64,000 nt of DNA, taken from Pagrus major. Taxonomy: Eukaryota > Chordata > Actinopteri > Spariformes > Sparidae. The DNA lies in the NCBI RefSeq assembly GCF_040436345.1, contig NC_133221.1, positions 21,586,665-21,650,664 of the forward strand, read 5' to 3'. Within the stretch, counting starts at the first letter, position 1. Each line of letters opens with the position of its first letter. Both the position numbers and the translations under genes were made by a program. Positions 1 to 64,000 of the stretch are shown here, piece after piece. Under the pieces are notes generated by a model that made no database searches, was not told where the DNA came from, and worked only from the letters and a program-made list of their open reading frames with translations.

Positions 1-3
<3 letters not shown>

Positions 4-42
<39 letters not shown>

Positions 43-61
43 TGCAGTGCATGTGTGTGTG
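4..61. repeat. (TG)n microsatellite
   Basis: The window opens with an almost uninterrupted GT dinucleotide run, followed by a short CG/CA-interrupted tail and a second GT run. The small open frame it creates (Cys/Val repeats) is an artefact of the repeat. Confidence 0.95.
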
Positions 62-1779
62 AGACTTGGAAAATGTGCGTGTTGCTTTGAGGGGCTTAGT
101 AACGGTGTCACAACAAGGAATCCAAGCGGTTATTGGTGTAGGGCTGAGTCTTTCCCAGCCGTAGTCAAGCCAGAGGTTGTCTGGAGGCAGAGCTAAATCA
201 GAGTTTCTAAAAGTTTCTACATTTAAATTTGAAAAATTTAACTGATGCGTTGCAAAATATAACTTTTGGTCTCTAATAATTGTCAAGTTCAAGTGGATAC
301 TACACTTCCCATAATGCAATTCAAACAACATCTTTTGTTAGACTCTTCCTGCCTCGTAAATGTCTACTTCCTTCAAACTCCATACTGCCAGTATTTAATA
401 CAGGCTTTCTGGTAAGTCTGAGATAACCCCAATGACATCATGAGGGTTATTTTTTGAAGCTTGGGACAGCTCCCTCCAGAGCCGCAGAAGACTTTAACAA
501 ATGTGTTCGCAGAATCAGTAATGTTCCAAGTGATAACTAAATGTATATGCTTCAAAGATGAACTTGTTACCTTATGTTGTGTAATTTCTCAAGGCCAGTG
601 ATGACAACAGATGTTTTATGTGTGACAATTGGCTAACAGATCTGGTTAATCCCAGGGTTCAGGGTTTCACTCAAGCACTAAAAACAATCTCATGTATGAT
701 TTTTTTTCTTACATAAAAGCTATCAGTAAGTCAGTAAGTGGTTCATGATCTGATGAAATCCTCCAGAACTTGATGTTTGAATTATTTTTGTCATAGAGTG
801 CCCTGTGGCGTTTGGATTCAGGCGTATTGTAGCATGTTCACACAGGACAACTGTCTTCTCAGTTTTTTTTTCCAGAAGGTCCCTGTTTGATTCCACAGAG
901 AAGATTTTTGAGATTTCACGATTGTGTCGGGGCATGTTAAGGCTTTTTTCATCCCTGGTCCTGGTGTCTTTAGATGCATCTGTACGGGTATTTACACACA
1001 TATAAATAGCCGTTAAATGAGGAGTCATTGCAGACTTGAAGACAGCTTATCATTATTCTTATTGAACTTTACTGTAACCTACTGTGACTGGCAGAGGTAA
1101 AATACATTATTTTTGTTGTTCATCTGGAACACACCTGAAACCATTTTTTCCAAACTTTCCTTTTGAACTCACACTTCTCCTCTGCCAGCTGTAGCATCTC
1201 ACATTACTACCCACAACCCAGTCTGCTGGATAATAATTGTTTATTCATTCTAATAACACAGTAATTACCTTCACTACACAGATGTAAATTTGCTGTTGAC
1301 TGTTTTACAGTTCTCTTGTATTTTCCCTTTCATGCTCTCCCTTCCTCAAATAACATTTGTCTTGCAGTTATGATTTTATGTGATAATAACAGCATCTTGT
1401 GGTCACACCCCACTATTTTATCATCATATTATTACCCAGCTCTTTATTTGTCCACCTTCTCCTCTACTATTTAAAATACTCCTTTAGCTGCCATGCTGAT
1501 AGATAACTGAGTGGCTCAAATCCAATGTTATTTCATTTTGAATCAATTTCACCTCCTGAAAAGGGTTTTTGCTGTAATGTAAGTGATAGTTTGTGTGTAC
1601 TTGTTGTCTTAAGTTTGAAATATGTAAATATAGAGGCACTCTGTGTGGCTGACTGATTGTGAGAATATCTGAGACAGACAGATCTTTCATTGTTGCTTTT
1701 TCGCACACTTAAAGTTGCTTTTTATTGACCCTTTTCACTGACTCGAGCCTCTCTGTCCCTGTGCTCTTATCCCACCCAG
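62..1779 (+). other. tp73 intron upstream of the first visible coding exon
   Basis: No coding exon was found here on either strand. The p53-family exon that should precede the first visible one (transactivation and first part of the DNA-binding domain) is not recognisable, so it probably lies beyond the left edge. The stretch is mostly AT-rich and ends in a pyrimidine-rich tract and CAG acceptor just before 1780. The only notable item is a ZNF143-type motif at 299-317. Confidence 0.6.
299..317 (+). promoter_or_regulatory. ZNF143/SIX5-type (SBS) motif
   Basis: The 19 bases fit the vertebrate ACTACA-NN-TCCCA-NN-ATGC consensus at every fixed position. The motif lies in a tp73 intron. The match is seen directly; a regulatory role is inference, since such motifs also occur inside dispersed repeats. 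Confidence 0.4.
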
Positions 1780-7723
<5,944 letters not shown>

Positions 7724-8789
7724 GCCCGAAAAAAATTTTTGGACTGTTTTGCTAATATTATTGTCAGCATCAGCCTAAATACTGAGTAAAAGCATGCGGA
7801 TGGGGTCTTTAAATGTGCTTTTAGGTGTTGCTGTCACATTTCAGTCAGTGATTTTGTATCAAGTTCCATTTTGAATTCGGAACATTTTCAGTGTGTTAAT
7901 GCACTTTCCTGTGCAGTCCTTATTTTGTGCTTTAAAAATTGTTCCACCCAGAAGGTTGACATGAGATGACAAAAGAGGACATCTCAAGTCTAAATAGCAA
8001 GTACCACTGTGGCAACAGCATTGTCAAGGCAATGCTGAAGTTAAACATACATGGTTTCGGACTATACTTTGGATACTCTGATGAGTGTGTGTTTAAAGAG
8101 GAAAATGTTGGGGTTTTTTCTGGAAAATGGGGTGTTGTTTGGTTGCACTGTGCAATAATACATGACACATTTTTCAGCATCTAATTTCATTTATGGTGAA
8201 CATAAGATGTAGCAATTGCACAATCGCACTAATGTCACAGTAGACGTGTAACCATTTCACTACTTGCTAGATTCAATTTTGTGTCTGAAAACAAAAAAAT
8301 AATTCTCAGCTGACTTATTTATTGTACTCTCAGTTTACCCTTCACCTGTATAAATGTATATACTGTATCTTGTAAATGTTTTGGATTAGATGTGGTTGAA
8401 AAGGGGTATTTAGATTCAAGATGGTGTATCTCCTGTTTGAAACAAATGTATAGAACTGAATGGCAAATCAGACTCACAGCTACAGGAAGACAGTCCTGTA
8501 TATTTCTAATGATTATGATAATGTGATGACCTCTCGTTCAGTATACCCTTATCATTTCATTGTTTAATGGGCTTTTGTATTAATAGCATGTATTCATGAA
8601 AACTCCTAATGGAAATCACATTCAATATGTAATATCACTGCATCCATTACTTTTTTATTAAGTCATAGGACATAATGTGTTGATTCTTATATACTGTAAA
8701 TACACATCGCAAAACAGTTGAGAGACAAAATATCAAAATCAGTATTATATCTTAATAACAGGGATTCAATCAGAATTGTGAATAATAAA
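7724..8789 (+). other. Likely tp73 3' UTR
   Basis: Non-coding, AT-rich sequence follows the tp73 stop. The first AATAAA I found is at 8784-8789, a plausible but unproven polyadenylation signal. Short open frames on both strands between 7930 and 8185 overlap and resemble nothing known to me. The rest, to about 9580, holds no feature I can support. Confidence 0.4.
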
Positions 8790-9589
8790 TTAAAAGTAGC
8801 ATCCCTGTTTACCAAGACACAATATAAGACAGTAGCATTTTCGTCCTTCTCTGTGTATTGTGAAAAGCCTTGCAGGGCAAGGTCTTCATATATTGATTAC
8901 AGCTTGTTGTGTATCTAGTATGTATCTTCATGGCACTTGTTTGTGGACATTTAATAGCAACATTCCAATTTCATTTCTAGGTTGCCATGCAGCATGATTA
9001 ATCACGGTGCAATTCTAGCAATTGTGTCAAAATAGTCTGTAGTAACAACATGACTTTGTACCATGATAATAATTTGTTCCTAACTTGCAACATTTTCGTT
9101 ATCAAGGCCTTCTCACTGTCAAAGACACACATACTTTCACCCACTAACCACCAACTGGTCAAAGAAAGAGCACTTTAATGCTTTGAAAGTAAAATATTTT
9201 GTGCTTATGATGATCAGTATTATGCATTATCACAATGTAAAAAGAAATAGTGATTGTTTTGATATTTCTGGTAAGTTTTTTGTTATCTGTTTTGTTAAGA
9301 TGTGTAATTATATAACTATTGCTGTTCGTCGGAGTCCATTAGTTTCAAAGGTTGTTAAATTGTGTTTTTTCTTAATATCATGGATATTAAAATATTTGAC
9401 TTCCTTTAGTGTCTCTCTTTATCAAACTCGAAAAGGTTTTAGACTCATTTCCGATCGGAGTTTTATTTGAATGAACATTTAATTGTCAGTGGAGATGCCA
9501 TAAATCTAGGCAGCGTTTAATGAGATATGCATCGATCTTAAGATGCTATTTAGGCTATTTGTATTTAGTTAATCGAGTATGGGAGCATA

Positions 9590-9788
9590 CGTGCTTGTGT
9601 TCATTCATAGCCCTGTCTTGAATCTTCAATCCTATCGAGGCTCGGCGGTTCATTGTTTCGTTTTCGGGGCTCGACTGTCTTGCCTGCCGTATGTTCGAAT
9701 CCTCGCGGAAGTACTGACGTGTTCACACGAGAGGTAGCTAGTTTAGCTAGCTAGGTAGAGCCGGGTAGTGACACAGCGGCCGTATCAG
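9590..9788 (+). promoter_or_regulatory. rer1: rer1 promoter and non-coding first exon
   Basis: This is the most CpG-rich stretch of the left half and contains a TGACGT (CRE-like) core near 9714. It ends in a good splice donor at 9788 (CAG/GTAAGAAAG) with no open frame before it, as expected for the 5' UTR exon of rer1, whose ATG is in the exon at 11897. The transcription start cannot be placed from sequence alone. Confidence 0.5.
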
Positions 9789-11896
9789 GTAAGAAAGGAC
9801 TGCCATTGATTATTTTCACTGTGTTTGCAGACACAACGAAGAGACGCAGACAGGTATTAAAAGTAAAAAGCAAATTTCAAATTGATTGTGTCATTCAGTG
9901 AGTTATGGAGTTGGTTACTCGCGAATACTTTGATTTCTAACTGTGCTAACGTTAGCCGGCTAGCTGTGGAGCCGTTGGCAACGTAGTACTATCTCCGGAA
10001 GTGAGTTGTCAAATTACCGATGTCCTTGCTGGTATTTGTAGTTTACTTTTTCCACAGAACCACTTATCTCAATGGACAGACAGTGAGTAATGAACTACAT
10101 TTTCTTTTGCCAGACTTTAATGCGCGCTTCGCTAAAATTGTGGGAAATGTAGTTAGATATAGTCATTTAAAGGCCGCTCGGGGTAAGCAGTAGCTTTAGT
10201 AAAACTACATAACCCACAATCGGTGATTTGGACCAAAGGGCAATGTACGTTCTGATGGCCAGTTAGCCACTACGAGAGCTAATTTTTAAGCTAACGCGTA
10301 TAACTTCCAAATCATATACCTAACTAACGAAACGTCAGTAACTGCTATTACAAAATGTGTTCCGATCGTAGTCACATCATGGTTTTCCCAGAGTGCCTCT
10401 TTAAAAACGGAACCTAACCTGCATTAACGTTAACTTCCTTCCTGACTGCCTGAGCCTGTAAGTGTTAGCTAGTTATGCAGCTAACGTTAGCCACAACCAC
10501 AAACAGTTATACAGGGTCTTGCCTTTTAAAGCTAATGGTACCTATCAATACGAATAATTAAAATGCCCTGTAATTGCAACATCAATGCAACGCAAGTTGG
10601 TAATCAAATATCTGAAACATGACCTCAAACTACAATGGTAAAGGTGGGCAACCAGCTAACATTACCTAAAAAAAAGGGGAAAAAATCATGATCCAGTCGC
10701 TACAAAGCCAACGGATCTCTGCAAAGTCCTCGGTATAAGTTGCCGAACTATGTCGCCATTAGTTAGACCTACAAAAAATAGTTACTTAGCATTGTAATTT
10801 AAAAAGAGCGAATACTTGATTTTGTTCACTAACGTCAGGCCATGTCCGTAATCGAGCTACATGGACATCATTCTGATCTCCCCTTGCAGTGGTCATCTGA
10901 CGTGCATAGTCAGACAGCTGCCCATCTGAATTCACCTCAAAAGTTGGATAAATACATAAGACACAGACTGCTACCACATTCTGCTATTTAGTTACACACC
11001 TACGACTGTTTTTTTTATAATAAAGCTGGCCACACATTTCAGTAGGTAAATTCCCTTCTTAGCTAGTATTTCATTTTAGAATGACACCTGGTGCTTACAG
11101 ATAGAAATATTCATTTCCTCTGCTGCTGTTTCATATTTTCTTAGGAACACTTTGAGCACACTGTATGTGTATTATTGACATTTTCTTTAAAGTGACTCAT
11201 GTTGTTAACTGTATGGTATAAATTACCCATTACTGCTATAATCACATGCATATTTACAGGGACCCTTTTGACTATCTCTTAAAAAGGCCTCACAGGCAGA
11301 TGGATTATTTTAACAAATCTTGAGGTGTAGTATATTTCTGAAGGATATCCCAAAAAATACAACATCTTCATGTTAATAATGCTGTTAGATTTTTTATTCC
11401 TTCTTATTTCTCATTGGTGAAGCACATCTTTGTGGCTACAGATGACTCCAGAAATTAGACATGTTTCAGATGTTACAGTTTAGAGATAGTGTCTGTATAT
11501 GTTTCAATTTTATGAGAATCTCGTTCAAGTTGTATCCCAAATTCAGGGAAATTATGTACTTAAAAACAACTGGCATTGCACATTAACCCTTACTAAGGAG
11601 TCAAACATTACAAAAAAGACAGGGAACAACCCATTATGTAAATGTTGCTATGCCTGTTCTGTTGCTTTACCAATACTATCTGGGCTTAAAACAGTTTCAC
11701 CATGCCATTGCATGCCATATAAACTAGATTGAAATTCCAGCCAATGTACCCAAAAGTGGGAGATGCTAGACCTTTGCATGCTAGATAATGTTACTGCCTA
11801 CTGCAGCTTAAAAAGTCTGTTTTAATCAGAATAGCCAAGTAGCCTATATTAAAGCACCACTAATTAAATTTTTTTTTTTGTTGTCTATACTGATAG
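9789..11896 (+). other. rer1 intron 1 with two opposed ZNF143-like motifs
   Basis: The first part stays GC-richer than the surroundings, with an ETS-like CCGGAAGT near 9996. At 10137-10153 (reverse) and 10204-10220 (forward) are two ACTACA-NN-(T/C)CCCA-like sites facing each other, as seen at promoters driven by ZNF143. The remainder is AT-rich with nothing recognisable. It ends in the acceptor TGATAG at 11896. Confidence 0.4.
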
Positions 11897-11897
11897 A

Positions 11898-14800
11898 ATG
11901 TCAGAAGGGGACAGTGTTGGAGAGTCAATCCATGGCAAACCATCGGTAGTCGCTGCCTTTTTCACACGGATTGGACAGGTAACATGGCATATCCCTCAGA
12001 CCATGTCATTATCACTCATCATAATTAGGGATATGTTTGGTGCCTAAACACTGGGTTGTATACTCATGACCATTAAGCAAATGTAAAATGGGTATCAATT
12101 AAACTGGTGGTGATTTAAAGTCACTTCTATAGACTGCATTAGTTATGCAAGTGGCAATTTATTTTCAGAATTACTTCTGTACTGAAATGTTACAAGGCCA
12201 GTGCTGCTGTACCTGTTGTCACAGTGTTCATCTTCAAAGTAGCAGTAATGCTTACACTATAGTGGAAGTCATGTATCACATTATGGGTGATGGTTTCTAG
12301 TAACTTTAGCGTAATCAAAGAAAACAGGTGAATTACAGTGTTATTTTGGAGTTTAATACGTCCTTTGCATGGACTATTAGCAGCACAGTGCTCCTGTGAA
12401 GCACTTTTCCTGATTTCAGTTTCTAGTTTATATTTTATCTCATTTGTACTTAAAATGATCACATCAGTAGCAGCATTCCTCAAGCTTTGTGCTTAGCAGT
12501 GGTATCAGTGCTGAAAAAGTGTTATCAGGACATCCTGACTGAAAGTGGGAATATGGCCTTCAATTTGTCCCATGGTATTGGCCAGTCAGGCAGAGAGAGA
12601 AATGGATTCAAGGATTAAGGGGAACTTATATTAAAACATATTCCTCCACAGTAATTAGAGCAATGATAAGCATGGGATGCTTAGGTAACGTCCATTATCA
12701 TTGTATCTCCACAAAGTGAAAGTAACATTTTTTCAGAGACTTCCTTTTATTTTTTGTAACAGATCTATCAGTCATGGCTAGACAAGTCAACGCCGTTCTA
12801 TGCAGTGCGGTGGGCAGCCACTCTACTACTCACTGCTGTCTACATGATCAGAGTGTACATACTACAGGTAAGGTTTTTATTTATTTATTTATTCATTCAT
12901 TCATTCATTTACAATGTTTTTCTTTGCTCAGGGAAGTTAGAAAATGCCAATAGTTGTAACAAAAGCATTTAATTACAAAATGATTCACTTGCACTGTATT
13001 GTCCAGTTTTTTGAGACTGTCAGAGTGAGAGGTGTTCATTCACCTGTACTTATAAATACTAATAATTTTGTTTAACTGGAATGCATTATATTTAAGGCTG
13101 ATTGTTTTTGGTTTTAGCTGATTTTCACCAAAGGTGAAAGATTGGCTTAGAGGACGCTCAAAGAGGACAGTGACTGTACATCTTTTTTTGTCGCAACTCA
13201 TCCGTCAAATGTGTGATATTTGTTTTTCTACTTGCCAGTTCTCTTTCCATGAAAAACTTCTTGCTCATGTATACATCATTTTTTACTAACAAATGTGCAC
13301 TTTTAGCCTGTTAATTTGGTTCTGTTCCTTATGCTGCTTTTCAGGGTTGGTATATAGTAACATATGCTTTGGGAATCTACCATCTCAACCTGTTCATTGC
13401 TTTTCTATCGCCAAAAGTGGATCCTTCACTGCTTGACGAAGGCAAGTTGACTCAAATCAGATAATGTTTTTTGTCACGTTGTGTACTCAATTACATTTTG
13501 TATTTTGACTTGTCGCAGTTTTATTCAGTACCAATTCCATCAAAGGTCAAAGTATAATCAGATAATCTAAGAATGCTTTCCCATACACTACATGGCTAAG
13601 CATTAACTTGTATTTTTTTTTTTTTGAAAGTTTTCTAATTGTATATATTTATTCATCCCAAAAGGACAGAATACTATGGTGCATTCACTGTATATATTGA
13701 GGATAAAGCTAAAATTCAAAATTTTCAGTTTTCTAAAGTGTTTAGTTGGAAATGTGTAACTTGACATGGAAATAAATAAAATGTCATAGTGCCAGCCACA
13801 CTGTTGAGTAAGTGATCTCTTCGAAGTAAAATGCTAACGCATTACAGAAGCAACTGCTTAGTTCCAAAAACTGGAAATAGTTTATTCACCTCTGTGCTTC
13901 AATAAGCCTTTCCTTTCAACATGGATTGTTATAAGAGATTGTGAAAACAAATAATTGTGAACTGTTACTAGTCATGTGCCAAGTACTGTAGTTTGCTCTT
14001 CTCAAGAAAAAATACTTTTGATTGTGATAGTGTTTTTTTTTATCTCTTGGCTTGCACATTGTTGGTCTTAATGCTGAGTTGTGATTGAAGATCATTTTAA
14101 ATAACTTCTACATCACCCTTTAATTTATCTGTAATGCAGATGAGGGCCCATCCCTTCCTACCAAGCAGAACGAGGAGTTCCGCCCTTTCATCAGGAGGTT
14201 GCCTGAATTCAAATTCTGGTGAGTCAAGCTTTTGGTCAGGGCATCTATCTCTGTCATCTATAGAGTGACTGCAAATTAGATTCTTTTGATTGACCTGTGT
14301 GGCCAAAATTTAAGTCATGTAGAGGTGTTGTAAAATGAGGTAGTATTTTAGTATATAATATGATCTTGCATCCTCATCTCAATTTACTTTCTAGTCAATC
14401 CCTATCATCCATATATTGTCCATATAGCGTTACTTCCCTCTAAAGATTTAATTTAAGTTAATTAATCTTTCATCCTGGCTGTTAACATTTTTCAGCAGTT
14501 TTGACCTTGTTAAGTACATAAAAATATGTCAAGTCAAGTAAGTCAAATCTGTATTTTCTCTTTCCTGCATCTTCCATTATGGATTTATTTGATATTGTGA
14601 ACTCATGAAACCCTACTTCACATTACTCTTCCCACATTGATCGTAAAAAGGAAATTTCCATACACACCATACACACAATGCCTTATTCAGTAAATGACCC
14701 AATGTCACAAATGTGGCCAGACTGTTTTTTTTTTTGTTTTTTTTTAAAAACTTTTTTCAAGTTTAAATGTCAGCAACATTGAACATCGAACACTGTTCGT

Positions 14801-15622
14801 GACATGGGGCCTTTCATTCTCCCTTTTTCCTTTCCTAGAGCCATTTACGTTCTAGCATTTAGACACTCAAGTACATCATATCTGGAGTCCATCTTTGAAG
14901 AAAAATGTTCATTTCCAATTGCAATTTTGCTGTCATATACTCCAATATATAGACTTGTTTCAGGCTGTGGCCACACAGTTTTAACTGAGGTTATGTCCCT
15001 TTTCTTGGCAGGCATTCAGCAACAAAAGGCATCGTCATCGCCATGATTTGCACATTTTTTGATGCCTTCAATGTGCCAGTGTTCTGGCCTATACTTGTAA
15101 TGTACTTCATCATGCTCTTCTGCATCACCATGAAGAGGCAGATCAAGGTAAAGTATACATTGACTGACATCAACACCAGACTGTAGAAGGCAACAAAAAA
15201 ATTTGTAGAAAGTAGAAATTACTCTGACAAAGCTTTTAGCAAAAAACTAAGATCTTCACACTCACAAAGGTCATATGTTTTGAAGGACTGCATTATATGG
15301 TACAGATCTTGCTGCTGTCCACCATTTTATGCAGTTAATTTAATTTTGAATATGCTAATACCTCATGTTAAGTGCTAAATCATTCCTTTTTTATTTATAT
15401 TACTGATAAAGCTGGCAGTCATTGTGCTACTCCATCACTCACCACATATTTTGTTAAAAAATGGGGTGAAAAGAGTGAACCCTAGAAATATCTGTTGCTA
15501 ATTCTCCTCTTTTTCTTCTCCACCCTTTTTAGCACATGGTCAAGTACAGATACCTACCCTTCACACATGGGAAGAGGACATACAAAGGCAAGGAAGAAAC
15601 AGGGAAAACATTTGCTAGTTAA
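11898..15622 (+). CDS. rer1: RER1, Golgi receptor retrieving and retaining membrane proteins for the ER
   Basis: Coding exons: 11898-11978, 12763-12867, 13345-13441, 14140-14218, 15012-15147 and 15533-15622 (TAA). They total 588 nt and give 195 aa, matching the 195-196 aa typical of vertebrate RER1. The start is the ATG one base into the exon at 11897 ([14 protein letters not shown]). Conserved segments are [67 protein letters not shown], and the basic tail ending in GKTFAS. Hydrophobic stretches at about residues 42-60, 63-83, 120-135 and 140-160 fit the four-helix fold. RER1 cycles between cis-Golgi and ER in COPI vesicles, returning unassembled subunits. The intron after 13441 uses a GC donor (GCAAGT); with it the codon GAT is restored across the junction and the reading frame holds. 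Decayed copies of exons 5 and 6 recur downstream in the receptor array. Confidence 0.96.
12874..12910. repeat. (TTTA)n/(TTCA)n microsatellite
   Basis: A run of TTTA repeats changes into TTCA repeats just inside rer1 intron 3, directly after the splice donor. Confidence 0.9.
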
Positions 15623-17733
15623 AAACTCCCACCTACCCTTCCCCTCCTTCTCATTTGAAATTTATCCGTCACAGCTAGTGGGGAGTGACCAGGGTTTTTT
15701 TTGTACGCGGGACAGTAACCTGAAAACATACGTAAAAATGCGAGTTTTGATCCATGGTTCACAGTGTTGAGGTAATGAGCAGCACGGATCAAATTAGTCG
15801 GGGAATATTGCCTTTGTCTATCAAGGGGTGGGATTTTTCTTTCTTTCTTTCTTTCTTTTTTTGGGAGGACCACGATCCTCACTTTAGGATTGGTCTGAAT
15901 TTTTTCAGTAGTAGGTGAGACAGTGCTGCCTTTTGCCTTTTTAACCCCATTAGGTAAGTATAAAGTCATCAGGAAGGAACCACACTGAAAAAATTTGCAG
16001 TGAAATTTGTGATATTTGAATTTTTTTTTTAATTTTATTTTTTCCAAATAAGGTTGATTTTAAGTACATCTCCTTATCCCAAGTGAAACAAATCTGCCAA
16101 CTTTTACTTATTTGTAACAAGTTATACATTGAAAGTGAGTAGTATAAGTAGCAAAATAACATGATTAGATATGTAAGATGAAATCTGGAGGAAATGCCAC
16201 GGTCTTCAAGTTGAATCATTTCATCTTTCGTGATCAAATTTTGCGGCTGCTCTGGCTTAGGAGTGCTTCAGCCAATTGTCCTCTGTACTAAATGCAGACA
16301 CAGTGGAGAAATGAGTCACATTTCATTTGAATATGCATTCATGACAGGTGAAAAAAAAGATCAATCACAATCTCCTGAAATGATAACGCTCAGCTCCAAC
16401 ATTTTTTGATTTATGTTTCTTTTAAATTGGCAACTGAATCTCTGTGTATTACTTGATTCTCAATAGCATACCTAGGGGAGCAAACCAATATGGATGATTA
16501 TTAGTGACTTCATCATTTGAATCTTGAGCCACCCACCACATCATTGAATGCATAATTCAAAGCAAGTGTCACAAACCCAACCCATTTAGTCTCCTGTAGC
16601 CTGTAGTCTAAATCAGCTCTTTCTACTTTGGCGCCTTTGTACAGTTTACTGTAACAGATGGGATACTGTGTCATTGACCACCCCTATAAACCCTTTTTCT
16701 TAATTAAAGGGGCATTTGGCTTAAATGGCAAGTGATTCAATTTGCTTTACCTCAGATTTTTACACTATTTTGAGGAGAATTATTCAAAATATACTGTGTA
16801 TACAAAGTGCACAACCAGTATTCAAGGCCAATTCATAACAAGGTCTAATCTGAGATAACTGTCAAGAAATTACATGTTTACCCTGCCGATTCTTTGAAAC
16901 ATTTGCCCATCTGTGATTCAAAGCCCGGGGTCTTTTCAATTTGTGTAGATTAGCTGTTGTAGTCCTTTATAATCTGTGTTTACTTTGAAAAAAGTTATGG
17001 TAAATATAGTCATTCCAAGCAAACTTTTGTTCTCTTTCTTTTTCAGAGGAAACATAAGAAAACAGAGATTGAGAGCTTTTATTATAACAAATGGATGAAG
17101 TGGGTGGCGATCACACTTTCTTTTCTATAAACCTGTTGATTTCTTTTTTCTCCATTTTTATCAGAATGCTGGGGATTATCTGTCATTACTTAACATTGAT
17201 CAGCACTGTAGTAAGGGATCAAAACATTTTCCTGTAAAAAGTTTGTGTTTCAAAGGATTGTATGGAGGATTTGTATATATATATATTTTAAAATATGGAT
17301 TTCTTTGAGATTATTTTTATTTTATTTTTTTTTCTTCCAACCACCATACTGTTTCCAAGTGTTTAAATCCATTCAGTTGAAAATGATGAAAGCAGAACTG
17401 GTTAATTGGGTTCTAGATTTGATGAATTTAATATGTTTCTCATGGATTGCATGTCATTGTTTTCTTGTGCTACAGATATAAACAAAAACTTGATTTTAAT
17501 AACTTAAGTGTAATTTTTTCACTCCAAATGCTATTAAAGAGACTGTGTCCCTTCAAACAGTGCATATGTGTCTCTGTTTCATATTTTGTATGTACTTATG
17601 GAGGGAGGAGAGTTGAAGGACAAACAACAATATAATTTTTGTCTCACTCCAAGGTGTCACTAAAATTGTTTTCCTGAAGTTGAGTCCCTTTCAGTGCAGT
17701 TCATAATTCACCTACCATGTCCACATCAATAAA
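15623..17733 (+). other. rer1 3' UTR and 3' flank
   Basis: Non-coding sequence follows the rer1 stop. It contains a TTTC microsatellite (15835-15862), an AATAAA at 17728-17733 that could end the transcript, and a block at about 16127-16740 that reappears at 27866-28400 in front of the second receptor. An overlapping minus-strand open frame of about 140 codons (15619-16047) is low-complexity (Lys-rich) and is not accepted as a gene. Confidence 0.5.
15835..15862. repeat. (TTTC)n microsatellite
   Basis: About six tandem TTCT units in the rer1 3' flank, followed by a T run. Confidence 0.9.
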
Positions 17734-17789
17734 CATCTCTAGATTGATGATCAGAAATATTTTTTTTTTTAAAAAAACACTCTTCATTA

Positions 17790-18784
17790 ACATAACAGGG
17801 ACTGTGCAGCAGCAGTTAGATGATTTTTTGCATCAGAAATCAGAAATCATCAGAAATCAGAAATCCTTTATTTGTCCCGCAAATGGGGAAATTCCTTAGT
17901 CACAGCAGCCAAAGGACAGTATCACACTTAAACAATAATAAAAAGTAAAAAATAAACAATATAATAGAGATAAGAAATAGAATTAACTCGTATATACATA
18001 GTATTTACAATATGAACTTGGTATTTACAATATGACATAGTATTTATAATATGAACAGTGTAAGTATAAGCAGTTTTGTATTTTTATTTACAAACATTAA
18101 ATAATAAATATGGGTATTAAAAAATTGTCCAATTAGTGCAAACCAGAAAGTGTGTGGATATGTGTAGAGTTTAGTATTGCACAGTGCACATGTGAGGTCT
18201 ACTGGGGGCAGTGCTGGTTGTACAGTCTGACAGCAGCAGGAAGGAAGGACCTGCGATACCTCTCCGTCACACACTTGGGATGTATCAACCTGTCGCTGAA
18301 GGAGCTGACCAGTGCAGTGATAGTGACCTGCAGGGGGTGGGACTCCTTCACCAGCAGCGATGACAGCTTGTCCATCATCCTGCTCTCTCCCACCACCTGC
18401 ACTGGGTCAAGAGGGCATCCCAGGATGGAGCTGGCCTTCTTGATAAGTTTATCAAGTCTCTTCCTATCTGCTGCCGAGATGCTGCTGCTCCAGCAGACTA
18501 CTCCATAGAAAATGGCTGATGCCACCACAGAGTCATAGAAAGTTGTCAGGAGTGCCCCCTGCACCCCAAAGGACCTGAGCTTCCTCAGCAGATGGAGTCT
18601 GCTCTGACCTTTCTTGTATGTTGTATGTTGCTGCAGTGATTGATATATATATATATATATACTGATTTGTATATCATCCCCCAGCTATTCATAGGTATCT
18701 GGGAAAAGAGTTCACAGACTGGTAGACTAAATGACAACAATGAAACACTGTCTTGCTGTTGTGTGTCTCCTTTGTGATTTGTAA
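17790..18784 (+). pseudogene. Relic of a sixth T1R receptor: upstream block plus broken exon 1
   Basis: The sequence CAGGGACTGTGCAGCAGCAG and a TTTTGCAT site (17826-17833) match the block found upstream of the intact receptors. The block is interrupted at about 17834, resumes at 18661 (ACTGATTTGT) and leads to an ATG at 18740. The frame MKHCLAVVCLLCDL then meets TAA at 18782-18784. The first residues match receptor 1 (MKHCLAFLCLLG), so this is the start of a receptor exon 1, truncated after 14 codons; no later exons follow before the upstream block of receptor 1. The interrupting DNA is a LINE fragment. Confidence 0.75.
17834..18660 (-). mobile_element. 3' end of a non-LTR retrotransposon (L2/CR1/Rex1-like)
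   Basis: On the minus strand an open frame at 18564-18199 encodes a typical C-terminal tail of a LINE reverse-transcriptase ORF: VVASAIFYGVVCWSS, ADRKRLDKLIKKASSILG and ERYRRSFLPAAVRLYN. After the stop comes a short 3' UTR and a tail of tandem GATTTCT-like units ending near 17834, the expected 3' terminus. The 5' side is truncated near an (AT)n run at 18640-18660. The insertion splits the upstream block of the receptor relic, so it postdates that duplication. The clade name is by resemblance and not certain. Confidence 0.8.
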
Positions 18785-18929
18785 CTTAGTTCCTAATTGT
18801 TGGAGTTGGAAAAGAAGGAACTCATAATTTCCAGGATTATCATGAAGGATCCTTTATGATGGAAGCAACAACCTTGCTTGCTCATGATTGTTAAACACTA
18901 TGTGTACACACCACAGAGACTGTAGCTGA

Positions 18930-19118
18930 AGTTTAGAAGACTTTTGCATGCTGATTTGTTTATGAACCTCCAGCAAATTATAATTATCTATGTATGACAT
19001 CTAGTTCACACCCAAATGCATGGAAATGAGGCTTAGTCATCACCAGTTTCTAACTTTCTAAAGGCAGAGGAAAATGCCATGAGAGTTCATATCAGATGGG
19101 TAAACCAAAACGACAACA
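18930..19118 (+). promoter_or_regulatory. Conserved upstream block of receptor 1
   Basis: Shared with the other receptors in the same order: TTTTGCAT (18942-18949), CTGATTTGT, a CATGGAAATGA segment, an AAAGGCAGAGG segment, and GAGTTCA close to the ATG. TTTTGCAT differs at one base from the octamer element (ATTTGCAT) bound by POU factors. A promoter role is inferred from conservation and position. Confidence 0.55.
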
Positions 19119-22100
19119 ATGAAGCACTGTCTAGCTTTTCTGTGTCTTTTGGGACCTTTTCTACATGTTTTGTCTCAATGCACTGTCCCATCCTCAGAGT
19201 TTCAGCTGGAAGGAGATTTTTTGATCGGTGGACTTTTTGGAATTCATCATGTCGATGGACCTGATAATCGTGACAGACCAGAATTCACTGACTGCTCCCG
19301 GTGAGTTTTATAACATCTCTGAGCAGATACTATCTGAAACTAATGAAGTGCATCTAGTATAATAGATAATATTATTATACGAGTAGTGCGTCAGATTGTC
19401 AGGTCAATGGAACTTTTCCTTCAAAACCTATTTTAATATTTGCTCCATTTAAAAAGGTATAAGACATTAAGTCTGCATTATTGATCTTAGGCCTTTTTTA
19501 GTGTCTCTAAAGCCTTCACAGAGGCATTAATGAAACTAATTATCTCTCACTTTCCTTTGTCTGTCCACAGTAAACCCTTCATTCTGTCAAGTTATCAGAG
19601 GTTTCAGGTGATGCGATTCTCTGTAGAGGAAATCAATAACTCTACCAACCTACTGCCAAATGTATCTCTTGGCTATGAAATTTTTGACCACTGCTCAGAT
19701 ACACAGAGTTTTCCAGGCATTTTAAACCTCATCTCAGTCAATGGCATGATCCAACCTTGGCGTGAACCAAACAAGAATCTCTCCAAAGTTTCCAAAGTGA
19801 TTGCAGTGGTCGGCACTTACGTAAGCACTGAAACACGGACAATAGCCCCTCTTTTTATGATGAATCTCATTCCTATGGTAAATTTGCCAACTACTGTTTT
19901 TAACAACTTATATCAGATATATCAAGTGCTTTCATACCAAGCTTTTTTTGAGAATTTATTGTCACTATGAAGTAATGAGAATGTCTCTATTACTCTTTTA
20001 ACAGGTCAGTTATGGAGCTTCTAGTTCAATCTTTTCAACAAAACAGAATTTCCCCTCTTTCCTGCGAACAGTGCATCCCAATAAAGATATCATAGAAGTG
20101 ATTATTAGGATTCTGCAGCACTTCAACTGGCGCTGGGTATCTTTCCTCAACATCGATGATGATTATGGCAATGATGCACGGGAATTGTTCATAAAGATGA
20201 TTAAGGACACTGAGATCTGCCTGGCGTACACCAAAATCCTCAGTCATGATACAGATTACTCCCAAATATTCAAACAGATAGAGGCACAGAGGATAAGTAT
20301 CATTATAGTTGTTGCTGCTGAATGGACTGCTAATGCTCTCCTTGACTCAGCAATACAACTGAATATCACAGACAAGGTCTTGATAGCAAGCGATGGATGG
20401 TCCTCGAACAAGGAGTTCCCCAAGAAGACAGGAATCAAAAATATCGGAACTGTACTCGGGGTGTCTCAGCCAGTAGTGAAATTGCCTGGTTTCAGTGATT
20501 TTGTCCATGCTTCCAAAAGCCAGAATCATTGTGAGAATTCAGAACAGATGTTTTGTAATCAGGTTTGCAACTGCAGTAACCTGACTGCAAAAGATGTCAT
20601 TCTTGCAGACCCAACTTTCTCTTTTCCTGTCTATTCTGCTGTATATGCCATCGCTCATGCCTTACACAATGTCTTGCGATGTGGATCGGATGGATGTAAT
20701 GGGAATATTACAGTTTACCCACATATGGTGAGTATACAAATAATTTGAGAACTCATTTAAGTTATTCTCACTGATTCTTGGCCAGTTTTTTTTCCATGCC
20801 ATTTGATGTGTGTCCAATGACAACACAATACAAGTGTAGGTTTTGTTATCATATATAGATCTGCACAAATTGATGGCTTTCAGTAAGATGCTTTGAATAA
20901 ATAAGCTTTTCAAAGGGTTTTGTAAGACAGAGATCAATCTCATTAGAGCTCTTCGTTGGTTAAAACATGATGGAATATTTTTTAAAACCTATTTAATCGA
21001 CACCACATATGTTTATCGTGAACACATGCAAGTAATCTGTACTTTGTGTGCCCTCATCAGGTTCTAGCAGAGCTGAAGAAGACAAACCTTACACTTCTAA
21101 ACCAGAGTATTGAGTTTGATGAGAATGGTGACCCCAAGTACGGATCCTATTCTATACTTTTCTGGAACCAAACTGGTGATACGGAGGAAGTCGGCTTGTA
21201 TCATTTTAACCCATCGTTCCATTTCTTCATCAACAACAGCAAAATTCAGTGGCACACCAAGGACAAAGTGAGTTTTTAGAGTAAAGAGTTTACATGGTAT
21301 ATGTTGATATAAAAATACTTTGTTTTGGTTTCCCTCTTCTGCAGTGATGTGCTTTGTAACTAAACATGGTGTCATTAACTGCTACTTCTCTATCATTTGC
21401 ATACAACCCTTGTGATATAATCTTGTCTTGGACAGGTGCCTACATCACTGTGTTCCCAGGAATGTTGTGTAGGTCATAAAAAAAAGTATAATGGAATCCA
21501 CAAATGCTGCTTTGATTGTGAAAAATGCCCCAAAGGAACTTATGTCAACAGCTCAGGTAAATTATTATACATGAGAGGAAGAGGGTTATGGCCAAGAGAG
21601 TGTAACAGTCATTTCATGTTGACAGCTACACAGATCGAATCACTGTGGCATCAAGCTAATAACATCAGTCACTTCCAGGTAGACAACTGGCAGTTGATTT
21701 GTATTGCAAATATATGTGAAATCAGCAACATTGTTTTTTCTGGTGTCATTAACTAACATTGAAAGATACTTTGTTAAACAAGATGACCTATGTGACTCAC
21801 TCTGACTCAAACTGATCTCTCTTTACCAACAGAGGATTTTTTAAGAGTTGACCTTAACTTTATTGACAATCTGTCCTTTTTTGTGTACAACAGCAAATCC
21901 CTACGAATGTTTTGAATGTAAGGAGACAGAATGGTCTGAAGAAGCAAGCACATCATGCAATCTGCGGGTGGTGGAGTACATCCCATTCACAGACAGTGGA
22001 GCTATAGTGATCATGGTCGGGGCCTGGGTCTTGGTGGGTCTCACAGCAGCCATGTCTGTTCTCTTTGCCATCAACTACAACACACCTGTTGTCAGATCTG

Positions 22101-22822
22101 CTGGGGGACCAATGTGCTTCTTAATTTTAGGCTGCCTCAGTCTGAGTAGTATTAGTGTGTTCTTTCAGTTCGACAAACCAACAACTTCCTTTTGCATCTT
22201 AAGATTCTTGCCATTTGTTTTGTTCTACACTGTTTGTTTGGCATGTTTTGTTGTACGCTCGTTTCAAATTGTTTGCATTTTCAAAATAGCTGCCAAGTGC
22301 CACAAGCTCAGCAGCTGGTGGATGAAATATCATGTACAATGGCTGGTCATCACTGTGGCATTTGGTGCTCAGGCACTCTTACTTCTTATTGGCTATTCTT
22401 ATGACCCACCCAAGCCCTACAATGAATCAGGTTGGTACCCAGACAAAATAATACTTACTTGTGATCATAATTTTAAAGCAACCTCTGGTTCTTCGGTTTT
22501 ATTTGTATTTTTGTGCTCTCTTTGCTTCATTTTCTCCTACATGGGAAAAGACCTCCCAAAAAATTACAATGAGGCCAAAGCAATAACCTTCTGCCTGCTC
22601 CTGCTGATCCTCACATGGATCATCTTTGCCACTGTGCGTATACTTTACCGTGGCAAGTACAACCAAACTCTTAACGCTCTGGCAGTACTCTCCAGTCTCT
22701 ACTCCTTTCTGTTCTTTTATTTCCTCCCAAAATGTTACATCATCATTTTTCAATCGTACAAAAACACAAAGCAGTACTTCCAAGGTCTCCTTCATGATTA
22801 CAACAAAACAACCAGCCAGTAG
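19119..22822 (+). CDS. Type 1 taste receptor (T1R1/T1R2-like), array copy 1
   Basis: Exons: 19119-19300, 19571-19877, 20005-20727, 21061-21267, 21436-21556 and 21894-22822 (TAG), 2469 nt, 822 aa, frame intact. The signal peptide is in residues 1-20. The Venus-flytrap ligand domain spans residues about 25-475 (exons 1-4; EFQLEGDFLIGGLF, VEEINNSTNLLPNVSLGYE). The cysteine-rich domain comes from exon 5 and the start of exon 6, and the seven-helix domain covers about 550-800 (TPVVRSAGGPMCFLIL, KDLPKNYNEAKAITF, FLPKCYIIIF). The six-exon layout with a 121-nt exon 5 and the C-terminal FQG..HDYNK tail fit T1R rather than V2R/OlfC receptors. T1Rs are plasma-membrane class C GPCRs of taste cells that pair with T1R3 and sense amino acids or sugars. 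Oddities: an extra Cys in the cysteine-rich domain (ECCVGH; other copies have Pro) and Leu for Trp in KVLIASDGW. Assignment to T1R1 or T1R2 was not settled by eye. Confidence 0.9.
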
Positions 22823-23024
22823 CGGGCTTCCAGTAAATATGTTATTGTATATAGAATAATTGATGTGCTTCAGGTCTTCTGAATGCTATCAATGGAAAGG
22901 ATAAAAAAAAAGTCTAAAAAGATGTTCATTGTAGTTTAAATCTTTGTCTCTTTCATTGGTTGTAACCTAATCATGTTTCTTTCATGCATCTTGAAATTTA
23001 CTATAATATATACAGTATAATAAT

Positions 23025-23065
23025 AATAATATATGATATTATTATATAATATATACAGTATAACA

Positions 23066-23097
<32 letters not shown>

Positions 23098-23100
23098 TAT
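23025..23100. repeat. (TAA)n-rich low-complexity stretch
   Basis: Imperfect ATA/TAA repeats with interspersed TATACAGTA units. Confidence 0.9.
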
Positions 23101-23149
23101 ACAGTAATTAACATTTCAACAAGAGGTACACAAACTGTTGTGGGTGGTT

Positions 23150-23560
23150 GTTCCTTGAACTAAATGTTAACATTAGCTTGCTAACATACTCGCAATGAAT
23201 CATGCTGATGCTGAGCAGGTATGATATTTACTTTGATCACCATCTTAGTTTAGCCTGTCAGCATGCTAAGATTTGCTAAGTAGAAACAAAAGGTGCAACT
23301 GAAGGTAATAGAAATGTAATTTCAGCAATTTAGTCTTAAACCAAAGTATAAAATAAATTAAAGTTTTGACCCAATGATGGCCCGACATGGAAAGTTGTAA
23401 GGGATTACCAAAGTAATTAAAATTCTTTCTGAGGTGGACATGGAGGTCTGAATCAAAATTCATGGCAACAATTCAATAGTTATTGAGACATTTCCTCAAA
23501 ACCACAACTGTGATCATCTAAGTCTTCAGGATACATCCTCTGGGAATTGTGAATGTTTAT
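23150..23560. repeat. Dispersed repeat (GCTAACAT / CATGCTAAGATTTGCTAA type)
   Basis: Contains the recurrent motifs TTAGCCTGTCAGCATGCTAA, TAAACCAAAGTATA, GGGATTACCAAAGTAATTA and TACATCCTCTGGGAA in order. The same motifs in the same order occur at 34680-35050 after receptor 2. I know this type as an abundant repeat in percomorph genomes. It may have been copied with the receptor rather than inserted twice. Confidence 0.6.
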
Positions 23561-24474
23561 TCAAAGTTTTCAGAATGTTCTTCCCATGAATCAAGCAGAT
23601 GTTGAGATAGATCGCTGAATAATAGAAACCTTTGACCTGTTGGTTACTCTACAAGAAAAGTCAGTGAACATGATTCATCCTGTGGGCACCATGAATATTT
23701 GAACCACCTGCTTGCATTGATAGGAATCTGTGCACCCTTGTCTTGTCAGTCTTATTTGCCATGTGAGTAGCATGGCTCAAGGGATGGGATATCAATCTGT
23801 TGGTCAATCTTTCCTTGACCAGTTGGTCTACAATTTCATCCAGTTTGAAATACATCAACAACTATTTGATTGATTGTCATGGAAATTGGCACAGATATCC
23901 ATGGTCCCTCGAGGTTGAATCCTGCTGACTGACTGGAGCCTAACTTTAATAATGGAAACATGTTTTTAAATGGATCCCTGATTATTAACAAGCCAACCCC
24001 AGCTAGGGTTACTGTACTAGATAGTACAGTATGCTGGGTACATACTGTAGATCTCTGACATTTTTAAGTTTTTCCCCAAACTGACGCGACCATTGATGCT
24101 GATGTTGATCTTGTAACACAGATATTACGTTAAACCAATGACATTATACTGTCGGCAAACAAACCTTGCTTCAAGCTGTAAATAACTGTCAGAATTCTTA
24201 CACAGAGATAAAACATCATTTTGGACCCTACAAACATTTTAAAATTATTACTTTTAATTAAAAGAGATTATTCTGTACCTTTCTACAAGCTCTGTGGATG
24301 TATTATTCTTTTAAAAATGATTTATCTACATAATAATGTTATCAGCATGACCTTTTATATTAGAAATAGTCCTATTATAGACTACTGTTATAATATTATT
24401 TTTTGCTGTAGTGCATATTTTCTCGTTTTACAGAAAAGGTTTGTCCAAAAATGAATGAGAGGAGCTGATGTGAT

Positions 24475-24850
24475 GTGACTGTGTACAGAGTGGTGTAGGG
24501 ATGATGTATTTTTGTTGGCCAACCTGGGAGTTAGCATCACCATGGTTCCCTCGTCAAAAAGCCTATGAGATTTTTGGATTGGATTTCGGATAATCGCCAA
24601 AAATAAGCTCTGTAGCAAAGTCAAAGTTTATTTTTTGTTTTAAGTTTTGTTCAGCCAGATAATCTTCACAGATGAACACCACTTTTGTGATTTTCGAAGC
24701 ATAAATTAAATTGCTATAAGTAAAAAGCTAATGTTAGGCTACATTATGCTCACATGACAAAAAACGTCACCACCATTAAGCGTCTTACTACACAAGTATC
24801 ATACACTTTTTCTATAAATTGATCAATCTGCAAGTTGTAAAGTTCGAGTC
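24475..24850. repeat. Probable dispersed repeat
   Basis: The segment with GGTTCCCTCGTCAAAAA and ATCGCCAAAAATAAGCTCTG resembles a repeat I recognise as widespread in teleosts. Boundaries are estimates. Confidence 0.4.
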
Positions 24851-27489
24851 AGAATAGTTTGTTACAAAAGTCCACCTGTAAAGACGGACTAGTGAGGAGA
24901 TGAGTTTTCCTGTTCAGCCTCTGTAGTCTCAATTAGCTGTCCTTTTTCAGACACATAAGTGTTTTATAATTAAACTGTGGGACATTTAATGATGTATTAT
25001 ATGTCAACAAAACATAGAACAAAATGTGTAAATATCTTAAGCCTGTGTTAACCACAGACCTTATTTCAGGCTTTTAACTGAAAACCCATTCACCCATAGA
25101 CGTTGACATGAGGGAACCAGAAGTGCAAAAATGCTAACTGATTCATTACTACACCACTCTGTAAGGCTAATATTGAAGGCCATTCCAAATATACTGTATG
25201 TATTTTTTTAAATAAATGTTCCAGCCAGTGAAATACAATATTCATGACATCCCCACCATCCTCAGCTATACTTTGTGTTTAGTTCTAATAATAGTTTTGG
25301 ATTCTGATTCTGATATGGTAAACATTACACCAATTTTAACATACTAATTGATTAAGTTAGAGTTTAATAAACCTCCAGTATTTCATCATCCACACTCTGA
25401 TAAAGTCTCTTCACTCAGTTTTTTCAAAATCTACCAGTTTACAAATGTACTTACACACGATAAAGAACTGTTGCGATGAGATGTATCTTTGTACTTGCAT
25501 AACTAAATCAGATAGGAAGTAGTTGACATATGAATTAAGAGTATACTACAGTTAAATTTAATGTACACTATGCTTTAAACATACACTTCAAAATCTTGTG
25601 TAATTTTACAGCCTCAGGACATTCAGTGATATTCCACATATGCTTTATTTTGTTATGCCCTGCACTAATTTATATATTGTGTACATCAGTTATATAACTG
25701 TAAGAGTTATTCAATAAAAACATTGAATTGAACTTGTCTGTTTTCTTTTCTGTTCAGCTGTTTTTTGAGGTATCTATAGCAATTTTTACTGTCACCACAT
25801 GAAGGCACCACTTAACTGTGACACTGTACAGGCCACACTGCAGGCATGCTTTGAATAAACTAGTGTATTGAGATTGATTTTTCTATTGAGATCAAAATCA
25901 GGGTGCAAGATGCTTTTGTGCAGGTGTTGTGCAGGTCTACACACAATATAGTTCAAATATAAATTAAACAGTATCCTGCAATATAGATAAAGATTGCTTG
26001 GCCCTACTGCATATTCCCATTTTTCAAGTGTGTTTCTGTACCTTAAAGGACACATAAAGTCTCCATTTTTAAAAAAATAGAATGTGATTATTTGAGTGAA
26101 ATTCTCCCTGTGATTTTCTGTAAGTTTATTGTTGCACTGTTTTTAATATTTGGCTTTCATCTAAATTCACAAAAGCGCATATACTGTACACCTTTAAAGT
26201 TGATTGCCACAGTAAGAATGAAACCTCTTCCCCTATTGGTCCTCCTCATTTGACCAATTTCTCCACTTACTTATAAACCCACTCAATAATGGCATAATAT
26301 GTAATGTTGCAGTGTGGGGCATGTATATATGTATTTGACCAGGTCTGCTGATTTTGCATACTAATTACATACGGAGCCACACTAGGTCTTATTCTCGTGG
26401 CCCTTAACCACATGTCTGTAGTCTGCATGGATGTCAAGTGTCTCAATGCACTGGTTACAGGTTGTGTACCTGAGAGATACAGGTATTACATCACCAAATC
26501 TGAATTTTCCCAATCATTATTGATACACACGTTGACACCAGATTCTGTATAGCTCCACACTGTTTGTAAAAATGTCATTAGGTAAATTTAATCCTTAACT
26601 AATGTGTCTGTTGCTTTTTGGATGAGTTATGTCTCAGTATCTTGTGTTTTAATCAGGAAGACACTGACCTTGTTTCCACCCAGATGTAAATGTTCATGTC
26701 CTCTTTGTTTTGTCATCGCTCCTTGGGACCACTTTTACCACACAAAATACTGATTATTAGTAGGAGAAAAAAAGCAGAGATTAAATATATTATTACTCAA
26801 TAGCATCAATTAGATCTTATTACAAGTACATGATGTTACTTTTTGGCATTGATGGCCAATTTCTTCCAGTAATACAGGGGTAAAACATGTAACCTATTGT
26901 AACCTTATTATATATGAGAGCACTACGCCTAGAAAGTCAAAACCTCATCTTAACACACAGGGAAAACTGTCACAGTACTGGCTACTCTATTGGTTAGAAC
27001 GTGATCTTGTGGAAGTGAAATGCCCACGTTTCACAGCAATGACTGGTTTGAAAAACTTTTACTGTGACAGCTAACACCAGCACTTTTAGACATGTCTCTG
27101 TGTTCTACCATTGACAGTTTGTGTGAAAGCCTACCTGACTGTCAGGTGTTTATGCAAACTCTGTCTGTTTGTGTGCTAAAGCAGGAAGAGAGGAAATGGG
27201 TTTTGCATTGGCCAACATATAGATAGGTTTGTCATTTGCCTACAATCTTAGAAGATAATCTTTGGTTCCTCTTTCCATGTGGTTCATCTCTGCATTGTCA
27301 AAAACATTTTTGTTTTTTCAAACTGAAAATATAAAACAACCATTTTGTTTTTAAAAATGTGAGATAACTGTGATAGTATTGAACAGATCATTTATCCCTT
27401 ACTTTAAGACTTAATTCCACCTGAGAAAATATCTTAGAATATATATTTATGTTGTTAGTTAACAACAACAGGTTAGTCAAATGTATTAT

Positions 27490-28400
27490 CCGCTAATGCT
27501 TTCCTGCATTTTCTATTATGGATTTAGTTCATGTAATGAGCCTATAAATCCCTTCCCCAAATTACTCTCCATACATTGATCCCAAAATGAAACTTTAGTG
27601 TCTAGACATTCAGGGGTGGAAGTACTGACAAAGTGTGTAAAGTGTTTTTTTAATTTTACTGTCACTTTAGAACTTTTTTATAACAAGTGCTGTACTTAAC
27701 TACATTTCAAGTCGCATCCGTCACAGAGTACAAACAAAGGCTACATGAGACAGTCCTGATAAACTGTCTGAGAATGGAAAAAAGGAGAGATGATAATGGA
27801 GAGCAGAGCCCCAGAACGTAGACTCTCAGGAAAACAGGTGTGTAGTCTCTTATTTTTAATGAGTCACATTGAAAGTCAGTAGTGTAAGTTGCAATATAAC
27901 ACAATTACATGTGTAAGATAAATCTGAGGGAAATGCCATGGTTTTCAAGTTGAATCATTTGATTGTTTGTGATAAAAGTGTGCAGCTACTCTGGCTTACA
28001 TTTGTCTCAGCCAATTGCCCTCTGTACTAAATGCAGACACATTGGACAACTTAGTCATCTTTCATTTGAATATGCATTCATGACAGGTTAAAAACATTTT
28101 CATCTTGAAATGGCAACTGAATCTGTGTGTACTACCTGATTCTCAGTAGCATAGCAAGGGGAGCAAGATCAATATGGTTGATGATCAGTGAATTCATTTG
28201 AAGCTTGAGCCATCCCCCACATCACTCAATGCATAATTCAAAGCTCACAAGTGTCACAAACCCAACCCATTTAGTCACCTGTAGCCCACTGTCTTTTTTT
28301 TCTTCTTTGGCACCTGTGTACAGCCTACTGTAACAGATTGGATACTGTGTCATTGACCACATTTTGAAAAAAAAATAATTCAAGTGGCATTTATCTTGAA
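27490..28400 (+). pseudogene. rer1 intron-5 and 3'-flank relic before receptor 2
   Basis: The segment 27500-27600 (TTTCCTGCATTTTCTATTATGG, CATTGATCCCAAAA) matches rer1 intron 5 at 14562-14660. The segment 27866-28400 matches rer1 3' flank at 16127-16740 almost continuously, for example ATTTGAATATGCATTCATGA and TACTGTAACAGAT. Exons 6 and 7 that should lie between are missing, so this is a deleted duplicate of the rer1 3' half. Another AATAAA is at 28597. Confidence 0.8.
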
Positions 28401-28669
28401 TAGCAAGTGAATTTATTTGCTTTTCCTCAATTTTTTACACTATTTTGTGAATAATTAGTGATAATTGGCTTAATCTACATTTTTGTTTTTTATGGCATAC
28501 TTGTGTTCCGACACTCACACTAATGAGTGACTAGACTGTGGTTTGAAACCAGTCAGCATTTTCCTTTTGTGATGTTTTACTTTGATGTTCCCAACTAATA
28601 AAGGCTTTTCAAGCATATCCTCGGCTGTACTTGAGAAGCTTTGTCTACAATTTGTCTATTCATCACAGG

Positions 28670-28873
28670 GACTATGCAGCAGCATTTTAAATGATTTTTG
28701 CATGCTGATTTGTGTATTCTTTTTAAGCCATTTATAGCAATCTGCATCTATACCCTCCCAATTTCATGGAAATGATCACAAAGCCTCAGCCTTCACCAGT
28801 CTCTCATGACATTTAAAAGACAAAGGCAATCCCATCAGAGCAAACACCTGAGTGGTAAAAAATAACAACAACA
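28670..28873 (+). promoter_or_regulatory. Conserved upstream block of receptor 2
   Basis: Begins with CAGGGACTATGCAGCAG; TTTTGCAT is at 28696-28703, 178 bp before the ATG. CTGATTTGTGTATTC, CATGGAAATGATCAC and CTCTCATGAC follow in the order seen in the other copies. Confidence 0.55.
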
Positions 28874-31800
28874 ATGAAACATTTTTTTGCTTCTCTGTGT
28901 CTCCTGGGATCTTTTCTGCATGCCTTGGCTCAATGTACTGTCCCAGCTTCTGCGTTTCAGCTGGAAGGAGATTATTTGATTGGTGGACTTTTTGACATTC
29001 ATCATGTCGATGGCCCTGTTTCTCATAAAAGACCAAAAATGACTGACTGCTCCAGGTGAGTTTTAAAATAAATCTGGGGGAATATCTTCTCAAGTTGAAA
29101 GTAATGTGTAAGTAAAGAGTGCCTGATATAACAGATGTTGTTATAAATTCAAGAATTTTGCCTCAAACTTCTACTCAATGGATATAGCTAATAGCACATT
29201 TCCCCCAAAATCATGTAAGGACATTACATCTGCATTACTGATCTCAGTTCTTCTATCATGAACGAGAGATATTTCTGTGTTTGTACAGCCTTGACAAACC
29301 CTTGAACAACGAACCTTGTTCTTACACTCTCTCCCTGCCCCTCTATCCACAGTAAGCCCTTCATTCTGTCAAGTTATCGAAGGTTTCAGTTGATGAGATT
29401 CTGTGTAGAGGAAATCAATAACTCTACCAACCTACTGCCAAATGTATCTCTCGGCTATGAAATATTTGACCACTGCTCAGATACACAGAACTTTCCAGGA
29501 ATTTTGAAACTCATCTCATTCAACGGCATGATCCAACCTTGGGGTGAACCACACAAGAATCTGTCTAAAGTAATAGCAGTGGTCGGCACTTATACGAGCA
29601 CTAACACGCTGACTGTAGCTCCACTGCTTATGATGAATCTCATTCCTATGGTAAATTTGCCAGTTGCTATTTTTTTAACAACCTTTTACCTGACTAAAGT
29701 AATAAAAACTTGACTTTACATTTTTTAGAATTTTCTGTAATGTTGCTATTATTTTTTTTTTTTAACAGGTCAGTTATGGAGCTGCTAGTTCAGTCTTTTC
29801 AAGAAAACAGAATTTCCCCTCTTTCCTGCGAACAGTGCATCCCAATAAAGACGTCATTGAAGTGATTGTTAGGATTCTGCAGCACTTCAAATGGCGCTGG
29901 GTTGCATTCCTTAACATCGATGATGATTATGGCAATGACGGACGGGAATTGTTCATAAAGATGATTAAGGACACTGAGATCTGCCTGGCATACACCAAAG
30001 GACTTACTCATGATACAGATTATCCGCCAATATTCAAACAGATAGAGGCACAGAGGATACGTATAGTTATAGTTTTTGCTGCTGAATGGACTGCTGAAGC
30101 TCTCATTGAGTCAGCAATACAACTGAATATCACAGACAAGGTGTGGATAGCCGGAGATGCATGGTCCTTAAACAAAAGGCTCCCCAAGGTGAAAGGAATC
30201 AAAAATATCGGAACTGTACTCGGGGTGTCTCAGCCAGTAGTGAAAATACCTGGTTTCAATGATTTTGTCCGTGCTTCCGAAAGCCAGAATCGTTGTGAAA
30301 ATTCAGAACAACAGATGTTTTGTAATCAGGTTTGCAACTGCAGTAACCTGACTGCAAAAGATATCATTCTTGCAGACCCATCTTTTAATTTTCCTGTTTA
30401 TTCTGCTGTATATGCGATTGCTCATGCCTTACACAATGTCTTGCAATGTGGATCTGGCGGATGTAATGGCAATATTACAGTGTTTCCACACATGGTAAGT
30501 ATACAAATTATTTTCTTTCTTCTTACTGTGTCATTCTTGGGCAATTATGTTTCTGACAAGTTTTTCTTACAGAAAAACCTATTTGAAAGTGACCTGTCAT
30601 ACCATAAAACACTGGTCTGTTTTGTTATCACATATAAGAAAGTGACCTATCATACCATAAAACACTGATCTGTTTTGTTATCACATGTAAGATACAAACA
30701 AAACCTTTAAATCCTCACACTACAATCTTAACTGATTTTTCATGTCAAACATTAGTTCATTTGAATGTACATTTAATAGATCTGTACATTCTACAGTGGG
30801 CTTCCAGTAGGATGCTTAGAGCAGTGTTACAGTCTTAAAGAGATCTTAGCGCATCACATACTACATATTATTATGCCAGAAGGAGCGACGCACTACCTCA
30901 CATGATCTCATGGGGAAACAGATGTAAATAAATGGAGACTGTTGCGCAACAACTTGCTGTAGTAATGTTAATACTCTGCAGTGAGAAAAAACAAAAGCAG
31001 AAGAATCAATGCAGTCAACAGTGCTTGCCTATTCATCAACAAGAACTTGAGGCGAGACTGTTTAACCCAAACTAGGAGTTAGTCCGAGATGTTGCTGTTG
31101 TGTAGATATCAAATATAACAGCAAAGCAATACAGTACATGAAATGAGCAAAGCTAAAACATCAGATTGGTCAAACCATCTTGTTTTACTGTACATCTTTA
31201 AATGTTAGAGTTACAGCTGAAAATGACAATAGAAATATACAAGTTTGCTGATTTCACATATCTGCACAATGCAAATCAAAGGTCAGTCTTCTATCCGGAT
31301 GTAACTTGTTACCGTGAAGTGATCTGGTCTATACTGGCCCAGGTTTTTAATGCCCTGCCATGGAGTATGTTTTGCCTCACTCTCCAGCATTTCTGAATTC
31401 AATATTACCTGGCCTGCCTGCTTGGACCTTTGCCTGATCACCCAGATTTTATATTCCCCCTCCTGCTCCTTGTTAGACAAGTTTGCCAGTTGGACTGATT
31501 TCTGATTTTTGACCCTTCCCTGTTTGAAACTAATTAAACTGAACTTCCTTGCATCCCATTGTGCCTGTGTTGTGCTTTTGTGTTCAGATCTGTCTCAAGT
31601 ATTTACAGTAAGGAATGGTCAAGCCTTGTGAGACAATGTCATTAGATCTCTTTGAGGTTGAAACATGATATTTAATCAATGCCTCACAAATTCATTGTGA
31701 ACACATGCAAGTAATCTGAACTTTGTGTACCCTCATCAGGTTCTAGCAGAGCTGAAGAAGACAAACTTTACACTTCTAAACCAGAGTATTGAGTTTGATG

Positions 31801-33545
31801 AAAATGGTGACCCCAAGCATGGATCCTATTCTATACTCTTCTGGAACTACAGTGGTGATGCAGAGGTGGTCGGTTTTTATGATTTTCGCCCATCGTTACA
31901 TTTCTTCATCAACAACAGCAAAATTCAGTGGTACACAAAGGACAAAGTGAGTTGTTTAATCTTACCAAAACTTTATACAGTACATTTTGATTTGAAAATA
32001 CTGTTTTGTTTTTCCACTTCTGCAGGGATGTGTGTGTGGACAAGTGCACAAGTGCACAAAGATATGTTGAATAATAGCTGTGACAGGGAACAAAACCCAA
32101 CATTAGGAACATAAACCAGTGGTGGTTGTTCATTCTGTTATTTGCAGGGACATCTGGATATAACACTCAATGTTGATTACATTTAACAATTCCTGTTTTG
32201 AATCTGAATTACTGCTACCACCCTTACGGTATAATAATGCATTTACATTTTCTTTTCTGCTAAATAATTGTCTTGTATAGGTGCCTACTTCAGTGTGTTC
32301 CCAGGAATGTCCTATAGGACATGCAAAAAAGTATGATGGAATCCATGAATGCTGCTTCAAGTGTGAAATCTGTCCAAATGGAACTTATGTCAACAGTACA
32401 GGTAAATTATTATATATGAGAGGAAGAAAATTAGTAAAGGCAGTGCTGTCAGTCTTTACTTGATGGGAGATAATCTTTCTTATTGGCATATTTATGGCCA
32501 AGAGGATTTCATTTCATGTTGATTGGACAAAGCTTTATGCTTGAAGTAGAAGCTCATCTTAGGAGAACATACACAGTAACTTTATTGACAAATTGTGTGT
32601 CTCTGTTGTAAAACAGCGGATCCCTACAAATGCTTCAAATGTAAGGAGACAGAATGGTCTGAAGAAGCAAGCACATCATGCAATCTGCGGGTGGTGGAGT
32701 ACATCCCATTCACAGACAGTGGAGCTATAGTGATCATGGTCGGGGCCTGGGTCTTGGTGGGTCTCACAGCAGCCATGTCTGTTCTCTTTGCTGTCAACTA
32801 CAACACACCTATCGTCAGATCTGCTGGGGGACCAATGTGCTTCTTAATTTTAGGCTGCCTCAGTCTGTGTAGTATTAGTGTGTTCTTTTACTTTGACAAG
32901 CCAACAACTTCCTTTTGTATCTTAAGGTTCTTGCCATTTTTTTTGTTCTACACTGTTTGTTTGGCATGTTTTGTTGTACGCTCGTTTCAAATAGTTTGCA
33001 TTTTCAAAATAGCTGCCAAGTTCCCCAAGCTCCACATTTGGTGGATGAAATATCATGGACAATGGCTGGTCATCACTGTGGCATTTGGTACTCAGGCACT
33101 CTTACTTCTTATTGGCTATTCCTTTGACCCATCCAAGCCCTACAATGAAACAGTTTGGTACCCAGACAAAATAATACTTAGTTGTGGCGTTCATTTTCAG
33201 GCAACCTCTAGTTCTGTGGTTTTACTGTTATCCTTGTGCTGCCTTTGCTTCATTTTCTCCTACATGGGAAAAGATCTCCCAAAAAATTACAATGAGGCCA
33301 AAGCAATAACCTTCTGCCTGCTCCTGCTGATCCTCACATGGATCATCTTTGCCACTGTACATGTACTTTATCGTGGCAAGTACATTGAAACTCTTAATGC
33401 TCTGGCAGTACTCTCCAGTCTCTACTCCTTTCTGTTGTGGTACTTTCTCCCAAAATGTTACATCATCATTTTTCAATCATACAAAAACACACAGCAGTAC
33501 TTCCAAGGTCTCATTCAGGATTATACCAAAACGATTAGCCAGTAG
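28874..33545 (+). CDS. Type 1 taste receptor (T1R1/T1R2-like), array copy 2
   Basis: Exons: 28874-29055, 29353-29650, 29769-30494, 31740-31946, 32281-32401 and 32617-33545 (TAG), 2463 nt, 820 aa, no break. Exon 2 is 9 nt shorter than in copies 1, 3 and 4 because Ser-Lys-Val is missing once from the NLSKVSKVIAVV stretch, in frame. Exon 3 carries one more codon than copy 1 (EQQMFCNQ). The signal peptide, flytrap domain, nine-cysteine domain and seven helices are complete; the exon 4 donor is GTGAGT as in copy 1, where copies 3-5 have GTAAGT. Intron 3 is enlarged to about 1.2 kb and holds a 53-bp tandem duplication plus unassigned repeat-like sequence. It is close to copy 1 in the flytrap domain (RTVHPNKDVIEVIVRILQHF) but shares with copies 3-5 the Trp in KVWIAGDAWS. 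Same inferred role: taste-cell amino-acid or sugar receptor subunit. Confidence 0.9.
30585..30690. repeat. 53-bp tandem duplication in intron 3 of receptor 2
   Basis: Two adjacent copies (30585-30637 and 30638-30690) differ at only a few positions; both contain CATACCATAAAACACTG and TCTGTTTTGTTATCACAT. Confidence 0.85.
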
Positions 33546-33594
33546 CAGCTTCTCATAAATATGTTACTGTATACAAAATAACTGATGCACTTCG

Positions 33595-34337
33595 GGGGCC
33601 ATACTCATAAAGTATCCGTATAAAAAGTTGGTCTGAGTGATGATATTCTCAGAAAATTCTTAGCATTGTTTTCTAAGAATTTTGCCTTAAAGTTAAGACT
33701 AGATCCTGGAAGAGATATAAGTTATACACAAAGAATCAAAGCCCTTCAGGTGAAAATCTGTCACAAATAGGGAGGAGGACTCTTAAGAGCCTTAAAAGTT
33801 TCTTAAGCAGAGGAGAAAATGATGGAAAGACAAAGACGAAGGAGAAAAATTCTCCAAAAACTGAATTAGATTGAGTTAATGAAATGCTATGGTTTAGATC
33901 TTCTCACATCTCCCATCAAATGTAATAATGTTATAACGGCAGGAATGACGGTCCCCTTTTCCTCTCCTTTCAGACTGCATTTTAGAACAAATCCAATGTT
34001 GCGGTGATAATGCAGGTCCTCCCATTTATTTGAATGAGGGAAGCAATTAGGCTGCAGCGGTGCGTACTGCAGGGGGTTACGGAAAAAAACACAGCCAGCT
34101 GTCATTGCCTTACTGTGCATTTTTTTCTTGTTTGATCACTCAATCACAGCATATAAAAGAATGTGTCATACCTAACAATGGAGTCAACCACACCTCCTGA
34201 CTAAGATAAAGGTTTCTGGTTCTTCCTTGCTCAGAGTTGCTTTAAGAAGTTTCCTAAATTACTCTGAAGTTAGATTTAGATTTAGACTAAATTAGGACCT
34301 GTTTGAGAGTATTTTCAAAATGTTTGTGAATATGGCT
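33595..34337. mobile_element. DNA transposon remnant with imperfect terminal inverted repeats
   Basis: The left end GGGCCATACTCATAAAG and the reverse complement of the right end (GAGCCATATTCACAAAC) agree at most positions. The roughly 740-bp interior has A-rich stretches and no long open frame. The GGGCC-AT-TTCACAAA style of end is typical of Harbinger-like elements in fish, but the family is a guess. It lies 50 bp after the receptor 2 stop, so it may form part of that gene's 3' UTR. Confidence 0.55.
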
Positions 34338-34679
34338 CAGGTGTCACAATTCAGGAGTTCTTTCAATACAATAATGATTGTATTTTGATAATAATTTGGA
34401 TAATTAGAGTGGATGGTCATAAAATGTATATAGTTGTTTGAATCTTTGTCAGTTTCTTTTGTTATAATCTAATAATGTTAGATGAGATGTATTTAATTGG
34501 ATATTTGGTTGTTTTACAGAAGGATGTTTTAACAAGCATCTTAAAACTTGCTTAACAATATACAGTGATAACCTTTCTAACAAGAAAGGTGGTTGGCATC
34601 TCCTAGTCCAACGCAGAGCGTCTGACCTAAGGAACTACACTAGACTAACTACAGCAAATATAGGTACAACAATCAATTG

Positions 34680-35050
34680 AGCTAAATGCTAACATCAGCA
34701 TGCTAAGATTTACTATGGTCAGCATCTTAGTTTAGCCTGTCAGCATGCTAAGATTTGCTAAGTAGCACCGAACACAAAGTGCAACTGAGGCTGATTGAAA
34801 TGTAATTACAGCAATTCAGTTATAAACCAAAGTATAAGATACGTTTAAATGTTTACTCCATGTTGGTACTATCTGTGAAGTTTTAAGGGATCACCAAAGT
34901 AATTAAAATCCTTTCTGAGGTGGACATCAATGTCTGAACTAAATTTCATGACAATCCATTCAATGGTTATTAAAAAATTTGGATCAAAACCACAACTGTG
35001 AATGTCAAAGTCTTTAGGATACATCCTCTGGGAAACATGAATGTCTGTTC
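34680..35050. repeat. Dispersed repeat, second occurrence
   Basis: Same ordered motifs as at 23150-23560 (CAGCATGCTAAGATTTGCTAA, GGGATCACCAAAGTAATTA, TACATCCTCTGGGAA). The matching position relative to the receptor stop suggests it was carried by the duplication. Confidence 0.6.
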
Positions 35051-35099
35051 TATAATTGTACCACCAGACTGACAAACAGCCAGATCTTTGGTCATGCTA

Positions 35100-36220
35100 T
35101 CATGGATTAAGACTGACATCTGAATATAGACTGACAGTATACTACAGTTAAATTCAATGTACAAATGTTAAACATACACTTTAAAATCCTATGTTAGTTA
35201 ATAGCCTAAGGAGTGATACACATAAAGTTCATTTTGTTAAGCCCTGCACTAATCTAGATAACAGTTACATAACAGTTTGAGGTTGGTAAAACATTTTTTA
35301 ATGGCACCACATGAAGGCACCACTTCACTACAGGTCAAACTACAGGCACAGTTTGAATATATTTGTGTAACCTATGTTTTTGTATTTATAATAAAATCAG
35401 GATGTAACAGGTCAGGGTTTTTGTGCAGGTGTTGTACAGGTTCAGCTTTTGTAGACTGTGTGCAAAATTTGGTTAAATATAAATTCAGGATTTAACTCAT
35501 TACTGATACAGTCATTTTTGAAAATATATTGTGATAATATCTTAATTGAATGTCAACTGTGTGATTATTGTTGCGCTGTTTTAAATATTTGGTTTTCATA
35601 TCACTTCATTAAAGAGCATACTTTACAGCTTTGAAATTTATTTCTCCAGTAAGATTCAGACATCTACCACTATCGATCCACATTTTACTTCGTTTCACAA
35701 CTACAGACCTGTTAAATTTCATGACAGCATCTCGCATGGCTGTGACACGATCATGCTGACAAAAGTCTGGCCACATAGAGACGGACAGACAGACATATAA
35801 ACACTTGGAAAAATACTCAAAACTATCCTCCCTTGTGTTGTAAGGAGGACTGGAACTGTCAAAATAAAAAAAACAAGAAATAAATAGTATAAATAATCAT
35901 TTGCAAAGAAATGTAAATAGAAAAAAAAACTGAAAAAAAGAGTTTGTGGTAATCAATATCGGGGAAATGCAAAGGGAAAATAATACAGAAAAAAATTATA
36001 TAATAAATACATTTAAATATGAAAAAATAATAGATACAATGGAAAATTAAATGAGAAAGAAAATAAATAGGGGATTAATAAAAAACTCAAATAATACAAA
36101 AAGCAAATTAAAGCAGAAATCATTCATTATAAAATAGTTATGTTTTAATTAGTGTAGAATCACCTGAAACTAGAGGAATCATTGTGTTTTCATAACCTTA
36201 CAATAAGCCTTTTATATCTA
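35100..36220. other. AT-rich spacer
   Basis: The part at 35210-35360 resembles 25620-25860 downstream of receptor 1 (CCCTGCACTAAT, CACCACATGAAGGCACCACTT). The part 35850-36140 is A-rich low-complexity sequence. No gene was seen. Confidence 0.5.
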
Positions 36221-36224
36221 CAGA

Positions 36225-36425
36225 GGGAGTGGGTACTCTTCCATAGAATCCGCCATGTTGCACCGCCATGTTTCTACAGTAGCCCAGAACGGAAAAACCA
36301 AACACTGACTCTATGGAGGGCCTTTCACGTTTTTAGCCGCCACTGTAGGGGAAGGTAAGGCTAGGGGTATTCATGCCATCTGCAACCTCATCACTAGATG
36401 CCACGAAATCCTACACACTGGACCT
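36225..36425. repeat. Dispersed repeat (GCCATGTTGCACCGCCATG type)
   Basis: GAGGGAGTGGGTACTCTTCC, CGCCATGTTTCTACAGTAGC and ATCCTACACACTGGACCTTT are motifs of a short repeat that I recognise as abundant in percomorph fish. It is not coding. Confidence 0.6.
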
Positions 36426-36439
36426 TTTGTTCAAATTAC

Positions 36440-36600
36440 ATTGTTAAGGGTGGAGACAGCACAGAGTTTGCATGTCCCCCCCGTGCTGTCGTGGGTTTCC
36501 TCCAGGTTCTCCGGTTTCCTCCCACATTCAAAATACATGCGGTTCCATTAGGACCCTAAATTGTCAACAAATCTGGTCTTAATCTGCCCTTCAATAAATG
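36440..36600. repeat. Dispersed repeat (AGTTTGCATGT / TCCGGTTTCCTCCCACA type)
   Basis: Contains the GTTTCCTCCAGGTTCTCCGG and CCTAAATTGTC motifs of a common teleost interspersed repeat. Related 3' sequence (CTGGATAAGTGG) occurs near 45085 and 55570. Confidence 0.5.
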
Positions 36601-37106
36601 CTGATTAAATGTAATTAATGTTTGTGCATCTTTATTGTCACCACTTCCTATCAGATGTGGAATCATAGTCAGAGTCAGTCAGAACACTTTTGCTAGAAAA
36701 ATTTGTTAGGGTAAAATAGGAAGTTGATCTTGAGCAAATCAGTAACACTTAACAAGAAGGTACACAAAAATGTGAGTAGTTACTGAGGAATGAGTAAGGG
36801 ATGAATTGGGAATGATTTGATAGTAAATTAGTCGTTAATGAGTAATTCCTGAATAATTGTGATTGTGGGAAGACCATACAGTTGATAATGATGAGTTACT
36901 GGAGAACAGACTCGGAGATACTACATGAATGAATCATTAGGTAATGATTAGTTCATAAATATCTGTGAATCAACATACTGATCACTTTCTTCATGAGTTG
37001 TTCCCGATTAACAATCAACCACCCGCTGATTGGCACAAACTAGTGATAACTCATGAAATACTAATGACTTAATCACTGGTTACTCTTTTTGTGTACCTTT
37101 GAGTGG

Positions 37107-37350
37107 CTTCAAGTACAGTGAGACATCATGCTGAGTAGTTACCCACTAGACTCATTAAATACTAATTATTGAATCAATAGTTACTGTTTTTATGTACCTT
37201 CAAGTAGTGAAACACAATACTTAGTAGTTACCCAATAGACTCATTAAATACTAATTCATTACTCAGTCATTAGTTACTCTTTTTGTGTACCTTCAAGCAT
37301 AGTGAGACATCATACTGAGTAGTTACCCAATAGACTCATTAAATACTGTT
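37107..37350. repeat. Minisatellite, about 91-93-bp unit, 2.6 copies
   Basis: Units start at 37107, 37198 and 37291 (CTTCAAG...). Each contains AGTAGTTACCCA, TAGACTCATTAAATACT and GTTACT-TTTTTGTGTACCTT with minor changes. The upstream stretch 36750-37090 holds diverged related words (GAGTAATGA, GTACACAAAAA), partly in reverse, so the whole 36.75-37.35 kb region may be one element. Confidence 0.8.
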
Positions 37351-37480
37351 TGTGTACTTTACAGATACATGTACTGCAGTTCCCTATCTGAGTTTACCCA
37401 ATCATAATTGAAAGACAACTTTACACAAAGCTGACACCAGATTCTGTATAGCTCCAAACTGTTGGCTGTTGGTAAAAAAA

Positions 37481-37660
37481 TGTCCCATCCCTTCCACCTG
37501 AGCACCACAAGGAGTTCTGCCTTTTCATTGGGAGGTTGCTGGATTCAAACCTTCGTGAGTCCATCTCAGGTCTCGGCATCTATTGCTGTCATCCATAGAG
37601 TCATTGCAAATGATGTCCTTTCAAAAGACCTCTGTGGCCAAAGTTTAAGTCATGCAGAGC
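37481..37660 (+). pseudogene. rer1 exon 5 relic before receptor 3
   Basis: The region CCCATCCCTTCC, GGAGTTCTGCC, TTGGGAGGTTGC and TTCGTGAGTC lines up with rer1 exon 5 and its donor (14140-14222). The following intron sequence also matches (GCATCTATTGCTGTCATCCATAGAGT versus 14245-14268; GGCCAAAGTTTAAGTCATG versus 14302-14320). It is non-functional, with substitutions and small indels. Confidence 0.85.
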
Positions 37661-38077
37661 TCATTTGTAAGAGGATGTAGCATTTTAGCATAAACCAAAG
37701 ATACCTGGTTGAATTAATTCATTCATTTGTGTGTATTTGCTTGTGACCTCATGCGATCTTCTAGCCTCATCTGTACTTCATCTCAGTTCATCCATACCAT
37801 CCATAGGTCATCTCTGTAGCATAAGTTTAATTCGATTTTAAAACATTTCATTAAACTTCTGAAACTTTCCCTCTGAAAGGCATGTTTGAAAAGTTGTTTA
37901 AAAGCTTTATGTGGTTTAGGCATTGCAAAATTATGTAAAAAAAAATAAATAAATAAATGTTTTTTTAAAAAAGCATTGTCTTTTGTGTACAAAAGCAGAA
38001 AGAAAGGAAATTGGTTAACATACAGCTGGCATTTGCCTAGTGAATAAAAAAAGATACTCTTTGGTTGTTATTGACAG

Positions 38078-38198
38078 GCATTCAGCAACCTAAGGCATCA
38101 TTATTTGCCAATATTTTGACAGCTTTAACCTGACAGTGTTCTGGCCTAAACTATAATGTAAAGGTTCCCTCTGAATTACAATGAGGAAACAGATCAAG
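38078..38198 (+). pseudogene. rer1 exon 6 relic before receptor 3
   Basis: It is preceded by an intact-looking GACAG acceptor, starts GCATTCAGCAAC, then has a TAA where rer1 reads AAA. It retains CAGTGTTCTGGCCTA and ends CAGATCAAG/GTAAAC exactly like rer1 exon 6 (15012-15147). It is 121 nt against 136 nt because of deletions, so it cannot encode the rer1 segment. Confidence 0.88.
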
Positions 38199-38399
38199 GT
38201 AAACTTTACACTTTGACCGATATACTGTTATCGCAGTGTTACACAAACATTACAGCCAAAGGTACCCTGTGGAGTTTTGAACTACTACTAGCACTATGGA
38301 GTAATGTTTTTAAAAGCGCAATTATTTCTGCACCTTGCAGAAATGTATATTTCATACAATTATGCTGGGTGGTTCACACTATACTACTAGTTGACAGTT

Positions 38400-39529
38400 G
38401 GTGGTGGTAATACAAAAATAATCTGAGCAATGTGCCCTCAAAAACCAGGAAAAAGAAGACATGGACGTTAACAATGCAGAGTTTAAAATATTAGAAAAAA
38501 TGGCTTTGCAAATTTCTTATCAGGAAAGAAATGAAGGATACACTCACGCACTGTTTTGGTGAGAAACACAGAATGTAAACATAACTTTTAAATGATTTGA
38601 AGAAAACTCAACACTCCTTGAATCAAAAACTGCTCCAAAACATCATCAACGCTTCAGATTTAGGACAACTTAGGAGCTACTTCATTCAATTAAACTTTTT
38701 CTGTAATAATATAGGCCACTCCTTATTACACAGCCAATATCCTGAAACACTTACTTCCTGGACTGATTTTTCCACAAAACTGTCATGTCTGTCTATGGAC
38801 AGACATTGTCACCGCAATAGTGTCACAACTTTGCAACATTTATTCACAAAACTTTGCAATGGTGTAGTTGAGATCAAAAATTAAGTTTGAAGATGGGTGT
38901 CATCTGAGCAATGGCACCAGAAGAAAGGGAGGAAGGAAGTTGGGAAAGGGGGTATTGGCCATGAGGTTGTGTATGGTTTGGATTTTAACGATTTGGATTC
39001 GGATTCTGCTTATCAATCCTGGTTCTAATCAATTACGATTCTTTGAGCGGCCGGGTCAAAACAGGTCACGTGGTTATTTCACTGTTGCAGCTGGTACCAA
39101 TACCAGCAACGGAGTTGCAGCTGGTAAAAAAACAGAATAATGAGAAGTCATGGCTCGGAACATCAACATGTTCACAGTGTCACGGCTGGTGCTATCCCAA
39201 CGCAAGATGGTCTGTACTTCTGGTCTGCAAATTAATTAATTAAGTCTTTCCCTGTCCATGCTACCTGCAGAGGTCACTCAATTAATGTCCATCATCTTAA
39301 CATGATGTCAGCTTCGCTATTTTAACAACTAACTTTCCATTCAGTTTAGGCAGTTTTCTGCGGGTAATCATCAAATATGGGCAAAAGACAAAACTTCCCC
39401 TGTAAACTTCTCTAAAACCATTTGGGAGTACTGCCTACATGAGGGATTAGCATGGATAACCAGGGTAATTCATGGTAGTTGAATATTGTTCAACTCTGTA
39501 TGTATTTACCACAGACAGTGGGCGCAGTT
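38400..39529. other. Unassigned spacer before receptor 3
   Basis: Short open frames at 38597-38884 and 38868-39140 have no recognisable family, no splice context and biased composition. The part 38935-39240 has a repeat-like look (ATTTGGATTCGGATTCTG, GCAGCTGGTACC/GCAGCTGGTAAAA). No gene is called. Confidence 0.4.
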
Positions 39530-39701
39530 TAGATGCTTTTTGCATACTGATTTGAGTATTCTCCCCCAACCATTTACAGGCAGGTATTTATGATAATACA
39601 TAACACTGAGGGTTTGCCGTTACTAGCATGACATTGCTTATTAAAGGCAGAGCCTAATCCAATAAGAGTTCACATTAGATTGGTAAATGGTAACTACAGC
39701 A
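39530..39701 (+). promoter_or_regulatory. Conserved upstream block of receptor 3
   Basis: TTTTGCAT at 39538-39545 lies 164 bp before the ATG, followed by ACTGATTTGAGTATTCTCCC, CAACCATTTACAG, AAAGGCAGAGCC and GAGTTCACATTAGATTGG as in copies 4 and 5. Confidence 0.55.
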
Positions 39702-42700
39702 ATGAAAAAATGTCTTGCTTCTCTGTGTCTCCTGGGATCTCTTCTACATGCCTTGGCTCAATGCACTGTCCCGACCTCAGAGTTCCACCTGAAAGGAGAT
39801 TATTTAATAGGTGGACTTTTTGATATTCATCATGTCAGAGACAGTGTTTATCTTTACAGACCAGAAGCCATCGACTGCTCCAGGTGAGTTTAAAATAAAT
39901 CTGAATAAATCCCCTCTTAAAATGAAACTAATGACAAGTTTAGTGTATTGGATTAGACCCTTTTAAAAACACTGAGGAGTTTCACCTCAAATGCGGGGTC
40001 AATAGCTGTTGCTTAGCAGCACATTGAACCCTAAACCAATCCAGTTAATTGCTACATTATCAAAGCTGCTGTATAACATTAAATCTGACTCCTGTTCTTG
40101 CTCCATAAAACTGACTTTTCTAACGTCCATATCTGTGTAGAGGTCTCAAGACTAATAATATTAACTGAAATGTAATCCTTCTCTCCTGCTGTGTTTTCTC
40201 TGTTCATAGTCAACTCTTCATTCTGTCAAGTTATCGGAGATTTCAGTTGATGAGATTCACTGTAGAGGAAATCAATAACTCTACCAACCTACTGCCAAAT
40301 GTATCTCTCGGCTATGAAATATTTGACCACTGCTCAGATACACAGATTTTCCCTGGAATTTTGAAACTCTTCTCATCCAGTGGTATGATTCAACCTTGGA
40401 GTGAACCAAACAAGAACCTGTCCAAAGTGTCCAAAGTAACAGCAGTGGTCGGCCCTTTTTCAAGCACGAACACCCTGACTGTAGCCCCACTGTTCATGGC
40501 TGATCTCATTCCTGTGGTAAGTCTGCCAGCTACAGAGTTTTTCCCAGTTATAAAATCAGTCAGTTAACATAAGTAGTACAATTGTAAAACTTAAATTGCA
40601 ACAGTTTTTAATTTCAATTTCTATTATCCTTTTATCAGGTCAGTTATGGAGCTGCCTCATCTGCCTTTACAGAGAAAGCAAAATTTCCTTCTTTCCTACG
40701 AACTGTGCATTCCAATAAAGGCATCATAGGAGTGATTGTTGAGATCATTCTGCACTTCAAATGGCGCTGGGTTGCTTTCCTTAACAGTGACAATGATTTT
40801 GGCAAAGATGGCCTGGAATTGTTCATAAAGAGGATTGAGAACACTAACATCTGCCTAGCGTTCACCAAAGGCATCAACGATAATACAAATACTTCCCAAA
40901 TGTTCAAACAAATACAGGCACAGAAAATCGGTGTCATTATTGTTTTTACTACAAAATTGACTGCTGAAGCTCTCATTGAGTCAGCAGTACAAGTGAATAT
41001 CACAGACAAGGTGTGGATAGCAGGGGACACATGGTCCTTAAACAAAAGGCTCCCCAAGGTGAAAGGAATAAAAAATATTGGAACTGTAATTGGTGTGTCT
41101 CAGCCAGTAGTGACAATACCTGGTTTCAATGATTTCATCTATGCTTCCAAAAGCCAGACTCAATGTGAAAATAAAGAACAAAATAGGTTTTGTAATCAGT
41201 TTTGCAACTGCAGTAGCCTGAGTGCAGAAGATATCCTTGCTGTGGACCCATCTTTCTCTTTCCCTGTTTATTCTGCTGTATATGCCATCGCTCATGCCTT
41301 ACACAATACATTGCAATGCGGATCTGGCAGATGTAATGGAAATATTACAGTGCACCCATATATGGTAAGTATACAAATAATTCAATAATAATAATAATTA
41401 GATCAAATTCACTATCTCAATTTTTCATGTTTATGATTGTTACAGCTTTAACCCTTTAGACAAGCCTGTAATAACTCAAAACACTGGTCTAGCGTGGTTT
41501 GTCATCACATAAATATCATATTTAACATATTATAGAAAACAATTTCTGGTACAAAGTCTACAATGTTCAAAAAAAAAAAAAATAGGATAAAAGCTGAAAT
41601 GGAGGCATCACACAACAACATTTCCCTCCTCAGTAATATTTTAACATCTATTTGATCAGTGTGAAATCAAAAGTAGTAGTGGTCTGAACTTTGTGTACCC
41701 ACACCAGGTTCTAGCAGAGCTGAAGAAGTCAAACTTCACAATTTTAAACCGGAGTATCCAATTTGATGAGAATGGTGAGCCCAAGTTTGGATCCTTTTCT
41801 ATTGTTTTCTGGAACCACAGTGGTGATGCAGTGGAGATTGGCTTTTATCATTTTTACCCATGGCGCAAATTTTTCATCAACAGCACCAAAATTCAGTGGT
41901 ACACAAAGGGAGAAGTAAGTTGTCTTTTCATAAATATGTGTGGTTTAATGCAGTATATTAACACTTAAAAGAGTATGTTGATTAAAAATGCCTTCTTTTG
42001 TTTCTTCTTTTGTTTGTATGCGTATATAAAGATACACTGCTAAAAATAAACCAATGTCTGACAGAATGTTCACATTTTACAAATCTTGTTGCAAAATTTA
42101 AAAGCAGTATATGCTGTTTAATTTCCCTCTCATTTGCCTTCCATCCTTGAAAGTATTGTTCTTGCTTCACTTACATTTTATTTTTTGCTAAATAATTGTG
42201 GTGTACAGGTGCCTACTTCAGTATGTTCAAAGGAATGTCCTATAGGACATGCAAAAAAGCAAAATGGGATCCATGAATGCTGCTTCAATTGTATTATCTG
42301 TCCAAATGGAACTTACATCAACAGCTCAGGTAAATTATTATACATGAGAGAAAGAAAATGAGTAAAATATATCCTGTGCTTCTCTCTGCTTTTTTTCAGA
42401 TTTTAGATTGTTTGAAGCATTTTTTCATGTTTGCAAGGGTTTAACAGTTACTTTGTGTTGATTGGACACAGCTACATAGGCTTCAACTTCCACTCAAAAA
42501 TGAATTAGATTGGCTACTAATATACCACAGAGCATCTTTCAGACATTCCGTTCCTTTCTTGTGTAAAACAAATGTTCCCTAAATCTAATGGGGACATCTG
42601 TTGTAAAAGATGAAAAGTGCAACAATGCTTCATCAACTGTATGATCTCTTTTCAAAAGTTGACTTTATTGACAATCTGTCCTTTTTTGTGTAAAACAGCG

Positions 42701-43627
42701 GATCCCTACAAATGCCTCAGATGTAAGGAGACAGAATGGTCTGAAGAAGCAAGCACATCATGCAATCTGCGTTTGGTGGAGTACATCCCATTCACAGACA
42801 GTGGAGCTATAGTGATCATGGTCGGGGCCTGGGTCTTGGTGGGTCTCACAGCAGCCATGTCCGTTCTCTTTGCTGTCAACTACAACACACCTATTGTCAG
42901 ATCTGCTGGGGGACCAATGTGCTTCTTAATTTTAGGTTGCCTCAGTCTGTGTAGTATTAGTGTGTTCTTTCACTTCGACAAGCCAACAACTTCCTTTTGT
43001 ATCTTAAGGTTCTTGCCTTTTTTTTTGTTCTACACTGTTTGTTTGGCATGTTTTGTTGTGCGCTCATTTCAAATTGTTTGCATTTTCAAAATAGCCGCCA
43101 AGTTCCCCAAGCTCCACAGCTGGTGGATGAAATATCATGGACAATGGCTGGTCATCACTGTGGCATTTCTTACTCAGGCACTCTTACTTGTTATCGGCTA
43201 CTCTTGTGCCCCACCCAAGCCCTACAATGAAACAGTTTGGTACCCAGACAAAATAATACTTAGTTGTGACATTAATCTCACAGCAACCTCTAGTCCTGTG
43301 GTTTTACTTTTGTCCTTGTGCTGCTTTTGTTTCATTTTCTCCTACATGGGAAAAGATCTCCCAAAAAATTACAATGAGGCCAAAGCAATAACCTTCTGCC
43401 TGCTCCTGCTGATCCTCACGTGGATAATGTTTGCCACTGAGTACATGCTTTACCGTGGCAAGCACATCCAAACTCTTAACGCTCTGGCAGTACTTTCCAG
43501 TCTCTACTCCTTTCTGTTGTGGTATTTCCTCCCAAAATGTTACATCATCATTCTCCAGCCCCACAAAAACACTCAACAGTACTTCCAAGGTCTCATTCAG
43601 AATTATACCAAAACAATTAGCCAGTAG
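39702..43627 (+). CDS. Type 1 taste receptor (T1R1/T1R2-like), array copy 3
   Basis: Exons: 39702-39883, 40210-40516, 40639-41364, 41708-41914, 42209-42329 and 42699-43627 (TAG), 2472 nt, 823 aa, uninterrupted. The ATG at 39702 is chosen over one 15 nt upstream because it aligns with the starts of the other copies and gives MKKCLASLCLLGSLLHALAQ, a clean signal peptide. The flytrap domain differs most from the others in lobe 2 (FTKGINDNTNTSQMFKQIQ, AQKIGVIIVFTTKLTAEAL), which may mean a different ligand preference. The 7TM exon is almost the same as copies 4 and 5, but has Glu in ATEYMLYRGKH near the end of helix 6. Members of this family couple through helices and the conserved intracellular loop KDLPKNYNEAK to taste-cell G proteins. 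The upstream spacer holds rer1 exon 5 and 6 relics. Confidence 0.9.
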
Positions 43628-43904
43628 CAGCTTCAGGTAAATATGTGGATCTGCAGGCAGGAAAGATGATGTGCCTCAGGCCTTTTGCTAATAACTCTGT
43701 GAATAACTTTTAGATAACATTGGAATTTAAACATTTGTCTGTTTGGGTTTTTTTTTCAAGAGTTTTAAACTTGAACTTTAAACTTATGTTTTATGCATCT
43801 TTGTATTTTAGTTTGTTTATTTTTGAGAAATATAAAAATTAAACAAACAATATCACCTATTGTTAAAGAGAGGTTTGATGACACATTTGATGATGCTGCT
43901 CACT

Positions 43905-44225
43905 TGTGCTTTTTAAAGGAATTATTTGACATTTTGGGAAGTAAGCTTCTTTGTTCTCTTGTGGAGAGTTACCAATACAACTTTCACACGTCTTTTAAAT
44001 ATGACACTGGAGATTGTCTTATTACCCTTATGAACTCACTCGTGAGCTTTCGAGTTGCTGGTTGGCAATTTTTTTGTAGAACCAGGCTAGTTGTTTCCCC
44101 CTGCTTCCAGTCTTTATGCTATGCTAAGCTACCCATCTACTGGCTGTAGTCTCATACTTAAAAAACAGATAGGAGAGTGGTATTGCCTTCTCATCTAACT
44201 CACATCAAGAAAATATAACAAGCAT
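43905..44225. repeat. Dispersed repeat (TTTGACATTTTGGGAA type)
   Basis: Motifs ATTTGACATTTTGGGAAGTA, TTCTCTTGTGGAGAGTTA, TAGAACCAGGCTAGTTGTTT, CTATGCTAAGCTACC and GAGAGTGGTATTGCCTTC belong to a repeat I recognise as common in percomorph fish. The 118-codon open frame over it is therefore not a gene. Confidence 0.65.
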
Positions 44226-44783
44226 TTTGAGTATTGAGGATAGAATGTGTAATAGTTTCCTTTCAAATAATTTAGCCAATTATTTAGCCAAATTAGTGAG
44301 TATATTACAGATACAAAAACGTAAATAAATACATGAATAAATAAAACAAAACATACTTCATACAGTCCAGGTAACACAGATCTCACCACATGATGGCAAC
44401 ACTTAACTGTGGTGCTGTCTACACGAGAGACCACTGCTGGACTTTGAATGTACTTTTATGGGCTAAGTTCCCTCAAATGTCAATACTGATTTATGTATTA
44501 CTCCTGGTGTTATAGTTTTAAGCTTAGAATAAGATCTTAAAATAAGAGGGAAGTATAAAGTGATGATTAACTTCTTCTCTGAGGTTGATGTCTAACTGCA
44601 TATTTTTGTGACATTATTGCCTCTGTTTCCATGTGGAGTTAAAATTCATTTTGGAAAAATGTTGCATAAGAAGTGTGTCTGTGACAAATAAAGATTGATT
44701 TGATTTACTATTTTGTCTTAATGCCGATTCATGGTAAAGGGTTATAGCTGATTCACCTTTCATATTCACTGTGTCTCACGTCA

Positions 44784-44858
44784 TGGAGGCCTATCCTATC
44801 CTACCAAGTAGAACGACAAGTTCGGCCATTCCACCAATGCCTGAATTCAACTTCTGGC
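44784..44858 (+). pseudogene. rer1 exon 5 relic, first of two before receptor 4
   Basis: GGCCTATCCTATCCTACCAA, AGAACGACAAGTTC, TGCCTGAATTCAACTTCTGG match rer1 exon 5 in order. The donor has changed from GGTGAG to GGCAAG. The preceding 70 bases (CTTAATGC-GA-TCATGG) match the end of rer1 intron 4 near 14065-14085. Confidence 0.85.
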
Positions 44859-44989
44859 AAGAGTGCTGGCCATTTATCATTTTTTATCATATGCCTGGCC
44901 TGAAGTACATACTGTATGAGATGCACATATTATCATGGCATAGTCTTTTGTTGTTGTTTTTTTTATGAATACCAGTTTATGTGTGGGAA

Positions 44990-45110
44990 ATGGCCTGTAC
45001 ATGTTTTGTATGGGTATGCATCATCTGTACATGTGGTCTCTGGACGACTTTGCTTAGCATGCAATGGGATCTGACGTTGGATAAGTGGCGGGAATTGGAT
45101 GGTTTGAAAG
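44990..45110. repeat. Repeat-like segment shared with 55430-55600
   Basis: GGGTATGCATCAT, CTCTGGACGACTTTGCTTAG and TTGGATAAGTGGCGG correspond in order to the segment at 55490-55580, indicating a repeat or a duplicated spacer. Confidence 0.5.
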
Positions 45111-45548
45111 AGCACTATATCTAAAGACTAAAACTTAATCATGATATCCAAGGAAATAACATTTCACAGTACGGCCAAACAGTTAATTATCAAATCAAAT
45201 TTGATTTGTTTAAATCAAAGTGCAAACATATCGCAGCAATGACTGCTTTGTACCAACCACTATTGTCAAGTGCTTTACCCAACTTATTGTCCATTAATCT
45301 TTCTTAATAACATAAACAATTAGTTAAGATTGTGAGCATTGTTTGACTAATTTCAGTTTTACAGTAATTGGCTCTTTTCTAGAACATAAAACATTAACTC
45401 ACGTACTTTATATGAGATGTTGTTTTGTGGTCTTAATGTGGTGATTTAGTGAGAATACTTGGTCTTAATGCTGAGTAATGGTTAAAAGTCATAGCTGAAT
45501 CGCTGTTTGTATTAACTTCACTGTGTCTCAGTCTGCCTCACTTCATGC

Positions 45549-45624
45549 AGGCCTATCCCTTGCAACCAAACGGAACGACGAGTTCCGTCCTTACACCAGC
45601 AGGTTGCCCAAATTCAAATTCTGC
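45549..45624 (+). pseudogene. rer1 exon 5 relic, second before receptor 4
   Basis: GGCCTATCCCTTGCAACCAA, GAACGACGAGTTCCG and AGGTTGCCCAAATTCAAATT match rer1 exon 5. It is preceded by TGGTCTTAATGCTGAGTAATGG, which matches rer1 intron 4 at 14064-14083. The donor is lost. Downstream sequence (AAGAGGAGGTGGTCTTT) also occurs after the 56.4 kb relic. Confidence 0.87.
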
Positions 45625-45999
45625 TCCTATTTCAAATGATCTGTGTGGTCCAATGTTCATTCATGCAGGGATCATTTGTAAGAGGAGGTGGTCTTTTACC
45701 ATAAACCAAAGATACTGGGTTGAATTGATTTAATTTGTGTAAATTTGCTTGTGACTTTGTCCTGTGTAACCTACAAGCTCATCTCATGTGATTGCTGATA
45801 GCGTCCTTAATATGGTATAACTTTCTTCTAAATAGCCAATCAATTATGAGACATTCCCAGCAATAGCAAGAGTTGCTGGTTAATACCTTTTAGATTTTTC
45901 AGTTATTTAAACAATTACATATCAAGAAAAACATAGTTTGCTGAACATCACGCAATGTGCCAACACAAATGCAAAACTGCATCCTCACATTTACAAACC

Positions 46000-48067
46000 T
46001 CCATGTCAAAACCAAACTTTCTATTCAATTAGAGACTCTGTTCAATCACTATGTAATCTTATCATCCAAGCCAAATATTGCTTTCCTACATCACTCAAAA
46101 GCCATCAAATACACACATGCTATAAGATAGCCATTATGTACACCAGTAAGATAAAGTCAAAACACTACCATAAAAACACCTTACTGCAACAAATAAAAGT
46201 AATTTTAGTGAGTCCTTAGTGTACTGTGGAAAAATAAATTGATATTGAGTAAAAAAAAAGGAAATGCACTGAAAAAAATATGCAACGGATAAAGAATGTT
46301 GAAAAATAATTTCGATGTATGTACAATATAAGAAAAACGGCTTTCGAAATGAGCAAATGGTGCGGCCAATGATATATGACAGGGTTTGAGTTTAGAGTTT
46401 TTTACCAAGAGTTTAAGAAATCTGAATGATGTGTGAAAACAGGGGAATAGTCATTATAGTTTTGGGAAATAGGTCTGCTATTTGGTAGATGTTGTGGTTT
46501 GGATGTTTAGTCAGTAGGCCTAGTTATAATGTGTGATCAAGAAAAACTATGACAATGTGTTTCTCTGTGGTCTCCTGCACAGACATGAGTGTCATAACAC
46601 ACGCTTTTTAGAAAGGGGAGAACTACGGCTGGTTGTCATGGATTGGCAGCGATTGCTGAGATGTCACCGCAACCTGCTTGACGCAAGTTAGGCACGCTTT
46701 GGCCCTACTCATAAGGTGGTCCATCTTAGGGGTTACTCGACACAACTTGGAGCATTTAAACTGGTAGTGGAATTGCAAATCAGCGCAGCATGGTTTGATC
46801 CACCCATTATAGCCACCCATGTCCCAGGGCACCTGAACCTTGGAGCGGACTTCCTCTCCAGGGACCCTCTTGTGAGAGTGGAGATTACATCAGTTGGTGG
46901 TGACTCAGATATGTGATGGTTTTGGCAAGACAGTGGTGAGCCTTTTGCCTCCAGACGCACTCATAGCCTAACATGATCCTGTATACATTTCTTCCAGTGA
47001 AACTGATATTGCCTATCCTATGATATCCTATGAGTGCGTCAGCAGGGTCCATGATCCATTAATGAATCAGTCTGAAAGTCAGCAATGGCAACTCCTCTTC
47101 TATCAAGCAAGGGGGAAAGGTGATTCATTCCTGTCCAGAACTGTTGAGTTTGCATTAGAGGTCCAACTTAATAGCTAGGACTGCCCCCAAATGTGGTGGC
47201 ATGGGGTCCAAAGTGCAAGGGCTTCACCTACTCAAGGTCTATATGCCAGGAGTAAAATGTGTATATTTTGTCACTCCTTCAGGAGATACAACAACATACT
47301 AACCCACTTGACAGCTAGCCTTAATGACGAGTGACTATTAAACTGAGGGATGACTACTCTATTTAATTACCAGCACAATCCACAATCTAAATTGTAATCT
47401 TCTTTCTCAATTTTGAAATGGCCTGTAGACCACGGCCAGGCTTGGAACAGCCTATGAATTTCTCCATTTGCACAATTAAAACACATTATTGCATTGAAGA
47501 TCGATCTTTTTTGGCACAAGCTCCTCATCTGCCATGCTGCTACCTAGAATCCACATTGCATCATTTACAATACATCACCCAAGGAAGAGCCATGTTAAGT
47601 AATTTGTCCAGTCAGCATAGCCATCTTGTTGGCTACATCACTCTATTGGTATGTTCATGTAACACAGATATGCTATTAGATAAGAGTTATGTGTCTGGGT
47701 AAAGTATGTGCCAAGGTAAAGTCTCAAAAAAACACTAGCCTGGTTGTAGATGTTTTGTCTTGTTATTATTGGCATCATGATATCTGCTGGTCAGAACTAT
47801 TTCAAGCCATTAATGTACACTACTAAATAAATATAATTGTATTCCTTGGTGGAATGCTTAAAGAATATTTTCTTTCTTTTTTGATAAAACAAATTTTAGT
47901 TCTTCAAACCATGGATCATAATAAAAGAAAGTATGCTAAATCACCCGAAAGTTGTAGCATATGGAACTAGTCTCTAAGATTTTTAAACAGGTATATTTTC
48001 TATGTTATTGTTTTTATTTTTTTTTGTGATTCTCATATCTGTCACTCAGAGTGAATATAAAAGAATT
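46000..48067. other. Spacer before receptor 4
   Basis: Apart from the DIRS-like fragment, no gene was found. The part 47900-48060 resembles 57220-57330 before receptor 5 (AGAAAGTATGCTAAATCA versus GGAAAGTATGCCACATG; GTTGTAGCA), i.e. paralogous spacer. Open frames at 45938-46219 and 47418-47702 match nothing I know. Confidence 0.5.
46700..46960 (+). mobile_element. Fragment of a DIRS-like retrotransposon (RNase H end)
   Basis: An open frame at 46716-46916 reads THVPGHLNLGADFLSRDPL, the hallmark HVPG-x-x-N-x-ADxLSR motif at the end of retroelement RNase H domains, best known to me from DIRS/tyrosine-recombinase elements (Gypsy elements have a related motif). Frame upstream (46620-46710) is already disrupted and no integrase or reverse transcriptase is visible, so it is a short dead fragment. 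Confidence 0.6.
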
Positions 48068-48422
48068 AAAGCAACATTACGTAACTTTTTTTGTTTCACC
48101 TTAAAATAACAGCATCACAATCATTTTGATGATACAGTATCTTGTAATAGGGTGAATGATGTCTCTGTCTCAGCCACTCCGCCCCCCTATCACTTGTTTC
48201 TGCACTACATAACGTCAGTGAGAGGATCACAGCGTTACATACATGTTGACTTCAAGATACAAGTTTTCAAGACATAACATTGTTATGACATTATGTTTGT
48301 TGTTAGCACCTACATTACATCTAACAAATATGGGATTTGTATTTATGATCAGTGGTGTTGCACTCAGAAACTGCGGGGGCGCCAAATTGTACAAAATGCC
48401 AACTTGTACATTATGTTGCTTT
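48068..48422. mobile_element. 355-bp MITE with inverted ends AAAGCAACAT...ATGTTGCTTT
   Basis: The left end AAAGCAACATTACGTAAC and the reverse complement of the right end (AAAGCAACATAATGTACA) match over most of 18 bases. AATT flanks both sides, a possible target duplication. No coding capacity. The paralogous sequence before receptor 5 near 57330 lacks it, so it inserted after the copies separated. It sits about 300 bp upstream of receptor 4. Confidence 0.75.
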
Positions 48423-48559
48423 AATTAAATTTGTCTTTGCTAAAAGAGGGAACTTACATTTTTTAAAAGGAATACCAGTTTTATTCAAGTTTGAGGCATT
48501 TAACTCGCTTGTCAATGATGATTGGTAATCCCTCTGCATATACATCACAGGGAGTATGT

Positions 48560-48727
48560 GCAGCAGCAGCTTTTGCATACTGGTTTGTGAATACTCCTCC
48601 AACCATTTCAAGCTATGTATTTCTCTCCCATGTGAATGGAACAGATCACTGTCTCATAACTTAATAAGGCAGGGGCAAATCCCATTGGAGTTCACATTAG
48701 ATTGGTAAAAGGTAGGTTAACTACAAA
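48560..48727 (+). promoter_or_regulatory. Conserved upstream block of receptor 4
   Basis: TTTTGCAT at 48571-48578 lies 157 bp before the ATG, preceded by GCAGCAGCAGC and followed by ACTGGTTTGTGAATACTCCT, CCAACCATTT, AAGGCAGGGGCAAAT and GAGTTCACATTAGATTGG. Confidence 0.55.
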
Positions 48728-51700
48728 ATGGGGCATTTTCTTGCTTCTCTGTGTCTCCTGGGATCTTTTCTTCATGCCTTTGCTCAATGCACTGTCCCAG
48801 CCTCAGAGTTTCGGCTGGAAGGAGATTATTTGATAGGTGGACTGTTTGATATTCATCATGCCACTGGCCCTGTTCATAATGACAGACCAGAAGCCATCGA
48901 CTGTTCCAGGTGAGTGGATATCTGCTCAAGTAAAAAAAAAAACTACTGAACAACGGCTGGTGTAACAGATTATTTGTACATTCAAAATATTGCCTCAAAC
49001 ATGAGACCAGTAGCTATGGCTAAGTAGCACTCATGTTAAGTCTGATCTTCATCCTTATTCCATGAAATTTGTTTTGTAACATCCAAATCTGTACGGAGGT
49101 CCCAATGAGGATTTTATTTCAACTTTCACTAACAACAGTGATACTTTAAAGTAATTCTTAATCCTTTTCTCCTGTTGTTCTATCTCTGTCCTCAGTCAGC
49201 CCTTCCTTCTCCCAAATTACCGAAGGTTTCAGTTGATGAGATTCTCTGTGGAGGAAATCAATAATTCTGCCAACCTACTGCCAAATATCTCTCTGGGCTA
49301 TGACATATTTGACCACTGCTCAGATTCGCAGAGTTTTCCAGGCATTTTAAACCTCATCTTAGTCAATGGTATGACTCAACCTTGGGGTGAACCACACAAA
49401 AATCTGTCCAAAGTGTCCAAAGTCATAGCAGTGGTTGGTCCTTTTTCAAGCACTCAGGCCCTGACTGCGGCCCCATTGTTCATGGTAGATTTCATTCCCA
49501 TGGTAAATTGGATTTTATTTTTTATGTTTTAACATTTATTTCAGACAGACCAAATGATTAATAATAGACTTATGTAATTATGTTATTAACAATTGTTTCA
49601 TCTAAGATAAGTTTTAATTTTTTTTTTTTCTTTTAACAGGTCAGTTATGGAGCTTCTAGTTCAGTCTTTTCAACAAAAGAGCAATTTCCATCTTTCCTGC
49701 GAACAGTGCATCCCAATAAAGAGGTCATAGAAGCGATTGTTAGCATTGTACAGCACTTCAATTGGCGCTGGGTTGCATTCCTTCACATTGAAAATGATTT
49801 TGGCATTGATGGACGGGAATTGTTCATAAAGAGGATAAAGGACACTGAGATCTGCCTGGCGTACACCAAAAGCCTCAGTCATGATACAGATTACTCTCAA
49901 ATATTCAAACAGATAGAGGCACAGAGGATACGTATCATTATAGTTTTTGCTCCAAAAACGACTGCTGAAGCTCTCATTGAGTCAGCAATACAACTGAATA
50001 TCACAAACAAGGTGTGGATTGCAGATGATGGATGGTCCCTAAACAAGAGGCTCCCCAAGACAAAAGGCATCAAGAATATTGGAACTGTACTCGGGGTGTC
50101 TCAGCCAGTTGTGACAATACCCAGATTCAATGATTTTATCAATATCACAAAAAGCCAGACTCATTGTGAAAATGCAGAGCAAAGTATGTTTTGTAATCAG
50201 GTTTGCAACTGCAGTAGCCTGAGTACTGAAGCCATCCTTGCTGCAGACCCATCTTTCTCTTTTCCTGTTTATTCTGCTGTTTATGCCATCGCTCATGCCT
50301 TACACAATGTCTTGCAATGTGGATCTGGCAGATGTAATGGGAATATAAAAGTGTACCCACACATGGTAAGTTCACAGAAGATCTGACAGTCTAAATTTGC
50401 TTGTTTATGTTTCTGAGAGTTAACTTTAATAAAAGGCTATCTTAGTTATAACATAAAAATGTAAACATGAACTTTAAAGCAGATTTTTACCTTCAATTAA
50501 ATAAAAGCTGACAATAGAGCCACACAACCAACTGATAACTCCTGACAAATTGAATTAAAGCATTTTTTTTTTTTTTTCAATATCTCATACTGCTGCTTGG
50601 CATGCGTTGTTATTATCAAGGTGCCACTCTGTAATTTAACTTATTGCGAGCTATCGGCGTAGTGTGTAATTGTTTTGTCCAATTTCTATCTATCTGTAAA
50701 TAGAGGCATCTCCAGTCTCTTGATCCAGCAACTTTAAGCCTGTAAAAGATTTTAGCTACTCTGCTTACCTTTCAAACATTGCATTGCCATCAAAATCTCA
50801 GAAAAAAATGTGGCAATAGCTAAAGTGTATAATTAGATAAACCACTTCCTAATGCCTCTGAAGGGTGAAAACACAGAAGTTACTCCCTACACAATAATGT
50901 TTTTAAAAACCTATTTATTCAAATCTCATATGTTCATTGTAAACACATGCAAGTAATTGTCATCTGACCTTTGTTTGCCCAAATCAGGTTCTAGCCAAGT
51001 TGAGGAAGTCCAATTTTACACTTTTAAACCAGCGTATTCAGTTTGATGAGAATGGTGACCCCAAGTTTGGAGCCTATTCTATTGTTTTCTGGAACCACAG
51101 TGGTGATGCAGAGGAGATCGGCTTTTATCATTTTCACCCATGGGTCAATTTTTTCATCAACAGCACCAAAGTTCGGTGGTACACAAAGGGACAAGTAAGT
51201 TGTTTTATTTCCTAATTATAGTATTGCAGTATGTAGTATATGAACAGTTTATACAGTATCTTTCCATGAAAGAATGGGTTTGGTTTTGGTTGAGCAACGT
51301 TTAGAATCAGCTCTGACAGGCTTAACATAGATCAACCGATGGTGGTTGTTAATAGTGTCATTTGCAGTGATGTCTGAATATGAAGTGTTTGTAAGCATTT
51401 TTCCATTTCACAAAACCTCTTAATAAATTAAAACACCACTTTCCTCATTTTTTTAGTACACAGAGGTATTCTTCTTCTTTTTGCTTCACCTACATTGAAT
51501 TTGTTCCTGAATAATTGTCTTGTACAGGTGCCTTCTTCACAGTGTTCCCAAGAATGTCCTGTAGGACATGCAAAAATGCAAAATGGGATCCACAAATGCT
51601 GCTTCAATTGTGAAATCTGTCCAAATGGAACTTATATCAACAGCACAGGTAAATTATTATACATGAGAGGAAGAAAATGAGAATATTCTATATGCAAGAT

Positions 51701-52821
51701 GACTTCCATGGCTGAGAAGAATGAAATCAAATTCAAATTCCATCCTGATGACTGAACATGCCAATAACTCAAGAGCTTTTCAACTCTTCAAAGCTCAATT
51801 TAGGAGAACGTATAATGTAAAAGATAAAAGCGCAGAATGGCTTCCCTATTTTAACATTAACTTTATCAATAAATTGTCTGTCTTATAAACAGCAGATCCC
51901 TTCATATGCATCCACTGTAAGGAGACAGAATGGTCTGCAGAAGGAAGCACATCATGCAATCTGCGGGTGGTGGAGTACATCCCATTCACAGACAGTGGAG
52001 CTATAGTGATCATGGTCGGGACCTGGGTCTTGGTGGGCCTCACAGCAGCCATGTCCGTCCTCTTTGCCATCAACTACAACACACCTATTGTCAGATCTGC
52101 TGGGGGACCAATGTGCTTCTTAATTTTAGGCTGCCTCAGTCTGTGTAGTATTAGTGTGTTCTTTCAGTTTGACAAGCCAACAACTTCCTTTTGTATCTTA
52201 AGGTTCTTGCCATTTTTTTTGTTCTACACTGTTTGTTTGGCATGTTTTGTTGTACGCTCGTTTCAAATTGTTTGCATTTTCAAAATAGCTGCCAAGTTCC
52301 CCAAGCTCCACAGCTGGTGGATGAAATATCATGGACAATGGCTGGTCATCACTGTGGCATTTGGTACTCAGGCACTCTTACTTGTTATCTGCTATTCTTG
52401 TGCTCCACCCGAGCCCTACAATGAAACAGCTTGGTACCGAGACAAAATAATACTTAGTTGTGACTTTCATCTTAAAACATTTTCTGGTTCCATGATTTTA
52501 CTTTCATCTTTGTGCTGTCTGTGCTTCATTTTCTCCTACATGGGAAAAGATCTCCCAAAAAATTACAATGAGGCCAAAGCAATAACCTTCTGCCTGCTCC
52601 TGCTGATCCTCACCTGGATCATCTTTGCCACTGTATACATGCTTTACCGTGGCAAGCACATCCAAACTCTTAACGCTCTGGCAGTACTCTCCAGTCTCTA
52701 CTCCTTTCTGTTGTGGTATTTTCTCCCAAAATGTTACATCATCATATTTCAACCCCACAAAAACACAAAGCAGTACTTCCAAGGTATCATTCAGGATTAT
52801 ACCAAAACAATTAGCCAGTAG
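48728..52821 (+). CDS. Type 1 taste receptor (T1R1/T1R2-like), array copy 4
   Basis: Exons: 48728-48909, 49196-49502, 49640-50365, 50988-51194, 51528-51648 and 51893-52821 (TAG), 2472 nt, 823 aa, intact. It starts MGHFLASLCLLGSFLHAFAQ, a signal peptide with Gly-His in place of the Lys seen in the others. Exon 2 is more diverged than in other copies (QPFLLPNYRRFQ, NNSANLLPNISLGYDIF), and lobe 2 reads VWIADDGWSLNKRLP. The cysteine-rich domain is complete, with KETEWSAEGSTSC like copy 5, while copies 1-3 have SEEAST. Extracellular loop 2 (SCDFHLKTFSGS) also groups it with copy 5. Its 3' flank is alignable with that of copy 5 for about 600 bp, making 4 and 5 the youngest pair. A poly-T run precedes the exon 3 acceptor. 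Expected role as for the other copies. Confidence 0.9.
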
Positions 52822-54063
52822 CAGCTTCAGGTAAATATGTAGATCTAATTCTAGTAATCTTGCCATTTTAGCCTTCTAAAGCATTTGACTGCTGTTGTTT
52901 CTATAATATATGAATCAATGAGCAGTAAGTCTTGAAATTTACTAAGATACAACATTCCAACAGGCACAAATTTCATAAATGTTCAAAATGGGTGGCAACA
53001 TTTTTTATAACTTTGAGAATTTTGAGTAGCAGCCTTTTGGAGAGGAACTTTTGCCTTGCTCTGATTTGAATGTTATTTGTAGTGATAATATTCATTACAG
53101 AGAGGCTGTACACTAACTGTGATGGTTTCCATTCAAATAACGCACCCAATCATTTTGCCAAATTAAAAAGCAAATGACAGATAAAGCTGACACATTATAT
53201 AGTAGATACAGCTGTATGTATCTTCAAGATAAAACTTTCTTGCTACACTATTGAATCATCTACACTTGAAAATGAATTTCTTCGTGAGAAAAATAAATAT
53301 CTGCACTCAATTATTTCAAAGCTGAAATTTCTACAATATTGAACAACTCATCAGCTCATGAATAATACCAGGTCAGAAATGTGTCTCAGTTACACTCGAG
53401 AAAGAGCTGTTTTTATAAGTTCAACCTTTGTTCTTGAATAACTAAACCCAAGACCATATGTGCTTGTGGTGTTGTTGGCATATGGATTGACAGTCTATTG
53501 AATGTACACTATACTTTAGGGGGACACAATGAAAAGCTAATTTTCTCATGTGTGAGAGCAATTAAATAAAGATATGAAATTGGATGCGTGTGTTTTCTCT
53601 GTTCAACTGTTGCTGTAACACTGATATCACCACACGATGGCGACCAATACACTGTGACACTGGCTACAGGACTACAGGCACACTAGATACAGTATGTGTC
53701 AATCCTTAGCTCTGTGAGAAAGCTGTTTCTAAAACTCTACTTAAACAAATGCTGAGAGTGAACATGCAGTATGTTACCTATGGTGTTACACTTTAAGGGC
53801 GGCATGGACTTTACTAGTTTCTGCAAATCCTGATGACTCATGTCATCATCATAATTTGACAATGTTCTACAAAGCTTCTTGCGATGTCACAGACTAGAGA
53901 GTAGAGGGGCCGTTGAACTAACTTCAAGCTAGCAGTAGCACATGACAAAACAGGGCTAACTAGTTGCAGCTAGTTAGTCTACTTGGCAGAGGTGTTCTTT
54001 GCAGGGTGTGTACAGTGTAAGAAGTGACAGATGATGGTGATGATGGATATTTAGACTAGACTT

Positions 54064-54445
54064 TAGAATCAGACAATCATCCCAAGAGGAAATTCTTTTT
54101 CACAGCACCGTACCCGTCAGACTGTTGCATATAACAGACAGTATACAAAAACAGTACATACAACAACACACCATAAAAAACACACAGTACTACACAGCAA
54201 TTACAAAACCATACGCGGGTCTGTTCAGAAAGGCCTATTATTCAGGGCAGTTATAGCTGAGGGGATCAGGCGTTTCCCAAAGCGGGCCCTTCTGCACCTC
54301 AGTGCTCTGTACCTCCCCCCTGAGGACAGTGGGATGAAGTGGGTGTTGAGTGGATGTGTAATGTCCTGTTCTATTGAAGTTGCAATGTGTGAATATAATA
54401 TATATACAGTACATGTATATCTGCAGACGGGGCCTTGCATACTTC
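54064..54445 (-). mobile_element. 3' end of a second LINE fragment
   Basis: The minus-strand frame at 54440-54225 ends GGRYRALRCRRARFGKRLIPSAITALN, the conserved C-terminus of LINE reverse-transcriptase ORFs of the L2/CR1-like type. The element's 3' UTR runs to about 54064, with the terminal AATTTCCTCTTGGGATGATT on the minus strand. It is heavily 5' truncated. Confidence 0.65.
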
Positions 54446-56435
54446 ACCTAAAGCTCATCTGCCTTAAAGTGTAAATAGAGGCGTCTTCAGGTGCTCATGT
54501 AGGGGCATGATATCTCATGCTATAAGTGATGTACCAAGCCAATTACCTGAAGGGAACTTCCCTAATGCCTAATTGCTTCCACATGGAGTTGAGATCAGTA
54601 AAATAAAGTACGTCAGAAGTGTGTAATTTTAGATTGCGATTGATAGTGAAAAGTCACCTCTCTGGCAGTCAAGTAATTAGAGCTAGTGCAGGAGGAGGAG
54701 CGTTACCAACTACGGTAGATATAGACTTCTTTGGTACATCTGTGTGCACAGCACTGGGTCAGCAATCAAACTCCTGGCAAGGGGTTCTGTACTAGTCATT
54801 GATTAGCCATAACAAATACCATGTTCAAGCATACAGGTTGGTGATTCGCAAGTGTACTTGGTAACCAGATCAACTATGTGCAAACTGAACTGGAAAACCT
54901 AAATGTATCATGAGGGTAATGACAATTTCTGGGTGAGCTATTGTCCACAAGGTCTTTAACTCCCACCACTGCAGAATTTCTCCCACATCCTGGGGGTGGT
55001 TGGGGAAATAGAATCTGAGTGGGCCATGTTTAAAGCCTCCATTGTGGTGGCCACCATTTGGAGCTGCATTCAGAAGGCTGTTTTTATTGAAACAGACTTT
55101 ATAGAGTACTTGAGTAGTATAAAGTACTTCACAACTGAGGATCAAAATAAAAAGTCATAACAGGGAAGTAGTGGACTTCAGCATAAATGAAAAGAATGAT
55201 CAAATGTATAACTCATGACCAGTTATTTAAAAAAAACACTTATAAATGCCCCTTTGATTGACATTTCACAGAATCTAGTATAGATTGCAAGAAAAATAAC
55301 TTGATCAGGGAAATTGACAGAAAAAACAGTAAAAAGGTTTACTGTGTCTGTTATTTTATATTTAAGTTCATCCTCATCATATCGCCCACAGTTGGCTCTG
55401 GAAAATTATCTAAGTCTTGCCTGATGTGTGCGTGAGGTGCACACCGTCTCACGGCACTCACAGTACCAGTGCATATGCATGGTTTTAGGGGGTATGCATC
55501 ATTTATACCTTTGGCCCCTGGACTACCTTGCTCAGAATGCTGCCACCTCTCTGGCAGAACTGACCCTGGATAAGTGGTGGTAAATGGATAGATGCATGGA
55601 GGGAAAACACATGTATACATATAATATACAAAAATACAGATAACTGAATTGTTGACTCTAAAAAGTGGAGTAATACCATTAAGCAGCTGAAGGACTATGA
55701 GGAGTTGTAATGGTGGGGAAGGGTCTCATTAATATAAATGGGTTTCAAGAAACATTTATTTGTATCAAATATAACTTGTTGTTACATGGGTTTTCTAATT
55801 CACCAGTATCATCATGTGGCTATCACATTACAAGAGCATCTCTGTAGGTATTTTCTAAGTCTGAAGAAGAGCATTGCTCGAAAAGTTACTTGAGGGTTTG
55901 CTAATGACCTCTACTTAAGGGAGCAACAGTGTGCTGACCTTTTTTTATGTTTTCATCGTCTATTGATCCAGCGCCGGCCTTAAACAGTATGTGGATGTGC
56001 GCAACCACTATGCATATATGCATAGAAAAAGCATTTCATATAATAATTTAGATGTAACCATAACATGCAAGAAAATTAAATTTCACAGTAGGGCCACAAT
56101 GTTGATTAACCAGTGATTTACCTCTTGATATTAAAGTGCAAATATATGATAGCAATGACTGCTCTGCACCAAACACTATTGTCAGATGCTTGATCCACCT
56201 TATTGTCCATTAATCTAAAAAACAAACAATTTGTATAGATTATGAACATTGTTAGATTAACGTCAGTTTAATAGTAATTGGGTCATTTTTAGAAATTAAA
56301 ACATAAACTTCTATACTTTTTATGAGACAATGTTTTGGGTATTAATGTGGTGACTGAGTGTCTTAATGCTGAGTCATGGTTAAATGTCATATATAATTCT
56401 TCTTTATTATTAACTTTACTATGTCAGACTTTAGA

Positions 56436-56511
56436 GAGGCCTATCCCTTGCAACGGAGCAGAATGACGAGTTCCGCCCTTACACCAGCAGGTTGCCTGAA
56501 TTCAAATTCTG
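56436..56511 (+). pseudogene. rer1 exon 5 relic before receptor 5
   Basis: The best-preserved copy: GGCCTATCCCTTGCAAC, GCAGAATGACGAGTTCCGCC, AGGTTGCCTGAATTCAAATT, then TCTG and a GTGAGA donor. The preceding CTTAATGCTGAGTCATGGTT matches rer1 intron 4 before exon 5 (14068-14085). The acceptor is degraded and no exon 6 or 7 copy was found after it. Confidence 0.9.
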
Positions 56512-57409
56512 GTGAGAGCCCTGGCCATTTATCACTTTCATCGTTTGAGTGATGGCAAATTTTCCTATTTCAAATTACCTGTGTGGTCTAACATTCAATC
56601 CTGCAGCGATCATTTGTAAGAGGAGGTGGTCTTTAAGCCTAAACCAGAGATGCTGGGTTGAATTAATTTTATTTGTGTAAATTTGCTTGTGACGCTATGT
56701 AGTGTGATGTTACAAGGTCATTTGTACTTGCGTAGAACATTCTTATAGTATAACTTTCTTCTAAAGGGGCATTACATTGCGAAACATGCCCTGCAACAAG
56801 AGTTATTGCTTAACAGCCTTTTGTGTTTTAGTTATTATAAAACAAAGACAAAACAGTTTGCTGAACATCAGCCATGCAATGACAGACTTTTGATGGTGAA
56901 AGGGAGACAGTGTGTGGAAAAAAACTTTTTAGTGGATAATCTGTTGGATTTTCAAATGTAATGCCTCAGCACATCCTGGTCCGAATTAAGTAATAGGTAA
57001 TATTTCTAAATATGGACATTGTGGATGCACTTGTTAATTAGACACTCATCTTCACCATGATGTTTGCAGGTTGAAACTGGTTAGCAATGTAAAACATAGA
57101 AATGTTTTACATTTCTAATATTTTACAATTATTATTTTATAATTTTACTCTTTGGTCAAGTGCCTAAAGCCTACTTTTTATTCTAAAATCAATGTCAGTC
57201 CTTGAAATCAGGGAATGGTAAAAAGGAAAGTATGCCACATGTTGTAGCAAAAGGAACATGTAATGCACAATTTTTAAACATAGATATAATTTCTGTTTTC
57301 GTCATCATCATATTTGTCACACAGGTATATATAATCAATAAGGAAGACAGATTTTTTTTTTTTTTAAACTCTGTTACAGTTTGTATACATTACCGGAAAA
57401 CTGTCAAGC

Positions 57410-57588
57410 AGCAGATTAGATGCTTTTGCATGCTGGTTTGTAAATTCTCCTCCAACCATTTATAGTTATTTGCCACCCTTCATGCACTCCCACATGCATG
57501 GAAATGATCACTGGGTCTCATAACCTTCTAAAGGCAGAGGCAAATTGCATTAGAGTTCACATCAGACCTGTAAACAATAACTGAAACA
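57410..57588 (+). promoter_or_regulatory. Conserved upstream block of receptor 5
   Basis: TTTTGCAT at 57424-57431 lies 165 bp before the ATG, followed by GCTGGTTTGTAAATTCTCCT, CCAACCATTTATAG, CATGGAAATGATCAC, CTAAAGGCAGAGGCAAAT and GAGTTCACATCAGA. Confidence 0.55.
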
Positions 57589-60500
57589 ATGAAAAACCGT
57601 CTAGGTTTTCTGTGTCTCCTGGGATTTGTTTTTCTTGCCTTGGCTCAATGCACTGTCCCAGCCTCAGAGTTCCAGCTGGAGGGAGATTATTTGATAGGTG
57701 GACTGTTTGATATTCATCAAGTCAGTGCACCTCTTTATCATGACAGACCAGAAGCCATCGACTGCTCAAGGTGAGTTTTTCTAAATACATCTTGGTTGAG
57801 TTATTTTTACTTTACAAACAGTAATGTTTAAAGCACTTTGGCAAAACTGTAAATAAGGGCTTTTGAAGCTGCAATTTGAATTCTTAATCCTTTTCTCCTG
57901 TTGTTCTTTCTCTTTCCTCAGTCAATCCTTTGTTCTTTCACATTATCGAATGTTTCAGTTGATGAGATTCTCCGTGGAGGAAATTAACAATTCTACCAAG
58001 CTACTGCCAAATGTATCTCTGGGCTATGAAATATTTGACCACTGCTCAGATACACAGAGTTTTCCAGGCATTCTAAACCTCATCTTAGTCAATGGCATGA
58101 TTGAACCTTGGGGTGAACCACATGAGCAACAAACACATAAGTCCATAGAGTCCAAAGTAATAGCAGTGGTTGGCCCTTTTTCAAGCACTCACACCCTGAC
58201 GGTTGCCCCATTGTTCATGGTGGATCTCATTCCTATGGTAAGTTTTTTCAGACTTATATCAATACAGCATAGTATAGGACTATGTTATTGTCATTTTGTT
58301 CATTTGAAACAACTATTATTGCGAATTGTCATTGAAATTGATAAAAAACTGATAAAAACTGATTATCTTATCACTCTACTTACAGGTCGCTTATGGATCT
58401 ACTAGTTCTGTCTTTTCAAAAAAAGCTAAATTCCCCTCTTTTCTGCGAACAGTGCATTCCAATATAAACTCCATTGAAGTGATTTTTAACATTGTGCAGC
58501 ACTTCAACTGGCGCTGGGTTGCTTTTCTTAACAGTGATAATGATTATGGCATTGATGGACAGGAATTGTTCATAAAGAGGATTAAAGACACTGAGATCTG
58601 CCTGGCATACACCAAAGGCCTCGGTGACAAGCCAGATTACTCTCAAATATTCAAACAGATAGAGGCACAGAGGATACATATCATTATTGTTTTTGCACCT
58701 GAAATGACTGCTGAAGCTCTCATTGAGTCAGCAATACAACTGAATATCACAAACAAGGTGTGGATAGCAGGGGACGCATGGTCCTTAAACAAGAGGCTCC
58801 CCAAGACAAAAGGAATCAATAATATTGGAACTGTAATTGGGTTGTCACAGCCATTACAGACAATACCTGGTTTCAATGATTTTATCTATGCTTCCAAAAG
58901 CCAGAACAATTGTCTTAATGCAGAACAAAATATGTTTTGTAATCAGGTTTGCAACTGCAGTAACCTGAGAGGAGTAGATGTACTTGCTGCAGACCCATCT
59001 TTCTCTTTTCCTGTTTATTCTGCTGTATATGCCATCGCTCATGCCTTACATCACACCTTGCAATGTGGATCGGGCAGATGTAATGGGAATATTAAAGTGT
59101 ACCCACATATGGTAAGTATACAAATCATTTAAGATTGTTTTTTATTTACTAAGCTTATTTGACTTATTTTGCTCCTCTCTGAATTTTGCTCCAACTTGAG
59201 GTTGTCAAAAAATCTAGGTAAATCTATTAGTTTTTTGTCTTTTACCTTATACAACTGATATAAATAATGTAATAATCTGTAAGCATATAATTATTTTTAT
59301 TGTGAACACAAAGAAGTAATGAACTCATTTGAATCATTTGAACTTTGTACCCACACCAGGTTCTAGCAGAGCTGAAGAAGTCCAATTTTACACTTTTAAA
59401 CCAGAGTATTCAGTTTGATGAGAATGGTGACCCGAAGTATGGATCCTATTCTATTGTTTTCTGGAACCACAGTGGTGATGCAGAGGAGATCGGCTTTTAT
59501 GAATTATACCCAAGAGTCAATTTCTTCATCAACAACAGCAAAATTCAGTGGTACATGGACGGAGAAGTAAGTTGTTTTCCCTTATTACAATATGTTTAGT
59601 ATAATGTGTATTTTAATGCAATATCTAGAAAATTGTGGTGATATGGATTTAAAAATGTATTATGCTTTTTCCGTTCCACAAGGATATGTCTGCGTGTGTG
59701 TGTGGCATTTTTAGCCACGCTGAGTCAAACCACATAGTATTGATTTGCATTTCCAATACCAGTTTAACCGCAAAGAGAAATGCCTCAAAAAAAAGGAAGG
59801 AGTCATGCAAGTGTGGTGACAAAGAGAGGAGAGAGGGGATTCCCAACTGCAAAACGGACAGGAAGTTAGCTAAAATGAGTGTAAAGTCCTCCATAAAATA
59901 GCTGCTGGCATGGCGCATCTTTTTGAAAGATAACTTGAAGGATGAGGAGGAGCAAATTTTACCAGCTGTTTTGCGTCTTAACTTGACATAAGGCACAAAT
60001 GTTATAGTATTGGCTAGCAAATATATGGGGTTAGATAACTTTCTAATTAACTACTACTTTATAACAGTTTGCACGTGTAGCTTGTCATTGTGTGCTTCTT
60101 ATATTGTTACAACTTCATCTGCCCAACAAAAGAGGATTGCTATATTACCGTATGTTGTAGTTGATGATGTCACCACTCTATGTCACTGTTGTTATTTTGT
60201 TATTTCACACTAGCTGTAGATAAAGGTTGCCGGCTATATCATTCTGTTTTGTATTTCACATACCATTGTGTTGTTGATGATTAACAGTAGTTAACAGAAG
60301 TTATTTTCAGACGTTAGCCTGGGCACGAGGGACAACATAGTAATAAACACTGTATTTAAAATAGAGAGCCGAAGTCACTCATCCCTCATGGGATCTTCAA
60401 GGGATGGTAGTGAATGGAGAGAGACAAATAATTTGTTGTTCCTGTTTGGATTGTGCAATGACTTACACATATGATGTTTGTCAATTTAAAAGCAAATTTT

Positions 60501-62931
60501 TCAACTTGAGAAACTTGCAATTAGCCATAAAACTAATAAAATATAAGGCTGTGAAAATATGTAAATATAAAGACTACACACACAACAGTCGCATTAGTGA
60601 CATTGTTTCGTTGCACGGTCACCAAAACCCGTACGTAAACATTGTAGACTTGGTCCTGTATATTAGCAGCTCACAGAACTGATGAATTCTCCTTTCATAT
60701 TACTGCAGTTGTTAATATGGCCAGATGTCTTGTGATTTTCACCCTAACCCTAACCTTTTCTGTGCCAAGGCAGCGGCCATGTTGTTGTTGGTGACATGTG
60801 CTGAGCGAGATTATGTAGTCCACTGAGTGGTTTAACACAAAACTAGATGATATTTTACTTTATTTAAGACCAACTGTGACTTTCTTGAGTTGGAAAATTA
60901 TCTTTTCAATTGACACACATCATATATTTACTTCATGGCACAACTCAAATGGGATCCAATAATCATTTGTCTCTCTCCATTCACTACCACACATATTTTT
61001 AAGGTCCCATGGGGTCCACTGGAAGGGGCATGACTTCGGCACTCTATAGGGCTTCTGACTGACTGGCCACAGGAAGTGAAAATGTAATTTTCTGCAACAA
61101 TAGTTTGCTTAGTTTGGACATTACGCCAGGGTAGTTAAGATGAATCTTGTGTCTCAGTGGTGCTGCCAAACAACAGCACAGCTTTAGTATCAAACTAACT
61201 AGGTTCAATGTATTGTTTACTTTACACTCTCACTTAAGACATAATTTACGTATCGCTGGTGCAATGGGCCACAGGAGACAACTTATTAGAGGAACTTTAT
61301 GAGCTGAGGGGTCCAGCTCTACTTCTGCCCTGCCTCCAGGTAGTCTGCCTGAAGTATCCCGCTCTACTCCTCTACAGCCCACAGGCCTTTTCGCCTTAGA
61401 TCCCAGTCTCATCCCTCAATTGTCAATTGTCATTGTCTAATAGGGTCGTTCTATTTTACATAAAGTCTTCAAACCTATTAAATGCTGGATATGTGCAAAA
61501 ACTGATACTTCACCCTTATTTGTCCCAACTCATAACAGTTTTCATTTGGCTTGAATGATATTTGATTTGCTGCTAAATAATTGTCTTGTACAGGTGCCTA
61601 CTTCAGTGTGTTCCCCAGAGTGTCCTGTAGGACATGCAAAAACGCAAAATGGGATCCACAAATGCTGCTTCACTTGTGAAATTTGTCTGAATGGAACTTA
61701 TGTCAACAGCACAGGTAAATTATATGAAAGGATATGCAATGAATTGTGTTTTTGATTGGTTCACTGTCGCTTCAACAGCAAAATAAACCTAGCAATCTCC
61801 AATACATTCATAGTCTTGTTGCAGTCACCTCTTGGGTAGTTGTTACTATAAACAGCTTAAGTCAATTTGACATTAAATGAAATCTTGATCTCTCTTTACA
61901 TAGAGGATTTTTCAAAAGTCGACCATAGCTTACACTTTTACTAATTTTCTTCCTCTCATATATTGACATTCAGTCCTTCTTTTGTGTTTTTGTGTAAAAC
62001 AGAGGATCCCTACAAGTGCATCCAATGCAAGAAGACAGAGTGGTCTGCAGAAGGAAGCACATCATGCAATCTGCGGGTGGTGGAGTACATCCCATTCACA
62101 GACAGTGGAGCTATAGTGATCATGGTCGGGGCCTGGGTCTTGGTGGGCCTCACAGCAGCCATGTCCGTTCTCTTTGCCATCAACTACAACACACCTATTG
62201 TCAGATCTGCTGGGGGACCAATGTGCTTCTTAATTTTAGGCTGCCTCAGTCTGTGTAGTACTAGTGTGTTCTTTTACTTTGACAAGCCAACAACTTCCTT
62301 TTGTATCTTAAGGTTCTTGCCATTTTTTTTGTTCTACACTGTTTGTTTGGCATGTTTTGTTGTACGCTCGTTTCAAATTGTTTGCATTTTCAAAATAGCT
62401 GCCAAGTTCCCCAAGCTCAACAGCTGGTGGATGAAATATCATGGACAATGGCTGGTCATCACTGTGGCATTTCTTACTCAGGCGCTCTTACTTGTTATCT
62501 GCTACTCTTGTGCCCCACCCAAGCCCTACAATGAAACAGTTTGGTACCCAGAGAAAATAATACTTAGTTGTGATCTTGATCTTAAAACATTTTCTGGTTC
62601 CGTGATTTTACTTTTATCTTTGTGCTCTCTTTGCTTCATTTTCTCCTACATGGGAAAAGATCTCCCAAAAAATTACAATGAGGCCAAAGCAATAACCTTC
62701 TGCCTGCTCCTGCTGATCCTCACCTGGATCATTTTTGCCACTGTAAACATGCTTTACCGTGGCAAGTACATTGAAATTCTTAACGCTCTGGCAGTACTTT
62801 CCAGTCTCTACTCCTTTCTGTTGTGGTATTTCCTCCCAAAATGTTACATCATCATATTTCAACCCCACAAAAACACAAAACAGTACTTCCAAGGTATCAT
62901 TCAGGATTATACCAAAACAATTAGCCAGTAG
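57589..62931 (+). CDS. Type 1 taste receptor (T1R1/T1R2-like), array copy 5
   Basis: Exons: 57589-57770, 57922-58237, 58386-59111, 59360-59566, 61594-61714 and 62003-62931 (TAG), 2481 nt, 826 aa, intact and the longest copy. Exon 2 has three extra codons in an exposed loop of the flytrap domain (GEPHEQQTHKSIESKVIAVV replaces the shorter NLSKVSKV form). Exon 3 begins VAYGSTSS where the others have VSYGA. The cysteine-rich domain has Leu for Pro in CEICLNGTYV; exon 6 starts with Glu (TEDPYKC) where the others have Ala. The 7TM exon is nearly the same as copies 3 and 4. Intron 4 is 2.0 kb, enlarged by an inverted-repeat element at 60361-61047; the others have introns of about 170-340 bp there. 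Splice sites are intact, so the insertion need not inactivate the gene. Confidence 0.9.
60361..61047. mobile_element. DNA element with long (about 70 bp) terminal inverted repeats in intron 4 of receptor 5
   Basis: The left arm 60361-60432 (ATAGAGAGCCGAAGTCA..., GTAGTGAATGGAGAGAGACA) pairs with the reverse complement of 60975-61047, with mismatches and small indels. The interior carries open frames with no known domain, a CACCCTAACCCTAACC stretch near 60740, and CGGCCATGTTGTTG. It is non-autonomous as read; superfamily not assigned. Confidence 0.8.
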
Positions 62932-64000
62932 AAGCTTCCAGTAAATATGTGGATCTACAGACAGAGGACCTGATGTGCCTCAGGTTTTCTTAATATTTTC
63001 GGTTCAATTTTAGTAATCCTGCCATTTTAGCCTTCTAAAGCATCTGGCTGTTGTTTTTATGAGGTATAAATCAATGAGCAATACATCTTGAAATCTTAAA
63101 ATCCTGTGTAGCAAGACTTTGACATTTGGTCAGCATGAGGGTCTTTTGCCTTGCCCTGATTTGAATGTTATTTGTAGTGATAATGCTCATTACAGAGAGG
63201 CTGTACACTAACTGTTTCCATTCAAATAATCCACCCAATACTTTTGCCAAATTAAAAAGCAAATTACAGATAAAGCTGACACATTAAATAGTGGATACAG
63301 CTGTATGTATCTTCAAGATAAAACTTACTTGCTACACTATTGAATCGTCAAAATTAAATTCTTAGTGAGGAAAATAAATATCGGCACTCAATAATTTCAA
63401 AGCGGAAATTTCTACAATATTGAACTATCATCAGTTCATGAATAATACCAGGTCAGAAATGTGTCTCACTTACACTTGAGAAAGAGCTGTTTTTATAAAT
63501 TCAACCTTTGTTCTTGAATAACTAAATCCAAGAGATTATGTGCTTGTGGTGTTGTTGGCATATGGATTAAATCACTTTTTAAAACCCACTTTTATAGACT
63601 TTTATGTGAAGTCATACTTTTTTAACTGAATTTTTATTCTTCCATCATTTATTCCTTTTCCTAGTCTTAGACTATTTATCTGTTTTTAATTCCTCCCTTG
63701 TGATGTCGTTTTCCTTTGCCTTACCGTCCTTTGTCGCTTTTTTTTAAGTCTTTAATCTATTTATTGTCCTTTACTTTATTTTTACTGATCATAATCTTTT
63801 AATCTTTTCTTAATTCCTCTGATGTGATGTCTTCTTGTAATCGGCCTTGATTGTTTTTACTCTTGTAATTATTTATTTTTTTACATTTTATTTTCTTCTC
63901 TCTCTCTTCCTTTTCTGAGATTGTGCCTGCTTTTATTCCTTTTACTTGACTCATATTGACTTTTTGTGATTTTACATTTTCTGTTCTGCTCTCTTTTAAC
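62932..64000 (+). other. 3' flank of receptor 5 and right edge of window
   Basis: Positions 62932-63565 match the 3' flank of receptor 4 (52822-53490) with small indels (for example GCTGTACACTAACTGT, GATACAGCTGTATGTATCTT). From about 63570 the match ends and a T-rich, pyrimidine-heavy stretch without genes runs to the edge (AAAACCCACTTTTATAGACT, resembling the start of a common fish repeat). Whether more receptor copies follow cannot be seen. Confidence 0.6.

Follow-up and report, generated by a model that had tools for sequence, protein, structure and literature searches.

The tas1r2-type receptor array of Pagrus major very probably arose by tandem duplication of the 3' half of rer1 together with a receptor gene, followed by unequal crossing-over between the units. 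We analysed 64,000 nt of NC_133221.1 (assembly GCF_040436345.1, positions 21,586,665-21,650,664 of the forward strand), referred to below as the window. The gene order is p73-like gene - rer1 - receptors - gpr153-like gene, with receptors R1 to R5 separated by spacers S1 (R1-R2), S2 (R2-R3), S3 (R3-R4) and S4 (R4-R5), and with S5 (R5-R6) lying outside the window. The edge gene rer1 has one intact copy, whose product matches Pfam Rer1 (PF03248, E 5.8e-77), and all further rer1 matches are relics. An Rfam scan of the window gave 0 matches.

Table 1. Features of the window; positions in brackets are the matching positions in rer1
Feature	Position	Strand	Details and basis
rer1, intact, 195 aa, six coding exons	11898-15622	+	11898-11978, 12763-12867, 13345-13441 (GC donor), 14140-14218, 15012-15147, 15533-15622; splice sites, translation, Pfam
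Left edge of unit, in the intron before the 14140 exon (intron 4 of the initial annotation)	13750-14139	+	BLAST match starts
R1, tas1r2-type receptor, 6 exons, 822 aa, intact	19119-22822	+	gene model; family from other copies
S1 relic before R2	26917-28703	+	intron-4 piece 26964-27057 (13778-13872); intron-5 piece 27404-27596 (14462-14657); 3' UTR/flank piece 27849-28479 (16107-16804); weak fourth match 28514-28703 (17643-17833), 36.7 bits
R2, 6 exons, 820 aa, intact	28874-33545	+	gene model, structural match
S2 relic before R3	37480-38223	+	exon 5 and intron 5 37480-37694 (14143-14357); intron 5 37766-37965 (14378-14557), 40.1 bits; exon 6 38066-38223 (15000-15170)
R3, 6 exons, 823 aa, intact	39702-43627	+	gene model
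S3a, extra rer1 exon-5 relic	44712-44861	+	(14062-14223); BLAST
S3b relic before R4	45130-45957	+	intron 4, exon 5 (at 45550), start of intron 5; matches 45130-45625 (13750-14220) and 45641-45744 (14295-14399), 35.0 bits
R4, 6 exons, 823 aa, intact	48728-52821	+	gene model
S4 relic before R5	56053-56876	+	intron 4, exon 5 (at 56438), intron 5; match 56053-56682 (13755-14399)
R5, 6 exons, 826 aa, intact, mosaic	57589-62931	+	gene model, Pfam, site counts
3' flank of R5, downstream part of unit	62932-63592	+	nearest R4 3' flank (52822-53512), not that of R6

Self-BLAST, sensitive BLAST and spacer-by-spacer BLAST found rer1-derived DNA in all four window spacers. The sensitive search (query 11800-19040 against 23000-64000, E<=0.1, both strands) gave 18 matches, all on the + strand, 7 of them from the receptor's own upstream region and 11 derived from rer1. 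The initial annotation, which had proposed rer1 sequence in the same orientation in every spacer, is thus borne out, and its relic coordinates are correct to within tens of bases. Its exon relics are also there, exon 5 in S2, S3 and S4 and exon 6 in S2 only, but its numbering, kept here, presumes one non-coding first exon, and they are the fourth and fifth of the six coding exons modelled. Neither exon 5 nor exon 6 can be recognised in S1. The colinear series of rer1 blocks that it expected before the receptors does follow rer1 order, except for the extra relic at 44.78 kb, out of order within S3, which either began a unit since lost or arose by local duplication. Coding exons 1-3 of rer1 left no relic detectable by blastn at E<=1 (no match) or tblastn (matches of 18.5 bits at most). 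S1 also matches sequence at 87 kb in inverted orientation, which we have taken as a repeat.

Alignment of the spacers to rer1 introns, set at the outset as a test of the duplication model, is well above chance. Collinear chains score 454 bits in S1 (3 blocks), 244 in S2 (3), 135 in S3 (2) and 167 in S4 (1 block), and all four exceed every control, the highest control chains being 55.3 for the reverse complement, 96.8 for the reversed sequence (a 3-block chain in S1), 30.6 for two other query stretches and 84.9 for shuffles of each spacer (n=100). The reversed, uncomplemented subject gave 7 matches with a top score of 37.5 bits, and the 36.7- and 35.0-bit matches in Table 1 therefore carry no significance alone.

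The sequence beyond the window is an out-of-sample test of the array model, which the model passed. A sixth intact receptor, R6, follows R5 and is preceded by another rer1 relic in S5 (rer1 14012-14357 at extended coordinates 67622-67974, 66% identity, E 1e-30); a relic is thus found before every receptor after R1 (5 of 5, R6 included).

With regard to the edges of the unit, direct matches start in rer1 at 13750 (S3), 13755 (S4), 13778 (S1), 14143 (S2) and 14012 (S5). In three of the five relic spacers the left edge is directly seen near 13.75 kb, with an uncertainty of tens of bases at 60-69% identity; S5 aligns left of 14012 only via S1, S3 and S4. The rer1 intron sequence directly upstream (13441-13749) gave 9 weak matches of at most 31.2 bits against 23-123 kb, and no relic is preceded by any of them in rer1 order. 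In the initial annotation the unit ran from rer1 intron 4 as far as the receptor end; the rer1 3' half and the receptor stand, but the right end was set too short, as the unit extends past the receptor stop by at least about 1.4 kb. For the right-hand breakpoint we have only a bound, because the sequence immediately left of the junction can be aligned between neighbouring spacers only and has no counterpart after R6. Non-rer1 sequence apparently shared directly left of the junction in three spacers was dropped as a candidate, the alignments being too diverged to fix the base. A genome-wide search with the stretch 55471-55661, which lies left of the S4 junction, listed one other place, a 76% match on contig 17, besides the query itself. 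The similar stretches already known in S3 and S5 were absent from the listing, and the search thus speaks neither for nor against repeat-driven duplication.

The six-exon model fits all six receptor genes, with the class C 7TM in the last exon, and R5 matches PF00003 at E 1.5e-55. The R1-R5 proteins have 75-84% mutual identity. R2 exon 3, the only piece compared with known structures, is closest to medaka T1R2a (5x2m_A, E 2.8e-93), followed by human T1R2 (8e-31), and by this best structural match of one copy the array receptors are predicted to be of the teleost tas1r2 (T1R2) family. Searches of the window for receptor relics outside the exons, by tblastn (E 0.1) and by blastn with coding sequences (E 1e-3), found none; an exon-1-like stretch at 18690-18782 does appear in other comparisons.

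The proposal that the rer1 parts decay while the receptors are kept open agrees with what we find. All six receptor reading frames are intact with whole-gene dN/dS of 0.35-0.52; the receptors are presumably expressed. The S2 relic, in contrast, has a frameshift in exon 5 and internal deletions and stops in exon 6. The S3 and S4 relics differ from rer1 by K 0.24-0.26 in exon 5 and 0.49-0.67 in the introns, a divergence that appears to fit neutral decay; the S2 exon-5 comparison has no exon/intron contrast (K 0.35 and 0.37). Between R1 and R2 the distances are K 0.41-0.55 for introns 1-4 and 0.78 for intron 5.

The course of events that we favour would begin from the order tp73 - rer1 - one tas1r2 - gpr153. 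A founding tandem duplication would have fused the DNA that follows tas1r2 with the rer1 intron preceding the 14140 exon, at about 13.75 kb. The copied segment would have held the rer1 3' half, the receptor together with its upstream sequence and about 1.4 kb or more past the receptor stop. In the unit at the 5' end rer1 would remain whole, and every further unit would begin with a headless rer1 fragment that, unable to make protein, decays; each receptor would keep its function, being copied as a whole gene complete with upstream region. From two units on, unequal crossing-over between misaligned units could both add and mix copies, leading to the six intact receptors that now separate rer1 from the gpr153-like gene. 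The simple tandem copying first suggested holds as to tandem duplication but not as to the rest, which was stepwise with exchange between units. We infer the single founding breakpoint, the single-receptor ancestral state and, for R5, crossover rather than conversion.

R5 is a mosaic, R6-like to about base 310 of the last exon (exon 6) and R4-like beyond. Upstream of exon 6 there are 487 sites where R5 agrees with R6 and 168 where it agrees with R4, and for exon 6 plus the 3' flank the counts are 62 and 320. This would be best explained by unequal crossing-over between units, with gene conversion as the rival. Conversion in either direction would give R4 and R5 their common 3' end without creating a unit, and has been reported among T1R2 paralogues of miiuy croaker and stickleback (excerpts of PMC4763219). 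Silent variation among R1-R5 is indeed lower in exon 6 (36 silent variable sites among 238 codons with an invariant amino acid, whereas exons 1-5 have 104 among 279; Fisher p 1e-8), and the three-way site counts are silent on whether R4 or R5 received the 3' end. However the R4-like tract runs past exon 6 in 6 of 6 3'-flank blocks with more than 100 aligned sites, though the diverged R6 flank inflates these counts, and one crossover accounts for both the long tract and the extra unit; we thus consider conversion rather unlikely. The receptor tree for the whole coding sequence is ((R1,R2),(R3,(R4,(R5,R6)))) with support of 98-100, and the relic tree joins S3, S4 and S5 at 100, separate from rer1 and S2. 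The exons 4-5 tree places R3 with R4 (69) and the exon 6 tree R4 with R5 (68), and trees for the promoter and introns 2, 4 and 5, which come from poor alignments and were set aside, disagree with the coding tree. GENECONV-like run tests on R1-R5 were non-significant for 9 of 10 pairs, R2-R3 (exons 1-2) giving a nominal p of 0.0018. The S1 alignments are too diverged to compare the units of origin of its 5' and 3' parts.

Other origins for the rer1 sequence fare worse. An independent rer1-to-receptor duplication for each unit, with its own breakpoints and no crossing-over between units, has in its favour the S1 3' block, whose clear closeness to rer1 (K 0.20) makes it probable that the rer1 side was copied repeatedly over time. 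But the left edges at 13750, 13755 and 13778 in three spacers, the spacer sequence common to units and the mosaic R5 would all follow from crossing-over between units and hardly from separate events, making this origin very unlikely. That the fragments were kept as regulatory elements could account for a relic before each receptor after R1 and for the 74% identity of the S1 3' block to rer1 (82% counting ungapped columns). We think this more improbable still, as different relics retain different rer1 pieces, the K of the S1 block is about half the R1-R2 distances for introns 1-4, as it would be if the relic changes freely and rer1 is constrained, and the conserved promoter element that adjoins the receptors lies outside the rer1-derived sequence. 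The chance that the relics are retrocopies or pieces on a dispersed repeat is close to nil. The relics include intron and 3' sequence in common orientation and order and are thus genomic duplications, as the initial annotation held, and a processed pseudogene is rejected. It had named a repeat carrying rer1 sequence elsewhere as the alternative; in 786 Mb the matches listed are all at rer1 or in the array (5 of 5 places for exon-5 DNA, 2 of 2 for 3' DNA and 8 of 8 protein matches), counts that are lower bounds because the S2 relic escaped the exon-5 search, and within that sensitivity we reject a dispersed repeat bearing rer1.

The mechanism that we favour, tandem duplication and crossing-over between units, is ordinary unequal recombination, and it is the record of it that is unusually clear. 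Fish T1R2 copy number has been tied to diet, and T1R2 trees are blurred because the receptors exchange sequence. The broken rer1 piece is a linked, apparently unselected marker and so an independent record of the number and relatedness of units. It suggests how chemoreceptor arrays grow, whole units moving together with their upstream regions, and how exchange within the last exon may make new receptors with the ligand-binding domain of one copy and the transmembrane end of another, as in R5. It is possible, though we hold it with some doubt, that the fragments are a lasting count of all units made, lost ones included. S3a would then mark a 'ghost' unit whose receptor was deleted, the array would once have had at least seven units, and relics might serve to place the gains and losses of T1R2 in percomorph fishes in time and sequence.

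Tandem T1R2 expansions are known in stickleback (8), miiuy croaker (7), gilthead seabream (saT1R2a-f) and grass carp (6) (PMC4763219, PMC7014666, PMC7594079). The array described here resembles them in family, as judged from the medaka T1R2a match of one copy, and in its several tandem copies, but differs in the rer1 fragments between receptors and the mosaic unit, unmentioned in the excerpts of those papers considered here; rer1 does not occur in the main text of PMC7594079. The Fig. 2 legend of PMC7014666 lists ...tp73, rer1, gpr153... as neighbours of tas1r2 in medaka and fugu, which would place tas1r2 between rer1 and gpr153, an order equivalent to that in Pagrus major. Medaka has three tas1r2 genes and fugu two (same source), whereas Pagrus major has six, separated by rer1 relics. 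Expansion of T1R2 near rer1 in fish is already published; we came across no description of the rer1 footprint in the parts of the T1R2 literature considered.

A close parallel in form is the human RCCX module (STK19-C4-CYP21-TNX), in which RP2 is a partial copy of RP1/STK19 and TNXA corresponds to TNXB exons 32-44, TNXA/TNXB chimeras arise and module number varies among people (excerpts of PMC11542561). Both are tandem modules with partial copies of edge genes, and the mosaic R5 may be a counterpart of the chimeras. Same-orientation repeats of one segment are present here, but of the edge genes of the Pagrus major array rer1 alone is known to be truncated. RCCX modules are also much more alike to each other than the units of the Pagrus major array, whose relics stand about K 0.15-0.26 apart even in the closest pairs.

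The five tas1r2-type receptors of the window (R1 to R5) lie in tandem downstream of rer1 and on its strand, with open frames of 820-826 aa each and protein identities of 75-84%. Going by its best structural match, exon 3 of R2 is of the fish T1R2 type (E 2.8e-93 to medaka T1R2a, 8e-31 to human T1R2). The rer1 splice sites include one GC donor, and there is a GC-AG pair at 13442-13443 in the intron where the duplication begins. One p53-family piece has a Pfam P53 match (E 1e-18), and another, without a Pfam match, has p73 as its best solved structure (E 5e-22). The minus-strand ORFs past the array, with only 7tm_1 from Pfam, look like gpr153, a name that follows the published list of neighbours. 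For medaka and fugu the legend to Fig. 2 of PMC7014666 gives the tas1r2 neighbours as ...tp73, rer1, gpr153..., and the exact place of tas1r2 among these we infer.

Features of the array and its neighbourhood (ext., window numbering continued beyond the window)
Feature	Position	Strand	Remarks
p53-family gene pieces	first 8 kb of window		Pfam P53, p73 structure match
rer1	11898-15622	+	six coding exons, 195 aa; splice sites proper; PF03248 E 5.8e-77
R1	19119-22822	+	six exons, open frame
R2	28874-33545	+	six exons, open frame
R3	39702-43627	+	six exons, open frame
R4	48728-52821	+	six exons, open frame
R5	57589-62931	+	six exons, open frame
R6 (sixth receptor)	69104-74438 ext.		encodes 825 aa
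TTTTGCAT	18942, 28696, 39538, 48571, 57424; R6 68914 ext.	+
gpr153-like ORFs	102-107 kb ext.	-	Pfam 7tm_1 only

The initial annotation held that the spacers between receptors carry rer1-derived DNA in one orientation, with intron sequence beside the exons, and our data bear this out. When 11800-19040 was searched against 23000-64000 by sensitive BLAST, each of the 18 matches lay on the + strand; rer1 accounts for 11 of them and the region upstream of the receptor itself for 7. A reversed subject gave 7 matches of up to 37.5 bits, and thus two of the rer1 matches (S1 17643-17833, 36.7 bits; S3 14295-14399, 35.0 bits) are not significant alone. As chains in rer1 order, the matches score 454, 244, 135 and 167 bits in the successive spacers S1 to S4, against 96.8 bits for the best control chain (reverse complement, reversal, two other query stretches and 100 shuffles per spacer). 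The relics include exons, intron and 3' sequence, and follow rer1 order in each spacer except for an extra exon-5 relic (S3a, 44712-44861; coding exon 4 of rer1) ahead of the main S3 relic (S3b). Immediately left of the S2 relic is an 89-bp tandem repeat (2.6 copies, 37107-37347).

Against a dispersed repeat carrying rer1 sequence, genome-wide matches were listed only at rer1 or in the array, in at least 5 places for exon-5 DNA, at least 2 for the 3' block and at least 8 for the protein, all lower bounds because the known S2 relic is missing from the exon-5 DNA listing. The window is C7:21586665-21650664 of a 786-Mb genome in which, at E<=1e-40, the last-exon protein matches nine times: in the array six times (84-100% identity), once about 358 kb beyond R6 (39%) and twice on contig 2 (29-30%). 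Ahead of R6 rer1 14012-14357 matches 67622-67974 ext. (66%, E 1e-30), and as this unit lies outside the sequence first seen, it is an out-of-sample test of the duplication pattern. From R6 up to 123 kb the only rer1 matches listed are two weak ones (36.1 bits, -; 32.9 bits, +).

In 23-123 kb, blastn at E<=1 found nothing for coding exons 1-3 of rer1, and their tblastn matches did not exceed 18.5 bits. Intron stretch 13441-13749 gave 9 weak matches (<=31.2 bits), of which none precedes a relic in rer1 order. By these alignments the unit therefore starts in the intron preceding the 14140 exon, as proposed. The first rer1 base in direct matches is 13750 (S3), 13755 (S4), 13778 (S1), 14143 (S2) or 14012 (S5, the R5-R6 spacer). 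The proposed end at the receptor is too short, since post-receptor sequence is common to the units and past R6 can be traced to about 75.8 kb, which puts the end of the unit at least some 1.4 kb beyond the stop.

That rer1 parts decayed while receptors were kept open also agrees with the data. For the complete coding sequences, dN/dS among the six receptors is 0.35-0.52, with single pairs up to 0.87 in exons 4-5, which are short. In the S2 relic, exon 5 has lost one base, and exon 6 carries deletions as well as stop codons. For S3 and S4 against rer1, K is 0.24-0.26 in exon 5 and 0.49-0.67 in introns, as expected if rer1 exons are under selection and relics drift; S2 has no such contrast (0.35 and 0.37). 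At K 0.20 from rer1, the S1 3' block has diverged about half as much as introns 1-4 have between R1 and R2 (0.41-0.55; intron 5, 0.78), as expected for a free relic against constrained rer1.

The whole-coding-sequence tree is ((R1,R2),(R3,(R4,(R5,R6)))), support 98-100. Trees of single parts have lower support or disagree with it: R4 joins R5-R6 in exons 1-3 (67), R3 in exons 4-5 (69) and R5 in exon 6 (68). In the relic tree S3, S4 and S5 group at 100, with internal support of only 43-52, and rer1 and S2 fall outside. From the relic through intron 5, R5 shares its base with R6 but not R4 at 487 sites, and with R4 but not R6 at 168. Across exon 6 and the 3' flank these counts become 62 and 320, a pair inflated by the diverged R6 flank (nominal Fisher p for the contrast 1e-77, sites not being independent); exon 6 alone gives 20 and 42. 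Within R5 exon 6, the closest copy is R6 for the first 310 bases (K 0.033 vs 0.047) and R4 for the remainder (0.043 vs 0.089). R5 is thus a natural chimeric receptor, R6-like and then R4-like from about 310 bases into exon 6 (62313-63592). A crossover between misaligned units would explain this most simply, giving a new unit with its 5' part from one parent and its 3' part from the other. The rival, in either direction, is gene conversion, a process reported among T1R2 genes of croaker and stickleback (PMC4763219). Silent variable sites among R1-R5 are scarcer in exon 6 (36 in 238 codons) than in exons 1-5 (104 in 279), in line with recurrent exchange, although run tests found nothing significant in 9 of the 10 pairs. 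S3a is nearest S5 (K 0.23; S4 0.30, S3b 0.34; tree support low, 43), so the two exon-5 relics of S3 (44712-45957) would be better fitted by a lost unit than by recent local duplication. Directly upstream of R1, 18690-18782 resembles a receptor promoter end and exon 1 start, possibly the scar of a lost receptor or a local duplication, and an open frame of 139 codons at 18160-18618 (-), between rer1 and R1, looks by eye like the C-terminal part of a non-LTR retrotransposon.

The sequence TTTTGCAT, which differs from the Oct/POU octamer by one base, lies 157-190 bases ahead of the start codon in all six receptors. Five of its 9 occurrences on the window + strand are in receptor promoters, and the five window copies share no longer invariant run in their promoters, its length being reached by 40 of 10000 column shuffles. 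An Oct motif is reported upstream of TAS1R4 and was not observed for the other novel TAS1Rs (PMC10781636, a vertebrate T1R catalogue in which teleost T1R2 is named TAS1R2B). The motif makes Pou2f3 control of the receptors a testable idea.

Tandem duplication of the 3' half of rer1 with a receptor is thus supported, and simple copying of a short unit is replaced by a longer unit with exchange between units. The mechanism is ordinary and T1R2 expansions are already known, with 7 copies reported in miiuy croaker (PMC4763219), 8 in stickleback and 6 in grass carp (PMC7014666), and copies a-f in seabream (PMC7594079). Among the literature matches listed, only PMC7014666 has rer1 together with taste-receptor terms, and none reports rer1 fragments in a T1R2 array. 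The value of this array is its clear linked record, and the closest structural parallel, going by PMC11542561, is the human RCCX locus.
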